This document shows positions 1 to 64,000 of a stretch of DNA of 64,000 bases, in pieces. The notes under the pieces were generated by a model. That model was not told where the DNA came from. It did no database searches and saw nothing but the letters and a program-made list of their open reading frames with translations. This stretch comes from Vibrio sp. CDRSL-10 TSBA. Lineage in GTDB: Bacteria > Pseudomonadota > Gammaproteobacteria > Enterobacterales > Vibrionaceae. How positions within the stretch are numbered: position 1 is the stretch's first letter; the number at the start of each line of letters is the position of its first letter. Where the stretch lies: NCBI GenBank assembly GCA_039696685.1, contig CP155566.1:1798001-1862000 (forward strand). The letters run 5' to 3'. Position numbers and translations under genes: made by a program.

Positions 1-1
1 A

Positions 2-445
2 ATCGGAGTTGCGCTGGCACTGGCGGCGGGCGGTTGCTGGGCAGCCTATATCTGGTTCGGACAACGGGCCGGCTCGGTCGGCAGCGGCGGCGCAACTGTA
101 GCTCTGGGTCTGTGTATCGCCACTGTGATCTATTTCCCGCTCGGGGCTAATTTAGCAGAAGGCCCGCTGTTTACCTGGTCGATTGTGCCTATGGCACTGA
201 CTATTGCCATCTTGTCCAGCGCGCTGCCTTACAGCCTGGAAATGATGGCGTTGAGCCGGCTTTCTACCCAGCATTTTAGTGTCATGATGAGCCTGGAACC
301 GGCGATTGCCGCCATGGCGGGACTGGCGATTCTGGGTGAAACGCTCGATCTGTCGCAATGGGCAGCCATACTGCTTATCATCAGTGCGTCGATAGGCAGT
401 ACGCTGGCCGCCAGTCGCAGCCGGGTGGTGGTGATACAGGATTAA
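2..445 (+). CDS. rhtA: Threonine/homoserine exporter RhtA-like (EamA family), 3' end only
   Basis: The C-terminal part of an inner-membrane amino-acid exporter of the drug/metabolite transporter superfamily; the 5' end lies outside the window. The frame is open from base 2 to a TAA at 443-445, giving about 147 residues. The reading contains GQRAG, then the hydrophobic ALPYSLEMMALSRL stretch, MSLEPAIAAMAGLAILGE and a final helix, matching the E. coli RhtA C-terminal half closely in order and spacing. At least four membrane segments are visible. RhtA exports threonine and homoserine in E. coli; here the exact substrate is inferred from similarity. A strong terminator follows. Confidence 0.8.
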   Translation: MGVALALAAGGCWAAYIWFGQRAGSVGSGGATVALGLCIATVIYFPLGANLAEGPLFTWSIVPMALTIAILSSALPYSLEMMALSRLSTQHFSVMMSLEPAIAAMAGLAILGETLDLSQWAAILLIISASIGSTLAASRSRVVVIQD

Positions 446-475
446 CCCGACGCCTGCCAGCGACGCTCTGGATAC

Positions 476-504
476 AAAAAAACCGGCTATAATGCCGGTT
501 TTTT
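476..504. terminator. Bidirectional intrinsic terminator between rhtA and the DUF2947 gene
   Basis: An inverted repeat AAAAAACCGGC / GCCGGTTTTTT encloses a 6-base TATAAT loop, with A and T runs on both sides. It sits between two convergent genes and can serve both. Confidence 0.85.
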
Positions 505-551
505 AATGAAATCAAAGCATTAACTTTTCATCAAAGAAAAGCATCACGCCA

Positions 552-1025
552 TTATTCGTGCTGACCCAGTTTCACTGTGCCATTGGTATTGAACCACAAC
601 GCTTGCTGACGGCGACGTCCAAGCAGGATCGGACCGTCATCGTAGAACAGAAAGTTTTTCCAGTGGCGTTTGAATACCGACCACTTGGTCTCGATGACGT
701 TGTATTTCTCATAGCAGAAGTAGACGGTCACATCATCCTGCCAGTCTATATGCTCCAGGATCGCCTCAGGCAGAGCTGCATCATCGCTCTCCCACTCTGC
801 CATCCAGTCCACTTCATGCAACCAGCTGTTGGTTTTGCTCGGCCAGTCCTGCGAGCTGAAACGCTCGGCATCAGGACTTTGCGCACTGAGGTTCTCTTTC
901 CAGAACTGAGCGGCGCGCATTTGAGACATAGGTTTGATCTGTTCCAGATCCTCTGCCGGAACCGGCATAGACTGGTGAGTGAAAATCCATTTTCTTTGGT
1001 ACTGTTCCAAAGGCAAATACGACAT
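552..1025 (-). CDS. DUF2947 family protein
   Basis: A soluble 157-residue protein rich in Trp and acidic residues (WPSKTNSWLHEVDWMAEWESDD). I recognise it as the Vibrio/gammaproteobacterial DUF2947 family, which has no assigned function. The start at 1025 is chosen because AAGGA lies about 6 bases upstream of ATG and the product then begins MSYLPLEQYQ; a longer reading to 1073 has no ribosome site. No signal peptide or membrane segment is seen. It is the last gene of a minus-strand run with the HD-domain gene (gap 10 bases), rimJ and tyrR, so it is probably co-transcribed with them. It holds intact GAAC sites (for example at 903-906), which shows that the window's GAAC-linked frame breaks do not hit every site. 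Confidence 0.75.
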   Translation of the reverse strand: MSYLPLEQYQRKWIFTHQSMPVPAEDLEQIKPMSQMRAAQFWKENLSAQSPDAERFSSQDWPSKTNSWLHEVDWMAEWESDDAALPEAILEHIDWQDDVTVYFCYEKYNVIETKWSVFKRHWKNFLFYDDGPILLGRRRQQALWFNTNGTVKLGQHE

Positions 1026-1035
1026 GAAATGTCCT

Positions 1036-1687
1036 TCAGGCTTTGAGCCAACCTTGTTGGGTGGCGTGTTCAATCATTTGCTGTGCGTAATCCCACAGCG
1101 CATGTGAACCGTCATCAATGCGGCGGTTCACGGTCAGGGCTTGTTGGCGGGTAACGCCATTTTCTAACCAGCTTTGACCCTGGTTATGATAATTAAGCAG
1201 CATTGGGATCAGGCGGTCCAATGCTTTGGCAAACTTCGCATCGGCGCTTTGTGCCGCTTCAAACTCGCGCCACAGGGCAAACAGTTTCTTCACCCTGCTC
1301 TTGCGGCAGCATACCGAACAGACGCTCAGCCGCGGCCAGCTCTTTTGCTTCTTGCTGCGCGCTGGCGACACTGTCATAAACAAAGGTGTCACCGGCATCA
1401 ATTTCTACCATGTCATGCATCAGCAGCATTTTGACTACCCGGCCGATATCCACCGGCTGGTTGGCATGCTCTTCCATCAGCAAAGCCATCATAGCCACAT
1501 GCCAACTGTGCTCTGCACTGTTCTCGGCCCGCCCCTGCGCACTTTTAATCCGCGTACGGCGTAACACGCTTTTCAGGCGATCCAGCTCCAGCACCAACGC
1601 CAGTTGCTGCTGCATTCTTGTTAGCTTATCGGTTGCAGAGTGGTCCGTTTCAGGCTGATTCGGAGTGCTATCGGGATCGAAGGGCAT
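1036..1687 (-). CDS. HD-domain 5'-nucleotidase-like protein (YfbR/HDDC2 superfamily), one frame break
   Basis: Probable metal-dependent nucleotidase, about 216 residues after repair. An N-terminal helix (LVLELDRLKSVLRRT) leads into ENSAEHSWHVAMMALLM and LLMHDMVEIDAGDTF: the H...HD...D pattern of HD phosphohydrolases that dephosphorylate (deoxy)nucleoside monophosphates. The C-terminal half (LFALWREFEAAQSADAKF) matches the HDDC2 type more than E. coli YfbR. The frame breaks at 1284-1288, where GTTTC (GAAAC on the coding strand) stands for GTTC; removing one base gives QGEELFALWREFE. ATG at 1687 is preferred to a TTG at 1705. Substrate is inferred from the superfamily. Confidence 0.75.
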
Positions 1688-1757
1688 CGTCAATTCTCGT
1701 CTCAATTACGGTTTACAAGGCCGTTAAACCGGCGCCTCAGCGCCAGTTCACTGCCCG

Positions 1758-2333
1758 CTACATCTTCCAGTTCGGGTGGCGCAGCGAAGTCAGGTTGTGA
1801 TCTTCCCACTTACCGTCAATCAGCAGGTAATCTTTGGCATGCCCTTCCGGTTCGAAACCCAGACCGAGCAGTACCGCTTCACTGCGCTTATTACGCGGCA
1901 TATATGCCGCCATAATGCGGTGCATATTTTGTACGCGAAACATGTAATCACAGGCCATTTTGAGTGCGCGTGACATGATATAGCGTCCCTGAGCCTGCTC
2001 GGCCAGCGAATAACCGACATTACAGGCATAAAACGGAAAGCGCGAAATATTGCTGAACGAGATAGTCCCCAGCATGGCGTGAGTTTTTACATCAATGATC
2101 AGCAGATAGTAGCCGAGCGCCATTTTGTGCAGTTCATGCAGTTTGATCAAGCGCTGCTGCCAGCCAAATTCAGTAAAAAACTCACTCTCGCGCAGCGGCT
2201 CCCAGGGTTTCAGGAACGTGCGGTTAGCGATAAAGTAATCCGAGATCAATCCGGCATCACCCGGTTCGGCAGTGCGAAGCAGGATCTCACCGTCCGTTTC
2301 ATACACATGACTGGCGGTACTGTAACTTTCCAT
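1758..2333 (-). CDS. rimJ: Ribosomal protein S5 alanine N-acetyltransferase RimJ
   Basis: GNAT acetyltransferase of 191 residues. E. coli RimJ acetylates the N-terminal alanine of ribosomal protein S5 using acetyl-CoA. Characteristic stretches are present: NRTFLKPWEPLRESEF near the N terminus, GYSLAEQAQGRYIMSRAL in the acetyl-CoA site, and MHRIMAAYMPRNKRSEAVLLGLGFEPEGHAKDYLLIDGKWEDH at the C terminus, almost colinear with the E. coli protein. The start ATG overlaps the TAA of tyrR by one base (TAATG), indicating translational coupling. Related N-acetyltransferases exist, but the FLKPWEP and DYLLIDG signatures make RimJ the best call. Confidence 0.88.
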   Translation of the reverse strand: MESYSTASHVYETDGEILLRTAEPGDAGLISDYFIANRTFLKPWEPLRESEFFTEFGWQQRLIKLHELHKMALGYYLLIIDVKTHAMLGTISFSNISRFPFYACNVGYSLAEQAQGRYIMSRALKMACDYMFRVQNMHRIMAAYMPRNKRSEAVLLGLGFEPEGHAKDYLLIDGKWEDHNLTSLRHPNWKM

Positions 2334-3878
2334 TAGCGCTTCCTGATGCCGTAATCACGCAGTTTATTTGCGATCGACGTATGTGAAACGTTCAGTCGTT
2401 TGGCCAGTTTGCGGCTCGACGGGAACGACTGATACAGACGGTCCAGCACCTGAGCTTCGTACTCTTTCATGATGTCGTCCAGCGCTCCGTCCAGGTTCAC
2501 ATTCGCCATTCCGGAGGAAACCGTTTCCAGCTGTGGCAGATGGAAATATTCGACACCCAGTTTATCATCCGGCATTTCGGTCAGCGCGCGCAGCACCATG
2601 TTGTCCAGCTGACGCATGTTGCCCGGCCACTGATACTGAGCCAGTTGATCAAGCAAGCCCTCTTCCAGTTTCGGTTTGAGCATGCCCATTTTGTGACAGT
2701 GCTTGGCAACGAAAAGCTCCAGCAGCGGTTGTACATCGCTCGGGCGCTCACGCAGCGGCGGAATACGCAGGGTCAGCACGTTGAGGCGGTAAAACAGGTC
2801 TTCGCGAAACTTACCCGATTCGGCCAGCTCAGCCAGGTTATGCCGGGTTGAAGCCAGCACCCGAACATCAACATGCACTTCGTGTTTCTTCGCCGACACG
2901 ACGGAAAGTGCCATCCTGCAGGAAGCGCAGCAGTTTGATCTGCAGATGCGGACTCATTTCACCAATTTCGTCCAGGAATACCGTGCCGCCGTTCGCCTGT
3001 TCGAAAATACCTTTATGGCCCTGCTGATGGTTAAACGACCCCGGGGCATGACCAAACAGCTCGGTTTCAGCGACATCATCCGGCATTGAGGCACAGCTCA
3101 GGACCAGAAACGGCGCTTCGGAACGATTAGAACGATTGTGACAGGCACGGGCCAGCATCTCTTTACCGGTGCCGGTTTCGCCTTCAATCAGCAGCGGCTG
3201 ATCGAGCATAGCGAGCTTTTTCGCCTGATTAATCAGCGTTTTATGACGGTTCGATACACCAACAAAGTGTTCAAAACCGAGATTATTGTGCAGCGGCAGG
3301 TTATCGTCAGCGACCACGTTGGCGTTTGCTGAACGAATGATCATCATGGAGCTCGCCAGAGTGGACTCTTTTGACTCACCGGTAATGTAGACCGGCATCA
3401 GCTCCATTACATAATCGAGACCATCCAGCACCACTTCTTCACGTACCCGTGACTTGCTGCCTTCCACCCAACGGGCGAAATTGAACGCCGGCAGCAGCGT
3501 CGAGACATGCGCGCCGATCATCTCTTGTTCATCTTTATGAAACAGCGACTGGGCAGAATGGTTCGCCATATCGACCGAGCCTTTCAGATCAATCGCCAGT
3601 ACTGCATCAGGCAGGTTGTTGAGCAGCGAAATCAGTTCCGTGTTGTGACGCTCAATCGGCATAAACTGAATTTTGCGCACGTCCCTGACGCCGGGAATAC
3701 GACGAATTTCAGCCATCAGTTCACTGAAGGTTTCAAAATCGATGTCCGGGCAGTTGAGGTAAATAATACCAATCACATCGATTTCAATGCCGCGCAAATC
3801 AATATTTTTGGATGCAAGAATATCGAGCAGTTCCCGGGTCAAACCGAGTCTGTCTTCACAAGAGACTTCAAGACGCAC
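2333..3878 (-). CDS. tyrR: Aromatic amino-acid transcriptional regulator TyrR, one frame break
   Basis: About 514 residues after repair; E. coli TyrR has 513. Order: an N-terminal ACT domain ([20 protein letters not shown]), a PAS-like region, an AAA+ domain with Walker A GETGTGKE and the [12 protein letters not shown]alker B region, and a C-terminal helix-turn-helix ([22 protein letters not shown]). TyrR represses or activates genes for aromatic amino-acid synthesis and uptake in response to Tyr, Phe and Trp. The frame breaks at 2884-2888 (GTTTC for GTTC); deletion of one base yields [15 protein letters not shown]. Where sigma-54 activators have GAFTGA, this protein has GSFNHQ. The start is GTG at 3878, with AGGAA upstream, matching the E. 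coli N terminus. Confidence 0.93.
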
Positions 3879-3980
3879 TGAATCTATTCCTAATCAGAAA
3901 GTGTCACGAAAAGTTGACAGTAGTTTCTATCAAGGCCCGTAATGCGTCAAGCAATCTCTTGTTTCAACGGCCACTTTCGC

Positions 3981-5004
3981 CTATTTGACGGTAAGCGCCG
4001 TGACTTTCGCCACGATTTGTTTACGGATTGCACCTAATTTGACCGCGCGATCTTTGTGCCACGGCAATGGGCGCAGTAAAGACATCGCTTTCAGCCCCAG
4101 ACGTGCGGTGAGAATACCGATGCCGAGCCCCTGTCCGGCGCGGGCCGACACTTTACCGGCCAGATCCATCGTCAGCAGATCCATACTGGCATCCACCGCC
4201 AGCTCACTGGCCCCGGCTGCCGCCATATTGACCAGCACAGCTTTAAACAGCTTGAGGCGTGACCAGTAGCCCAGTTCAACACCGTACAGTTCGGCCAGTT
4301 GATCGATCATTTTAAAGTTGCGCCAGGCGACCAGCAGCATGTCCGCAACGGCTAACGGGCTGATAGCCACCAGCGCTGCGGACTCTGTAGCATATTGCGA
4401 CACCAGCTTAGTCGCCTTTTTATCTTGTTCACTGACCACCATGGCATCATACATATCCAGCACTTCGGCGTCGCTGTGGCTGTTATCAAGTGAATTCTGC
4501 CAACGCTGGAATGCCGCGCTCTGCGGCTGGATACCGCCCTGTTTCGCCACATCACGGCAGAATGCTTCACCCTGTCCCACCGCATTAGTGGCAATCAGAT
4601 TCTCGGCCCGCTCCTGAACCGAAAAGTGGTGACGCAGCTGACGCAACTTCCACAGCTCTTTACCTATAGCGCCGATACCCAAACCGGCCAGAAACCGAAA
4701 TAAATCCGCTCCAGCCCAAGCTGAGCCAGTCGGCTGTTTGCACAGAGGTGACCACGCTATCGATGGCCTGCCAGCCCACCAGGCCAGAAAACGCACCCAG
4801 CATAGTCACGGTAAACCATTTACGCCCTCGTTTAGGGCGAATAACCTGCTCAAGTTCAGCTTCCGCTTGTGTCTCTTGCGGCTCCGCAACACTAGGAACG
4901 AATTTCTCCTGCTCAGTAAACTGCTGCTGAGTATTGAGTTCAATGTGCGTTTCTTCACTGCTTAGTGGCTGCTCAAAAACCTGACGGGTTTTGTATTCGC
5001 TCAT
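3981..5004 (-). CDS. ycjF: YcjF family inner-membrane protein (DUF697), one frame break
   Basis: About 340 residues after repair. The N-terminal 90 residues are charged and cytosolic, followed by two hydrophobic segments ([16 protein letters not shown] and the repaired [14 protein letters not shown]) and a C-terminal DUF697 domain with more hydrophobic stretches ([19 protein letters not shown]). The function of YcjF is not established; it is encoded next to the YcjX GTPase-like protein in stress-linked loci. The break lies at 4691-4695 (GAAAC on the plus strand for GAAC). Its ATG overlaps the ycjX stop codon (ATGA), so the two are coupled. E. coli also has ycjX, ycjF and tyrR in this order. 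Confidence 0.88.
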
Positions 5005-6381
5005 TTCAGTTTGTCTCCAATCAGTGTATCCAACGCTTTATCCAGACGAATATGCTTCAGCGGTTCATCCTGATGACCTGACATCGGGCGGAACGCGGTA
5101 AAATCGAACGACTGTTTGTGCCAGAAGTCGGCATTGGGCAGCCGTTTAGGCACCTCTCCGGGATAGACCGTTATGTTGTCCCCTTGCAGCGTCGTGCCCT
5201 GGATGGCCGACACTCTGCCCTGCCCGGTTTCAATATGGCCGGACTGCGTCGCTCTGACCGATGCCATACTCAAACAGCTCATCTCTATATTTTCATACGC
5301 GGTATGCTGCCAGGCCGGATGGATCATCTGTTGCAGTAAAGCCACCATATTTGGATGCTGATCCGGCGTGACGTGATCGGCTTTGGTCGCCGCAAACAAC
5401 ACCTTATCAATTTTGGGTGCAAACAGACGACTGAGCATACCGCTGCGGCCATAACGGAAACTCTGCATGATCTGCTCAAGCGCATCACGCATATCCATAA
5501 AGGATTCATGACCTTCATTGAGCGGTGATAAACAGTCGACCAGTACAATCTGGCGGTCAAACGTTGCGAAGTGATGTTTGTAAAACGCCTTGACCACCTT
5601 GTTCTGATACTCTTCATAGCGCTGTTTCAGCAGCGCCAGCATCGAATGTTTGCCGTTTTTGTGCTGTAACGTATCCGGGCGACACGGAAAAAACTGCAAC
5701 ACCGGCGCACCGGCCAGTTCACCGGGCAGAACAAAACGCCCCGGTTGCACCCAGTGCAGTCCCGCTTCTTTACAACGGTGCAGATAATCGGTGTACAGCG
5801 CCGCAATTTCAGCCAAGGTTTTTTCATTGGCCTCTTGCTGCAAATCCAGCTGTTCTAATTGCACTAACCACTCTTGCGCCAACTCAGCTCGCTTGCCATG
5901 CAAGGCATTAAACTGCTGCGCAGACCAGGTTTCAAAATCGAGTTCCAGCAAGGGTAAATCCAGCAACCACTCGCCCGGATAATCAATCACGTCCAGGTAC
6001 AGGGTCGACGTTTTACTGATCAGCTTGCGGGTGCGGCTCTGGGTTTTGTATTTAATCGCCAGACGAATTTCACTAACATCCCGGGTCGGAAACCGGCCAA
6101 TGTGGCGGGTTGGCATGTAGCTGACTCATGGCTTCATCGTAACCAAAACTTGGTACCATCAAATTGGTTTGCGGAACCCGTTTCGCGCCGATGATACGTT
6201 TATCACGCGCGGCGGCGAGCAGTGGCAAATTGTCATGCGTTGAGGTATGCACCAGTTGATTAACCAGAGAACTGATGAACGCGGTTTTACCGGCCCGCGA
6301 CAACCCGGTCACCGCCAGACGCACATGGGAGTCCAGGCCGCGATGGATTAAATCAGTCATTTCTTGGCTAATACGCTTCAT
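5001..6381 (-). CDS. ycjX: YcjX family putative GTPase (DUF463), one frame break
   Basis: About 459 residues after repair. A P-loop GLSRAGKTAF lies near residue 26, with the LYLDVIDYPGEWLLDL segment as a probable G3-like region and KIDKVLFAATKADHV as a base-recognition-like motif. YcjX is a predicted P-loop nucleotide-binding protein whose cellular role is unsettled. The frame breaks at 6089-6093 (GAAAC for GAAC on the plus strand); removal gives NPPHWPVPTRDVSEIRLA, matching the family. It is the first gene of ycjX-ycjF, with ATGA overlap. The start at 6381 has GGAGA upstream. Confidence 0.88.
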
Positions 6382-6498
6382 TCATCGTCTCCGTAATTAT
6401 TTAAATGCTCCGTCATCATCGGGATGCAATGTCAGGCAATGCTCTGTATTGCTTAACAATCCAAGCCTACCTTACCTAATCTTAATACGAGATGAATA

Positions 6499-6530
6499 AA
6501 AAAGCCCCTGAATAAAATCAGAGGCTTAGG
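6499..6530 (-). terminator. Intrinsic terminator after the small membrane protein gene
   Basis: On the minus strand GCCTCTGA and TCAGGGGC pair around an ATTTTAT loop and are followed by TTTTTTATT. It separates the 6573-6758 gene from ycjX downstream. Confidence 0.7.
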
Positions 6531-6572
6531 ATTTAAACATTGCCGCTTGTCAGCGCAGAGCACAGGCGGCGT

Positions 6573-6758
6573 CTAATCGTCTTCGATCAGCTTATAAACC
6601 ACAAACAGGACAATTTCTAACAGTACAAACAGCACACATGTTGTGGTGACATATTTATTATCGAAAATACTGATACCGTGCAAAATCAGGTCATAGCCAA
6701 TAAGGGCACCGACAACAACCGCGATAACGATTTGCAGGATTTGAATAAAGCGAGGCAT
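6573..6758 (-). CDS. Small two-helix inner-membrane protein, unknown function
   Basis: A 61-residue protein starting MPRFIQILQIVIAV. ATG at 6758 has a strong AGGAG six bases upstream, which decides the start. Two hydrophobic segments are visible (about residues 5-24 and 35-55, ending VLFVVYKLIEDD), so both ends are probably cytosolic. I do not recognise a named family. It stands alone between two terminators, downstream of fumarase on the same strand, and is therefore likely its own small transcription unit. Confidence 0.7.
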   Translation of the reverse strand: MPRFIQILQIVIAVVVGALIGYDLILHGISIFDNKYVTTTCVLFVLLEIVLFVVYKLIEDD

Positions 6759-6803
6759 TCTGCACTCCTGACGTTTCAACTATTTAGAGGGTTATTATAA
6801 ACA

Positions 6804-6833
6804 CAAAAAGGCGCAGCTTACGCTGCACCTTCG
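6804..6833 (-). terminator. Intrinsic terminator of the fumarase gene
   Basis: On the minus strand GGTGCAGCG-TAA-GCTGCGCC forms a short-loop hairpin followed by TTTTTGTG. Confidence 0.75.
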
Positions 6834-6879
6834 TCATTTTTACGCGAACAATGTCGCGCCTGGAACATTTATGAAAAAA

Positions 6880-8398
6880 TTACTTCGCCGCTTCGGCAAT
6901 TTTCACTTTCCAGGTATCCGGACCGACTTGGTGCGCGTTGACACCCTGCGAGTCAACCGCAACCGTCACCGGCATATCTTCGACTTCAAATTCGTAGATA
7001 GCTTCCATACCCAGATCTTCAAATGCGACTACGCGAGCTTTCTTGATCGCTTTTGAAACCAGGTAAGCAGCGCCGCCGACAGCCATCAGGTACACGGCTT
7101 TGTGATTCTTAATCGACTCAACGGTTGCCGGACCACGTTCTGCTTTACCGATCATGCCCATAATCCCAGTTTTCTCCAGCATCATGTCGGTAAACTTGTC
7201 CATACGGGTTGAGGTTGTTGGGCCTGCAGGACCAACCACTTCGTCACCGACCGCATCAACCGGGCCGACGTAGTAGATAAACTTACCATTCAGATCCACG
7301 CCTTCCGGCAGACCTTCACCGTTATCAAGCATGGTTTGAATACGTTTGTGCGCCGCATCACGACCGGTTAGGATTTTGCCTGACAGCAGAACCGTTTCAC
7401 CGGTTTTCCACTCTTGCACTTCTTCTTTGGTCACGGTGTCCAGGTTAACACGGCGTGTGTTGGCACCCGCTTCCCAGGTGATTTGCGGCCAGTCTTCCAG
7501 TTTTGGTGGCTGTAGATCCGCCGGGCCGGAGCCATCAAGTGTGAAATGCACGTGACGCGTCGCCGCACAGTTTCGGGATCAGGCACACTGGCTTCGAGGC
7601 AGCATGGGTTGGCGCCGTTTTGATTTTGACATCCACGACAGTGGTCAGACCGCCCAGACCCTGAGCACCGATACCCAGTTTGTTGACACGGTTAAAGATA
7701 TCCAGACGCAGCTCTTCTTCCGCATTTTGCGGACCGCGCTCGATCAGCTCCTGAATATCAATGTGTTCCATCAAAGATTCTTTAGCCAGCACCGCAGCTT
7801 TCTCTGCCGTACCGCCGATACCGATACCCAGCATGCCCGGCGGACACCAGCCGGCACCCATGGCTGGCAGAGTTTTCTCTACCCATTCAGCAATATCATC
7901 AGATGGGTTAAGCATTACCATCTTGGTTTTGTTTTCGCTGCCGCCGCCTTTTGCCGCGATCTGGATTTCAACCGTATTGCCCGGCACCATGTTGATGTGC
8001 ACCACAGCCGGTGTGTTGTCTTTGGTGTTGATACGTTTGCCGGCAGGGTCCATCAGCACAGAGGCGCGCAGCGGGTTATCCGGGTTGGTGTATGCCTGAC
8101 GCACCCCCTCATCAACCATCTGCTGAACCGTCATATCGTGGGAATCCCACTGCACTGCCATACCGATATTGACGAAACAGGTCACAATACCCGTGTCCTG
8201 ACAGATTGGACGGTGGCCTTCTGCTGACATTCTTGAGTTAATCAGAATCTGAGCAATCGCGTCTTTGGCCGCTTGGCTCTCTTCACGATGGTAAGCTTGT
8301 TCCAGGGCTTGAACAAAGTCTAAAGGGTGGTAGTAAGAAATGTACTGGAGTGCATCAGCCACACTGCTGATGACGTCCTGCTTGCGTATAACCGTCAT
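6880..8398 (-). CDS. fumA: Class I (iron-sulfur) fumarate hydratase, one frame break
   Basis: About 505 residues after repair. This TCA-cycle enzyme interconverts fumarate and malate using a [4Fe-4S] cluster. Likely cluster cysteines lie in RPICQDTGIVTCF, GAGWCPPGMLGIG and the repaired KPVCLIPNCAATRH. The C-terminal domain carries GPAGPTTSTRMDKFT and VGGAAYLVSKAIK. The frame breaks at 7570-7574 (GTTTC for GTTC), exactly inside the third cysteine motif; deleting one base restores IPNCAATRHVHFTLDGSGP. ATG at 8398 is preferred because GAGG lies seven bases upstream and the product then begins MTVIRKQDVI. E. coli has paralogues fumA and fumB; only the class is certain. It is divergent from pabB. 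Confidence 0.92.
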
Positions 8399-8615
8399 TG
8401 CATGCCTCGTTATCGTTATGTTACTTCCAAAACAGAGACTTGATCGGCACACAGAGGAACGCAGTAAAGCCAGATAGCGAAATTCGACTGAACGTCCGCC
8501 GTCTGCAACAGTCAAGTCGCTGCTTATTATTGAAGTTTTATCGTGGCGAATATGATACTCTTGCTTTCCTCAACACGCTACGCAGTGATCAGTCCCTTTG
8601 TCACAATTTACACAA

Positions 8616-9983
8616 ATGAATAACAACGAACTTACTCACATCCAGTCCAAGCCGCTTACTTATTACCCGGAACTCGCCAATCAGCTGTTTGCCAAGATTG
8701 AGCATGAGCCCTGGGCGATGATTCTTCGCTCTGCTTCCGAGCAGCATATCGACAGCCGTTTCGATATCGTGGTGATGAATCCTGTCGTGACGCTGACCAC
8801 AGCCGATGAGCAGACACGCATTAGTGAGCCAAGTGGCGAGACAGTGTCACAGGAAGATCCGTTCCATTTGCTGGCACAATTGCAAAGTCGCTACCTGCCG
8901 CAGCTGCAATACCCGCACGATTTACCGTTTGTCGGTGGCGCGGTCGGCTATTTTGCTTACGACCTTGGCCGTCGGGTCGAGCGTTTACCGAGCATTGCCG
9001 AAAAAGATCTGACCGCACCCGACATGGCGGTCGGCCTTTACCAATGGGCAGTGGTGGTTGACCATCAAACCCAAACTGCTTGCGTGGTCGGACAGAATAT
9101 TGCACAGGCCGAACCACTGCTCGCGCAGCACGCCGCAGACAGCCAGGTGCCGTTTGCTCTGACGACCCCATGGCAGTCGAATATGACGCCGGAAAGTTAC
9201 AGCACTAAATTTAATCAGGTGCAGGAATACCTGCGCTCAGGTGACTGTTACCAGATTAACCTGACCCAGCGTTTTCAGGCCGGTTATCAAGGCAGCGAAT
9301 GGCTTGCTTATCTGAAGCTGGAACGCTTTAACCTGGCCCCTTTCTCTGCGTTTATCCGCACCGAAGAGTGTGCCATCCTGAGTGTTTCTCCGGAGCGTTT
9401 CCTGCAGGTCAAAGAGCGGAAAATCGAAACCAAACCGATTAAAGGTACCCGCCCTCGTAGTGAAGACCCGCAACAAGATGCTGCCTTTGCAGATGAGCTG
9501 GCCAATGCAGAAAAGGATCAGGCAGAAAACCTGATGATTGTTGATCTGCTGCGTAACGATATTGGCCGGGTGGCTAAGCCGGGCACAGTGCACGTCCCGA
9601 AATTATTCGAGATTGAAAGTTTCCCCGCAGTTCACCACCTGGTGAGTACGATTCGCGCTCAACTCGATGATCAATATGAGTGTGCGGACCTGCTGCGCGC
9701 CAGTTTCCCGGGCGGTTCGATTACCGGTGCGCCTAAAGTGCGTGCAATGGAAATCATTGAAGAGCTGGAACCGCATCGCCGCAGCGCTTACTGTGGTTCC
9801 ATCGGTTACATCAGCCGTCATGGTCGTATGGATACCAGTATCACCATCCGTACATTGATCGCGCAAAACCAGCAGCTGTATGCCTGGGCCGGTGGTGGCC
9901 TGGTTGCCGACAGCGAATGGAGCGCCGAATATCAGGAAACACTCGATAAGCTGAGCCGTATTTTGCCGGTCCTTGCCGACTGA
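8616..9983 (+). CDS. pabB: Aminodeoxychorismate synthase component I
   Basis: A 455-residue chorismate-utilising enzyme that, with the PabA glutaminase, forms 4-amino-4-deoxychorismate for folate synthesis. Visible family features are GDCYQINLTQRF, IKGTRPRSEDPQQD, LLRNDIGRVAKPGTV, FPGGSITGAPKVRAMEIIEELEP and YCGSIGYISRHGRMDTSITIRT. The PIKGT stretch carries the lysine that distinguishes PabB from the isochorismate and anthranilate synthases. ATG at 8616 is chosen on homology; no good ribosome site is seen there or at a TTG at 8598. Single gene, divergent from fumarase, ended by a strong terminator. Confidence 0.93.
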   Translation: MNNNELTHIQSKPLTYYPELANQLFAKIEHEPWAMILRSASEQHIDSRFDIVVMNPVVTLTTADEQTRISEPSGETVSQEDPFHLLAQLQSRYLPQLQYPHDLPFVGGAVGYFAYDLGRRVERLPSIAEKDLTAPDMAVGLYQWAVVVDHQTQTACVVGQNIAQAEPLLAQHAADSQVPFALTTPWQSNMTPESYSTKFNQVQEYLRSGDCYQINLTQRFQAGYQGSEWLAYLKLERFNLAPFSAFIRTEECAILSVSPERFLQVKERKIETKPIKGTRPRSEDPQQDAAFADELANAEKDQAENLMIVDLLRNDIGRVAKPGTVHVPKLFEIESFPAVHHLVSTIRAQLDDQYECADLLRASFPGGSITGAPKVRAMEIIEELEPHRRSAYCGSIGYISRHGRMDTSITIRTLIAQNQQLYAWAGGGLVADSEWSAEYQETLDKLSRILPVLAD

Positions 9984-9994
9984 GTCGCTGCACG

Positions 9995-10020
9995 AAGACG
10001 CGCCACAAGCGCGTCTTTTT
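9995..10020 (+). terminator. Intrinsic terminator of pabB
   Basis: AAGACGCG-CCACAAG-CGCGTCTT followed by TTTACTTT. It lies directly after the pabB stop and faces the end of the convergent kinase gene. Confidence 0.85.
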
Positions 10021-10040
10021 ACTTTAGCGCCGCTGTTTAC

Positions 10041-11334
10041 TCAGGCATCGGCGATCTTGAGTGGTAACGTGAGAAAGAATTCACTCCCTTCCCCTTCCTC
10101 ACTGGACATGTCCAGCTCTCCGCCCAGTAGTTTCCGCCAGTTGCTTGCACACCGGCAGAGCGAGTCCGGCTCCTTGTCTGTTTTGCGCTGTGCTGTGATT
10201 TACCGCGCTGTAGGGATCAAATAATGCCGCGTAGGCTGAAATCGGGATACCAATACCGCTGTCTCTGACCCGCAGCAATAATTGATCATGGCGCCAGCGG
10301 GCTGACACCATCACCTCCCCCTGATCAGTAAACTTAATCGCGTTATCCACCAGATGATGGAGAATCTGCTCAATCTGCTCTTTCGCTCCTACCCAACGTT
10401 TGGGTAATTGGTCACAACTGTCGATAGTGAAAGTCAGTCCTTTATCCATGGCTCGTTGCCCGAATTCTGCCACAAGAAAAGATTCAATCTCCTGCCAGCT
10501 AAATGGAGTCAGTGACAACTGGATACTTCCCGACTGAAGCTGATTGAACTCGTACAAATCTTTCATGATGGCCTGCATCCGGTCACCGCAACGTTGCAAT
10601 GCCGTCAAATGACCCAACTGCTCTTTATTGAGTTTACTGGCCATCAGTTTATCGGAATGTTGCATTAATTCATTGAGCGAGTCGTGCAGCGTTTGTTCGA
10701 TCATGGCCACAAATTGCGTGGTGACCTTTTCCGACACTTCCGCACGTTTGCGTGAAGAGTGCTGGCGCTGCATGATCGACTGACGATGTAACGCACTACA
10801 AAGCAGTTCTGCCACCAGCGACAACTGCTTGACGACAAACTCGCGCTCAACCCGCTCATCTTCCATCTCAAACACCAAATAACCTGCCTTAATACGGTCA
10901 ACCACCAGCGGCAGACACAGGTAATCCTGCTGCCAGTGCGGCACATCGACAAAGGGTTTGACCTCAGCAAGCGCGGGATTGCCCAGCTGTGTGCTTTCGA
11001 TACCATACAGCTGTCCTGCATCTATGTGGACTAAGGCGGAACGTATAGCTGAACTTTGCGCCAGACGTTCAATAAAGGTTGCCAGCAGGCCGCTATCCAA
11101 AGGACGTGACAGGAAAGCACGGCCAAAATAGATCAAGGTGGCATCTATCTGCTCTTCAAACTCAAACTTTTGCAAATCCTGCAAAGACTGTTTCTGCAAT
11201 TGCTTCAGTGCCAGACTGAGCTGCTGATTGACCTGGTACAGCTCATAGCTTTTTTCTTCCAGCAGCTTTTCAGCTTCTTTGCGGGCTGCCTTCTCCCGGA
11301 CCAGTTTGCGTTCCAGTGGCGAGTTAAATTCCAT
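10041..11334 (-). CDS. hnoK: H-NOX-associated sensor histidine kinase with degenerate phosphoacceptor site, one frame break
   Basis: About 430 residues after repair, cytosolic with no membrane segment. An N-terminal coiled coil (RKLVREKAARKEAEKLLEEK) is followed by a GAF-like region, a DHp-like helix and an ATPase domain with N box DNAIKFT, G1 RDSGIGIP and G2 QGAGLALPVCKQLAELLGG. In the DHp helix, where kinases read FLAxMSHELRTPLN, this protein reads FVAMIEQTLHDSLN: the phosphoacceptor histidine is Gln (residue 214), and the nearest His is three residues later. The break lies at 10130-10134 (GTTTC for GTTC); repair gives a C terminus ending LTLPLKIADA at a TGA at 10041. The upstream H-NOX gene suggests it is the NO signalling partner. 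The ATG at 11334 has AGGTGG just upstream. Confidence 0.78.
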
Positions 11335-11450
11335 TTTCCACCTACCCAATGACTTTCTATACCGATCAACGGCTAATACTGCTTTTAATAACGCAGCTTA
11401 TTATTGTGAGTCTTGATCACCAGCCAGACACCTAATGAACGAGTTTTGTC

Positions 11451-11997
11451 TCAGTCATCCAGCATTGTGATCGTAAAGCGTACCCTGCTGTGTTCTTCGT
11501 TTTGTGGCTCCATACAAATATCGACCTGCTCATTGAAATAAGCAGCGCATCCCTCAATCAAACCGAGACAAACCTGCCCCAAACAACGGGCGCTCAGGTA
11601 ATCAAACGTCATGACCCCGCTCGATTGGCTGACAAACTCAAACTGAGGCGGATTGGCGTCCGGGTAGAGTTTCTTCACTTCAACATGAATGTAATCTTCC
11701 ACGTGACGCAAAAACGCAAAACAGCCCTGTACCGCACTCAAGTTTCTCTGACTGAGGCACGGTTTGGTACAAGGAACGAAATACGCTGACACCGTATACA
11801 CGCTGCAACTCGTTAACATCAATGCCGGTAATCTTACTCAGTTCAACAATCATCCGCACCAGCGCCTTATGATCGTAACTTCCGACTGAGGTATAGACGC
11901 CGGAATCAGCAGATTGCTGCAACATTTTGTCAAGTACATCGAGGCCGAATTTGTCTTCCACCAACTCGAGAAACTCGGCAAAAATAATGCCTTTCAT
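11451..11997 (-). CDS. hnoX: H-NOX haem nitric oxide/oxygen-binding sensor, one frame break
   Basis: A stand-alone H-NOX domain of 181 residues after repair. The N terminus MKGIIFAEFLELVEDKFG is typical. The proximal haem ligand is His104 in DYIHVEVKKLYPDA, and the propionate-binding YxSxR motif is YLSAR at 133-137, matching the canonical positions 102/131/133/135 with an offset of two. H-NOX proteins bind NO through ferrous haem and control a cognate kinase or cyclic-di-GMP enzyme. The frame breaks at 11742-11746 (GTTTC for GTTC); repair gives PQSENLSAVQGCFAFLRHVE. The kinase gene follows 116 bases downstream on the same strand. Confidence 0.88.
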
Positions 11998-12080
11998 CTT
12001 ATTGAACTATCCTTAAACTAGGCTCATAAAAGCATGATTATTAAAGTATAGACATATATATGAATATAGGAGACGTCGTT

Positions 12081-12686
12081 GTGCGCCGCATCAGCAAAAC
12101 TGAACTTATTCAGGGCTTCCAGTTGAGAACGCCCGTCGGGTATCACGCTGAATCCATGCATCGAGTCGCTCATTTGCGCGAGTATTCACTGCGCAAGGCA
12201 TCGGTTCTGATTGGCTTTGTCGAACGCCCGCAAGGGCTTAGCGTCGTGCTCACCAAACGTGCCGAGCACCTGAAACATCATCCCGGGCAAATTAGTTTTC
12301 CCGGTGGTAAATATGAAGATGGCGACGGTACCCTTTATCAGACAGCCATGCGCGAGGCACAGGAAGAAATTGGTATTGAGCAGCACCAGATCGATATTTT
12401 GGGTCAGTTACCTGAGCTTGTCACCGTCAGTCAGTTCGCAGTGACGCCGGTGGTGGCGTTTATCGCCTCAGACTACCAAACCAGAATTGACTACAACGAA
12501 GTTGAGGAAGTGTTTGAAGTACCAGCGGATTTTTTACTCGATCAGCGCCGCCTGTTCAGTGACACCTTTCAAATTAAAAATGCCGCGCACCGTGTATTCG
12601 CCATTCCTTATAAACATCATTTTATATGGGGTGTCACAGCTCAAATTATACAATCGCTACAAAAACACATCTCTTATATTCGCTAG
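12081..12686 (+). CDS. nudL: NUDIX hydrolase, NudL-type CoA pyrophosphatase
   Basis: About 201 residues. The Nudix box is GGKYEDGDGTLYQTAMREAQEEIGI, preceded by KHHPGQISFPGGK, the UPF0035-like signature of CoA diphosphatases that cleave CoA to 3',5'-ADP and phosphopantetheine. GTG at 12081 is chosen because GGAGA lies eight bases upstream; an ATG at 12060 is an alternative that adds MNIGDVV. The coding sequence is intact. CoA specificity is inferred from the family. Confidence 0.82.
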   Translation: MRRISKTELIQGFQLRTPVGYHAESMHRVAHLREYSLRKASVLIGFVERPQGLSVVLTKRAEHLKHHPGQISFPGGKYEDGDGTLYQTAMREAQEEIGIEQHQIDILGQLPELVTVSQFAVTPVVAFIASDYQTRIDYNEVEEVFEVPADFLLDQRRLFSDTFQIKNAAHRVFAIPYKHHFIWGVTAQIIQSLQKHISYIR

Positions 12687-12979
12687 CCCTTATATAGAGA
12701 GGATTGACCGGTTTAAAAATCATAATTTTTTATCGAGCATTAACTCTAAGTTATTTGGATAACTTTTTCTCATCACTGCATTAATTTGGATTAGTTATCC
12801 TAATCTATCATGTTAATAACTTTCACAAGTGGCACGTGATTTTTGTGACTCTCCATAGGTTTTTGTTATCTCATTCCTCTGTTGGCAACATTTAATGATT
12901 TAAGTCTATTTTTTCAGAGAAAAATTCTGCAAAATTGCCCCCGACTTATTTCCTGTTCCCAAAAAATGAGTAATCCACT
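12687..12979. other. Intergenic region upstream of sdaC
   Basis: About 290 AT-rich bases between nudL and sdaC. It must hold the sdaC promoter. I see no clear hairpin after nudL and no regulator site I would defend. Confidence 0.5.
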
Positions 12980-14233
12980 ATGAATACAACCACAAAGGCT
13001 TCTGCTGCCACACTTTCTGCTGGCAAGTGGACCTATAAAGATTTTGTCTGGTCACTGTCATTATTCGGCACCGCGGTCGGTGCCGGCGTACTGTTTTTGC
13101 CAATCAAGGCAGGTGCAGGCGGCTTTTGGCCATTAGTAATTCTAGCCCTTATTGCTGCCCCGATGACCTGGTTTGCCCATAAGAGTCTGGCGCGTTTTGT
13201 GCTTTCAGCAAAACAAGCAGATTCAGACATTACAGACACTGTTGAAGAACACTTTGGTAAAACTGGCGCTAATCTTATTACTTTCGCTTACTTTTTTGCC
13301 ATTTACCCGATTGTTCTGATTTACGGCGTTGGTATTACCAATACGGTCGATTCTTTCCTGGTTAACCAGGTAGGTATGGAATCTATTCCTCGCTGGTTAT
13401 TATCTGGTGCGCTGATTGCCGCGATGACTGCTGGTGTAGTATTTGGTAAAGAGCTGATGCTCAAAGCGACCTCGGCCATGGTTTACCCGCTGGTATTTAT
13501 CCTGCTGGCTCTGTCTGTCTTCCTGATCCCGGAGTGGAATACTTCAATGATCGAAGTGGCACCGGACTGGTCTGCAATGCCGGCCGTGATCTGGCTGGCG
13601 ATCCCTATCATTGTGTTCTCGTTTAACCACAGCCCGATTATCAGTCAGTTCGCCAAAGAGCAGCGCCAGCAGTATGGCGACAATGCCGTCAACAAAACCG
13701 ACATGATTACTGGCGGTGCGGCGATGATGCTGATGGGTTTTGTGATGTTCTTCGTGTTCTCGGTTGTGCTGTCTCTGTCTCCGGAGCAACTGTCGATGGC
13801 AAAAGAACAGAACATCAGCGTACTGTCTTACCTGGCTAACGTGCACGAATCACCAATGATCTCTTACCTGGGTCCGATTGTGGCATTTGCGGCCATTACC
13901 TCAAGCTACTTCGGTCACTTCCTGGGCGCGCATGAAGGTCTGGTTGGTCTGGTGAAATCACGCAGTAAAATGCCGGTCAAATCTATCGAGAAAATTTCAC
14001 TATTCTTTATCATTGTGACAACATGGGTCGTTGCAATCATTAACCCAAGTATCCTTGGCATGATCGAAACCATGGGCGCTCCGATGATTGCAGCGATCCT
14101 GTTTTTGCTGCCAGTTTTTGCCATGCATAAGGTGCCAGCAATGGCGAAGTACAAGACTTCAGCAGCTGTTCAGCTGTTCACAGTTTTTTGTGGTCTTGCT
14201 GCTATTAGTTCTGTAATCTACGGCGCTTTGTAA
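12980..14233 (+). CDS. sdaC: Serine transporter SdaC (HAAAP family)
   Basis: A 417-residue inner-membrane amino acid/proton symporter with about eleven hydrophobic segments. The N-terminal WSLSLFGTAVGAGVLFLPIKAG is the family signature; FSFNHSPIISQFAKEQR and SSYFGHFLGAHEGL are further conserved stretches. In E. coli SdaC imports serine for deamination by SdaA/SdaB. The next gene is sdaA, 86 bases downstream across a short hairpin, so uptake and breakdown of serine are linked here. Confidence 0.92.
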   Translation: MNTTTKASAATLSAGKWTYKDFVWSLSLFGTAVGAGVLFLPIKAGAGGFWPLVILALIAAPMTWFAHKSLARFVLSAKQADSDITDTVEEHFGKTGANLITFAYFFAIYPIVLIYGVGITNTVDSFLVNQVGMESIPRWLLSGALIAAMTAGVVFGKELMLKATSAMVYPLVFILLALSVFLIPEWNTSMIEVAPDWSAMPAVIWLAIPIIVFSFNHSPIISQFAKEQRQQYGDNAVNKTDMITGGAAMMLMGFVMFFVFSVVLSLSPEQLSMAKEQNISVLSYLANVHESPMISYLGPIVAFAAITSSYFGHFLGAHEGLVGLVKSRSKMPVKSIEKISLFFIIVTTWVVAIINPSILGMIETMGAPMIAAILFLLPVFAMHKVPAMAKYKTSAAVQLFTVFCGLAAISSVIYGAL

Positions 14234-14273
14234 TCTCAGTTACCAGCTTAGAACACAGAATATAACGATAATA

Positions 14274-14307
14274 AAGGCCTCCCTTCTCATAAGGGGGGCT
14301 TAATTTT
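14274..14307 (+). terminator. Hairpin between sdaC and sdaA
   Basis: GCCTCCCTT-CTCAT-AAGGGGGGC followed by TTAATTTT. The U tract is weak, so it may be a partial terminator that sets the ratio of sdaA to sdaC transcript, or an mRNA end-protecting stem. Confidence 0.6.
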
Positions 14308-14319
14308 GAGGTAATCAAT

Positions 14320-15682
14320 ATGATTAGTGTATTTGATATCTATAAAATCGGCGTCGGTCCTTCGAGCTCACATACCGTTGGACCAATGAAAGCAGGTAAA
14401 CAATTTATTGATGATCTGGTTGCAGACGGAAAACTGCTCAGCATCACTAAAATTACCGTCGATGTTTATGGTTCACTATCACTGACAGGGAAAGGTCACC
14501 ATACAGATATCGCCATCATCATGGGCTTGGCAGGTAATTCGCCACAGTCCGTGGATATTGATGCGATCCCGGGGTTCATCGCCAATGTTGAACAGACCGA
14601 ACGCCTGACTGTCGGTACGCACGATCATTCGGTTGCTTTCCCGCGCGACGGCGGCATGAATTTCCACAAAACCAACTTGTCGCTGCATGAAAATGGTATG
14701 CAGATCCATGCTTGGGTTAACGATGAAGTAGTGTATTCGAAAACTTACTACTCTATCGGTGGCGGATTTATCGTCGATGAAGAGAATTTTGGTAAAGCGG
14801 TTGAATCTCCGGTTCAGGTGCCTTACCCGTTCAACACCGCAGAACAACTGGTTGAGCAGTGCCGTGAAAGCGGACTGTCGATCAGTACGCTGGTGATGAA
14901 AAACGAAAAAGCCCTGCACTCTGATGAAGAAGTGCGCGACTACTTTGCTAACATCTGGCGTACCATGACAGAATGTATGGAACGCGGCATGAGCACTGAA
15001 GGCATCTTGCCTGGCCCGCTGCGCGTACCGCGCCGTGCTGCTGCCCTGCGCCAGCAACTGCTGACTTCAGAAAAGATCACCAACGATCCGATGGCTGTGG
15101 TCGACTGGGTCAACATGTACGCATTCGCGGTGAATGAAGAGAACGCAGCCGGTGGCCGCGTGGTTACCGCACCGACCAATGGTGCTTGCGGTATCATTCC
15201 GGCGGTGTTGGCATACTACGACAAATTTATCCAGACCGTGACTGAGAAAGACTACATCCGCTACTTCGCCGCTTCAGGCGCAATCGGTGGTCTTTACAAG
15301 CAGAAACGCTTCTATTTCAGGTGCGGAAGTGGGTTGTCAGGGTGAAGTGGGTGTTGCCTGTTCTATGGCAGCGGCCGGTCTTGCTGAACTGCTGGGCGGC
15401 AGCCCGGAGCAGGTTTGTATGGCTGCTGAAATTGCGATGGAGCACAACCTGGGCCTGACGTGTGACCCGGTTGCCGGTCAGGTACAGGTTCCTTGTATCG
15501 AACGTAACGGTATTGCAGCCGTCAAATCGATTAACTCGACCCGTATGGCACTGCGCCGCTCTTCTGCGCCGCGGGTATCACTGGACAAAGTGATCGAGAC
15601 CATGCTGGAAACCGGTAAAGACATGAACGCGAAATACCGCGAAACGTCTCAGGGCGGCTTGGCAGTTAAAGTCATTTGCTGA
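14320..15682 (+). CDS. sdaA: L-serine ammonia-lyase (L-serine deaminase), one frame break
   Basis: A 453-residue single-chain [4Fe-4S] enzyme after repair (E. coli SdaA has 454). It converts L-serine to pyruvate and ammonia. The beta domain begins [23 protein letters not shown]; the alpha domain has [60 protein letters not shown] and the tail [13 protein letters not shown]. The frame breaks at 15303-15307 (GAAAC for GAAC); removing one A gives [21 protein letters not shown] lies upstream of the ATG. Forms a unit with sdaC. Confidence 0.95.
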
Positions 15683-15706
15683 TTTATTGAGCATCGAATT
15701 ATCTTA

Positions 15707-15745
15707 AGCCCGTGGTCCCCGACCGCGGGCTTTTTTATTTTTTTC
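15707..15745 (+). terminator. Intrinsic terminator of sdaA
   Basis: GCCCGTGGTC and GACCGCGGGC pair with a small loop, followed by a long T-rich tract. Confidence 0.85.
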
Positions 15746-15864
15746 CTTTCCAACAAAGAGTTATCTCCCGATTTACGCTTCTTTACCTAGTTTTACGCAC
15801 TAAACGCTTGTTTCAAATCAGCATCAGTTTATAAATATGATAATAATTTCTATTTCAAGTAACG

Positions 15865-17064
15865 ATGTTCATTCTCATGCCAAAAACTACTCTAAAGAAA
15901 AAACTCCTCGTCATCGGGGGCCTTTTGCTCGTCATTGGCGGCGCCAGTTATTATTTTTACCCCAAAGAAGCCCCACTCACTTTTGCTACCCAGCCGGTAC
16001 AGAAAGGTAATATTGAAAATACCGTACTCGCGACCGGTATGTTGCAGGCCTCTAAACTGGTCGCTGTCGGTGCCCAGGTTTCAGGTCAGATTGAAAAGCT
16101 GGCGGTACAGTTAGGTGATGAGGTTAAACAAGGCGATCTGGTGGCGCAGATTGACAGCCTGACCCAGCAAAACAATCTTAAGGAAGCGAACGCTTCACTC
16201 AACAGCCTTAAAGCTCAGATTCGCGCCAAACGTGCGCAAATAGCTCAGGCACAGGCCGAGTTCACCCGCCAGAAAGGGATGCTGGCCGATAATGCCAGTT
16301 CACGTGCTGACTATGAAAGCGCGCAAGCGACACTCACCGTGTATAAAGCAGAACTTGAGCAACTGAACGCCGAACTCGAACAGGCTAATATCAATGTCGA
16401 CAGCGCAGAGGTCGACCTCGGCTACACCACCATCAGTGCGCCCTTTGACGGCACTGTGGTCTACAGCGCCGTGGAAGAAGGTCAGACGGTGAACGCCAAT
16501 CAGACCACGCCCACCATTATTGAACTGGCTCAGCTGAATAAAATGACCATCAAGGCGCAGATTTCAGAAGCGGATGTGGTTAACGTTCAACCCGGTCTGC
16601 CGGTCTACTTCACCATCCTGGGCAAACCGAACAAGCGTTACCACGGTACGCTGCGCGCAATTGAACCCGGCCCGACGCTGATGGACGGTGATGACAAAGA
16701 TCTCGCAGTCAGCAACGATGAAGCCATCTACTACCATGGTCTGTTCGAAGTGGATAACCCGGACCGCACGCTGCGCATCGGTATGACAGCGCAAGTGTCA
16801 GTTGTACTGGACAAAGCGGAGCAAGCGCTGCTGGTTCCGGCTCAGGTGCTGATCCGCAAGCCGGGCCGAGAAGCTCAATACCAGGTGCCAGTGCTGGTGA
16901 ATGGTCAGGAAGAGATGCGTGACGTGACCGTCGGCATCAATAACAAAATCAACGCACAAATCACATCTGGCCTGCAAGAAGGCGACCAGATTATCTTAGG
17001 CACACAAGGACAAGGTGGTAGTACTACGAGCCGTCGTATGGGACCACCGGGGATGCGTTTTTAA
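15865..17064 (+). CDS. macA: MacA-like periplasmic adaptor of a tripartite efflux pump
   Basis: A 399-residue membrane-fusion protein. One N-terminal membrane anchor ([19 protein letters not shown]) is followed by a lipoyl-like half motif ([21 protein letters not shown]), a long alpha-helical hairpin (about residues 100-180) and beta-barrel/membrane-proximal domains ([20 protein letters not shown]). It bridges the MacB transporter and an outer-membrane channel, and in E. coli stimulates MacB ATPase for export of macrolides and other substrates. Start: ATG at 15865 or 15877 (MPKTTLKKK); neither has a clear ribosome site. Stop overlaps the macB ATG by one base. Confidence 0.88.
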
Positions 17065-19023
17065 TGACCCAGCCACTACTTAATATCAGCAACGTCACCC
17101 GCTGCTTTGCCGCCGGTGATGAAACCCTGACGGTGCTGAACAATGTAAACCTGAGCATCGAGCGCGGTGAGATGGTGGCGATTGTTGGCACGTCTGGGTC
17201 CGGTAAATCGACCTTGATGAATATTCTCGGTTGTCTCGACCAGCCAACCTCCGGTGAATACTGGATTAATGGTCAGAATACGTCACAACTCGAGTCTGAT
17301 GAGCTGGCACGTCTGCGCCGCGAATATTTCGGTTTTATCTTCCAGCGTTATCATCTGCTGGGCGATCTGACCGCACTGGGCAACGTGGAAATCCCGGCAA
17401 TTTATGCAGGCTACGACAAGAAAGAGCGTCAGGAACGTGCAGAGAGCCTGCTGGGCCGCCTCGGCCTATCTGATCGCCTTGATCACAAACCCAACCAGCT
17501 CAGCGGTGGTCAGCAACAACGTGTGTCCGTCGCCCGAGCCCTGGTCAATGGTGGGGATGTCATTCTGGCAGACGAACCGACCGGTGCACTGGACAGTAAA
17601 AGCGGCTCGGAAATGATGACCCTGTTGCAGGAACTGCATCAGCTGGGTCACACCATTATTATCGTCACCCACGACATGAAGGTGGCTGAGTACGCCAACC
17701 GCATCATCGAGATCAAAGATGGTGAGATACTCAGTGATACCGTTAATAAAACGGGTCAGAAAGTCAGTAATCAGGATTCTGTCGCAGCAGCCAGCAATAA
17801 TGATGCCCTTGCCAGCAGCCGCAGACTGTGGGATTCGTTTTGGGAAGCGCTCAAGATGGCCTTACTGGCGATGTCCAATCACCGCCTGCGTACCTTCCTG
17901 ACTATGCTGGGGATTATTATTGGTATTGCTTCCGTGGTCTCTGTGGTGGCGTTGGGTAACGGCTCGCAAAAATCGATCCTCGACAGTATTTCATCGATGG
18001 GAACCAACACCATAGATATCATGCCGGGAAGCGGATTTGGTGACCGGCGTTCAGGACGGGTACGCACTCTAACCGCTGCCGATGCCGAGGCTATAACCAA
18101 CCTGGGCTTTGTCGACAGTGTCACTCCGACTCTAAGTACATCCGTGACAATTAAGTTTGGTAATCAGGCAGTATCAGCCTCCGTGCAAGGTGTCGGGCCA
18201 GACTATTTCCGGGTCAAGGGCTACACCTTGCATTACGGCCAGTTCTGGGATCAGAGCAGTGTCGAGCGTATTGCTCAGGATGTGGTAATTGACAGTAATA
18301 CCCTTAAATCGCTGTTTCCAAATCAGAATCCGATTGGTGAAGTCATTTTTGCCGGCAACCTGCCACTGCGTATTATTGGTGTGACTGAACCGAAAGAGAG
18401 CGCTTTTGGTAACAGTGATTCACTGAACATCTGGGCACCCTATACCACCGTCAGCGCACGGATGATGGGGCAAAATTATCTTGATCGTATTTCTGTGCGC
18501 GTCGACGATAACACGTCCAGCGACGCAGCCGAGCAAGCGATTATTTCGCTGCTGAAAATGCGCCACGGTACTCAGGATTTCTTCACCATCAATACCGATA
18601 CGATTCAGCAGAATATTCAAAAAACCACCGCCACCATGACTTTACTGATCTCGGCGATTGCGGTGATTTCACTGATTGTCGGCGGTATCGGCGTCATGAA
18701 CATCATGCTGGTTTCCGTGACAGAAACGGACCCGTGAGATCGGCGTACGCATGGCCGTGGGCGCCAGGCAAAATGATATTTTGCGTCAGTTCTTGATTGA
18801 AGCGGTGCTGGTTTGTTTATGCGGCGGTACGATAGGTATTGGTCTTGCTTATTTAATTGGTGCGCTGTTTGCCACCTTCGGTAGTAGTTTTAATATGATT
18901 TATTCCACCACGTCGATCGTATCGGCTTTCCTTTGTTCCACCCTAATCGGTGTGCTATTTGGCTATCTGCCGGCGCGTAATGCAGCGCGGCTGAACCCGA
19001 TTGATGCCTTGGCGAGGGAATAA
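17064..19023 (+). CDS. macB: MacB-like ABC exporter (ATPase plus permease), one frame break
   Basis: About 652 residues after repair (E. coli MacB 648). N-terminal ATPase: Walker [10 protein letters not shown], signature [15 protein letters not shown], Walker [13 protein letters not shown] and the H-loop VTHD. Then a first membrane helix ([20 protein letters not shown]), a large periplasmic domain and three C-terminal helices, the MacB/FtsX arrangement. The frame breaks at 18723-18727 (GAAAC for GAAC); removal gives [17 protein letters not shown]. Without repair the protein would lose its last two membrane helices. Drug, peptide or siderophore export are all possible; substrate is not readable from sequence. 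Confidence 0.9.
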
Positions 19024-19025
19024 GA

Positions 19026-20393
19026 ATGCGTAGTTATCAGATTTCGACCCTTGCTCTGTGCGTCATGCTGGCTACAGGTTGTGTGACCCGCTCTGAGCTG
19101 GAGCCACAGGATGTTCGGGTTCCGGACAGCTGGCAAAGCAGCCAGAGTGAATCGTCCTCGGCAGCCATCGAACAATGGTGGAAGAGCTTTAATGATCCGC
19201 AGCTAAACGCTGTGATCGATCAGGTTCTGGCAACCAACAACGATTTGGCTTTAGCCACACTGACCCTGCGTGAAGCCCGCTTACAGGCCGGACTTGCGGT
19301 GCGTGATACCTATCCTGACTTGTCTGCCAGCGCTTCAGCGCAGCGCAGCAAGCCACTGGACGGCGGTGACAGCTCAACCAGCTATCAGGCATCATTGGGT
19401 GTAAGCTATGAACTGGATCTATGGGGTAAACTGGCAGCTGCGAAAGACGCTGCAATGTGGACGGCAATGGCAAGCCAGGAAGAGCGTGAAGCAACGGCGC
19501 AATCTCTGGTAGCAACTACAGCTCAGCTCTACTGGCAAATCGGTTATCTGAGCCAGCGCATTGCGCTGAGTAACGCCGATATTGATGAAGCACGCCAAAC
19601 CCTGGCTTTAACCGAAAGTCAGTATCGTTATGGTTCAGTTTCGCGCATCAATGTATTAGAAGCGCAGCGTTCACTGGCGGGGATTGAAGCCACCCACCGT
19701 GATTACCTGCAGCAATACACCGAAGCCAAAAATGCTTTTGCGCTGTTATTCAACCAGCCGCCGCAAGAAAGCAAACCGGGGATCAGTACCCTGCCTGACA
19801 CTGCCCTGCCGGAGATCGAAGCAGGTATTCCTGCTGATGTTCTCAGCCGCCGCCCGGACGTAAAACAGGCGTTGTTTGAGCTTAAGTCGGCGCTGGCTGA
19901 CAAAGACAATACTGATAACAGTTACTTCCCGTCCCTGACGCTGACCGGCGCTTTGGGTGGTTCTTCGACTCAATTGCGTCATCTGCTCAGCGACCCGATT
20001 GGCAGCCTCGGCGCTGATCTGGCTTTACCATTTCTTAACTGGAATGAGATGCAGCTCAACCGCGACATTGCCGATGTGCGCTATCAGTCAGCTGTCATTA
20101 ACTATCGCCAGACTTTGTACAGTGCCTTTCAGGATGTCGACAACGCGCTGTCCGCGCGTGACAACTACCGTTATCAGGCAGAAAAATTACAGCAACAATA
20201 TGACAGTGCCAGCGAAGCTGCGCGTATCTACAGCAGCCAGTACCAATACGGTGCCGTCGATATCACCACCCTGCTCGACGCCCAGGAAAACGAACGCAGC
20301 GCCAAAGCGTCCTTACTGGAAAACCGCTATAACCGCTTAGTCAATCTGGCGACCATATATCAGAGCCTGGGCGGAGAGGATATTATTCAATAA
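19026..20393 (+). CDS. NodT-type outer-membrane efflux lipoprotein (TolC-like)
   Basis: A 455-residue outer-membrane factor. A signal peptide with lipobox (LALCVMLATGC) makes it a lipoprotein, unlike TolC. The two OEP repeats are visible; SYELDLWGKLAAAKDAA, LTESQYRYGSVSRINVLEAQRSLA, PADVLSRRPDVKQALFELK and YSSQYQYGAVDITTLLDAQENE are family hallmarks. It starts two bases after macB and completes a macA-macB-OMF operon, so it is most likely the exit channel dedicated to this pump. Confidence 0.9.
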   Translation: MRSYQISTLALCVMLATGCVTRSELEPQDVRVPDSWQSSQSESSSAAIEQWWKSFNDPQLNAVIDQVLATNNDLALATLTLREARLQAGLAVRDTYPDLSASASAQRSKPLDGGDSSTSYQASLGVSYELDLWGKLAAAKDAAMWTAMASQEEREATAQSLVATTAQLYWQIGYLSQRIALSNADIDEARQTLALTESQYRYGSVSRINVLEAQRSLAGIEATHRDYLQQYTEAKNAFALLFNQPPQESKPGISTLPDTALPEIEAGIPADVLSRRPDVKQALFELKSALADKDNTDNSYFPSLTLTGALGGSSTQLRHLLSDPIGSLGADLALPFLNWNEMQLNRDIADVRYQSAVINYRQTLYSAFQDVDNALSARDNYRYQAEKLQQQYDSASEAARIYSSQYQYGAVDITTLLDAQENERSAKASLLENRYNRLVNLATIYQSLGGEDIIQ

Positions 20394-20797
20394 GGCATTG
20401 AGAAGTTTCAGTATGGCGTTTTCATTAATTTCGCCACGCTGCGGATGGATATTTAAACGCCATGCTGAGACTTCGTTGCTTTGATACCTGTTTATTTTGA
20501 TATCAATCACACCTTTCATCTCTCGTTAACGACACTTCTATAAAAAACCATTTTCACCAAGCATCATTTTGTTTCTTAAACATATTTCCTGACTCATGCG
20601 CGTTTAGCAACGCCATTACTGATATTTGCATAAAATATAGACCCTTAATAATGCAGTAAATCAGCAGAATAAGTCATCATTTCGTCAAAATTCCTTAACT
20701 TGAATAAATCACCAGCCTCAATTAGCTTCTTTTGTGATATTCATACAATCAATGCAAATAATAACTAACAATACACATCAGAGATAAGGATTTGTCT
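20394..20797. other. Intergenic region upstream of the calcium-repeat lipoprotein
   Basis: About 400 AT-rich bases. I see no gene, and no convincing terminator after the efflux gene. AAGGA at 20786-20790 is the ribosome site of the next gene. Confidence 0.5.
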
Positions 20798-23700
20798 ATG
20801 CGAATGAAAACGTCAGTGATGGCGCTGGGATTATTCAGCAGCCTGGCGCTGTACGGCTGCGGCAGTGATAAAGACTCACCATCAGCAGCCAGTTCCACTT
20901 ACAGTGTCAAAGCGATTGATGGCTACTTACGTGGTGCTTTGGTCTGGCTGGATCTGGATCAGGATTTCCAGTTGGATGACAACGAACCTTCGGCAACATC
21001 ACAAAGCGGCGGTGTTGCCGAACTTGATGTCAGTGGCATCGCCAATCCGGAAAACTACCCGGTTGTTGTACAGGCTATCCGCGGAGAAACCGTTGATGAA
21101 GATACCGGTAATGCGGTATCGAAACGACTTCACCCTCTCCGCTCCGCCGGGCACTGCTCAGGTCACGCCCCTCTCTACATTAGTTCATATTGAAGTGACG
21201 TCCGGCAGTTCAGCCGATGTGGCCAGCGCGCAAACAAAAATAGCCAATCAACTCGGCATTAGTGAACAAGATACACTTTCTGACTATAAAGCCAGTGGCA
21301 GTAGCGGTGCCGCTTTTGCTGCACGCAGTCTGGTATCATCAGGATCAATGCCTCAGACTCCGCAAGATCTCAATGCAGCAGCGACGGATAACGATGGTAG
21401 CAATGAGTTACTCGACAACGCGGTTATCGTTTCCGTCGTGATCAAAGCTGAGGTGGAAAGCAAATCGCCTGAACAACTCGATTCAACCTATATCAATAGT
21501 GCCGGTGCAGTGGATACTGATTCCGATGGCGATGGCATCCCTGATAATGATGACGCCTTTCCGGACGATGCCGGCGAATGGGCTGACAGCGACAATGATG
21601 GTACTGGTGACAACGCAGACAGCGATGATGACGGTGATAATGTTGCTGATGATGAAGACGCCTTCCCGTTCGATCCGGAGGAAAGTGTCGATACCGATGG
21701 TGATGGCATCGGTGATAATGCTGACACCGACGACGACAACGATGGTGTTGCGGACGGCGATGATGACTTCCCGCTTGATGAAGACGAGAGCCTCGATACA
21801 GACGGCGATGGCACCGGTAACAACGCTGACGCAGATGATGATAACGATGGTGTCGCAGACAGCGATGACGCCTTCCCGCTCGATGAAAATGAGAGCGTCG
21901 ATACAGACGGTGACGGCACCGGTAACAACGCAGATACCGACGACGATGATGACGGGGTTCCCGATGCGATTGACGATGATCCGCTCGATGATTCAGTCGG
22001 TGCAGGCGATACTGGTCAGATAATCCAGTATTTGCAGCAACAAACGGCCGTCTATGCTCTGTACGCCGATGATGACGACAACGACCAGATTCGGGTATAC
22101 AGCGAAATGCTGACCATCAACGGTACAATGGCAATGATGGACAGCACTAAACTGGTCAAAGCCGATAAAACCGAGGTGAGTGTCAGCAGCGAAAATTCAG
22201 ACCTGGTGCTGACTGAAACGGGCTGGAGTACCCAAAACGGGCTTTATACTATTGATTTCTCTGATAACGCTTTGGTGGCTTATCCAAGCGATCATACCGC
22301 TCTGCGTTATACCCTGAGTGGCAGTTTACGTTCTCTGGCCGGCAGCCTGGTGGCTGACACCGACATCGACTGGGATGACTTCAGCAATCAAGCCGCAACC
22401 TATCCGCAAGATGCTTATCTGATTTCGCTCGGATTGACTCCGGCTCAGAATAACTACTACCTGTGGGACTGGACGCCGTATATTCACGACAGTCCGGACA
22501 ATAACCATGAAGGTGCGACCAGCCTGTCAGAACTGATTTTTGCTGAAGCCGGCTCTGCAAGTGTCTCAACTTCAGAACTGCAGGGGATGAGTATTGGCGA
22601 CAGTATTCTGGTTAAACTTGTCGAAGGCGGCGTAGCGCAGTACTACCAGGCCGACTGGCAATCTGGCATCGCAACTCTGGTTGCCACTTCAACCTGGGCT
22701 CAGCAGACCATCAATAATGAATCCCTGCTGTTGTTCACTCTTCCGCAGGACGCACTGACTGCGTTTGGTGACGCATTTGATGAGCCGACACCACATATGC
22801 TGGCCAGTGTTTATCAGGGAGCGGTGTACATAGGTAATATGGAAATGGCCGGCATTATGCTGGATGACGAAGATATCACGTTGTTTAGTGAAAGTGCCAA
22901 AACTGCGCTGCTCGCTGCTGCCGATATCCCGCTTAACCAATGCAATGAAGGTGACAATGACGGGTTAACCAGCGTGACCATGAGCGACTTCGAATCTGCT
23001 ATCGAGAGCTGTTATGGCTCTGCCGCTATCAGCGAGGAAATGGTATCAGGCAATAATTTCCACCGGGTACGCGGTGACGGTTCAACCCGCGATTACAGCT
23101 TTAATGCCGATTACACCATGACGACATACCGTGACGGTCAGGAAGGCTACACCACAACCTGGGCCATTGAAAACGGCTATATCAAGATCACCGACAGCAG
23201 TCTGCCAGACGAAAGCTGGTATTGGGCATTAGTCGATTCATCAGACTCGCAATGGTCGCTCAAGTTTCTTCGAAACCTACAGCGATGAAAACGGTGACGT
23301 GGTCACAGAAATCTGGTCAGACACCGTTGCACAGATAGAATTGGGCGCCTGTTCAGTCGAACAAGGTCTTGGCAAAAGTTACACTGACTTCACCGCCACC
23401 CTGGACAGCTATCAGAGCTGTAACGGCGTCCTGCCAACAATCAGCGCGAGCGATTTGTACGGCGCTGAGCTGCTGCGGATACGCTCCAATGGCGAGACTC
23501 GGTTGTATACTTTCGCCGCAGACGGTACTGCACAATTTTACCGGGACGGTATGGTTCGTGCCCGCAACTGGCTGATTAATGCTGATGGCTATATTGAGCT
23601 GCGTTACAGCGATGACAGCACGGATCAATACCTGGCATTGCTGGCGGAGCCCGATGGCGACGATATCCTGCAGTTTGCTGTCTTTACCCCGGAAGATGAG

Positions 23701-24204
23701 GAAATCTGGCTGACCCGATACACCAGTATTGATGGCAATCCGGAGATCAGCGAGTGCACCTTGGGCAACACAGATTGGGATGATGTTAACGAGGTTCCAC
23801 TGAGTTTTGTCGACTACACCACTTATCTCCAGTCGGTGAATGACTGCCTGTCGCAAACCGGCTCTGCAGCGTTATTCAGTAACGCATTCATGGCTCAGTT
23901 ACCGCGAACCATGTCTAGTACAGCCCCGGGTGATAATTCGGCCTACCTGTTTAACGCCGAAGGTGTCGGCAGCTACAGCGATGATGACGGCAGCTATGCG
24001 TTTACCTGGGCAGTTGATGATACAAGTGGTGAACTGACGGTGACTCTGACCGCGGGAACGACGACTTATGTCGACAACATGCATATTGTCGACACGGACG
24101 GGGTTAACTTCTCACTGAAAGTGATGTCACGCTCAACGGAATGGCAAGGCATTGCTGAAACTGACGAGGGCGAAGTGTGGACTGACGTCTACTCTTTCGA
24201 GTAA
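20798..24204 (+). CDS. Large lipoprotein with thrombospondin type-3 calcium repeats and three tandem C-terminal domains; two frame breaks
   Basis: About 1134 residues after repair. Signal peptide with lipobox LALYGCGSD, so probably outer-membrane anchored. Residues about 25-130 look like a carboxypeptidase-regulatory/Ig-like module (AIDGYLRGALVWLDLDQD). Around 21515-22000 lie five acidic DxDxDG-type repeats (TDSDGDGIPDNDDAFP, TDGDGTGNNADADDDNDG), the calcium-binding thrombospondin type-3 pattern. The C-terminal half holds three diverged copies of a domain of about 110 residues (TRDYSFNADYTMTTYRDG; TRLYTFAADGTAQFYRDG; SAYLFNAEGVGSYSDDDG). Frame breaks at 21121-21125 and 23264-23268 are both GAAC to GAAAC; removing one base each restores AVSNDFTLSAPP and SLKFFETYSDENG. 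Start decided by AAGGA seven bases upstream. Function unknown; surface adhesion or a structural role is a guess. Confidence 0.75.
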
Positions 24205-24234
24205 ACGTGTCGTGTTATTTTCAAGCGCTGTTTT

Positions 24235-24302
24235 TTTAAAGGACATCGTGATTTAAAGAACATTGTGATTTAAAGAACACTGCCAGTTAAACTGAACATA
24301 CG
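24235..24302. repeat. 17-bp tandem repeat, four diverged copies
   Basis: Units start TTTAAAGGACATCGTGA (24235), TTTAAAGAACATTGTGA (24252), TTTAAAGAACACTGCCA (24269) and a degenerate fourth. It lies just after the lipoprotein stop and before a terminator. Confidence 0.8.
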
Positions 24303-24316
24303 CCTGAAAAACAAAC

Positions 24317-24350
24317 GAAAAAAAGCCCGGTTTGATGCCGGGCTTCTTTT
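24317..24350. terminator. Bidirectional intrinsic terminator between lipoprotein gene and queD
   Basis: AAAAAAAGCCCGG-TTTGATG-CCGGGCTTCTTTT; A and T runs on both sides serve the two convergent genes. Confidence 0.85.
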
Positions 24351-24364
24351 CATCTGTGACCTAA

Positions 24365-24724
24365 TCAGCCGGTATAAATACAACCTGCGGTACAGGTTTC
24401 TTTAATTTCGACTTTGCTCAGCATCGGCAGATCAGGCTTCAGCTGTTGCCAAATCCATTTGGCCAGCACTTCGCTGGTTGGGTTTTCCAAACCTTCAATG
24501 TTATTCAGGTAGTAGTGGTCCAGACGATCGTAAATCGGTTTAAACGCGGCTTTGATTTCCGCAAAGTCCACCAGCCAACCTGTATGAGGATCCACGTCAC
24601 CTGCTACGTACAGGCGAACTAAAAAAGAGTGTCCATGCAGACGACCGCACTTGTGACCTTCAGGCACATGTGGCAGATGGTGAGCTGCTTCAAACATGAA
24701 CTCTTTGTAAATCTCAGTTTTCAT
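24365..24724 (-). CDS. queD: 6-carboxy-5,6,7,8-tetrahydropterin synthase QueD
   Basis: A 119-residue member of the 6-pyruvoyl-tetrahydropterin synthase family acting in queuosine (7-deazaguanine) synthesis; it converts 7,8-dihydroneopterin triphosphate to 6-carboxytetrahydropterin. Zinc ligands are in FEAAHHLP and GRLHGHSF, the catalytic Cys in [10 protein letters not shown], and [11 protein letters not shown] and [12 protein letters not shown] are conserved. Length is typical. It is a monocistronic gene on the minus strand. Confidence 0.92.
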
Positions 24725-25008
24725 CTCGGTTCTCAGGCTTTCAAAAGAGACGCAATACTACGGAATCTCACAGTGTGAGACAAGTCACTCTAACACTAAT
24801 TAAGCTTTTAGCAGCGAAAAGCGACGCAGCAGATAAAGAATGCCGTACCAAATGAAAAAAGATCACGCAAGATTCTTCCTGAGTCACAAATCCAAAATCC
24901 ACATTTTGTTTAAGGTCACAATAACTTAAGTTTCATTTTTGTAGAGATGCCTCTTTACCGTTACAGTCATTAAGTCCGCTCCCTACAATGATAATAAGAT
25001 AAATAATC

Positions 25009-26622
25009 ATGCGCTCAACCATCACTGCTAAACTGCTGTTAACTCTTGTTACTGTGTTTTTCATGGTATTAGCCGGCTCGACTGCTTATCAATATTGGCA
25101 GCAACGTGACCTTATCCATTCCGTGCTGAGTGAACAACTGCACGATAAAGCCAGCAACTATTTCGACAGCCTCAACATGATGATGCTGACCGGTACCATG
25201 GCGCAAAAAGAAACATTGCGCCAGAAAGCGCTGTCCCAACAAGGCATAGAGCAGGTTCGGGTATTAAGAAGTGACGCCGTCACCAAACTTTACGGCCCCG
25301 GTGCGGATTACCAGCAGCCGCAAGATGAGATTGACCGCCGCGCGCTGGGTGGCGAACTGGTACTGGAGCCTTATCAGGCCGACTGGGGCAAAGGACTGGT
25401 CGTTGCGCTGCCGATGAGGTCAAGTGAAAACTATCGCGGCACAAACTGTGTTGCGTGCCATATGGCCGCCGAAGGTGAAGTGCTTGGCGTGATTCGCCTT
25501 GAATATAACCTCAGCCAGCTGACACAACGGATCGATCATCGCACGCTGATTGGGATCGGTATCATGGCTGCCATTGCCCTGCTCGGTTTCCTGCTCACCA
25601 TGTGGCTGATTCGTAAACTGATCGTGCGCCCTATCCAACACACCTCACTGTTTATGCAGCGTGTCAGTGACAGTAAGGATCTGTCGCAACGGCTCAGACC
25701 AGGCAACCCGGATGAATTAGGTCAATTAGCCTCCTCAATCAATTCGTTGATTGATACTGTGTCACACAGCCTCAGCCAGGTACAAAACACCTCGCGCAGT
25801 CTGAGTCACTCTGCCAATCAACTGACCGATGTGGCACAGGTTACCGATCAGGCCGCGAACCACCAACAGAGTGAAACGGCTGTGGTGCAGATGAACATTG
25901 AAGAGATGCAGACCAAACAACGTCAGGTTGAACAGGCAACAATCGACGCTGCAGCTTTGATCAATCACACCACCCATGCCGCACAGCAGAGTGCGCAGCA
26001 GGCTCACATCGCCAGTCAGGACATCAAGCGCCTGGTCGGCGATATTGACGGGGTAAAAAACAAGATTGCCCAGCTCAACGACCAGACCAATGAAGTCTCC
26101 TCTATTCTGGAAGTGATTAAAGGCATCGCCGAACAGACCAATTTACTTGCCCTCAATGCGGCGATTGAAGCGGCCCGCGCCGGTGAACAAGGACGAGGAT
26201 TTGCAGTGGTTGCCGATGAAGTACGTAAACTCGCCTCACGGACCGCTGAAGCAACCGGTAATATTGAAAACATCATTGCCCAGTTCCAACGTGACAGTGA
26301 AACTTCGCTCACATCGGTCGACAGTGTCTCTGCCCAGGCGCACCAGCGCTCTGACGAAATTGAGCAGTTGTCATCTGTCATGACCAAAGTGGTGGCAGAA
26401 ATACAACAGGTGCTTGAGCATGCCAGTGGTATTCAGGAGCAAACCCGCCTGACCGCAACCGTCAGTCAGGAAGTGGAAGTTAAGATTGATATCATCACCA
26501 AACATGCCGATGAGACCTCCCAATCAGCCACCCAAACCCGGCAAATCAGCCTGAATCTCGAACAATTGTCCCAGCAGTTGGAAGCTCTGCTCAATCAATT
26601 TACGATTTCGCATAAGAAATGA
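25009..26622 (+). CDS. Methyl-accepting chemotaxis protein with c-type haem motif in the sensor domain
   Basis: A 537-residue chemoreceptor. Membrane helix 1 at about 8-27, periplasmic sensor domain to about 180, helix 2 at about 181-202, HAMP ([26 protein letters not shown]), then a signalling domain with the hairpin core [35 protein letters not shown]. The periplasmic domain contains CVACH (Cys147, Cys150, His151), a c-type haem attachment motif, within [20 protein letters not shown]. Haem-bearing MCP sensor domains are known and are thought to sense redox state or small gases; that role is inferred. Monocistronic, followed by asnS. Confidence 0.85.
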
Positions 26623-26815
26623 GCAGTTAGGTAACATTAATGGTTGATGCTGACGAATTGACAGGTAATATGTTCCGTTGAATCTGTAAAATTCAATCCA
26701 TCCGAAAGTTCGCTTATTTGTTAACCACAACAAGCGCATCAACAACTGCGCTGAAGCAGTGGCGACCGTTTGAAGTTCGGGTGGAATTTTTACCTCAATG
26801 GAGATTATATCAAAC

Positions 26816-28217
26816 ATGACTTACGCGCCTGTAAAAGACGTACTAAGCGGTAAGCTGGCAGTTGACAGTGAAGTAACTGTTCGCGGCTGGATCCGTACAC
26901 GTCGCGATTCCAAAGCTGGAATTTCTTTCCTTGCCATCTATGACGGCTCTTGTTTCGACCCGATTCAGGCCGTGGTCCCTAATAATCTGAATAATTACAA
27001 CGACGAAGTACTGAAGCTGACAACCGGCTGTTCTGTCGAAGTAACAGGTAAAGTGGTTGAGTCTCCGGCGAGCGGTCAGGATTTTGAACTGGCAGCGACT
27101 GGCGTAAAAGTGGTTGGCTGGGTTGAAGATGCCGATACCTACCCGATGGCAAAAACCCGTCACTCAATTGAGTACTTACGTGAAGTAGCGCACCTGCGTC
27201 CGCGCACTAACGTGATCGGTGCGGTTGCCCGTGTACGTAACTGTCTGTCACAGGCAATTCACCGTTTTTACCATGAGCAAGGCTACTATTGGGTGTCTGC
27301 ACCACTGATCACTGCATCTGATGCCGAAGGTGCCGGTGAGATGTTCCGTGTCTCAACTCTGGACATGGAAAACCTGCCACGCACCGACAAAGGTGCGGTG
27401 GATTACAACGAAGATTTCTTCGGTAAAGAAACCTTCCTGACCGTATCTGGTCAGCTGAACGCCGAAGCCTACGCTTGTGCGCTGAGCAAGGTGTACACCT
27501 TTGGCCCGACTTTCCGTGCTGAAAACTCAAACACCAGCCGTCACCTGGCGGAATTCTGGATGGTTGAGCCTGAAGTCGCGTTTGCTGATCTGAACGATGT
27601 CGCGAAACTGGCCGAAGACATGCTGAAATACGTGTTTAAAGCGGTACTGGCAGAGCGTCGTGATGACCTGGAATTCTTCGCGCAACGTATCGACAAAGAT
27701 GCAGTGACTCGTCTGGAGAAATTTGTTTCTTCTGACTTCGCTCAGGTTGACTACACTGACGCGATCGAGATCCTGCTCAAATCAGGTAAAGAGTTCGAAT
27801 TCCCGGTTGAATGGGGTATCGACCTGGCATCAGAAACACGAGCGTTTCCTGGCTGAAGAGCACTTCGAAGCTCCGGTTATCGTGAAGAACTATCCTAAAG
27901 ACATCAAAGCGTTCTACATGCGTATGAACGACGATGGCAAAACGGTTGCAGCAATGGACGTTCTGGCACCGGGTATCGGTGAAATCATCGGTGGTTCACA
28001 GCGTGAAGAGCGCCTGGACGTACTGGATGCGCGTATGGTGGAAATGGGTATCGACCCTGAACACATGAACTGGTACCGTGATCTGCGCCGTTACGGCACA
28101 GTACCACACGCAGGTTTCGGCCTGGGCTTCGAGCGCCTGGTTTCTTACGTAACCGGTATGGGTAACGTTCGTGACGTGATCCCGTTCCCTCGTACGCCAC
28201 GCAGTGCAAACTTCTAA
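26816..28217 (+). CDS. asnS: Asparaginyl-tRNA synthetase, one frame break
   Basis: Class II aminoacyl-tRNA synthetase of 466 residues after repair, identical in length to E. coli AsnRS. An OB-fold anticodon-binding domain ([29 protein letters not shown]) precedes the catalytic core with motif 2 [21 protein letters not shown] and motif 3 [15 protein letters not shown]. The frame breaks at 27833-27837 (GAAAC for GAAC); removing one A gives [21 protein letters not shown]. An essential gene cannot tolerate this break, so it is an error in the sequence, not a mutation. ATG at 26816 follows the family N terminus ([10 protein letters not shown]). Confidence 0.97.
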
Positions 28218-28266
28218 GCTATAAGCATTAACGCCAAAAACCGCGTAATCGCAGCAAGAAATGATC

Positions 28267-28297
28267 AAGGCCTCCGTAATTACGGGGGCCTTTTTAT
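28267..28297 (+). terminator. Intrinsic terminator of asnS
   Basis: AAGGCCTCCGTAATTACGGGGGCCTT: stem GGCCTCCGTA / TACGGGGGCC, then TTTTTATT. Confidence 0.85.
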
Positions 28298-28404
28298 TAT
28301 CTGTCCCCTTCTCACTTGTGCTGCTTACATCCGGTGCAGCGTGCAAACTCAAATTGCAGCGAATTTAATTCGCTTAAGCCTCAGCGATTCTTGATTCTTA
28401 CAAG

Positions 28405-28440
28405 CTTGTTCATACTTATAACCTTGCTCATACTTATAAA
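28405..28440. repeat. 18-bp direct repeat, two copies
   Basis: CTTGTTCATACTTATAAC is followed at once by CTTGCTCATACTTATAAA. It ends 25 bases before the start codon of the next gene, in its leader. Confidence 0.75.
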
Positions 28441-28465
28441 GAGCATTGAACACCGGGAGCAGATC

Positions 28466-28702
28466 ATGAAAGTGTTTAAAATCGAGGACCTCTACTACAA
28501 CGGAGTCAAAGACGGGGTCCATAGCTGGGACCATCCTAACGCGTCTAACCCCTATTACTGGCACCCTGACTGGCTGCATATAGCGGAGGACGCAACCGGC
28601 CTGTATCCGAAACAGCCGCTTGACGTCCAAGATGGCGAAGAGGCAACGGAAGAGGATGCCAAGAAAGCCATCATCAAGCATCTTAACGATAAACAAGAGT
28701 GA
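28466..28702 (+). CDS. Small acidic conserved protein, unknown function
   Basis: A 78-residue soluble protein, MKVFKIEDLYYNGVKDGVHSW, rich in aromatic residues in the first half (PNASNPYYWHPDWLHI) and acidic in the second (DVQDGEEATEEDAKK). The start at 28466 has GGGAG nine bases upstream; a longer reading to 28316 has no ribosome site and runs through the direct repeat. I do not recognise the family. It appears monocistronic. Confidence 0.6.
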   Translation: MKVFKIEDLYYNGVKDGVHSWDHPNASNPYYWHPDWLHIAEDATGLYPKQPLDVQDGEEATEEDAKKAIIKHLNDKQE

Positions 28703-29277
28703 CAGCCGGAACGCACATCAACCACGCCTGGATCCAGCATCCGATAAATCAATAAGATGCCTATATTGTGCAGAAATTGTTATCGCCTGATTCCGCAAGC
28801 CTCGTCTGTTCACAGGCTCGCGGAATCTCGTCTCGTCCAGTCGTCGTACCCGTTCAACATTTCGGCGACAGGCTGGTTACTTTATCACCATCACAAACAG
28901 TTACCCCGTCAATCCAGAGACAGATCCGCGCCGACAAGCTATAAAAATCCCTTGAATTTACTTTGTTACGTAAAAGTTAACGATTACATGACACTTGTCA
29001 GCAAGTCGATAAACGGCCAAGCCTTATCGCACAGCAGGTAAAGGCTTTTTTACCACTGATTCCCATTCATCAATTTCTCATTAAACCGTGATTAAATTGC
29101 TAAAGCCGAGCCAAATTAATCGGCGAAAATCGCGCGTTTTTTCTGACTTCATAAACTAATTAAAATTTTTTAAATTTTTCTGTTAAGTGCTGTTGTCACA
29201 ACTATTGCAGAAAGGTATAACTACGATAAATTTCATTGAAAATTTTCTTCCCACCTTAACTAACATGGATGAGCATT
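28703..29277. other. Intergenic region upstream of aspC, possible small RNA at the 3' side
   Basis: About 575 bases without a convincing gene. A 94-codon frame at 28757-29041 has no ribosome site and atypical composition. At 29021-29052 AAGCCTT and AAGGCTT pair around a 15-base loop and are followed by TTTTTT, a terminator-like shape with no coding gene just before it. The last 150 bases are very AT-rich and probably hold the aspC promoter. Confidence 0.4.
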
Positions 29278-30468
29278 ATGTTTGAAAAAGTTGTCGCAGC
29301 TCCGGCTGACCCGATTCTTGGTCTTACTGAAGAGTTTAAAAAAGATCCTCGTACAGACAAAATCAACCTGGGTGTTGGTATTTACAAGAATGAAGCTGGT
29401 GAAACTCCCGTTCTTGCGACAGTGAAGAAAGCAGAAGCCGCGCTGCTGGAATCAGAAAAAACCAAATCTTACCTGACCATCGAAGGTACAGCAGAGTACG
29501 GACTGGCAGTTCAAAAACTGCTGTTCGGTGCAGACTCTGATATCGTCGCTCAGAAGCTGGCAAAAACTGCTCAAGCTCCTGGCGGTACCGGTGCACTGCG
29601 TGTTGCAGGTGAGTTCATCAAACGTCAAATCGGCGATGTTAAGGTGTGGATCAGCAACCCGACATGGGCAAACCATCACGGTGTATTCAACGCTGCGGGC
29701 CTGGAAACAGCGGCTTACTCATACTACAACGCAGAAGCGAAAGACAAAGATTTCGCGGCGATGGTCGCTGATCTTGAGCAAGCATCAGCAGGTGATGTCG
29801 TGCTGCTACACGGATGCTGCCACAACCCAACCGGTATCGATCCAACGGCTGACGAGTGGGAAACTCTGGCTAAACTGGTTGCAGACAAAGGCCTGCTGCC
29901 AATGTTTGACTTTGCATACCAAGGCTTCGCAAAAGGTGTGGAAGACGATGCTGCCGGTCTGCGTACATTTGCTAAGTACAACAAAGAGATCCTGGTTGCG
30001 AGCTCATTCTCTAAAAACTTCGGCCTGTACAACGAGCGTGTTGGTGCCTTCACTCTGGTTGCAGAATCAGAAGAAGTAGCAACCACTGCATTTTCTCAGG
30101 TCAAAGCAATCATCCGTTCTATCTACTCAAACCCGCCAGCTCACGGTGCTGCGGTAGTGACTCACATCCTGAACAATGCAGAACTGCGTCAGGAATGGGA
30201 AGCAGAAGTAGCAGAAATGCGTGAACGTATTCAGGAAATGCGCGAGCTGTTCGTAGCAACGCTGAAAGAAAAAGGCGTGACTGCAGATTTCAGCTTCATC
30301 GAACGTCAAAACGGCATGTTCTCTTTCTCTGGCCTGAGCAAAGAGCAAGTTAGCCGCCTGAAAGACGAGTTCGGTATCTACATCGTAGGTTCTGGCCGTA
30401 TCAGCGTTGCCGGTATGACCAAATCTAACATGCAGCCTCTGTGTGACGGTATCAAAGCGGTTCTGTAA
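29278..30468 (+). CDS. aspC: Aromatic/aspartate aminotransferase (class I, PLP)
   Basis: A 396-residue PLP enzyme, the same length as E. coli AspC. It transfers the amino group between aspartate and 2-oxoglutarate. Features: [45 protein letters not shown], and the PLP lysine in [15 protein letters not shown]; the substrate-binding arginine is in SGRISVAGM. The start ATG at 29278 is chosen on homology, with GGATGAG upstream. TyrB is a close paralogue; AspC is favoured by the [15 protein letters not shown] stretch and overall likeness. Confidence 0.9.
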
Positions 30469-30495
30469 CTCGCGCTTTTACTGTTTCGCTGTTTT

Positions 30496-30523
30496 ACAAA
30501 GCCGGCCTCATGCCGGCTTTGTT
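30496..30523 (+). terminator. Intrinsic terminator of aspC
   Basis: CAAAGCCGGC-CTCAT-GCCGGCTTTG followed by TTGTTTT. Confidence 0.85.
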
Positions 30524-30930
30524 GTTTTCCCCTGCCCCGTATTTTTGCAAGTCACTTGTTTAAACCGAGTCGATGGTTAGGGATCGCTGCACAAATGGTG
30601 GCGATTCTTACCCGTCGTTCGAAACTTGAAAACCATTCGAGAATTGAAAATAGTTCTGAATACCCAGCCACTTAAGCTAGACTGAAATCACATCAACGCT
30701 TTTTGCTTATTGCATTGATAGGCCACACAGCCGGAAGATAACCGTCAGCTTGGGATACGATTTATTAAGCAAATAACCAGCAACGCACAGATAGCCATCA
30801 CCCGGCCGGTATTTTGGCGTGCATTTCTGTGTTATCGGAAAAATTCGTGTAGTATGAATACTTTCCAACAGCACTGAGCTGTGCTGTATATCCTTAACCA
30901 GCGTACACGTCACCACGCAAGGAGCCATAG
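30524..30930. other. Intergenic region before the CBS/DUF294 gene
   Basis: About 400 bases. Near 30620-30660 two diverged copies of an 18-19 base unit (TTCGAAACTTGAAAACCA / TTCGAGAATTGAAAATAG) resemble the other intergenic duplications. AAGGAG at about 30921 is the ribosome site of the next gene. No gene or hairpin otherwise seen. Confidence 0.45.
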
Positions 30931-32821
30931 ATGGAAGCGGAACTATTAGAAATAAAAAACTTCCTCAGCCAACATCCGCCTTTCAGCGATTTACCTGAAG
31001 AAACGCTGGAAGACATTGCACACAACGTCGAGATCACTTATTACCGACAGGATACTCCGATCATTCGCTTTGGCGACCATACCGAAGAAACTGTATATGA
31101 TCCGCAGTGGCGTGGTGGAGGTGTACCGTCGTAAAGGGGAACTGTATAACCGCCTGACAGAGGGCGGCCTGTTTGGTCAGATGGGCTTACTTACCAACAA
31201 TAAAGTGCGTTTCCCGGTTACCGCGATTGAAGATACTCTGGTGTACTGTATCCCTGAAGCCATATTCCAGTCTCTGTATGAATCTTACGATACGTTCGCC
31301 GATTTTGTAGAAGTACAGGATAATGCCCGTTTGCGCCAGGCCGTTTCCAGTACTGCGGAACAAAACGATTTGACCACAGTAAAAGTCAAACGTCTTATCA
31401 CCCGCGAAGCATCATATGTAAATAAGGGGACCAGTATTCAGGACGTCGCCATGAAAATGGCGGAAGAGAACGTTTCGTCGATGCTGATCATTGACCCGAA
31501 CATTCTTGAAGATGATGAGGAAGACAGCCGGCCCCTGATTGGTATTCTGACTGACCGCGACCTGTGTCGCCGGGTTGTTGCTGAAGGTGTCAAATACGTT
31601 GAGCCGGTGGAAAACGTCATGACATCAGATGTTATTTCGCTTGACCACAACGCCTACGTCTATGAAGCCATGCTGATGATGCTACGTTACAACGTGCACC
31701 ATCTGCCAATCCTGAAAGGCCGTAAACCGATCGGGATTCTGGACATCACTGACATCGTTCGTCATGAATCCCAAAACTCACTGTTACTGGTCAGCAGCAT
31801 CTTCCAGCAAAACAGCATTGAAGACCTGGCGCAGATTTCCAAACAGGTGAAGAACAGCTTTGTGCGTCTGGTTAATGAAGATGCCAACTCGCACATGGTC
31901 GGTACCGCAATGTCGGTGATCGGCCGCAGCTTCAAACAGCGCATTATTGAACTGGCTGAAGAAAATCTCGGCCCTGCCCCTATTCCGTATTGCTTCCTGG
32001 CCCTTGGGTCAATGGGCCGTGATGAACAGTTAGTCGTTACCGATCAGGATAACGCCATCATTCTCGATGACAGTTATAACGAAGCTGAACACGGCGAATA
32101 TTTTGCCCAGTTTTCCAAATTCGTCTGTGACGGTCTGGCCGAATGTGGTTACAGCTACTGCACCGGCGACATTATGGCAACCAACCCGATGTGGCGTATG
32201 ACCCGCCGTGAGTGGGAAGACTGCTTTGCTGACTGGATCGACAATCCGAACCCTAAAGCGCTGCTGAATGCCTCAATCTTCTTCGATCTGGACGGCGTAT
32301 ATGGCCGTCTGAAATGGGCTGAACAGTTGACCGGGTTTATCGTGCGCCGTGCACGTCGTAACAACCGTTTCCTGGCCTGCCTGGCACGCAACGCGCTTAA
32401 CCGGACCCCGCCACTCGGCTTCTTTAAGAGCTTCGTGATGGAAAAAGATGGCCGTCATAATAACTCCATTAACCTCAAACGCCGTGGTACTGCTCCGCTG
32501 GCCGATTTAATCCGCGTGCATGCGCTGGCCGTCGGCTCACGAGCGAAGAACTCGTTTGAACGTCTGGATGATATTATTAATGCCGGTATCCTGCCTAAAG
32601 GCCGCGGTATGGACCTGCGCGATGCCCTGGAATTCATCTCCATGGTACGTATCCGCCACCAGGCCATTGATGTTGAGAATGACATTGCCGCCGATAACAA
32701 TATCGAACCGGAACATCTGTCTGACTTTGAACGCCGTAACCTCAAAGATGCTTTCCAGATCCTGAGTAACGCCCAGAACTTCCTTAAGTACCGTTACCAA
32801 GCCAGCAGCAGCATTAAGTAA
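30931..32821 (+). CDS. cNMP-binding / CBS-pair / DUF294 nucleotidyltransferase-like signalling protein, one frame break
   Basis: About 629 residues after repair. Domain order: an N-terminal cyclic-nucleotide-binding-like fold (about 20-135), two CBS motifs (LITREASYVNKGTSIQDVAMKMAEENVSSMLI; VENVMTSDVISLDHNAYVYEAM), then DUF294 with a nucleotidyltransferase core ALGSMGRDEQLVVTDQDNAII (the GS...DxD pattern) and a C-terminal DUF294_C helical domain. CBS pairs bind adenosine nucleotides, so it is likely a nucleotide-responsive regulator; the reaction is unknown. The frame breaks at 31087-31091 (GAAAC for GAAC); repair gives GDHTEELYMIRSGVVEVYRR. AAGGAG precedes the ATG. The exonuclease gene follows nine bases after the stop. 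Confidence 0.85.
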
Positions 32822-32830
32822 GGTCGCAGC

Positions 32831-33548
32831 ATGATAAAACTTTTTCAGCCGCCCAGTATAGACTGGCCGTATAAGTACAAAGCCAAACAGAATGTGGTGA
32901 AAGATCCGCTGTTACAGCAGTTTCTACCAGACCGAGTTGCCTAATCCGGACACACCGATGAGTGAAATGACCTTTGTGGCGATGGATTTTGAGACAACCG
33001 GTCTTAACGCCGACAAAGATGAAATCATTACTATCGGACTGGTGCCGTTTACCCTCAACCGGGTCTATCTCAACCGGGCGAAACACTGGACGGTCAGACC
33101 ACGGCAAAAACTCGATGAGAACTCGATTGTCATTCATGGTATCACCCATAACGACATCATGGATGCACCGGATCTGAGTGAAATCGTTGAGGAAGTGCTT
33201 AATGAGCTGGCCGGGCACGTCCTAGTGGTCCATTACCACAAGATTGAGCGCGAATTTCTTGACCGTGCACTGAAACGCCGGATTGGTGAAGGCATCGAGT
33301 TTCCGGTGATTGATACTATGGAGCTTGAGAGCCAGATTCAGAAGCGTCAGACCGCTGGCATTGTCAATAAGATCATGGGCAAACGACCAGACTCGGTGCG
33401 ATTAGGTCAATCGCGTATGCGCTACAACCTGCCCGCCTATACGCCGCACCATGCGCTGACCGATGCCATCGCTACGGCGGAGCTGCTGCAGGCACAAATT
33501 GCCCACCACTATTCAGGTGATCAACCACTGCGTCAGTTCTGGCTCTGA
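32831..33548 (+). CDS. DnaQ-family 3'-5' exonuclease, one frame break
   Basis: About 238 residues after repair. DEDDh motifs: Exo I VAMDFETTGLN, Exo II around LVVHYHKIEREFL, Exo III HHALTDAIATAELL. This fold removes nucleotides from DNA or RNA 3' ends, like the polymerase III epsilon subunit. A naive reading starts near 32937, but the true N terminus is MIKLFQPPSIDWPYKYKAK at 32831; the frame breaks at 32920-32924 (GTTTC for GTTC) and repair gives LLQQFYQTELPNPDTP. It sits nine bases behind the CBS/DUF294 gene, a pairing that looks like an operon. In vivo substrate unknown. Confidence 0.83.
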
Positions 33549-33623
33549 ACGTCAAACTATCATGATTTAGCGGTTTCAGCTGCCCGTTCAGTTACAAGCC
33601 GCTGTTTAAGTGGTATCGGAGCG

Positions 33624-33655
33624 ATAAAAAAAGGAGCCATCAGGCTCCTTTTTTG
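33624..33655. terminator. Bidirectional intrinsic terminator between exonuclease and chemoreceptor genes
   Basis: AAAAAAAGGAGCC-ATCA-GGCTCCTTTTTT with A and T runs on both flanks; the genes converge. Confidence 0.88.
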
Positions 33656-33675
33656 GTCACATCTCTGCAATGTGA

Positions 33676-35560
33676 TTACAGCTTAAAGCGACGAATTTCC
33701 TGCTCCAGCTCACCTGACAAGTCAGACAGCGCAGCTGCCTGAGCAGCAGCATCATGTGCTTCTTCTGCCAGTTCGTTTGACACATCACGGATACCTTCTG
33801 TATTACGGGTAATCTCCGAGGTGACTGACGCCTGCTCTTCCGCAGCTGACGCAATCTGAGTGGCCATATCACTGATGCTTTCAACCGCATGCTGGATCTG
33901 GGTCAGGCTGGCTGCCGCGGCATGCGAGTCATCCACACTGGTGTCAGCCAGCATACGGCTGTCATTCATGATACCTACCGCTTTCTTCGTCGTAGACTGC
34001 AGGGTTTCTATCATAGTTTGGATTTCTTCTGTCGATGCGTGGGTACGCTGACTCAGAATACGCACTTCATCGGCAACCACCGCAAAACCACGACCTTGTT
34101 CACCGGCACGTGCTGCTTCAATCGCCGCGTTCAGAGCCAGCAGGTTAGTCTGCTCAGCAATGTTCTGAATGGTCGATAAAATGGTGCTGATCTGATTACC
34201 GTGCTCTTCCAGTTTCGGTCACAACATTGGTCGCCAGACGCACTTCATCCGCCAGCGAGTTCAGTGAATTCTGTGCCTGAGAGACCTGGCTTGAACCATC
34301 ACGGCATGCCGTTACAGACTCTTCTGAGTGACGCGCGGTATTTTCCGAGTTGTGGGCAATCTCATGAGTGGCCGCCGCCATCTCATTAATCGCAGTCGCT
34401 ACCATGTTGATTTCATCCTGCTGCATGCGGATACGAGCACTGCGCTCTTCTGCATGCTGTGCGGTCATTTTCGACTGCTCAGACAGAGATTGTGACACAT
34501 GGCTTAACTTGACAATCATGGCGTGCATGTTACCAACAAACACGTTGAAGTTAGTGGCCAACAGGCCTACTTCATCGTCACTGCGCGGCTCCAGACGCTG
34601 GGTCAGATCGCCTTCACCAGAAGCAATTTCAGCCAGAGCACGCGATACACGACCCAGATCCTGGAACAGGAAGCTCACCAACCATGACACAATCAGGACC
34701 ACAATGATGGTTACGATCAGCGCAGAAATTAACAGCCCGGTTAGCAACTCATCTTCAGCAGCGAACTCAGTATCACGATCCATCTGAATAGCGAAGATCC
34801 ACGGCGTATTCGGCACTTTGCTGAAGTAGTAGATTAAATCACGGCCACCCTGATCCAGTTCTACCAGACGGCTTTCACCGGCCGCCTTTTCGATCATATT
34901 CATGTTGAATGTGTTCGACACACTGTTGACCGGTTTAAGCAGCAGCTTTTTATCCGGGTGCGCCAGGAACGTACCGTCCTGGGTATCAATCAACATCGCA
35001 AATGCATTTTCACCGGCATCAATAGCCAGTACATCGTTCACCAGTTGGTCGATCAGCACATCAGAACCCACCACGCCAGCAAACTGGCCGTTGTGACGCA
35101 CAGGTTCAGCGATAGTCACCAGCAGCGCGTTCGTGATTGCATCCTGGTACGCAGTCGTTATCAGCTGCTTACCCGCGGCTGATGCATCTTTATACCAAGG
35201 ACGAGTGCGAGGATCATAGTCGGCACGGTTGCGCTCAGGATGAGAGCGGAACATTTCACCTTTCGGTGTACCAAAGAATATATCGTCAAATCCGCCTGCA
35301 TTACGCGCCTGCTGCAGAAACGGAACCAGATTTTGTTCGTCAGTGTATTCATTTACCGCCGAGGTAATATCTTTTCGAATCGATACCCAATCGGAAATAC
35401 CTTTTGATGCGGCGACAGAAATTGCTTCAGCCCGGTCAAGAACACCACGGTGAGTTTGTTGACTTAATTTGTCAGCAGACAACCAGGTCAGTACGGCGGC
35501 CATAACCACCACAGCTGACAAGCTTGCTCCAATGAGTTTTTGCTTAAGAGTCAGTTTCAT
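33676..35560 (-). CDS. Methyl-accepting chemotaxis protein, dCACHE amino-acid sensor type, one frame break
   Basis: About 627 residues after repair. Helix 1 at about 10-30, a periplasmic double-Cache domain to about 275, helix 2 ([28 protein letters not shown]), HAMP, then the signalling domain ending EIRRFKL, with core [34 protein letters not shown]. The distal Cache pocket has [18 protein letters not shown] and GVVGSDV, fitting the Y..R.WY...D...D motif of amino-acid-binding Cache domains, so the ligand is probably an amino acid. The frame breaks at 34212-34216 (GTTTC for GTTC); repair gives [14 protein letters not shown]. Monocistronic. Confidence 0.88.
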
Positions 35561-35725
35561 CTGATTACTTTTTTAAAGGTTGGAGTTAAATAGTACGGCG
35601 CAGATAGTAACGGGAATATGACAAGGTTGCACGTGTTATGTAAAGAGAATTGCATATTATTTGGCCGGTTAAGGAGATACCCCTTAAACCGACAATAAAG
35701 TGACTAATGTCAAATTTTTAAATAC

Positions 35726-35752
35726 AAAAAAGCCGGCAAAATGCCGGCTTTA
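35726..35752 (-). terminator. Intrinsic terminator of the BCCT gene
   Basis: AAGCCGGC-AAAAT-GCCGGCTT; read on the minus strand it is followed by TTTTTTGTATTT. Confidence 0.85.
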
Positions 35753-35765
35753 TCACAAAACGAGT

Positions 35766-37343
35766 TTAACGTTTAAACGGTTCTGTCCGCATGCCCATCA
35801 CGAGGCTGACACACATCAGCAGCAGCACAAAGGTAAACGGCAACGCGGTAGATATCGCACCCGCTTGCAGTGCCTGCACCGCTTGCGTGCCGCCAATCCA
35901 CAGCAAAGCAATCGCAATCGCGCCTTCCATCAATGCCCAGAAGATACGTTGCAGTACCGGTGCATCCATCTTACCGCCAGCAGTAATGCTGTCGATAACC
36001 AGAGAGCCCGAGTCTGATGAGGTAATGAAGAATACCAGAACCAGCACCACAGCGATAATTGACAGCAGAGTGCCAAAAGGCAGTACGTCAAACATCTGGA
36101 ACATCGCCAATGATACGTCAGTCAGACCATTTGCACCCAGTTCACCAATTTTGTCAGCAACTTGTTCAATGGCCAGGCCACCAAATACAGACATCCAGAT
36201 CAGGGTTACAGCAGTCGGAACCAGCAGTACTGCGACAATAAATTCACGGATAGTACGGCCACGGGAAACACGTGCGATAAACATACCAACGAATGGCGAC
36301 CATGAAATCCACCATGCCCAGTAGAACACAGTCCAGCCCTGGAACCAGGCAACGTCTTCACGACCTACAGGATTACTCAGCGGAATGATATTCTCAACGT
36401 AAGCCATAAACGTGGTGGGAATCGAGCCGAACGTGACCGCATAACCAATCAGAGCGACCAGAATAAGCAGCAGGAATGCGACCACCATGTTGATGTTTGA
36501 AATAACTTTAACGCCACCATCGATACCACGAACCACCGATAATGTTGCCAAAAGTGTCACACCAACAATTACCACGATCTGCAGACCGATACCCGCTTCA
36601 ACCCCAAACACGTGGTGGATACCACTCGCCGCCTGTTGAGCACCCAGTCCCAGCGAGGTTGCCAGACCAAACAACGTAGCTAATACCGCCAGGATATCAA
36701 CAATATGGCCTGCCCAGCCCCAGGCGCGATCGCCCAGAATCGGATAGAAAATAGAACGGATAGAAAGCGGAAGACCTTTGTTGTAACAGAAGAAAGCCAG
36801 TGACAACGCAACAACGCCGTAAATAGCCCAAGGATGCAGACCCCAGTGGAACATGGTCGCGCCCAGCGCCAGCGTCGCCGCTTCCGGAGAATTAGCAGGA
36901 ACGCCCAGCGGAGTCTCGTACCAACCGGTGAAATACGCAACCGGCTCAGCCACACTCCAGAACATCAGGCCAATACCCATACCCGCAGCGAACAGCATAG
37001 ACAGCCACGAAATCATTGAGTGATCGGCAACCGCGTCTTCTCCGCCTAAACGAATCTTACCGTATGGAGAAACAACCAATACCAGACAGAAAATCACAAA
37101 AATGTTACCAGACCATATAAATAGCCAGTCAAAGGAACCGATAATCTGCCACTTAATTCCGTCTAACGCTGTTTTTGCCGTGTCTGCGTCCACTAACAGT
37201 GTCGCCAACAAAAACAGACCTATCAGACCCGCACTAATACCAAATACCGGATTGTGAACATCAAAACCCCATTTCTGGACGTTATCCTGCCCCACGGTAT
37301 AGTCGGTACTGTCGATACTATATTTATCAATACCCTTCGTCAT
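35766..37343 (-). CDS. BCCT-family compatible-solute transporter (betaine/choline/carnitine type)
   Basis: A 525-residue sodium- or proton-coupled importer with twelve hydrophobic segments. Family landmarks: GMGIGLMFWSVAEPVAYF near helix 3-4, WTVFYWAWWISWSPFVGMFIARVSRGRTIREF around helix 8 (the aromatic betaine box), and FFITSSDSGSLVIDSITAGG near helix 10. Vibrios use several of these for glycine betaine, DMSP or related solutes at high salt. It is divergent from a CosR-like MarR gene. In V. cholerae and V. parahaemolyticus a BCCT gene stands beside cosR and is controlled by it; I infer the same here. The exact solute is not readable. Confidence 0.88.
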   Translation of the reverse strand: MTKGIDKYSIDSTDYTVGQDNVQKWGFDVHNPVFGISAGLIGLFLLATLLVDADTAKTALDGIKWQIIGSFDWLFIWSGNIFVIFCLVLVVSPYGKIRLGGEDAVADHSMISWLSMLFAAGMGIGLMFWSVAEPVAYFTGWYETPLGVPANSPEAATLALGATMFHWGLHPWAIYGVVALSLAFFCYNKGLPLSIRSIFYPILGDRAWGWAGHIVDILAVLATLFGLATSLGLGAQQAASGIHHVFGVEAGIGLQIVVIVGVTLLATLSVVRGIDGGVKVISNINMVVAFLLLILVALIGYAVTFGSIPTTFMAYVENIIPLSNPVGREDVAWFQGWTVFYWAWWISWSPFVGMFIARVSRGRTIREFIVAVLLVPTAVTLIWMSVFGGLAIEQVADKIGELGANGLTDVSLAMFQMFDVLPFGTLLSIIAVVLVLVFFITSSDSGSLVIDSITAGGKMDAPVLQRIFWALMEGAIAIALLWIGGTQAVQALQAGAISTALPFTFVLLLMCVSLVMGMRTEPFKR

Positions 37344-37713
37344 TTGTCCTCTCTTCTACAGATCCTTGTTGAACTCTATAACCATAACAACGAGATAATT
37401 TGCGATTAAACACATCAAATATATTTCGTGGTCATAACTATTGTCCGATACAACACTTGACTTACAGTTTACACACCATTGATCTCAAATCTACCCAAAG
37501 ATTGTTTTGCAACCAATTTTTACTTAAATTCGTTAACGAGCGTAGACTTTTTGTTCAAAAAGAACAACCATGTACTTCGTGCACAAAACATTTTATGTCG
37601 TTTTAGATACATAAAAACCGTCTAAAACCGCTGTAAAAAAAGTATGATGTCAACACTTTTCATCGCGCTTCAACTAATGTATCGTCGCGCCTAAATTCTC
37701 CTATAAGTCGTGG
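37344..37713. other. Divergent control region between BCCT and CosR-like genes
   Basis: About 370 AT-rich bases between the two divergent start codons, so it must hold both promoters. I see no perfect palindrome I would call the regulator's operator. Confidence 0.5.
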
Positions 37714-38199
37714 ATGAACATTTTGGAAAGACATGAAGAAGTACTGGTTGCCATTCGCCAGATCATCCGAGCCATTGACCTGCACTCTAAAAAGCTTAGC
37801 AAAAACGCTGGATTGACTGGCCCTCAGTTGATTTTAATGCGATCAATTCAGGAGTTAGGTGAAGTCACCATTCGTGAACTGTCCAAGCATACCAACATGA
37901 GTCAGGCAACAGCGACGACCATCCTTGACCGCCTCGAACGTAATGGTTATGTACAGCGCATTCGCAGTGTCTCTGACAAGCGTAAAGTTCATGCGCATCT
38001 GACCGACGAAGGTCTTAAGTTGCTTGCTGATGCACCTCAGCCACTGCAGCAAGACTTTGTTGAACGATTTCAAAAACTGGAAGACTGGGAACAGAGCCTC
38101 CTGCTTTCTTCCGTTCAGCGTTTATCCACTATGATGAATGCCGAAAACTACGATGTGGCACCCATGCTGGAAATCGGCAGTATTACTAAAGCTGAATAA
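37714..38199 (+). CDS. cosR: MarR-family regulator of osmotic-stress genes, CosR-like
   Basis: A 161-residue winged-helix regulator. The dimerisation helices (LVAIRQIIRAIDLHSKKLSK) flank a DNA-binding core (VTIRELSKHTNMSQATATTILDRLERNGYVQRIRSVSDKRKVHAHLTDEG). In Vibrio cholerae CosR represses ectoine synthesis and a BCCT carrier under low salt; the neighbouring divergent BCCT gene and this sequence type support the same identity. The ATG is at 37714. Another MarR role cannot be excluded from sequence alone. Confidence 0.8.
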   Translation: MNILERHEEVLVAIRQIIRAIDLHSKKLSKNAGLTGPQLILMRSIQELGEVTIRELSKHTNMSQATATTILDRLERNGYVQRIRSVSDKRKVHAHLTDEGLKLLADAPQPLQQDFVERFQKLEDWEQSLLLSSVQRLSTMMNAENYDVAPMLEIGSITKAE

Positions 38200-38323
38200 A
38201 TCGTTTAAATCCACACTACTTTCGCCTAATCAACTGATTGCAAGACGTTATCAGTTGATCTTAAATCAAGAAAATGCAAAAGGCTTGCCACATCCAGCCT
38301 TTGTCTCATCAGTGTAGTACAGT

Positions 38324-38962
38324 TTATTCCAGCAACCCATGTTGAACAGCGTATTGAGCCAGTTCAGCGGTACTGTGAATATCCAATTTGTGCTTGATGT
38401 TCTGACGATGCGTCTCGACTGTGCGGTAGCTGATATTAAGCAGGGACGCGATCTTCTTGCTGCTGTGTCCCTGAGCGACAAGCTTCAGTACCGCCTCTTC
38501 TCTGCGACTGAGCGGATTTGGCTTAAGCGCCACAGGTTCCACATCCTGTGTAAACAAGGTCTGGGTTGCGGATTCGCAAAAGTAAGTCGAACCAAGATTC
38601 ACGGTTTTAATCGCCTGAACCATTTTTTCCGCTGAAATTTCCTTGAGCATGTAGCCCACTGCACCAGCCTGCATCACTTTCATGATGTATTCACGGTTAT
38701 CGTGCATCGTCAGCATCAAAACCTTAGCATCAGGCACTGCTTCCTTAATCAGACGGGTCGCATCAATACCATTCATAATCGGCATGCTGACGTCCATCAG
38801 AATCACATCCGGTCGATGCTGTTTAACCACTTCCAGCGCCTCAACGCCATTTCCGGCCGTGGCAACGACCTCTATTTCCGGTTCCATTTCCAGGCGGGCC
38901 ATAAACCCTTCCAGCACGACCTGATGGTCATCCACAATCACTACTCTAATTGGCTTTTCCAT
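38324..38962 (-). CDS. NarL/FixJ-family response regulator
   Basis: A 212-residue regulator: receiver domain with acidic pair VDDH near residue 11, phosphoacceptor Asp57 (VILMDVSMP), then a LuxR-type helix-turn-helix (LSRREEAVLKLVAQGHSSKKIASLLNISYRTVETHRQNIKHKL). The start at 38962 has GGAT upstream and overlaps the end of the kinase gene by 17 bases; a longer reading from GTG 39019 is less likely. It is paired with the sensor kinase upstream and lies behind the TRAP genes on the same strand, so it may regulate them. Confidence 0.88.
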   Translation of the reverse strand: MEKPIRVVIVDDHQVVLEGFMARLEMEPEIEVVATAGNGVEALEVVKQHRPDVILMDVSMPIMNGIDATRLIKEAVPDAKVLMLTMHDNREYIMKVMQAGAVGYMLKEISAEKMVQAIKTVNLGSTYFCESATQTLFTQDVEPVALKPNPLSRREEAVLKLVAQGHSSKKIASLLNISYRTVETHRQNIKHKLDIHSTAELAQYAVQHGLLE

Positions 38963-40313
38963 ACATTGATCCATCCAGTTGCAGCAGAACGGTAATTTCG
39001 GTTCCGAACCCGGGCTCACTCATCAATTCCAGATCACCACCGAGAAATTCGACCCTCTCTTGCATGTTGCGTAACCCGATACCATTTTTCGCCAACGCTC
39101 CTTTGAGATTAAAACCGACACCATCGTCACGAATAATCAGTTGCAGCATGCTACCCATCTGCTGCACGATCACGCTGACATGCTTCGCCCGCGCGTGTTT
39201 TTCAATATTATTCAGCGATTCCTGCACTACCCGATATAAGGTGGTGGACACCTCAGATTTGAGTTTATAACCGGGCGGTGTATCAAACAGGCTTTCGGTC
39301 TGAATGCCGGAATGAGACTGAAAATCATCAAGCAAGGTGACGATCGCAGCCTGCAGACCGATATCATCCAGCGCACTGGGACGCAGATTGTGTGAGATCC
39401 TGCGTACTTCATTAATCGCGGTCATCAGGGATTGCTGCGCTTTCTCGGCATGCCGTGCCAGTGCGTCATCTTTCAGCTTGTAACTAAGCAGCTCCAGATG
39501 GCATTTGCTCGAGACCAGCAGTTGATTGATACCGTCATGCAGTTCCCGCGCGAGATGTTTTTTCTCATCTTCCTGAAACATCACTGTTTTATGCGCCAGT
39601 TCTTTGAGGTTTTTATCGGCCAGACGATGCTCGTGCAAATTAATCGCCAATGTCAGCACGATAATGACCGCTACCGTGACCACCAGAATGACGACCACCG
39701 AAAAGAAGGTGGTATCGATATTGTTATTGATCGTGGCCTGCATGGCCGCGACTTCCTGACTGACATCTTCGATATACAGTCCTGTGCCAACCATCCAGCC
39801 CCATTTGTCCAGCCACTCAACATAACTCAGCTTGGGAACAATCTCGCCACTGGAAGGTTTCTGCCACAGATACTGATGAAAACCACCGCCTGACTGCGCC
39901 TGAAACAACAACGCCTCAATCAGGTAGTCGCCTTCACTATCCTGAAGTTTCAGCAAATCACGGCCAATCAGCTCCGATTGAATGGGATGCACCAGATTGA
40001 CACCATGCTGGTCGTAAACAAAAAAGTAACCGTCTGCGCCGTAACGCAAGCGGGTGAGGATCTGTTTTACCCTCTCCTGTGCATCTTGCTGTGACAACCG
40101 GGGGTCGTTGTACACCAGGCTAATGGAGTCCAGCGCCAAATCGACACTGTCTTTAAGCGCCGTTTCACGTGCTTTAATCAGATTAGCGCGGAAACTCTCC
40201 ACTTCCCGTTCACCAAGGCGTTTGGCCTGATGAATCGAAATCCAGCTGATACTGGCCGTCACCAACAGCAGAGGTAACAGTGTCAGTAATATCAATTTGG
40301 CTTTGAGAGGCAT
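38946..40313 (-). CDS. Cache-domain sensor histidine kinase (HisKA_3, NarX/DegS type)
   Basis: About 455 residues. Helix 1 (LILLTLLPLLLVTASISWI), a single-Cache type 2 periplasmic domain (GADGYFFVYDQHGVNLVHP, WGWMVGTGLYIEDV), helix 2 (FFSVVVILVVTVAVIIVLTLAI), a phosphoacceptor in the HisKA_3 motif KKHLARELHDGINQLL, and an HATPase domain with DDGVGFN. This Cache type often senses small carboxylates. The start is placed at 40313, after a hairpin that would cover a longer start at 40355. It is in a minus-strand run dctP-dctQ-dctM-kinase-regulator, consistent with control of TRAP uptake by its substrate. Confidence 0.87.
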   Translation of the reverse strand: MPLKAKLILLTLLPLLLVTASISWISIHQAKRLGEREVESFRANLIKARETALKDSVDLALDSISLVYNDPRLSQQDAQERVKQILTRLRYGADGYFFVYDQHGVNLVHPIQSELIGRDLLKLQDSEGDYLIEALLFQAQSGGGFHQYLWQKPSSGEIVPKLSYVEWLDKWGWMVGTGLYIEDVSQEVAAMQATINNNIDTTFFSVVVILVVTVAVIIVLTLAINLHEHRLADKNLKELAHKTVMFQEDEKKHLARELHDGINQLLVSSKCHLELLSYKLKDDALARHAEKAQQSLMTAINEVRRISHNLRPSALDDIGLQAAIVTLLDDFQSHSGIQTESLFDTPPGYKLKSEVSTTLYRVVQESLNNIEKHARAKHVSVIVQQMGSMLQLIIRDDGVGFNLKGALAKNGIGLRNMQERVEFLGGDLELMSEPGFGTEITVLLQLDGSMYGKAN

Positions 40314-40330
40314 CCGTTTCCCCAGAAATG

Positions 40331-40363
40331 AAAGCGGCTTACTGAACATCAGCAAGCCGCTTT
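40331..40363 (-). terminator. Hairpin between dctM and the sensor kinase gene
   Basis: AAAGCGGCTT and AAGCCGCTTT pair around a 13-base loop. The tract after it (TCATTT on the minus strand) is a poor U run, so it may be only a partial terminator, letting some dctPQM transcription reach the kinase. Confidence 0.6.
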
Positions 40364-40419
40364 ACTTTATCAATTTGTTATCAACTTAAGAAATAAGGAA
40401 GTAACAACCTCGAATCCGA

Positions 40420-41703
40420 TCACATTCCATAAAACCCGGGGAAAACCAGCAAAGAGGCCAAAACCACAATTTGAATCGCGATAAAGGGGACGACACCACG
40501 ATAAATATCGACGGTTGTGACGGTTTTCGGTGCCACACCTTTGAGGTAAAACAGGCTGAAACCAAATGGCGGAGTCAGAAATGAAGTTTGCAGGTTCATC
40601 GCAATCAAAATGGCAAACCAGGTCATATCAATATCGAGCAGACTGGCAACCGGAGCAATGATAGGCACAATAATAAAGCAGATCTCGACGAAATCAATGA
40701 AGAATCCCAGCACCAGAATCACCAGCATGGTCACTACAAGGAAACCCCATTTTTCGCCCGGAATAGCCAGCATCCACTCTTCTACCAATAAGTCACCGCC
40801 AGTGTAGGTAAACGCCATCGAGAAGGCCGTTGCGCCTATCAGAATGGCAAACACCATAGCGGTAACTTTCACCGTTTCCTTCGATGCAGCGTACACCATC
40901 TTCCAGCTGAACTGACGGTAGGCTAATGCCAGCAGCAGTGCACCCGCTCCCCCTAAAGCAGCCGATTCAGTCGGGGTCGCGACGCCGGCAAATATCGACC
41001 CGAGCACAACAATGATCAGAGCAAGAGGCGGAACGACGGCTTTCAATGCCTCTATGACTTCCTGGGAACGGGTTTTACTGCTGTCGCGTTCGATCGGCTG
41101 AGCAGCGAGCGGATTGAGCTTCGCGTAAATCAGTATATACACAACATAAGCGCCCACCAGCACTAAACCAGGCCACAGGGCCGCCTGAAACAGGTCACCG
41201 ACCGGCACACCAAGCACATCACCAAGCAGTATCAGTACAATGGATGGCGGGATAATTTGCCCCAAGGTCCCGGAAGCACAGATAGTGCCGCACGCGAGAC
41301 CTTTATCGTAATTGTATTTCAGCATCACCGGCAGTGAGATCAGCCCCATCGCCACCACCGACGCACCTACCACACCAGTGGATGCGGCCAGCAGAGCCCC
41401 AACCAACACGGTCGAAATAGCGATACCACCACGAACACCACCAAACAGGCGCCCCATCGACTCCAGCAGTTGCTCTGCGAGCTTGGTTTTTTGCAAAACC
41501 AGTCCCATGAAGACAAACAGCGGGACCGCCATCAGAACCGTGTTTTCCATAATAGACTGGATACGATATGGCATGAACGCGAACATATCGATCCCTTCCG
41601 CCCACACACCAAAAATTAACGCAATGCCGCCAAAGGTAAACGCGACAGGGAATCCGATCAGCAGCGCAAACAGCGCTACAAAAAACATCACAATACCAAT
41701 CAT
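40420..41703 (-). CDS. dctM: TRAP transporter large permease DctM
   Basis: A 427-residue inner-membrane protein with about twelve hydrophobic segments, the transport subunit of a tripartite ATP-independent periplasmic transporter. Conserved stretches: FALLIGFPVAFTFGGIALIFG, ASTGVVGASVVAMGLISLPVMLKYNYDKGLACGTICASGTLGQIIPPSIVLILLGD and FIDFVEICFIIVPIIAPVA. It uses a sodium gradient to import an organic acid delivered by DctP. It follows dctQ by 11 bases. Confidence 0.92.
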   Translation of the reverse strand: MIGIVMFFVALFALLIGFPVAFTFGGIALIFGVWAEGIDMFAFMPYRIQSIMENTVLMAVPLFVFMGLVLQKTKLAEQLLESMGRLFGGVRGGIAISTVLVGALLAASTGVVGASVVAMGLISLPVMLKYNYDKGLACGTICASGTLGQIIPPSIVLILLGDVLGVPVGDLFQAALWPGLVLVGAYVVYILIYAKLNPLAAQPIERDSSKTRSQEVIEALKAVVPPLALIIVVLGSIFAGVATPTESAALGGAGALLLALAYRQFSWKMVYAASKETVKVTAMVFAILIGATAFSMAFTYTGGDLLVEEWMLAIPGEKWGFLVVTMLVILVLGFFIDFVEICFIIVPIIAPVASLLDIDMTWFAILIAMNLQTSFLTPPFGFSLFYLKGVAPKTVTTVDIYRGVVPFIAIQIVVLASLLVFPGFYGM

Positions 41704-41714
41704 AAGGTCATCCT

Positions 41715-42254
41715 TTACTTCGAGTCGGTGTTGCCAGCGGATAACAGACGAGGGTTGGCAAATTTATTTACGGAGTGAAGTATCAGCCCGAGGCCACTTA
41801 TCGCCATAAACAGAAAGGACAGCGGGATGATGGCTTTGATGATCCACCGAGACGGTAACCCGCCCGGGTCACCTGAGGTTTCCCCCAGTTCAAAGCTTTC
41901 TTTGGCAAAATCAATACCGAAGTAAGCCACCAGCAGACAAAACGGAAGTAAAAACAGTAAGGTGCCTGCAATATCAACCACAGCCTGAGCTTTGTGCGAT
42001 AGCCGCTCATAAATAATATCGACCCGAACATGACCGCCCGCTTTCACGGTATAAGGAATACCAAGCAGGAAAACGGCAGAAAACAGGTGCCATTCCAGCT
42101 CCTGAAAAGCGATGGATACATCATTAAACACATAACGCATCACGACGTCGTACACGACGTTGAGCACCAGCAGAATAAACAGAATACTGGAGACCCATCC
42201 CCAGAAGTCGCTGATACGATTAAACAAGCGCTCAATATAGACCAGACTTCTCAT
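41715..42254 (-). CDS. dctQ: TRAP transporter small permease DctQ
   Basis: A 179-residue membrane protein with four hydrophobic segments; FQELEWHLFSAVFLLGIPYTVKAGGHVRVDIIYERLSHKAQ is the typical DctQ loop. The start at 42254 has AGGGAG six bases upstream; a longer reading to 42293 lacks this. Functions as the scaffold of the TRAP membrane complex with DctM. Confidence 0.9.
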   Translation of the reverse strand: MRSLVYIERLFNRISDFWGWVSSILFILLVLNVVYDVVMRYVFNDVSIAFQELEWHLFSAVFLLGIPYTVKAGGHVRVDIIYERLSHKAQAVVDIAGTLLFLLPFCLLVAYFGIDFAKESFELGETSGDPGGLPSRWIIKAIIPLSFLFMAISGLGLILHSVNKFANPRLLSAGNTDSK

Positions 42255-42348
42255 TTCAAACTCCCTGAAACTCGAATATAAGCTCCGTGACATCAGTAAA
42301 ACACGGAGCTTGGTTTATTATTATCAGGTTAATGCTTCAGCCCAGACT

Positions 42349-43438
42349 CTACTGTTCACTATTGAGGTAAGCACGCATTGAAATGTCGGTCCAGGCACGA
42401 ACGTCTTTCATATACTTGGCCTGGGATTCCTGAATTTCTTTTGCTTCAGGATCAGCTGCCGCATGTTGAGCTAACAGACGATCATTGGCCTCGCGCAGCG
42501 CTTTAATAACTTGTGGCGGGAAAGTTTTGACCTTCACATCCGGGTATTCAGTGGTGATGGACGCCCAGTTCTTACCACTTTCATGCACAGACTGGATATA
42601 CATGTCATAGGCCGCGTCACGCATGGCAACACGCAGGATTTCCTGCAGGTCCGCAGGCAGACGTTCCCAGCTGCGTTTATTAATCAGGAACTGCAGTTTC
42701 TGTCGCCGGCTCATGCCAGCCGGTGTAGTAATAAGGGGCGATTTTGTGGAAGCCCATACGCAGGTCAAGTGAAGGACCTACCCATTCCAGCGCATCGATA
42801 GTACGTCGCTCCAGAGAGGTGTACAGCTCTCCTGGGGCAATGTTCGTCGGTTTCGCACCCAACTCAGCCAACACTTCACCGGCAAAACCCGGAATACGCA
42901 TTTTAAGACCTTGCAGATCTTCTACTGAGTTGATCTCTTTCTGGAACCAGCCACCCATCTGTACATCAGTGTTACCGCCGGGGAAAGACAACATGTTGTG
43001 CGGTGCGTACACTTTCTCCATCAGTTCCATACCGCCGCCATGGTAGAACCAGGCGTACTGTTCAGGTGCGGTCATGCCAAACGGCATGGAAGTGAAGTAG
43101 AGGGTATTCGGCACTTTGCCTTTCCAGTAATAAGAAGCCGAGTGCCCCATGTCGTACTGACCAGATTTGACCATATCAAACACGCCCAGCGGCGCTTTGT
43201 GTTTGTTGGCGGAATCAATCCGGATCTGCAGACGACCATTTGACATTTTCTCTGCCATGGCAGCCATATTTTTCGTGGTATCGCCAAAAACCGGAAAATT
43301 CGGACCCCAGGTTTCGGCAAGTTTCAGGCGATACACTTTTTCAGCAGCGCTTACATTGGCAGTAAACAGAGTAAAACAGGCAGTGACAGCAACCACTCCG
43401 GCGGTGACACGTTTTACAGATTTTGAAATCAGACTCAT
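42349..43438 (-). CDS. dctP: TRAP transporter periplasmic binding protein DctP, one frame break
   Basis: About 362 residues after repair, with a Sec signal peptide ending near VSAAEK. DctP features: LKLAETWGPNFPVFGD, KMRIPGFAGEVLAELGAKPTNIAPGELYTSLERRTIDALEWVGPSLD. The NTDVQMGGWF stretch resembles the TakP-like clade that binds 2-oxo acids, so pyruvate or another keto acid is a possible ligand. The frame breaks at 42696-42700 (GTTTC for GTTC); repair gives WHEPATELQFLINKRSWERL. ATG at 43438 has AGGGA seven bases upstream. First gene of dctP-dctQ-dctM. Confidence 0.9.
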
Positions 43439-43581
43439 TTTCACGTCCCTTTGTTTTTATTAAGGCTCTGGTGAGCCTTATCTTCTCCCCTACTTTGGGA
43501 GAACTTAGGTGATGATGAAATGAGCGTGATTACGCAGTAATTAACAGATTTGTAGAGGACTCAAACGAAAGGGTTAGGTAG

Positions 43582-43594
43582 AACTACGTAAGTT
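43582..43594. promoter_or_regulatory. Candidate operator 1 upstream of dctP
   Basis: AACTACGTAAGTT, a near-palindrome 144 bases upstream of the dctP start, similar to a second site 88 bases away. It may bind the NarL-family regulator encoded in this cluster; this is inference. Confidence 0.4.
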
Positions 43595-43669
43595 ATCAAC
43601 GATAAGTTTTACCTATCTGCTTAATTTTACAGGTCAACCAGAAATGTAAATGCGACTAAAGAGTGTCGG

Positions 43670-43681
43670 AACTACGTAGTT
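43670..43681. promoter_or_regulatory. Candidate operator 2 upstream of dctP
   Basis: AACTACGTAGTT, a perfect 12-bp palindrome. TACGTA is shared with site 1 at 43582. Confidence 0.4.
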
Positions 43682-43745
43682 GTTTGTCTGCAGGTGACTC
43701 CGGCAAAAAGTTGCCAATTTGTGACAAACGGCAGGAATGAAAACG

Positions 43746-43775
43746 AAAAAAGCTCCGACACGCGGAGCTTTTTTG
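43746..43775 (-). terminator. Intrinsic terminator of the winged-helix-like gene at 43805-44194
   Basis: AAAAAAGCTCCG-ACA-CGCGGAGCTTTTTT. A and T runs flank both sides, but the minus-strand gene ending at 43805 is the one it can serve. Confidence 0.8.
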
Positions 43776-43804
43776 CAAACAATAGTTATCCGAAACAGAT
43801 GACG

Positions 43805-44194
43805 TTAAATCGCTTTGTAGATAACTTTGTTACCTGAAAGTTGCTCTTTAACGACCAGGTTTTCGTCCAGTAGTTTTTTCAGAGCGCCGGTTGCCCAAGA
43901 AGCCGCTTTGGTATCTTCCTGACCTGCAGCCAGACCAATCGACTTAGGATTGATGCCTTCAGCATTGGCGGCAACGATGTCCAGCACCTGTTGCTGTTTT
44001 GGAGTTAATGCTACGTCTACTTTTTTCGCTGCTGCTACTTGTTCGGCCACTGGCTTAACCGCGGCTTTCTTTTCAACAACAGGTTTTGCAGTTGCAGGCT
44101 TTGCTGTTTTCGGCGCTGAAGCAAGGTTTGCTGCAATCGCTTTAATGCGTTTTTGCAGTTTAGCCTGCACGTTACGCTTATGAGCAAGTCTCAT
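43805..44194 (-). CDS. Basic Ala/Lys/Pro-rich protein with C-terminal winged-helix-like domain, unknown function
   Basis: A 129-residue basic protein. The first 25 residues are cationic (MRLAHKRNVQAKLQKRIK), then a low-complexity linker of Ala, Lys and Pro (about 25-60), then a compact domain (LTPKQQQVLDIVAANAEGINPKSIGLAAGQEDTKAASWATGALKKLLDENLVVKEQL) with the helix pattern of a small winged helix. The linker resembles those of histone-like DNA-binding proteins. Nucleic-acid binding is inferred. ATG at 44194 is chosen because GGAGA lies nine bases upstream; two in-frame starts exist further up. Confidence 0.65.
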   Translation of the reverse strand: MRLAHKRNVQAKLQKRIKAIAANLASAPKTAKPATAKPVVEKKAAVKPVAEQVAAAKKVDVALTPKQQQVLDIVAANAEGINPKSIGLAAGQEDTKAASWATGALKKLLDENLVVKEQLSGNKVIYKAI

Positions 44195-44415
44195 CGAGTA
44201 TGTCTCCATTTCACTGCACAAAGCGCAGTGGTGAAAATTTGAAGCGCGTTTTATATCAAAATTCGTCAGCCTTTTGTAGGGTGTTGGTCAAGTTAGGCTA
44301 CAAAAACACGATATTCGGCCATGATTGACTACAATTTAGACATGCATCCAACTGATCCCTTGTTGCACTACTGAGTATAAATACAGAGAAATAACAGCCA
44401 ATTGCCGTGAACCTT

Positions 44416-45090
44416 ATGCAAACAGTTCATTTATCCAACCATCATTTTGATCTGCGCTCACCCTACCTGCGCATGATTGGTTTTATTGTCATCATCTCGA
44501 CCTTGTTTCTGGTCATTCTTGCTCCGGGGTGGCAACAGGCACTTTTGTCTCTCATTGCTATGTGCATATTGTGTGGCAGCGGCTACTGGCTGATCAGAAA
44601 AAGCTGGATCGGTTATACGCTGACACCGACCCATTTTCAGCAGCACCTGTTTCATGGTGGCTGGGTCGTAAAGTGGAATAACATCAGCGCGATAGGCATT
44701 TGCAGTTATGAACAGGAAGGGTGGCATCAACCTCTGCCCTGGATTGGCATACGACTCAAAAGCTATGAGCCCTACCTGGACGCCATTTGCCCGCGTATTG
44801 CCACCGAGATCCTGCTCAGGCAGCGGGCACTGCTTTATCTTGGTGCCAGACAACACAACCAGCATCATCAGTTTGAAGACATGGTGCTGAACAGCCGTCC
44901 GTTTTGCGAACATGGCGGAAAAATGTACCGCGGTCTGATGGCGATGCTTGCCAATCGCATGTGCTATCAGCGCCGCTTTTACGGCTATGATGTGTTTATT
45001 GCCAGCAGTGATTTAGATCGCAGCGCGGAGGAGTTTGTCGGTCTGACCCGGCGCTATCTTGCCGCAGCCGAGCCAGAAACCTTTACCTGA
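44416..45090 (+). CDS. DUF2982 family membrane protein
   Basis: About 224 residues. Two N-terminal membrane helices (MIGFIVIISTLFLVILAPG; ALLSLIAMCILCGSGYWLI) are followed by a cytosolic domain with a PH-like start (YTLTPTHFQQHLFHGGWVVKWNNISAIGIC). I place it in DUF2982, a Vibrio/gammaproteobacterial family without known role. The start is ATG 44416 or GTG 44407; neither has a good ribosome site. Confidence 0.65.
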   Translation: MQTVHLSNHHFDLRSPYLRMIGFIVIISTLFLVILAPGWQQALLSLIAMCILCGSGYWLIRKSWIGYTLTPTHFQQHLFHGGWVVKWNNISAIGICSYEQEGWHQPLPWIGIRLKSYEPYLDAICPRIATEILLRQRALLYLGARQHNQHHQFEDMVLNSRPFCEHGGKMYRGLMAMLANRMCYQRRFYGYDVFIASSDLDRSAEEFVGLTRRYLAAAEPETFT

Positions 45091-45105
45091 TCACAGTGCA
45101 GGAAA

Positions 45106-45192
45106 TTAACGGATTCCGAATCCTGAGTTAACGTGTCTAAGGACTAAGTTAACGGAGTATGAGGACTAGGTTAACGGAGTCTGAGGGCTCTG
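45106..45192. repeat. 21-22-bp tandem repeat, four diverged copies
   Basis: Units begin TTAACGGATTCCGAATCC, TTAACGTGTCTAAGGACT, TTAACGGAGTATGAGGACT and TTAACGGAGTCTGAGGGCT. It fills the gap between the convergent DUF2982 and ycbL genes, where a terminator would be expected. Confidence 0.75.
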
Positions 45193-45209
45193 CAGACCGT
45201 CCAACGTAA

Positions 45210-45866
45210 TCAGTACAACGGCATTTCATCGGCAACAAATGGATTGCTGGCGCGCTCGTGACCAAAGGTGGAAATCGGGCCATGACCGGGGACAAAAGTC
45301 ACATCATTACCCATCGGCCACAGTTTAGTTTTGATGGAATTGATCAGGGTATTGAAGTCACCCTGTGGAAAGTCTGTGCGTCCGATACTGCCGTTAAACA
45401 GCACATCACCAACGAAAGCCAGGCGAGCTTCATTGCTGAACAACACAACATGGCCCGGGGTATGACCCGGAGTATGGACAACGTCAAGCACCTGCTGACC
45501 AAAGGTGATGGTATCCCCTTCCTGCAGCCACTGAGACGGCGTAAACGCTTTGGTCAGAGGAAAACCAAACATCTTGCTCTGACCTTCCAGCCCTTGCAGC
45601 CAGAAATCATCGTCCTGATGCGGTCCAACAACGGCGACTCCACCCAGCATATCAGCCAGTGGTTCAGTACCGCCGACATGATCAAGGTGACCATGAGTCA
45701 ACACCAGTTGCTCGACCTTAACACCAAGTTCATCAATCAAGGCTTTGAGTTGCTGAACATCACCACCCGGATCGACAACAATCCCCTGCATGGTTTCATC
45801 ACACCATACAATGGAGCAGTTTTGCGCAAAAGGCGTAACAGGAACGATCTGGTATTTTAAAGACAT
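45210..45866 (-). CDS. ycbL: Metallo-beta-lactamase-fold hydrolase YcbL
   Basis: A 218-residue metallo-hydrolase. Metal ligands are in LTHGHLDHVGG, HTPGHTPGHVV, FVGDVLFNGSIGRTD and FVPGHGPIS. YcbL is a type II glyoxalase-like enzyme that can hydrolyse S-lactoylglutathione-type thioesters; the physiological substrate is uncertain. ATG at 45866 has AAGG eight bases upstream. Its neighbours ycbK and ycbB occur in the same order in E. coli. Confidence 0.88.
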   Translation of the reverse strand: MSLKYQIVPVTPFAQNCSIVWCDETMQGIVVDPGGDVQQLKALIDELGVKVEQLVLTHGHLDHVGGTEPLADMLGGVAVVGPHQDDDFWLQGLEGQSKMFGFPLTKAFTPSQWLQEGDTITFGQQVLDVVHTPGHTPGHVVLFSNEARLAFVGDVLFNGSIGRTDFPQGDFNTLINSIKTKLWPMGNDVTFVPGHGPISTFGHERASNPFVADEMPLY

Positions 45867-45970
45867 GGGCAACCTTGTTCGAAACAATAAATTAAGTTGC
45901 CCGAACTATGACATTCCCGCCTCATTTTGACAAGTTGCGACCCGGATTGTGGATAACTTCCGAGCCTTGT

Positions 45971-46520
45971 TTACGATCCTTGCCAGCGACGCACCGGGCC
46001 AGTATCTATATGGACAAACTGGCTCTTGGGATAGTACCCGACACCGCCCGCGTTGAGACTTAATGCTGCATCATGCACTTGTTTTAGTGACACACCATCA
46101 AGGCGAAAATCGATTGCCTGGCCCAACATATGGAAACTTTTTTTCGCCACACCGGAAGAGCGATTGCGCAACATGGCATTGGTTACCGGCGAACGATAAC
46201 CGGAAATAATCTGAACTTCGCTTTCTACCCCCAATAATTGCTGAATGCGAGAAATCTGATCGAACAGATTTTTATCCATCGGATGGGTTTCGTCCTGGCG
46301 GAAATCACGGCAAATGTGATTCAGACGTTGTAACTCAGAACGCACATAGCGCTGACCATTAAAATAACAAGATTCTAATGATTCACCGGTATGCAGGTTA
46401 TTCAGAGCCAACACACGAGGTTTATGGGGATAAGAAGCATGGGCTATGCCCGGAGCGCAGGTTGCAAGCACCAAACCAGAAACCGGCGAACTTTAAAAAA
46501 TCGCGACGTGACAGACTCAA
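45971..46520 (-). CDS. ycbK: YcbK, Tat-exported DUF882 peptidase-like protein, one frame break in the signal peptide
   Basis: About 182 residues after repair, the same length as E. coli YcbK. The repaired N terminus LSLSRRDFLKFAGSGLVLATC is a twin-arginine signal (SRRDFLK). The mature part is an M15/DUF882 zinc-peptidase fold: EVQIISGYRSPVTNAMLR, KKSFHMLGQAIDFRL and FVHIDTGPVRRW. The break lies at 46479-46483 (GAAAC for GAAC). Without repair the gene appears to start internally and its export signal is missed. The start is a TTG at 46520 with AGGTG upstream. Probable periplasmic peptidoglycan hydrolase. Confidence 0.85.
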
Positions 46521-46699
46521 AACAACACCTTTAAACTACGGAATTCGATCTTAATAATCCGGCAAACTACCGGACTCCTCAGACAAGATCAAATGCATAA
46601 TTTGTGCTAGTTTGGTCACAAAATGTCACAAGATAAGTTTACTATTTGACCAATAAAGGGATTTTCCCTGTGTCATTTTTTCGCAAATTTAGATTTGGA

Positions 46700-48253
46700 T
46701 CATCCCCTGTCATTTTTCAGGCGGTCAAAGCGGTAAATATCGTCCCGATAGTGGATGCTTCCGGCCTCGTACCACACCGTTTGATAGATAATATGCACAG
46801 GTATGCGCTTTTTCAGCGGGATCGAATGATTACTTCCCCGCTGATCCTGCATCAAATCTTTATCATTGATTCCCTGCATCTCCAGTAAAGTCAGAGCGAG
46901 GCGATCAGCATGCTCAACCCTGATACAACCGGAGCTGAACGCGCGCGACGGATTATTGAACAGATGTTTGCTCGGTGTGTCATGTAAGTAAATTGCACGC
47001 TTGTTTGGCGTATTAAATTTATACAAACCCAGCGCGTTCTGATTGCCTGACTGCTGACGTAAACGATATGGAAAGGCTTTAGGTTTGACGCTATTCCAGT
47101 CGATCTGAGTCGGGTCCATTTTCTGGCTTGAGTTCCAGCTCTCAATAATATCAATATGATGCCGGCTCAGATAGGTGTGGTCACGTTTAGCCAGCGGCAA
47201 AATATCCTCGACCATAATTTTATAAGGTACATTCCAGGTCGGATTGAGAATCAGAGAATCAAGCCGGGTATTCATCACGGGAGTCGGCCGGCTGACCTTA
47301 CCTACCACCACTTTGGACTGAAACACCTCTTTACCCGAGTGCCAGTACTTAAGTTCGAAGCCGGGAACATTGACCACAATACTGGTGTCAGTATCAGTGG
47401 GCCATAACCGCATCCGCTCCGCATTGATAGCCAGCAAAGCCAAACGATCTTCCAGCTTGAGGTTCAGCCATTTCAGGGTGTTGACGCCGATGAAACCATC
47501 CACTTTCAATCCGTGCATACGCTGAAACTGTTTGACCGGCTCGACCAGAGTATTGTCATACCACGTGACAGCGTCACTCACATCGCTGACATCAATATTG
47601 ACCAGAGCCAGTCGCGTGATCAACGTGCTACGATCCTCGAGACTATCACCGGGCTTCTTAAGTCCGGCCTGCACATAGACCGGCATAATTAATGGCGTTT
47701 GCTGATTCAGGTAACGGTAAGCACTGAGTAGCTGTCGATAGGCGGGATCGGACGGCGCATATTGATCAATCAGCATACTGATGTTTTGCGTACCGATGGC
47801 AATATGCAGATCCAGCAAAGCCTGCTCGCTTGGCTGAGGCAGACTCAACAATTTTTTCTGTTCAAAAAACCAACTCACCCCCTGCTGTGGTGCCTGCTCG
47901 GCATAACTTAAGTAAAGCATCAGCGTGTCGGTCGCCAGCAGATCATATTCGAACCAGTCACCTTGGTTGCGATAATGGATGAGGGCTTGTAACTGACGTT
48001 CAAACAACGGGCTGATATTGGCAAGACGTACCAAATCAAGCTGGCGTTCAAAATGTTGCGTATCCCGCATATCCACCCAGATCAATTGATCATTATTCTG
48101 ATGGTAAATACGTTCTAATTGCCCGGGGAACTGTAACAGTGATTCGACCGAAGAACGCTCTTCAAGCCAACCAAGTTTACTGAAATAGGGAGAAGCAGAC
48201 AGCGGAGTGCTGACACAAATCAGTAAGAAGAAAAGGATACCTAAACGTTGCAT
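46700..48253 (-). CDS. ycbB: L,D-transpeptidase of the YcbB/LdtD type
   Basis: A 517-residue periplasmic enzyme with an N-terminal signal (LGILFFLLICVSTPLSASPY). Order: N-terminal scaffold domain, a peptidoglycan-binding module (EPVKQFQRMHGLKVDGFIGVNTLKWLNL), and a YkuD catalytic domain with YLHDTPSKHLF and SSGCIRVEHADR; the catalytic Cys is residue 443. It forms 3-3 crosslinks in peptidoglycan, the route that allows beta-lactam bypass in E. coli. Shorter than E. coli LdtD (615). It precedes ycbK and ycbL on the same strand. Confidence 0.9.
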   Translation of the reverse strand: MQRLGILFFLLICVSTPLSASPYFSKLGWLEERSSVESLLQFPGQLERIYHQNNDQLIWVDMRDTQHFERQLDLVRLANISPLFERQLQALIHYRNQGDWFEYDLLATDTLMLYLSYAEQAPQQGVSWFFEQKKLLSLPQPSEQALLDLHIAIGTQNISMLIDQYAPSDPAYRQLLSAYRYLNQQTPLIMPVYVQAGLKKPGDSLEDRSTLITRLALVNIDVSDVSDAVTWYDNTLVEPVKQFQRMHGLKVDGFIGVNTLKWLNLKLEDRLALLAINAERMRLWPTDTDTSIVVNVPGFELKYWHSGKEVFQSKVVVGKVSRPTPVMNTRLDSLILNPTWNVPYKIMVEDILPLAKRDHTYLSRHHIDIIESWNSSQKMDPTQIDWNSVKPKAFPYRLRQQSGNQNALGLYKFNTPNKRAIYLHDTPSKHLFNNPSRAFSSGCIRVEHADRLALTLLEMQGINDKDLMQDQRGSNHSIPLKKRIPVHIIYQTVWYEAGSIHYRDDIYRFDRLKNDRG

Positions 48254-48368
48254 GATATTATGCCCATGTCGCCCGCCAATACTTCAGTATGGCAAAAGAT
48301 ATGGGCATATGATAACTCTGACGTGTGTTAAAAATGCGTCGTTTTCATTACGCTCAGGGCATTTACCC

Positions 48369-48425
48369 TGTTTCTGCATTAACGAACTGTTTCTGCATTA
48401 ACGCACTGTTTCAGCATTGACACAC
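48369..48425. repeat. 19-bp tandem repeat, three copies
   Basis: TGTTTCTGCATTAACGAAC, TGTTTCTGCATTAACGCAC and TGTTTCAGCATTGACACAC follow one another without gap, between the DUF1513 stop and the ycbB start. Confidence 0.85.
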
Positions 48426-48454
48426 GATTCCCGTATTGGGAATCTTGCTGCGAC

Positions 48455-49535
48455 TTACACTATCGGCGACCAGTGATTATCCCACTGCACATTGGAGACA
48501 TGCTGAACAGCACGCTCAGGGTAACGATGGTTAATCACTAAGGCCGAGCCGGAGCTCACCTGGAATTCATCACCGTAAACCACCACGCCGGATGCATCAG
48601 GTAATGCAGCCAGCTCAACCAGGTCACCGGTTTGTTTAGACCAGATACCGTAACAGCTTCCCCGTGGCGATGTCGCCAGAATCCATTGTTCGTTCGCCGC
48701 AATACTGGCAATGTAATGGTTGAAACGAGCCCACTGTTCAGGTTTCTGCCCGCAGCGGTTTTAATGCTCCGCCTGAGGTATGCATGGCCAACAATGACGG
48801 GTAATCCTCTGGTTTACCGCGATATTGCTGGCCGCACAGTACCGTGTCACAGCCATCATGCGCAAGATGACGGATACTGAGATGATGGTCAGGCAGCGCC
48901 ACCTGTTCAAGGATTGTCCCGTTCGGAGTCAGGTAAGTCAGGCTGGGCCGCATACTGTCCAGATTAAGGGGTGCACGCCCGTTGGTATGTACGCCGCCGA
49001 CACCAATCACCAGACGATCGTCCGGCATCACGATCACTTCGTGCGGACCAATTCCAAAACCGGAAAACTCAGCGACTTTCTGGTACTGATGGGCGACATC
49101 GTACACACCAATAATGCCACGACTGGTTCCGCGCTCTCCCTCAGTGACATATAACCATTCACCGTCATTGGAATACACCCCATGACCATAATAGTGACGC
49201 TGGTCATCTGCCGGGCGCAGTTGAATCATTTCACCGCTCTGATAATCAAACACCATCAGAAATGTCCCCGGCCGACGTGCGAACGCAGTGGCCTGGGTGA
49301 GTTTAGGATGAACGGCGACTCCGTGTCCGCGCCCCGGCAGAGGCAGTTGCTTGATCGCTTGTCCATTCCGGTCGGCAATCACAGCACTGAACTTATCACG
49401 CCCTTTGATTGCGCAGCCAATCAAGGCTGGCTTCGATGCAGGCTGGCTCGCACAGCCAAACGGCATTACCGGAGCACACGCACCTAATAATGCCGCTTTT
49501 AATAGCGAACGACGGTTTTGATCAGTCACCATCAC
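48455..49535 (-). CDS. DUF1513 family exported protein of the iron cluster, one frame break
   Basis: About 359 residues after repair. An N-terminal twin-arginine signal with Cys (NRRSLLKAALLGACAPVMPFGC) is followed by a likely beta-propeller with repeated blades (AFARRPGTFLMVFDYQSGEM, YSNDGEWLYVTEGE, DDRLVIGVGGVHTNGRAPLNL). DUF1513 genes commonly lie with imelysin and di-haem genes in iron loci. The frame breaks at 48742-48746 (GTTTC for GTTC); repair gives LKPLRAEPEQWARFNHYIAS and a stop at 48455. Overlaps the upstream imelysin gene by 14 bases. Confidence 0.8.
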
Positions 49536-50637
49536 TTGAGTTAAATCCTATTACAACGCCCAGTTCAACCGCGACTTCGTCATGCAGCAGATATTTTAAT
49601 TGTTCCAGCTTGTTATATTGCGACAACACATCACGATAGCCATCTTTGCTTTGCAGCATGTCAAACAAACTCGGATTTTGTGGCCAGGTCGAGACCAGGT
49701 TGGCATACTGGGTTTTGACCCGATCCGCCAGATCATCGAGTTTGCGTGCACGCAGTTCACCATCCAGGCTGCTCAGATAAAGCGTCTGCATCGCTTCAAT
49801 GTTCGCCTTCAAATTCAGCATCGAGGTTTTTGAACGCCAGGACTCGGAAAAATACGGTCGTGGCTGACCGATATTAGCCAGCGGGCGGCTCATTTTCGAC
49901 ATGCTGTACTCAAGCTGATTTGAGAGCAGCGCAATATACGCTGACTGCCAGGTCGGCTCATCCATTTTTGTCCATGGGTTTTGTTGCCAGGCCTGTTCAA
50001 TGATAGCGGCTTTGGTCGCCAGGTTTTCACTGATCGCTGTTACAGCCGGGCAAGCCTTTTCAGGCGCTGACATCAGCGGCGACTGGCTGTCATACAGTGC
50101 CCATTCCAAAGCACCCAATCCCTGCACAGTCACACTTTGCTGAGCAATATCGGCGCTGCTCCAGCTCTGGTTCTGCTTTAGCAGTGCCTGCATCTTACGA
50201 CCTGTGGTGTTCTTTTTATCCGGCCAGAACTGAACGTTCCAGCTCTGTTCAAGAGCAGCAGCCGGGCCACGCTCCTGACCTTGCAGCGCCATCCAGGCAA
50301 GCATGGTACTGTGCCATTGCTGCTTTAATTGTTCGTTGGAACTATAAACCTGTTCGTTGGAACGATTAACCTGTTCACCGGATATATTCGCCTGGTCATC
50401 AGAGACACTTAGCTTGCCGTCAGACAAATCAACAGAACCACAAAAATTGTTCATCGCCCGTTGTAACTGCTCAGCTTCGTTTTTAAAACGATAAGCCGCC
50501 TGATACTCGGCCAGGTAAACCGGCTGGCTGATATGATTGGTCTGCTGCGGTTGTCCCTGGCCAGAGCCATTGCTCTGACAAGCAGAGACAAGCAGTGCTA
50601 AAGCAACCGGTGTTATAGATTTCAATGTCATTGTCAC
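49522..50637 (-). CDS. Imelysin-family lipoprotein
   Basis: A 371-residue lipoprotein (lipobox LALLVSACQ) of the imelysin (peptidase M75/IrpA/EfeO-like) family. GALEWALYDSQSPL takes the place of the GxHAxE motif, so the canonical iron-site histidine is not evident here. Family members are periplasmic and linked to iron handling. Between residues about 83 and 103 a 7-residue unit is repeated three times (SGEQVNR, SNEQVYS, SNEQLKQ), from a 21-bp DNA duplication. It lies between the di-haem gene (gap 2 bases) and DUF1513 (overlap 14). Confidence 0.82.
   Translation of the reverse strand: MTMTLKSITPVALALLVSACQSNGSGQGQPQQTNHISQPVYLAEYQAAYRFKNEAEQLQRAMNNFCGSVDLSDGKLSVSDDQANISGEQVNRSNEQVYSSNEQLKQQWHSTMLAWMALQGQERGPAAALEQSWNVQFWPDKKNTTGRKMQALLKQNQSWSSADIAQQSVTVQGLGALEWALYDSQSPLMSAPEKACPAVTAISENLATKAAIIEQAWQQNPWTKMDEPTWQSAYIALLSNQLEYSMSKMSRPLANIGQPRPYFSESWRSKTSMLNLKANIEAMQTLYLSSLDGELRARKLDDLADRVKTQYANLVSTWPQNPSLFDMLQSKDGYRDVLSQYNKLEQLKYLLHDEVAVELGVVIGFNSSDGD
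50330..50392. repeat. 21-bp in-frame tandem repeat within the imelysin lipoprotein gene
   Basis: Three units share TGTTCGTTGGAACTATAAAC-like sequence (starts 50330, 50351, 50372), the third more diverged. It encodes the SNEQ-type heptads and resembles the intergenic duplications in size. Confidence 0.7.
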
Positions 50638-50639
50638 AC

Positions 50640-52023
50640 CTATAAAGAGTTTAAAAATGCGATCAGCGCGGCGCGCTGCTTGTGATCAAACTTAAGTACC
50701 TGGTCACGTGCAGCAAGGGCTTCCCCGCCATGCCAAAGTACGGCTTCCATTAAATTACGTGCCCGTCCGTCGTGCAGATAATAGGTATGACCGTTCACTT
50801 CCTGAGTGTAACCAATCCCCCACAGCGGCGGTGTTCGCCACTCGCTGGCACTGGCTTGTGCCTCCGGCCGGCCATCACTCAGGCCTTCTCCCATATCATG
50901 CAACAACAAATCGGTATACGGATGAATAGTTTGTTCAGATAGTGCAGGTAGTTCCGGACGCTTACCCGTCTTAACCTCTGTTTTATGGCAACCTGCGCAG
51001 CCCGCACTCAGAAACAGTTGTTCCCCGGCGATGACGTCAGGGTCATCAACGTTACGTCGTACCGGCACCGCCAGATGTTGTGAATAAAACTCGACAAAGT
51101 TCAAGATATTGTCGCTCACTTCCGGCTCACCACCATTCGGCAGACTGGCACATAATGCTTGATGTGGCGAACAGTTTCTCGGCGGGAAACAGGCGACTGG
51201 TCAGGCCTAAATCACCGTTAAAGGCCGAGGCATTTTGCTGCATCAGTGAAGGTTGCCCGGCTTTCCAGCCAAAACGACCGATGACGGTTTTATTCTGCTC
51301 GATATCCCAGACCTTGTTGACCCGTCCGGATAGACTATCTTTATCATGGTCATTAACATCCTGCCAGCTCAATAACGTACTGTCAGGAATACTCTCCAGC
51401 AGCCCCAGACCAATCATTGGCGGTGCAATTCTGGCGGAAAACTGAGTGTCCGGATGCATCGGACCGTATGCAAGGCGGGTAATTTCAAGGTTCGGTTTTC
51501 TCAGCAGCACCGGAGTCCCGTCAGCAAACTGAATCGAGACGTCATCATAGGTAATACGAATTTGTCCTTCCGCCTTGTGGCCGGGCAATGCAAAATCCTG
51601 TAGTTGCGCACCGTAAGTTGGTTCAGGCACCACGCCTTGTTGGCGATAAACGGCTTTTTGCCGTTCAGTCAACGCCGGAATACTCAGACGAACCAGCATA
51701 GATACCGCTTGTTGCTCCCCCTCCTCAGGAGGATGCCCTCGCCCGTCTTTAATGTGACAGTTCTGACACCCGTTGGTATTAAACAGAGGTCCGAGGCCGT
51801 CACGGGCTTCGGTAGAAGATGGCGCGGCCACCCAGGGATTACGAAAAAAGCTATTCCCTACGCTGAAATCGAGTCGTTTCGATAACGGAAGATTTGAGGC
51901 TGGCATCGAATAGGCATTCTGTCCATCTTTACGGGTACTGGTTGCCCCGCCTGATGCCACATCAGTGGCCCATACCTGGGCTGAAATTATCCCCACAAGG
52001 AGCGTAGAGTAAACCAATTTCAT
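50640..52023 (-). CDS. Di-haem cytochrome c oxidoreductase-like protein (DUF1111 type), one frame break
   Basis: About 460 residues after repair, with a Sec signal (LVYSTLLVGIISAQVWA). Two c-type haem motifs are visible: CQNCH in the N-terminal half and CAGCH in the C-terminal half. It belongs to the periplasmic di-haem thiol oxidoreductase/DUF1111 group found next to imelysin genes, where a redox role in iron handling is suspected. The frame breaks at 51174-51178 (GTTTC for GTTC); repair joins LFPAENCSPHQALCASLPNG to the second haem domain, so what looks like two genes is one. Overall order irpA, di-haem, imelysin, DUF1513. Confidence 0.83.
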
Positions 52024-52132
52024 TCCGTCATTCTCTTATTATTCAAAGCGAGAAACCCAACCGGCCGAAAAATCACTAACGTGAATTCCCGGGCGATTGG
52101 GTCGTGTTAATTCAGAGGATCAATAACTAAAG

Positions 52133-53401
52133 CTACTGGCTCAGAAACTCGTGATCAGCGGTGTCCGGATTCAGGTTATCAATGCCAATGACATTCGCGG
52201 CTCGCTCAATAGATGCGGTCTGTGCAACCAAAGAGGCAATGGCTTTATTAACCAGAGCATTACCTTGTGGATTATCGGCAGCAATCAGTTGATCAAAGTG
52301 TTGATTGTTTTTCTCTGCTGATGTCACCAGTTCGCCAACCTGATCGCGTGCAGCGTCAAACTGCTGCATGATCTCTTTGGCGGCTTGGCCGTCTTGCTGG
52401 GCAACAAGATCAAGGATCGACGCCCCTTTTAACGTTGAACCGTCAACGCGAGCGTAAGTACCGGTATAAACGTTGTAAATGCCCTGCTCATTGTAGAAGT
52501 GAGAGTTGTGAGTGTTATCAGAGAAACAGTCATGCTCATCTTCTGTAGAGTTCGCTTCCAGAGCGACCTTCATGCGTTCGCCAGCCAGTTCACCCAATGA
52601 CAGTGAACCCATGCCAAACAACATCTTACGCAGGCCGTTTTGTGCAGAATCAGCAAGAAGTTCCTGACGGTAGTTACCTTTCTCATCCGCAGACCACTGC
52701 TTTTCCATCCACTCCAGATCCTGGACCAGCAGTTGAGCAGATGCTTTCAGATATTGCGCGCGGCGGTCACAGTTGCCATGAGTACATTCGCTGCCCTGTA
52801 CATAATCCGTATACGGACGTTCGCCCGCACCTGGCTGCGTGCCATGAAGATCTTGTCCCCACAGCAGGAATTCAATCGCGTGATAGCCGGAAGCCACGTT
52901 CGCTTCTGAACCACCCAGTTCATTCAGGCTGGCAATCAGCTCAGGAGTAATTTCAGCCACATCAATTGTCGTCGCGCCAATCGTCAGACTCTTGTTGGCC
53001 ACGATATTGGCACTTGCGCCCGCGTTGCCCAGTTCGTACTGGTAATCATCCGCGACGTAATCGATCAGACCTTCGTCCAACGGCCAGGCATTCAGTTGAC
53101 CTTCCCAGTCGTCGACAACCGCGTTACCAAAACGAAAAACTTCAGATTGTTGGTATGGCACACGCGCTTGTAACCAGGCTTGTTTGACTTGTTGTAGTTG
53201 AGCTTCAGAAGGCTCGGCCAGAAAAGCATCGATTGACTGATTGAGGTTTTTCGCAGTAACCAGAGCATCCGCGAACACGGCGTGGGCGACGTCTGCGTAA
53301 TGTTCAACGACCTGGTCCTGAGTCACAGCCGCGAAACTGGCCGCAGAAGAGAGGGCCAAAGAGGCTGCAATAGATTGGACTAAAAGTGACTTAACTTTCA
53401 T
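52133..53401 (-). CDS. irpA: IrpA-like imelysin-family iron-regulated protein
   Basis: A 422-residue exported protein (signal ...SAASFA-AVTQ). The imelysin motif is GYHAIEFLLWGQDLHGT, and NAWPLDEGLIDYV and the two-bundle layout fit family M75. Such proteins bind iron or haem-related ligands in the periplasm or at the outer membrane and are induced by iron starvation. Start: ATG at 53401 with AAGGAT upstream. A good Fur-box match sits about 37-55 bases upstream of the start. First gene of the four-gene cluster. Confidence 0.88.
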   Translation of the reverse strand: MKVKSLLVQSIAASLALSSAASFAAVTQDQVVEHYADVAHAVFADALVTAKNLNQSIDAFLAEPSEAQLQQVKQAWLQARVPYQQSEVFRFGNAVVDDWEGQLNAWPLDEGLIDYVADDYQYELGNAGASANIVANKSLTIGATTIDVAEITPELIASLNELGGSEANVASGYHAIEFLLWGQDLHGTQPGAGERPYTDYVQGSECTHGNCDRRAQYLKASAQLLVQDLEWMEKQWSADEKGNYRQELLADSAQNGLRKMLFGMGSLSLGELAGERMKVALEANSTEDEHDCFSDNTHNSHFYNEQGIYNVYTGTYARVDGSTLKGASILDLVAQQDGQAAKEIMQQFDAARDQVGELVTSAEKNNQHFDQLIAADNPQGNALVNKAIASLVAQTASIERAANVIGIDNLNPDTADHEFLSQ

Positions 53402-53437
53402 TAAAGCATCCTTGTTTTGCTTTGATTAATACGTAGT

Positions 53438-53456
53438 GCTAATTATTATCATTTGC
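53438..53456 (-). promoter_or_regulatory. Fur box upstream of irpA
   Basis: Minus strand GCAAATGATAATAATTAGC closely fits the GATAATGATAATCATTATC consensus (13 or more positions). Its place before the first gene of the iron cluster supports iron repression by Fur. Confidence 0.75.
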
Positions 53457-53510
53457 ACTCTTAGCCGCGATAATACAAATTTACAATTCTTTTTCAAGTG
53501 GTAACAAAAA

Positions 53511-53535
53511 AAACCTCACCGAAGTGAGGTTTTTA
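53511..53535 (-). terminator. Intrinsic terminator of ribA
   Basis: AAAACCTCAC-CGAA-GTGAGGTTTT, with A and T runs on both sides. It lies between the ribA stop and the irpA promoter. Confidence 0.8.
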
Positions 53536-53575
53536 TCAATGATAATGTGAAGTCTGCTTATCAGCGCTCAAAAAA

Positions 53576-54172
53576 CTACCACTTGAGCTGATGCTTGCCA
53601 TGAGAGACTTTGGCACGCAGGTAATTCTCATTGCCTGACTTAATATGGGCTGCAGTGTGCACCACTTCCACAATGTCGATACCATACTCTTTCAGTTCAC
53701 GTACTTTTTTCGGATTGTTGGTCACCAGACGGATCTTTTCTACGTTTAAAGCCTGCAGCATTTGTGCAGCTTCACTGAAATCACGCAGATCATCGCCGAA
53801 ACCGAGATGGTTGTTAGCTTCATAAGTGTTCATACCTTCACTCTGCAGACGGTACGCATCGATTTTATTATATAAACCGATACCACGACCTTCCTGCCGC
53901 AGGTATAAAATAATCCCGCCATGCTCGCCCATCTTATTAATGGTTTCTTCCAGCTGCTCGCCACAATCACAACGCGACGAATGGAAAACATCGCCGGTCA
54001 GACACTCTGAGTGCATGCGCACTAAAGGAACTTCTTGATTTTTATCTGCTGATTTGAAAATAACAGCGACATGCTCTTTATCGGTCTTCAACCCTCTGAA
54101 AGAGAGGATTTCTGCATCAATATTGCTCTTCGCACCTACTTTAAAATCAACTCTGGCTCTTACTTCCGCCAT
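53576..54172 (-). CDS. ribA: GTP cyclohydrolase II
   Basis: About 198 residues; first step of riboflavin synthesis from GTP. Zinc ligands are in [20 protein letters not shown], followed by [32 protein letters not shown] and [18 protein letters not shown] at 54172 ([12 protein letters not shown]) is preferred to one at 54223, as it matches Vibrio relatives and has AGGTG upstream. It is a stand-alone RibA, not a RibBA fusion. No FMN riboswitch is visible upstream. Confidence 0.93.
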
Positions 54173-54337
54173 ATCTGCACTCACCTGAATCATCACTGGA
54201 TGCATGCTTGTTATTGTATGCATTCTAAAACTCTCTCTGTGAACATACTATGGGGACTGATACCCCAATTTTCAACGAAAAGATCACAAAAACATCTAAA
54301 TGTTATAATATAACAATTTAGAAAAACTGCAATAAAA

Positions 54338-54368
54338 AACCCAGCGCTTTTTTACAAAGGCTGGGTTT
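54338..54368 (-). terminator. Intrinsic terminator of the small gene at 54395
   Basis: On the minus strand AAACCCAGCC...GGCTGGGTTT-type stem (AACCCAGC / GCTGGGTT) is followed by TTTTTATTGC. Confidence 0.75.
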
Positions 54369-54394
54369 GAGAAAAGTACTTATAATTCAGTTAA

Positions 54395-54575
54395 TTAATG
54401 GCTCTGTGTCTTTTTCCATACCGCCAGCTCAACCCAAAGCTGTTCCAGCTCTTTCAGTTTCTTCCGGGGTGAGGAAAGACAAAGTAGGTTTTGATTGTGG
54501 CAGAGCATAAGACTGCAATGCACTAATCTGTGCATAAAAGTCCTGCTTTAATTGCTTAATCACTGAATAGTCCAC
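54395..54575 (-). CDS. Small conserved-looking protein, recovered after one frame break
   Basis: A 59-residue product that is visible only when one base is removed at 54457-54461 (GTTTC for GTTC). Repaired reading: DYSVIKQLKQDFYAQISAL, then SKPTLSFLTPEELKELEQLW and a TAA at 54395. Its two halves are strongly amphipathic helices split by a Pro-rich turn. Supporting evidence: codon-like composition, a clear terminator after it, and the same break type as in known genes. The start is uncertain: GTG at 54575 has AAAAGG only three bases away, and another GTG is at 54563. Family and function unknown. Confidence 0.6.
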
Positions 54576-55070
54576 TGCCTTTTCCCGTTGATTATCTTTC
54601 TCTATGTCAAAATAATATCATTTTATCGAAATCAATGTGATTGAAATTTAATTTTTGGAATAATTATCACATTTTATATGTTGTTATTTTTATTTGGATT
54701 ATTCCAATCAATTTGATCACACTATAAACAATAATGATCATAGCTATAGATAGATTAAATAAATACAACTATCGGTTTTATATTATTAATAAATATATAA
54801 TTAAAATTGAACTCGTTCAACTTACTGTATTTCATAGAATTTCATAGCCAATTAGTGAATCTTTAGGCGCTGACTGAGATTTAACGGTTCCCCTCCTTCC
54901 CGGATCGAAATAAATGATCCTTGGATCAAAACAAGTCCAACTACCGATCTTTCCCTTCCGTCAAAATATTGTCTAACCGCAATCAGCCTGCCAAAGCTGC
55001 TGTTTTACATCGTCGTAATTGGAATGAATATGGGATCAGCTGATCCAGCTATATATGTCTTAATAGGCTG

Positions 55071-55155
55071 TCTGTTCGTGAGGATTATCTGTTCGTGAAG
55101 ACTGTCCGTTTGTGAAAACTATTCGTTCGTGAAGACTGTCCGCTCGTCATAAACC
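55071..55155. repeat. 17-bp tandem repeat, five diverged copies
   Basis: Units TCTGTTCGTGAGGATTA, TCTGTTCGTGAAGACTG, TCCGTTTGTGAAAACTA, TTCGTTCGTGAAGACTG and a degenerate fifth follow in phase from 55071. Confidence 0.85.
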
Positions 55156-55169
55156 GTCAGTACCGTTAT

Positions 55170-55201
55170 AAAAAAGCCGGACTCAATGGCCCGGCTTTTT
55201 A
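55170..55201 (-). terminator. Intrinsic terminator of gyrA
   Basis: AAAAAGCCGG-ACTCAATGG-CCCGGCTTTTT; on the minus strand the stem is followed by TTTTTTATAAC. Confidence 0.85.
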
Positions 55202-55230
55202 GTCAACAATACTTTAATCAACCACAGTCA

Positions 55231-57871
55231 TTACTCGTCAGAGTCACTGTCTGTTGAATCAGTTGTGTTGGTGTCTGACTGCTGTGATTCATCCGATGGA
55301 ACCGACTGCTGTTCAGCATCGATATCTTCCGGTAAATCCGCATCTTCAATTTCTTCAATGCGCTGCAGGCCAACGACTTTTTCGTCTTCAGCGGTACGAA
55401 TCAGTGTCACACCCTGGGTGTTACGACCAACCTGGCTCACTTCAGCAACACGAGTACGAACCAGAGTACCGGCGTTGGTGATCATCATAAATTCATCACC
55501 TTCGTCGACCTGTACCGCACCCACGACTTCGCCGTTACGATCAGAGACTTTGATAGAAACCACACCCTGGGTAGCACGGCTCTTCGCTGGGTACTCAGCC
55601 AGAACTGTACGCTTACCGTAACCATTTTCGGTTACCGTCAGTACGTCACCATCAGTCTTAGGAACGATCAGTGAAACTACCTGATCACCTTCTGCCAGTT
55701 TCATACCACGCACACCTGAAGCGGTACGGCCCATCGCTCGTACTTGATCTTCGTTAAAGCGAACCACTTTACCGAATTTCGAGAACAGCATAATGTTGCT
55801 GTCACCATCCGTGATATCTACACCGATCAGTGAATCGTCGTCACGCAGATTGACGGCAATCAGACCGTTCGCACGTACGTTAGCGAACTGATCAAGCGAA
55901 GTCTTCTTAACTGTACCGTCACCGGTTGCCATGAAGATAAACTTATCTTCCGTGAACTCGGTTACCGGCAGAATCGCTGTGATACGTTCGTTCTCTTCCA
56001 GAGGCAGCAGATTGACGATCGGCTTACCACGTGCCGTACGACTTGCCAGCGGCAATTGGTACACTTTCAGACGGTAAGTCTTACCACGGGTTGAGAAGCA
56101 CAGAATATTATCGTGAGTATTCGCCACCAGCAGACGTTCGATGTAATCTTCGTCCTTCATGCGGGTCGCACTCTTACCTTTACCACCACGACGTTGAGAC
56201 TCATAGTCGCTCAGTAACTGGTACTTAACGTAACCTTCATGTGACAGCGTCACAACCACGTCTTCACGGGCAATCAGCTCTTCCAGATCGATATCGTGGC
56301 TGGCTGCCGTGATTTCAGTGCGGCGAGCATCGCCGAATCCGTCACGAATCGCTTCCAGTTTCTTCACGAATCACTTCCATCAGACGCTCAGTGCTCGCCA
56401 GGATGTGCATCAGTTCTGCAATTTGTTCCAGCAGCTGTTTGTATTCGTCCAGGATCTTCTCATGCTCAAGACCAGTCAGCTTGTGCAGACGAAGGTCAAG
56501 AATCGCTTGAGCCTGTTGTTCAGTCAGGAAGTACTGACCATCACGAATACCGTACTGAGGCTCCAGCCATTCAGGACGAGCAGCATCAGTACCGGCGCGT
56601 TCCAGCATAGCCGCAACGTTACCCAGATCCCAACCACGTGCAATCAGACCCGCTTTGGCTTCTGCCGGCGTTGGCGCTTTACGAATCAGATCAATGATTT
56701 CATCGATGTTCGCCAGAGCCAGTGCCAGACCTTCCAGGATATGGGCACGTTCGCGTGCTTTACGCAGCTCAAAAATAGTACGGCGCGTCACCACTTCACG
56801 ACGGTGATCCACGAAGCACTTCAGCATCTCTTTCAGGTTAAACAGTTTAGGCTGACCATTGTCCAGCGCTACCATGTTAATACCGAAAGTGGTCTGCAGT
56901 TGGGTATTCGTGTACAGGTTGTTCAGAACAACTTCGCCGACAGCATCACGCTTACATTCGATAACAATGCGCATACCATCTTTGTCGGACTCGTCACGCA
57001 GTGCACTGATGCCTTCAACTTTCTTGTCTTTCACCAGTTCAGCGATCTTTTCAATCAGACGCGCTTTGTTTACCTGGTATGGGATCTCGCTGACAATAAT
57101 AGTCTCACGACCGTTTTTGTCTGTTTCGATATCCGCTTTGGAACGCATGTAAATCTTACCGCGGCCCGTTTTGTAAGCATCGATAATGCCTTTACGACCA
57201 CTGATAAGAGCCGCTGTCGGGAAATCAGGACCAGGAATGTAGTCCATCAGTTCATCGATAGTGATCTCTTCGTTGTCGATATAAGCAAGACAGCCGTCAA
57301 CAACTTCTGTCAGGTTATGCGGAGGAATGTTGGTCGCCATACCTACGGCGATACCGGAAGCACCGTTCACCAGCAGGTTTGGAATTTTAGTCGGAAGAAC
57401 CGCAGGGATCTGTTCGGTACCGTCATAGTTCGGTACGTAATCAACCGTTTCTTTGTCCAGGTCAGCCAGCAGCTCATGGGCAATTTTAGACATGCGCACT
57501 TCGGTGTAACGCATTGCCGCGGCGGAGTCACCGTCGATAGAACCAAAGTTACCCTGACCATCGACCAGCATGTAACGCAGCGAGAAAGGCTGCGCCATAC
57601 GTACGATGGTATCGTATACAGCACTGTCGCCGTGCGGGTGATATTTACCGATTACATCACCAACCACACGCGCAGATTTTTTATATGGTTTATTCCAGTC
57701 ATTACCCAGCACATTCATCGCGAACAGTACGCGACGGTGAACTGGTTTTAGGCCATCACGCACATCAGGAAGAGCACGACCCACGATAACTGACATCGCG
57801 TAGTCAAGGTATGAACCTCGTAGCTCATCTTCAATGTTTACGGGCGTGATCTCTTTAGCTAGATCGCTCAT
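55231..57871 (-). CDS. gyrA: DNA gyrase subunit A, one frame break
   Basis: About 879 residues after repair (E. coli 875). The winged-helix/tower domain carries the active-site Tyr122 ([11 protein letters not shown]); the quinolone-determining region is wild type, Ser83 and Asp87 in [11 protein letters not shown]. The C-terminal beta-pinwheel begins with the GyrA box QRRGGKGKS. The frame breaks at 56358-56362 (GTTTC for GTTC); removing one base gives [17 protein letters not shown], as in relatives. An essential gene split at this point cannot be real, so this is a key control for the frame-break pattern. Acidic tail (DSTDSDSDE). Monocistronic, divergent from ubiG. Confidence 0.97.
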
Positions 57872-58221
57872 AGAGCCATTATCCCTCTATAGTTTGATCG
57901 GTATATCCAGACAAAACGAACCCTATGCCGGAATCAACATAAATGGTTTCGTCCACACACCTGGATATTATTGATACTTATAAGGTGAAAAAATATAACA
58001 CAAGTTTCTAAGGTTCGGCATCACTTTCCCTCCCCTTTTATCAGGTTGTGACCTTTGTTGTGAATCAACTGCCGAGAATTTACACACTACTCCCATATCC
58101 AACTGAAAACAGATTATTTTTTGTTCGTTCTTTTTTTATTCAGGCAGAACAACTGGTGTAAGAAGCGATCAGCGCTATAATGCGGATTCATCCATGGACG
58201 CGTAATACAGGCATAACAAGT
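57872..58221. other. Divergent promoter region between gyrA and ubiG
   Basis: About 350 bases holding both start regions. No further gene or clear operator is seen. Confidence 0.5.
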
Positions 58222-58930
58222 ATGAGTAAACCTCAAAACGTCGACCCGAACGAAATCAAGAAGTTCGAAGAAATGGCATCACGTTGGTGGGATCTTGAAG
58301 GCGAGTTTAAACCGCTGCATCAGATCAACCCACTGCGTCTCAATTATGTACAAGAAACGTGTCAACGGCTTGTTTGGCAAAAAAGTTCTCGATGTCGGTT
58401 GCGGCGGTGGCATCCTGGCAGAAAGCATGGCGCGTGAAGGCGCCCAGGTGACCGGACTGGATATGGGGAAAGAGCCGCTGGAAGTGGCCAGACTGCATGC
58501 TCTGGAAACGGGAACCAAACTGGATTACATCCAAAGTACCATTGAAGATCACGCCGAGCAAAACCCGCAGGCTTATGATGTCGTAACCTGTATGGAAATG
58601 CTGGAACATGTTCCGGATCCGCTGTCCGTCATTCAGTCTTGTGCGGCGCTGGTCAAGCCTGGCGGTCATGTCTTCTTCTCGACCCTGAACCGTAACTTTA
58701 AATCTTATCTGTTCGCCATTGTCGGCGCAGAGAAGCTACTCAAGATTGTTCCGCAAGGCACTCACGATCATGAGAAGTTCATTCGTCCTTCAGAAATGAT
58801 GAAAATGATTGACACGACTTCCCTGCAAGAACAAGGGATTACTGGTCTGCAGTACAATCCATTGACGGATACCTACCGCCTCGGTCGCAATGTGGATGTC
58901 AATTACATTGTGCACACAACGCTAATCTGA
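58222..58930 (+). CDS. ubiG: Ubiquinone biosynthesis O-methyltransferase UbiG, one frame break
   Basis: About 235 residues after repair. Class I SAM-dependent methyltransferase that does both O-methylations in ubiquinone synthesis. SAM motif I is [41 protein letters not shown] and [14 protein letters not shown] are conserved. The N-terminal [22 protein letters not shown] is typical of UbiG. The frame breaks at 58354-58358 (GAAAC for GAAC); removal gives [18 protein letters not shown] at 58222 follows the family start ([12 protein letters not shown]). Confidence 0.93.
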
Positions 58931-59045
58931 TGGCTCTGGCATAAGTAGCGTCAGTTTCAGACCTCACTCAGCGGAGCGGAAGACGTCACTGACGACAGTA
59001 TCAACGGTTATGCTGTGGCCACTGATTGTGTAAGTTCATAAAGTG

Positions 59046-59103
59046 TACGCTAAAATCTGCCGTGTGGTTTACCACCACATGGTCAAGTTTTAGCGTATTT
59101 TTG
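59046..59103 (+). terminator. Nested hairpin after ubiG, probable terminator
   Basis: Outer arms TACGCTAAAA (59046-59055) and TTTTAGCGTA (59088-59097) enclose a GTGGT/ACCAC inner stem, followed by TTTTTG. The nested shape is unusual for a simple terminator. It lies 115 bases beyond the ubiG stop. Confidence 0.65.
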
Positions 59104-59282
59104 TATTGATCCTCGCCGTTGATCCGACGAAAACGACGATAGAGTTTTTACCTAAAGATCAAGAGATTTTTTTTCTCTCTTGGTTACGAAAAAAGCGATC
59201 TGAGAATCACGATTTCTTACAAGCAATTCTGCCCTTTCGTCATCGGTGAGTGTCTACTAACTGAATTTTTTTATTTCGCAAG

Positions 59283-59291
59283 TTATCCACA
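59283..59291 (+). promoter_or_regulatory. DnaA box upstream of nrdA
   Basis: TTATCCACA, a perfect DnaA box, about 190 bases before the nrdA start. DnaA control of nrdAB is known in E. coli. Confidence 0.65.
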
Positions 59292-59360
59292 AACTGTTCA
59301 AGATCTCCAACTTGCATTACCCCCTCAATAGCACTATCTTGTAACCCGAACACTGATGCA

Positions 59361-59376
59361 CCCCTACATATAGTGT
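59361..59376. promoter_or_regulatory. NrdR box 1 upstream of nrdA
   Basis: CCCCTACATATAGTGT. The reverse complement reads ACACTATATGTAGGGG, close to the NrdR consensus ACACWATATATWGTGT and mirroring box 2. Confidence 0.8.
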
Positions 59377-59381
59377 TTAGG

Positions 59382-59397
59382 ACACTATATGTAGGGC
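59382..59397. promoter_or_regulatory. NrdR box 2 upstream of nrdA
   Basis: ACACTATATGTAGGGC, the inverted partner of box 1. The box centres are 21 bp apart, about two helical turns, so both lie on one face of the DNA. Confidence 0.8.
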
Positions 59398-59483
59398 GAG
59401 CTTGATCACAAAGCCGGGATTCACTTTACAAGAATTACTCAAAAATACGGCTTTTATCAGTTTTGTTAGGGAAATAAAGTAGA

Positions 59484-61768
59484 ATGAACCAACAACTCAC
59501 TGTCACCAAGCGTGATGGCCGCAAAGAAAAGATCGATCTGGAAAAGATCCACCGTGTGATCGCATGGGCCGCTGAAGGTCTGGATAATGTCTCTGTATCA
59601 CAAGTAGAACTTCGTGCTCACATCCAGTTCTACGATGGCATTACCACCTCTGACATTCATGAAACCATCATCAAATCCGCTGCGGATCTGATTTCAGAAG
59701 AGACGCCGGATTACCAATACCTGGCTGCACGCCTGGCGGTTTTCCACCTGCGTAAGAAAGCGTATGGCCAGTATGAGCCGCCACTGCTGTTAGATCACGT
59801 ATCTGCGATGGTGGAAAAAGGTAAGTACGACAAGCACCTGCTGGAAGACTATACACGCGAAGAATTTGAGTTGATGAATGACTTCATCGACCATCGCCGT
59901 GATTTGAATTTCTCTTACGCAGCAGTCAAACAGCTGGAAGGTAAGTACTTTGTACAAAACCGCGTAACCGGTCAGATCTACGAGAGTGCACAGTTTCCTG
60001 TACATTCTGGTCGCAGCATGCCTGTTCGCTAAATACCCGAAAGATACGCGTCTGGATTACGTAAAACGTTTTTACGATGCGACATCGACGTTCAAGATTT
60101 CATTGCCTACGCCAATTATGTCTGGCGTGCGCACACCTACCCGTCAGTTCAGTTCATGTGTACTGATCGAGTGTGGTGACAGCCTTGATTCAATCAACGC
60201 AACAGCAAGCTCTATCGTACGTTATGTTTCCCAACGTGCCGGTATCGGTATTAACGCGGGTCGTATTCGTGCTCTGGGCTCTGAAATCCGCGGTGGTGAA
60301 GCATTCCACACAGGTTGTATCCCGTTCTACAAATACTTCCAGACCGCGGTTAAATGCTGTTCTCAAGGTGGTGTTCGTGGTGGCGCAGCGACTGTGTTCT
60401 ACCCTGTTTGGCACGGTGAAGTTGAATCTCTGCTGGTACTGAAAAACAACCGCGGCGTTGAAGAAAACCGTGTTCGTCATATGGACTACGGTGTGCAACT
60501 GAACAAGCTGATGTACAAACGTCTGGTGGAAGGTGGCAACATCACTCTGTTTTCACCGTCTGATGTACCGGGCCTGTACGATGCATTTTTCCAGGACCAG
60601 GACGAGTTCGAACGCCTATATGTAAAATACGAAAACGATCCTTCGATCAAACAGCGTAGCGTTAAAGCGGTTGAGCTGTTCTCTCTGCTGATGCAGGAGC
60701 GCGCATCAACTGGTCGTATTTACATTCAGAAACGTCGACCACTGTAATACTCACAGCCCGTTTGATGCGAGCGTTGCTCCGGTACGTCAGTCCAACCTGT
60801 GTCTGGAAATTGCTCTGCCGACCAAACCTCTGGTTAACGTTGAAGATGACAGCGGCGAAATCGCTCTGTGTACACTGTCTGCATTTAACCTGGGTTCAAT
60901 CCAGAATCTGGATGATTTTGAAGAACTGGCTGAGCTTGTGGTACGTGCGCTTGATGCACTGCTCGATTACCAGGACTACCCGCTGCCAGCGGCTTACAAG
61001 TCAACCATGAACCGTCGTACTCTGGGTGTGGGTGTTATCAACTACGCATACTACCTGGCGAAAAACGGTGTGAAATACTCGGATGGCAGTGCGAATGCCC
61101 TGACTCACCGCACCTTTGAGGCGATGCAGTACTACCTGCTGAAAGCGTCGGTGAACCTGGCTAAAGAGCAAGGCGCATGTCCGGCGTTTAACGAGACCAA
61201 CTATGCGAAAGGTCTGCTGCCGATTGATACTTATAAGAACGATATCAATCTGATCTGTGACGAAGCCCTGCATTACGACTGGGATGCACTGCGCAGCGAG
61301 ATCATGGAGCATGGTCTGCGTAACTCAACACTGACGGCTCTGATGCCTTCAGAAACGTCATCGCAGATTTCAAACGCAACCAACGGTATCGAGCCGCCAC
61401 GTGGTTACGTTTCCGTAAAAGCGTCTAAAGATGGTATTCTGAAACAGGTTGTTCCTGAGTTCACTCGCCTGAAAGACAACTATGAACTGCTGTGGAACAT
61501 TGGTTCAAATGATGGTTATCTGCACTTAGTCGGTATCATGCAGAAATTTGTTGACCAGGCAATTTCAGCTAATACTAACTATGACCCAAGTCGTTACGAA
61601 AGCGGCAAGGTTCCAATGAAGAAACTGCTTCAGGACCTGCTGACTGCGTATAAATTTGGTGTGAAAACACTGTACTACCATAACACTCGTGATGGTGCAA
61701 AAGACGATCAGAAAGATGCGGTTCAACCAGCCGACGACGATTGCGCAAGCGGTGCTTGTAAGATCTAA
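59484..61768 (+). CDS. nrdA: Class Ia ribonucleotide reductase, alpha subunit; two frame breaks
   Basis: About 760 residues after repair (E. coli 761). It reduces ribonucleoside diphosphates with the NrdB radical subunit. An N-terminal ATP cone ([23 protein letters not shown]) gives activity control. Active-site residues lie in [10 protein letters not shown] and [10 protein letters not shown]; the redox-active C-terminal Cys pair is in CASGACKI. Frame breaks at 59993-59997 (GTTTC for GTTC) and 60729-60733 (GAAAC for GAAC); removing one base each gives [19 protein letters not shown] and [18 protein letters not shown]. Two NrdR boxes and a DnaA box lie upstream. Operon nrdA-nrdB-yfaE. Confidence 0.97.
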
Positions 61769-61839
61769 TCAGATTTGAACTGACACTAATTGACTTGAAT
61801 GCCCTCTGCTCTGCAGGGGGCGAAACGGATGAAGGCACA

Positions 61840-62973
61840 ATGGCTTACAGTACTTTTACTCAAACAAAAAATAACCAACTTAAAGAACCTATGTTTCTGG
61901 GTCAGCCGGTTAACGTCGCACGCTACGACCAGCAGAAATACGATATTTTTGAAAAGCTGATTGAAAAACAGCTTTCTTTTTTCTGGCGTCCGGAAGAAGT
62001 TGATGTCTCCAGCGACCGTATCGACTACGCGAAATTGCCAGATCACGAGAAACACATTTTTATCTCCAACCTGAAATACCAGACCCTGCTTGACTCAATC
62101 CAGGGCCGCAGCCCGAACGTGGCTCTGCTGCCACTGGTCTCTATTCCTGAGCTGGAAACCTGGATTGAAACATGGTCATTCTCTGAAACCATCCACTCTC
62201 GTTCGTACACGCACATCATCCGTAACATCGTGAACGATCCTGCATTGGTATTTGACGACATCGTTGAGAATGAGCACATCATCAAGCGCGCGAAAGACAT
62301 CGCTCACTTCTACGATGATCTGATCAAAATGAGTAACGACTACCACCGTTACGGTGAAGGTACCCATGAAATCAACGGCGAAACCGTTCACATCACGCTA
62401 AACGGCCTAAAGAAAAAGCTGTATCTGTGCCTGATGTCGGTTAACGCGCTGGAAGCGATTCGCTTCTACGTCAGCTTTGCCTGTTCATTCGCTTTTGCCG
62501 AACGTGAACTGATGGAAGGTAATGCGAAAATCATCAAGCTGATCGCCCGTGATGAAGCACTGCACCTGACCGGTACTCAGCACATGATCAACCTGCTGCG
62601 CAACGGTATGGATGATTTTGCTTTCCTGCAGATCGCTGAAGAGTGTAAGCAAGAGAGTTTTGATCTGTTCAAGGAAGCGGCTGAGCAAGAGAAAGAATGG
62701 GCAGAATATCTGTTCAAAGACGGCTCTATGATTGGTCTGAACAAAGACATCCTGTGTCAGTATGTTGAATACATCACCAACATTCGTATGCATGCGGTTG
62801 GTCTCGAGCCTGCGTACCCTGGTGCGACCAGCAACCCGATTCCTTGGATCAATGCCTGGTTGTCTTCTGACAACGTTCAGGTTGCGCCACAGGAAGCAGA
62901 AATCAGTTCTTACCTTGTCGGTCAAATCGACAACGAAGTCAAAGCCGATGACTTCGAGGGCTTTGAACTGTAA
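61840..62973 (+). CDS. nrdB: Class Ia ribonucleotide reductase, beta (radical) subunit
   Basis: A 377-residue di-iron tyrosyl-radical protein. Iron ligands lie in [40 protein letters not shown] and [16 protein letters not shown] at 61840 ([12 protein letters not shown]) is chosen on homology with AAGG upstream; a longer frame from 61795 has no support. Intact. The stop overlaps the yfaE start by one base. Confidence 0.96.
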
Positions 62974-63251
62974 TGGCTTCGATTAAAATCAACAAAATCG
63001 TCAACATTGAGTCTAATCCGTCCAATACGCTGCTCGAAACCATGGAGCAGGCCGGATTGAACCCTGAATACAACTGCCGGGACGGCCATTGTGGCGCCTG
63101 CCGCTGTACTCTGCTATCAGGTGAAGTCGAATACGTTGGTTTTGCTATGGCCTACACGGAAAGTGATGAAATCTTGCCGTGCATCTGTAAGGCCAAAACG
63201 GCTGTAGAGTTGGTCAACGTCAACTATCACGTCAAAGCCAAACGCGCCTAG
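62973..63251 (+). CDS. yfaE: [2Fe-2S] ferredoxin YfaE, maintenance of the NrdB radical cofactor
   Basis: A 92-residue plant-type ferredoxin. Cluster cysteines are in YNCRDGHCGACRCTLL with the last in LPCIC. In E. coli YfaE delivers electrons to restore the di-iron/tyrosyl cofactor of NrdB. The start overlaps the nrdB stop (TAATG), so translation is coupled. Confidence 0.92.
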   Translation: MASIKINKIVNIESNPSNTLLETMEQAGLNPEYNCRDGHCGACRCTLLSGEVEYVGFAMAYTESDEILPCICKAKTAVELVNVNYHVKAKRA

Positions 63252-63304
63252 TCGCCACTCAGTGATTTGGCGGTGTCAACGTCCGAACACTGAGCAACGT
63301 AATG

Positions 63305-63336
63305 AAAAAAGCCAGAGTAGTCACTCTGGCTTTTTA
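63305..63336 (+). terminator. Intrinsic terminator of the nrdAB-yfaE operon
   Basis: AAAAAAGCCAGAGT-AGTC-ACTCTGGCTTTTTA. Confidence 0.88.
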
Positions 63337-63437
63337 GTTGCGCTTTTTCTTCAACTCGCTGCCTGCCTCGACTCAAATCCATCCTCATACATCTGTTGTC
63401 GTCACTCATTAAAGTGAAGCAATACAGGTTCTTAAGT

Positions 63438-63505
63438 ACAATACTCGCTTTAATTGCCACAATATTAGCTTTAGAGGAACAATATCAGCTTTAGAGAAAC
63501 AATAT
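63438..63505. repeat. 20-21-bp tandem repeat, three diverged copies plus a stub
   Basis: Units ACAATACTCGCTTTAATTGC, ACAATATTAGCTTTAGAGGA and ACAATATCAGCTTTAGAGAA, then ACAATAT. It lies between the yfaE terminator and the next convergent gene. Confidence 0.8.
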
Positions 63506-63540
63506 AAAATGCAGGCATTAACAGCGGTTGTGTTCCTTCC

Positions 63541-63786
63541 CTACTTAAACTCACCACCTAAAATCTGATCGGCGGTACCCATAGAGACCGACTTATTGGC
63601 GATCTCTCTTCCACCATCATCATAGAGAGACAAACGATAGCCCTGATATTCGATCTGATTACTGTCTGCCGGGGCATGCAACCATAAAGAAACCACATCC
63701 CGATTCACACTCCCTACAGCCTCTCCCAGAATCACTTTCTGACTTGCCACTTCATACCAAACCAAAATCCTTGATTGATGGAACAT
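63541..63786 (-). CDS. Small conserved protein, unknown function
   Basis: An 81-residue soluble protein, MFHQSRILVWYEVASQKVIL, with alternating beta-strand pattern (GYRLSLYDDGGREIA). A strong GGGAGG lies six bases before ATG 63786, which supports a real gene and fixes the start. No named family recognised. Convergent with yfaE. Confidence 0.6.
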   Translation of the reverse strand: MFHQSRILVWYEVASQKVILGEAVGSVNRDVVSLWLHAPADSNQIEYQGYRLSLYDDGGREIANKSVSMGTADQILGGEFK

Positions 63787-64000
63787 ACCAGCCTCCCGCT
63801 GAAATGGAACACAACAGAGCTTAGTTTAAGTGCAATCACACCAGCGGGATGCCTCAGATCTAAGACAGTTTTAGCATCACTCAATAAATCATGTGCTTAA
63901 CATTTAGATAATTTTGGTATAACTGGAGGGGATAAAATCAGATGGGTAATAAGCAAATAATTCAATGCCTTATTACCCATCCCATAGATATACAATCAGT
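63787..64000. other. Upstream region of the last gene, window end
   Basis: About 210 AT-rich bases with GGGAGG as the ribosome site of the minus-strand gene. No other gene begins before the window ends. Confidence 0.5.

Follow-up and report, generated by a model that had tools for sequence, protein, structure and literature searches.

One-base insertions at GAAC/GTTC in a Vibrio assembly: a probable, unintended partial record of a chemical tag

Introduction

The closest precedent for the errors described here comes from Salmonella enterica Cerro 87, for which a nanopore study gives error signals at 3.9-4.4% of GAAC/GTTC sites in the wild type against 0-0.6% without dndC (PMC9069010). Phosphorothioated sites have also been mapped by EcoWI-seq, both in this strain and in E. 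coli given its dnd genes; the modified GAAC is reported to favour C at -2, A or C at -1, T or G at +1 and G at +2, in GC-rich surroundings (PMC9521924). More generally, modifications that are new to base callers are reported to leave motif-specific errors in nanopore consensus genomes (PMC10687267); neither "phosphorothio" nor "dnd" occurs in the main text of that article.

The Vibrio genome considered here resembles Cerro 87 in the site itself, GAAC/GTTC, and in the share of sites touched, about 4%, but the evidence is of another kind: dependence on dnd was established in Cerro 87 through an error-based signal in native reads, scored as per-site error odds against amplified DNA, whereas here the dnd genes are read from the assembly and the error is a one-base insertion that has survived in its consensus (PMC9069010). 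Its flanks are like those of the EcoWI-seq map in having T or G at +1, G at +2, GC-rich surroundings, A at -1 and only a minority of sites involved, yet they part at the bases before GAAC: Salmonella favours C at -2 followed by A or C, whereas in the Vibrio genome T is nearly excluded at -1, C is not enriched there and the preference for C at -2 falls short of significance (PMC9521924). The errors of PMC10687267 concern other bacteria and are mismatches at the motifs GCAGC and GCTGG, unlike the one-base insertion at GAAC seen here.

The window, by which we mean the whole stretch of 64,000 nucleotides that was analysed, is C2:1798001-1862000 in a Vibrio genome of 4,900,437 bases, held in two contigs and listed as 95.9% complete. 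One of its proteins, of 417 residues, is 84-92% identical to those of Vibrio relatives (best 80 loci), and across 19.6 kb the DNA is about 74% identical to the V. furnissii locus; for one window stretch no near match was found in E. coli.

Frame breaks in the window

One-base breaks at GAAAC/GTTTC are a real feature of this sequence, and they extend far outside the window. The initial annotation had listed 24 of them, all attributed to an extra A within GAAC, and on recounting every one of its coordinates begins GAAAC (10) or GTTTC (14), with the base before the GAAC being A 18 times, G 3 times, C 3 times and T never, just as it had stated. The features needed to follow the argument are these:

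1284..60733, strand not assigned: one-base length errors at GAAAC/GTTTC, 24 listed (coordinates, scan, tblastn)
1036..1705, minus strand: HD-domain (YfbR-like) gene in two frames (PF13023 positions 1-100 and 98-165 on separate pieces; tblastn)
26798..28217, plus strand: class II (D/K/N) tRNA synthetase gene (asnS of the initial annotation) in two frames (PF00152 positions 7-170 and 173-307)
38324..40355, minus strand: response-regulator and histidine-kinase genes, a genuine overlap without GAAAC/GTTTC, as counter-example
42349..43444, minus strand: DctP-type solute-binding protein gene in two frames (PF03480 positions 2-202 and 206-284)
55231..57871, minus strand: gyrA in two frames, N-terminal and C-terminal pieces (PF00521, PF03989; tblastn, one query protein)

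Two lines of evidence were brought to bear on the breaks. The tblastn queries were 1503 proteins taken from other stretches of Vibrio DNA. Their matches took in 35,552 nt of window sequence and flanked 16 of the listed breaks on either side, and at 15 of these 16 the frame changed within one homologous protein; 5 of the 15 depend on a single query protein each, at the other extreme the tRNA synthetase break is spanned by 60, and a stricter rerun retained 14. Within the 35,552 nt covered, no break was found by tblastn that was missing from the list. The second approach was an ab initio scan, in which a codon-phase Markov model was trained on the genome's long open frames and the frames were chosen by a Viterbi path. 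At its final setting, 29 same-strand switches fell inside the window. Of these, 19 lie no more than 60 nt from a listed position, the motif being missing from the narrow interval itself in 2 cases. The remaining 10 were all without the motif: 7 run in the opposite direction, like gene overlaps, and the other 3, in the insertion direction, fall where adjoining genes belong to different families.

Taken together, tblastn and/or the scan back 21 of the 24 breaks, so that most of the list stood. The break at 10130 showed no frame change by tblastn, though covered on both sides, and has only a weak hint, a HATPase domain that ends near it at profile position 88 of 111; those at 46479 and 54457 found no support. 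The claim that gyrA and asnS are among the broken genes was borne out, in that gyrA and a class II (D/K/N) tRNA synthetase gene each appeared in Pfam searches as two pieces of one family.

Frame switches across the genome

To the window were added 40 evenly spaced 20-kb stretches, a sample of 864 kb in which the scan found 289 switches, 225 in the insertion direction (one base) and 64 in the other. After intervals longer than 80 nt had been dropped (7 insertion-direction, 2 other-direction), GAAAC/GTTTC was present in 185 of 218 insertion-direction switches, where 19.9 would be expected. Switches in the other direction had it in 2 of 62, where 4.6 would be; with the window excluded, the figure for the insertion direction was 168 of 196. 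The sampled stretches that carry the pattern beyond 1284..60733 lie on both contigs. By tblastn alone, 19 breaks were recovered (14 within the window, 5 beyond it), every one with a net shift of +1 and with the motif within 35 nt, for which the chance is 0.165 per break.

Ordinary homopolymer error was considered and rejected: among 18 contexts of the form XAAAY/XTTTY only GAAAC (112 against 9.8 expected) and GTTTC (78 against 11.2) were enriched. Insofar as the errors report a mark, these unbiased scans thus place it at GAAC/GTTC. In the 33 residual insertion-direction switches the over-represented words include AAGGA, AGGAG and AATGA, as would be expected of gene overlaps, and runs of at least five identical bases are rare, with one A run and one T run (counts given without expectation). 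GTAC is a minor site in Salmonella; of the 33 residual switches, 3 had GTTAC and none had GTAAC.

Which GAAC sites are altered

The proposal that only a subset of GAAC sites is affected holds, the share being about 4%, or, uncorrected for recall, 3.5-3.7% of the sites in coding sequence; scaled by the window recall of 19/24, the whole genome would contain roughly 1,300 altered sites. For the comparison of flanks, 10 switches that offered several candidate motifs were left out, and the 175 uniquely placed altered sites were set against coding sites that are intact, 4,817 to 4,819 in number. The base at -1 is A in 55% of altered against 19% of intact sites, and T in 2% against 40% (3/175 against 1917/4819); at +1, G (42%) and T (36%) predominate in altered sites, together 137/175 against 2337/4819 in intact ones, and A falls to 7% from 31%. 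In combination these preferences are pronounced, with A-GAAC-G altered at 50 of 250 sites, T-GAAC at 3 of 1919 and T-GAAC-A at none of 535. Flanking GC is 0.543 in altered and 0.521 in intact sites.

The Salmonella-type flank rule is followed in part, in that T/G at +1, G at +2 and A at -1 agree and C at -1 does not. C at -1 is not by itself enriched, G at -1 is slightly so (p 0.07), and as a class A/G at -1 has an odds ratio of 6.1, against 4.1 for the published A/C; the preference for C at -2 was not significant between altered and intact coding sites (p 0.10). A flank model reached a cross-validated AUC of 0.876, and among contexts identical over the 5 flanking bases to left and right, 26 sites were intact and 5 altered.

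A longer motif was also sought, and no position 7 to 40 bases from GAAC reached p < 0.01, which argues against the bipartite motif of a restriction-modification system; that candidate was rejected, no position beyond 6 bases having passed p < 0.01. Such systems would be expected to show an extended motif with nearly all sites modified, whereas about 4% of sites are altered here, a fraction that near-complete modification with few miscalls would also give and that is therefore not decisive alone.

The dnd genes and candidate methylases

The initial annotation had named dnd genes in advance as a check on its reading, and PADLOC found them in the genome, with matches to DndB, DndC, DndD, DndE, DndF, DndG and DndH. 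The locus lies about 590 kb from the window; dndC, dndD and dndE stand together with dndB, and the optional restriction genes dndFGH are present on the opposite strand, convergent with dndBCDE (L102:1-20000). DndE matches the solved DndE structures PDB 4lrv and 5wtu; for DndC there was no match in PDB. Upstream of dndB (L102:1-20000) is a frame of 675 residues without a PADLOC match.

Both DndD and DndH, the latter found in two pieces, are interrupted by a change of frame, and both overlaps contain the motif; were the interruptions genuine, the proteins for modification and restriction would themselves be truncated. Across the dnd locus and one other locus (L102-L104), 3 of 12 insertion-direction switches are without the motif, one of the 3 being the overlap of dndG and dndH. 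A PAPS-reductase-type gene at L104, about 8500-9200, also lies in two frames, with an insertion-direction switch near GAAAC/GTTTC at roughly that position.

Here the question arises of whether some other modification at GAAC, for example adenine methylation by an enzyme outside the two methylase families searched, misled the base caller. Motif-specific nanopore consensus errors have been described at methylase-type motifs (PMC10687267), and PF02384 gave one weak match, barely above its cut-off; against this, PF01555 had no match in the genome, no extended motif was found, about 4% of sites are altered and a dnd locus is present, and we regard this explanation as improbable.

Ribosomal RNA operons

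The 11 copies of the 23S gene provide a comparison in which the sequence is held constant, and their sole length difference is GAGAAACTC in one copy against GAGAACTC in the other ten, so that identical local sequence can be altered or intact. One unaltered copy, compared with the 23S of four other Vibrio genomes, had no extra base at GAAC, and hence there is no insertion common to all 23S copies. Over the 16S and 23S genes (L105 to L126), 1 GAAC is altered and 466 are intact, where the flank model predicts 19-23 altered, a deficit that is strong if copies are independent and not significant if the state of a site is common to them (about 1.7-2.1 sites expected). The deficit is unexplained; true undermodification, a site state shared by copies or consensus polishing across copies could each produce it.

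Among the 16S genes (L105 to L115), a 14-base insertion near alignment position 196 sets one of the 11 copies apart, and the copies form two variants near alignment position 231, an ordinary rRNA polymorphism. At L160:1622-3719, 17 tRNA genes are densely packed, with Met, Leu and Gln in repeating order.

Other genomes

The effect was sought in dnd-bearing genomes of Vibrio and E. coli that were sampled regardless of sequencing platform. In 17 other dnd-positive Vibrio genomes (20 stretches), the motif was near 2 of 17 insertion-direction switches, which is chance level, with low power in a few stretches (e.g., L212, with 20% scored coding). At 80 other Vibrio loci, not selected for dnd, it was near 1 of 36 insertion-direction switches, and in the other direction near 17 of 106, against 10% by chance, these loci being homologous and not independent. 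A dndC similar in DNA was found in 204 of 5,426 E. coli genomes (about 67-68% among the matches listed); in 8 of these 204 records the motif was in none of 8 insertion-direction switches and dndBCDE was intact as annotated, with coding sequences marked as frameshifted in four regions, two of which contain GAAAC/GTTTC somewhere.

DndD was matched in 29 of 227 Vibrio genomes, and in 23/394, 10/369 and 18/398 genomes of other sets; the sets overlap, and the studied genome is counted in all four. It is in two adjacent pieces in two further genomes, G246 (L186), in which the predicted switch is without the motif, and G766 (L229, L249), in which GAAAC is near the break and only 3 of 13 insertion-direction switches in 137 kb are near the motif; G588, G1060 and G1024 have partial DndD matches. 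As no other sampled genome clearly shows the effect, the link to dnd rests on one genome, the exact site, the flanks and the literature, and given the 17 Vibrio and 8 E. coli genomes with dnd and without the effect, it must also depend on how the studied genome was sequenced. Its absence elsewhere fits an artefact of a single sequencing run.

That absence from the 17 sampled dnd-positive Vibrio genomes, and the strong dependence on flanks (A-GAAC-G against T-GAAC, and the AUC of the flank model), would suit a base caller or polisher that errs on sequence context alone, with no modification involved. Yet the same sequence yields both outcomes, in the 23S copies and in the identical 5-base contexts, and CAAAC, TAAAC, GAAAG and the other XAAAY/XTTTY contexts are not enriched, while the site affected is the exact known phosphorothioation site in a genome that has the enzymes, DndD being found in 29 of 227 Vibrio genomes with this one among them; a pure context error seems to us an unlikely account. 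That the insertions are real mutations, in a mutator or phase-variable genome, was rejected as most improbable, for although they stand in the record, 185 of 218 insertion-direction breaks fall at a single motif, and gyrA and a tRNA synthetase gene, of essential type, are found as two pieces, as is dndD itself.

Interpretation

It is very probable that a minority of the GAAC sites carried phosphorothioate and that this caused the AA run to be overcalled in the consensus. The initial annotation had proposed that a backbone or base modification misled a long-read base caller, a reading strengthened by the dnd genes, the partial flank match and the roughly 4% of sites hit. The extra A would not be part of the living genome. 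DndBCDE would place sulfur in place of a backbone oxygen at a minority of GAAC/GTTC sites, and a modified site would alter the local signal, be it nanopore current or dwell, or polymerase kinetics; from the disturbed signal, the two-base A run of GAAC would be overcalled by one in the consensus, and with the overcall left uncorrected the record would keep a partial and unintended imprint of the modification. The site, the flanks and the presence of the enzymes point to phosphorothioate as the mark, and the platform was presumably a long-read one, most likely nanopore, with a polymerase-based platform possible instead. On this reading the errors resemble an incomplete map, made by accident, of a chemical tag at GAAC, a site probably marked by the sulfur-tagging system.

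Among titles and the openings of abstracts, a search that left most subscription papers outside its scope, no description of consensus insertions at phosphorothioate sites was found. It is a tentative and, taken as a whole, rather doubtful proposition that an assembly without any signal data holds a readable partial map of phosphorothioation, together with a Vibrio Dnd rule unlike that of Salmonella (A strongly favoured at -1, T nearly excluded and C not favoured; G or T at +1) and rRNA operons that are nearly free of the mark. If phosphorothioate did give rise to the insertions, some public assemblies of dnd-bearing bacteria would carry false frameshifts in many genes, and one-base insertions limited to GAAC would be a cheap warning of Dnd modification and not of pseudogenes. 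Such errors might then be mined to map phosphorothioation in strains without recourse to chemistry.
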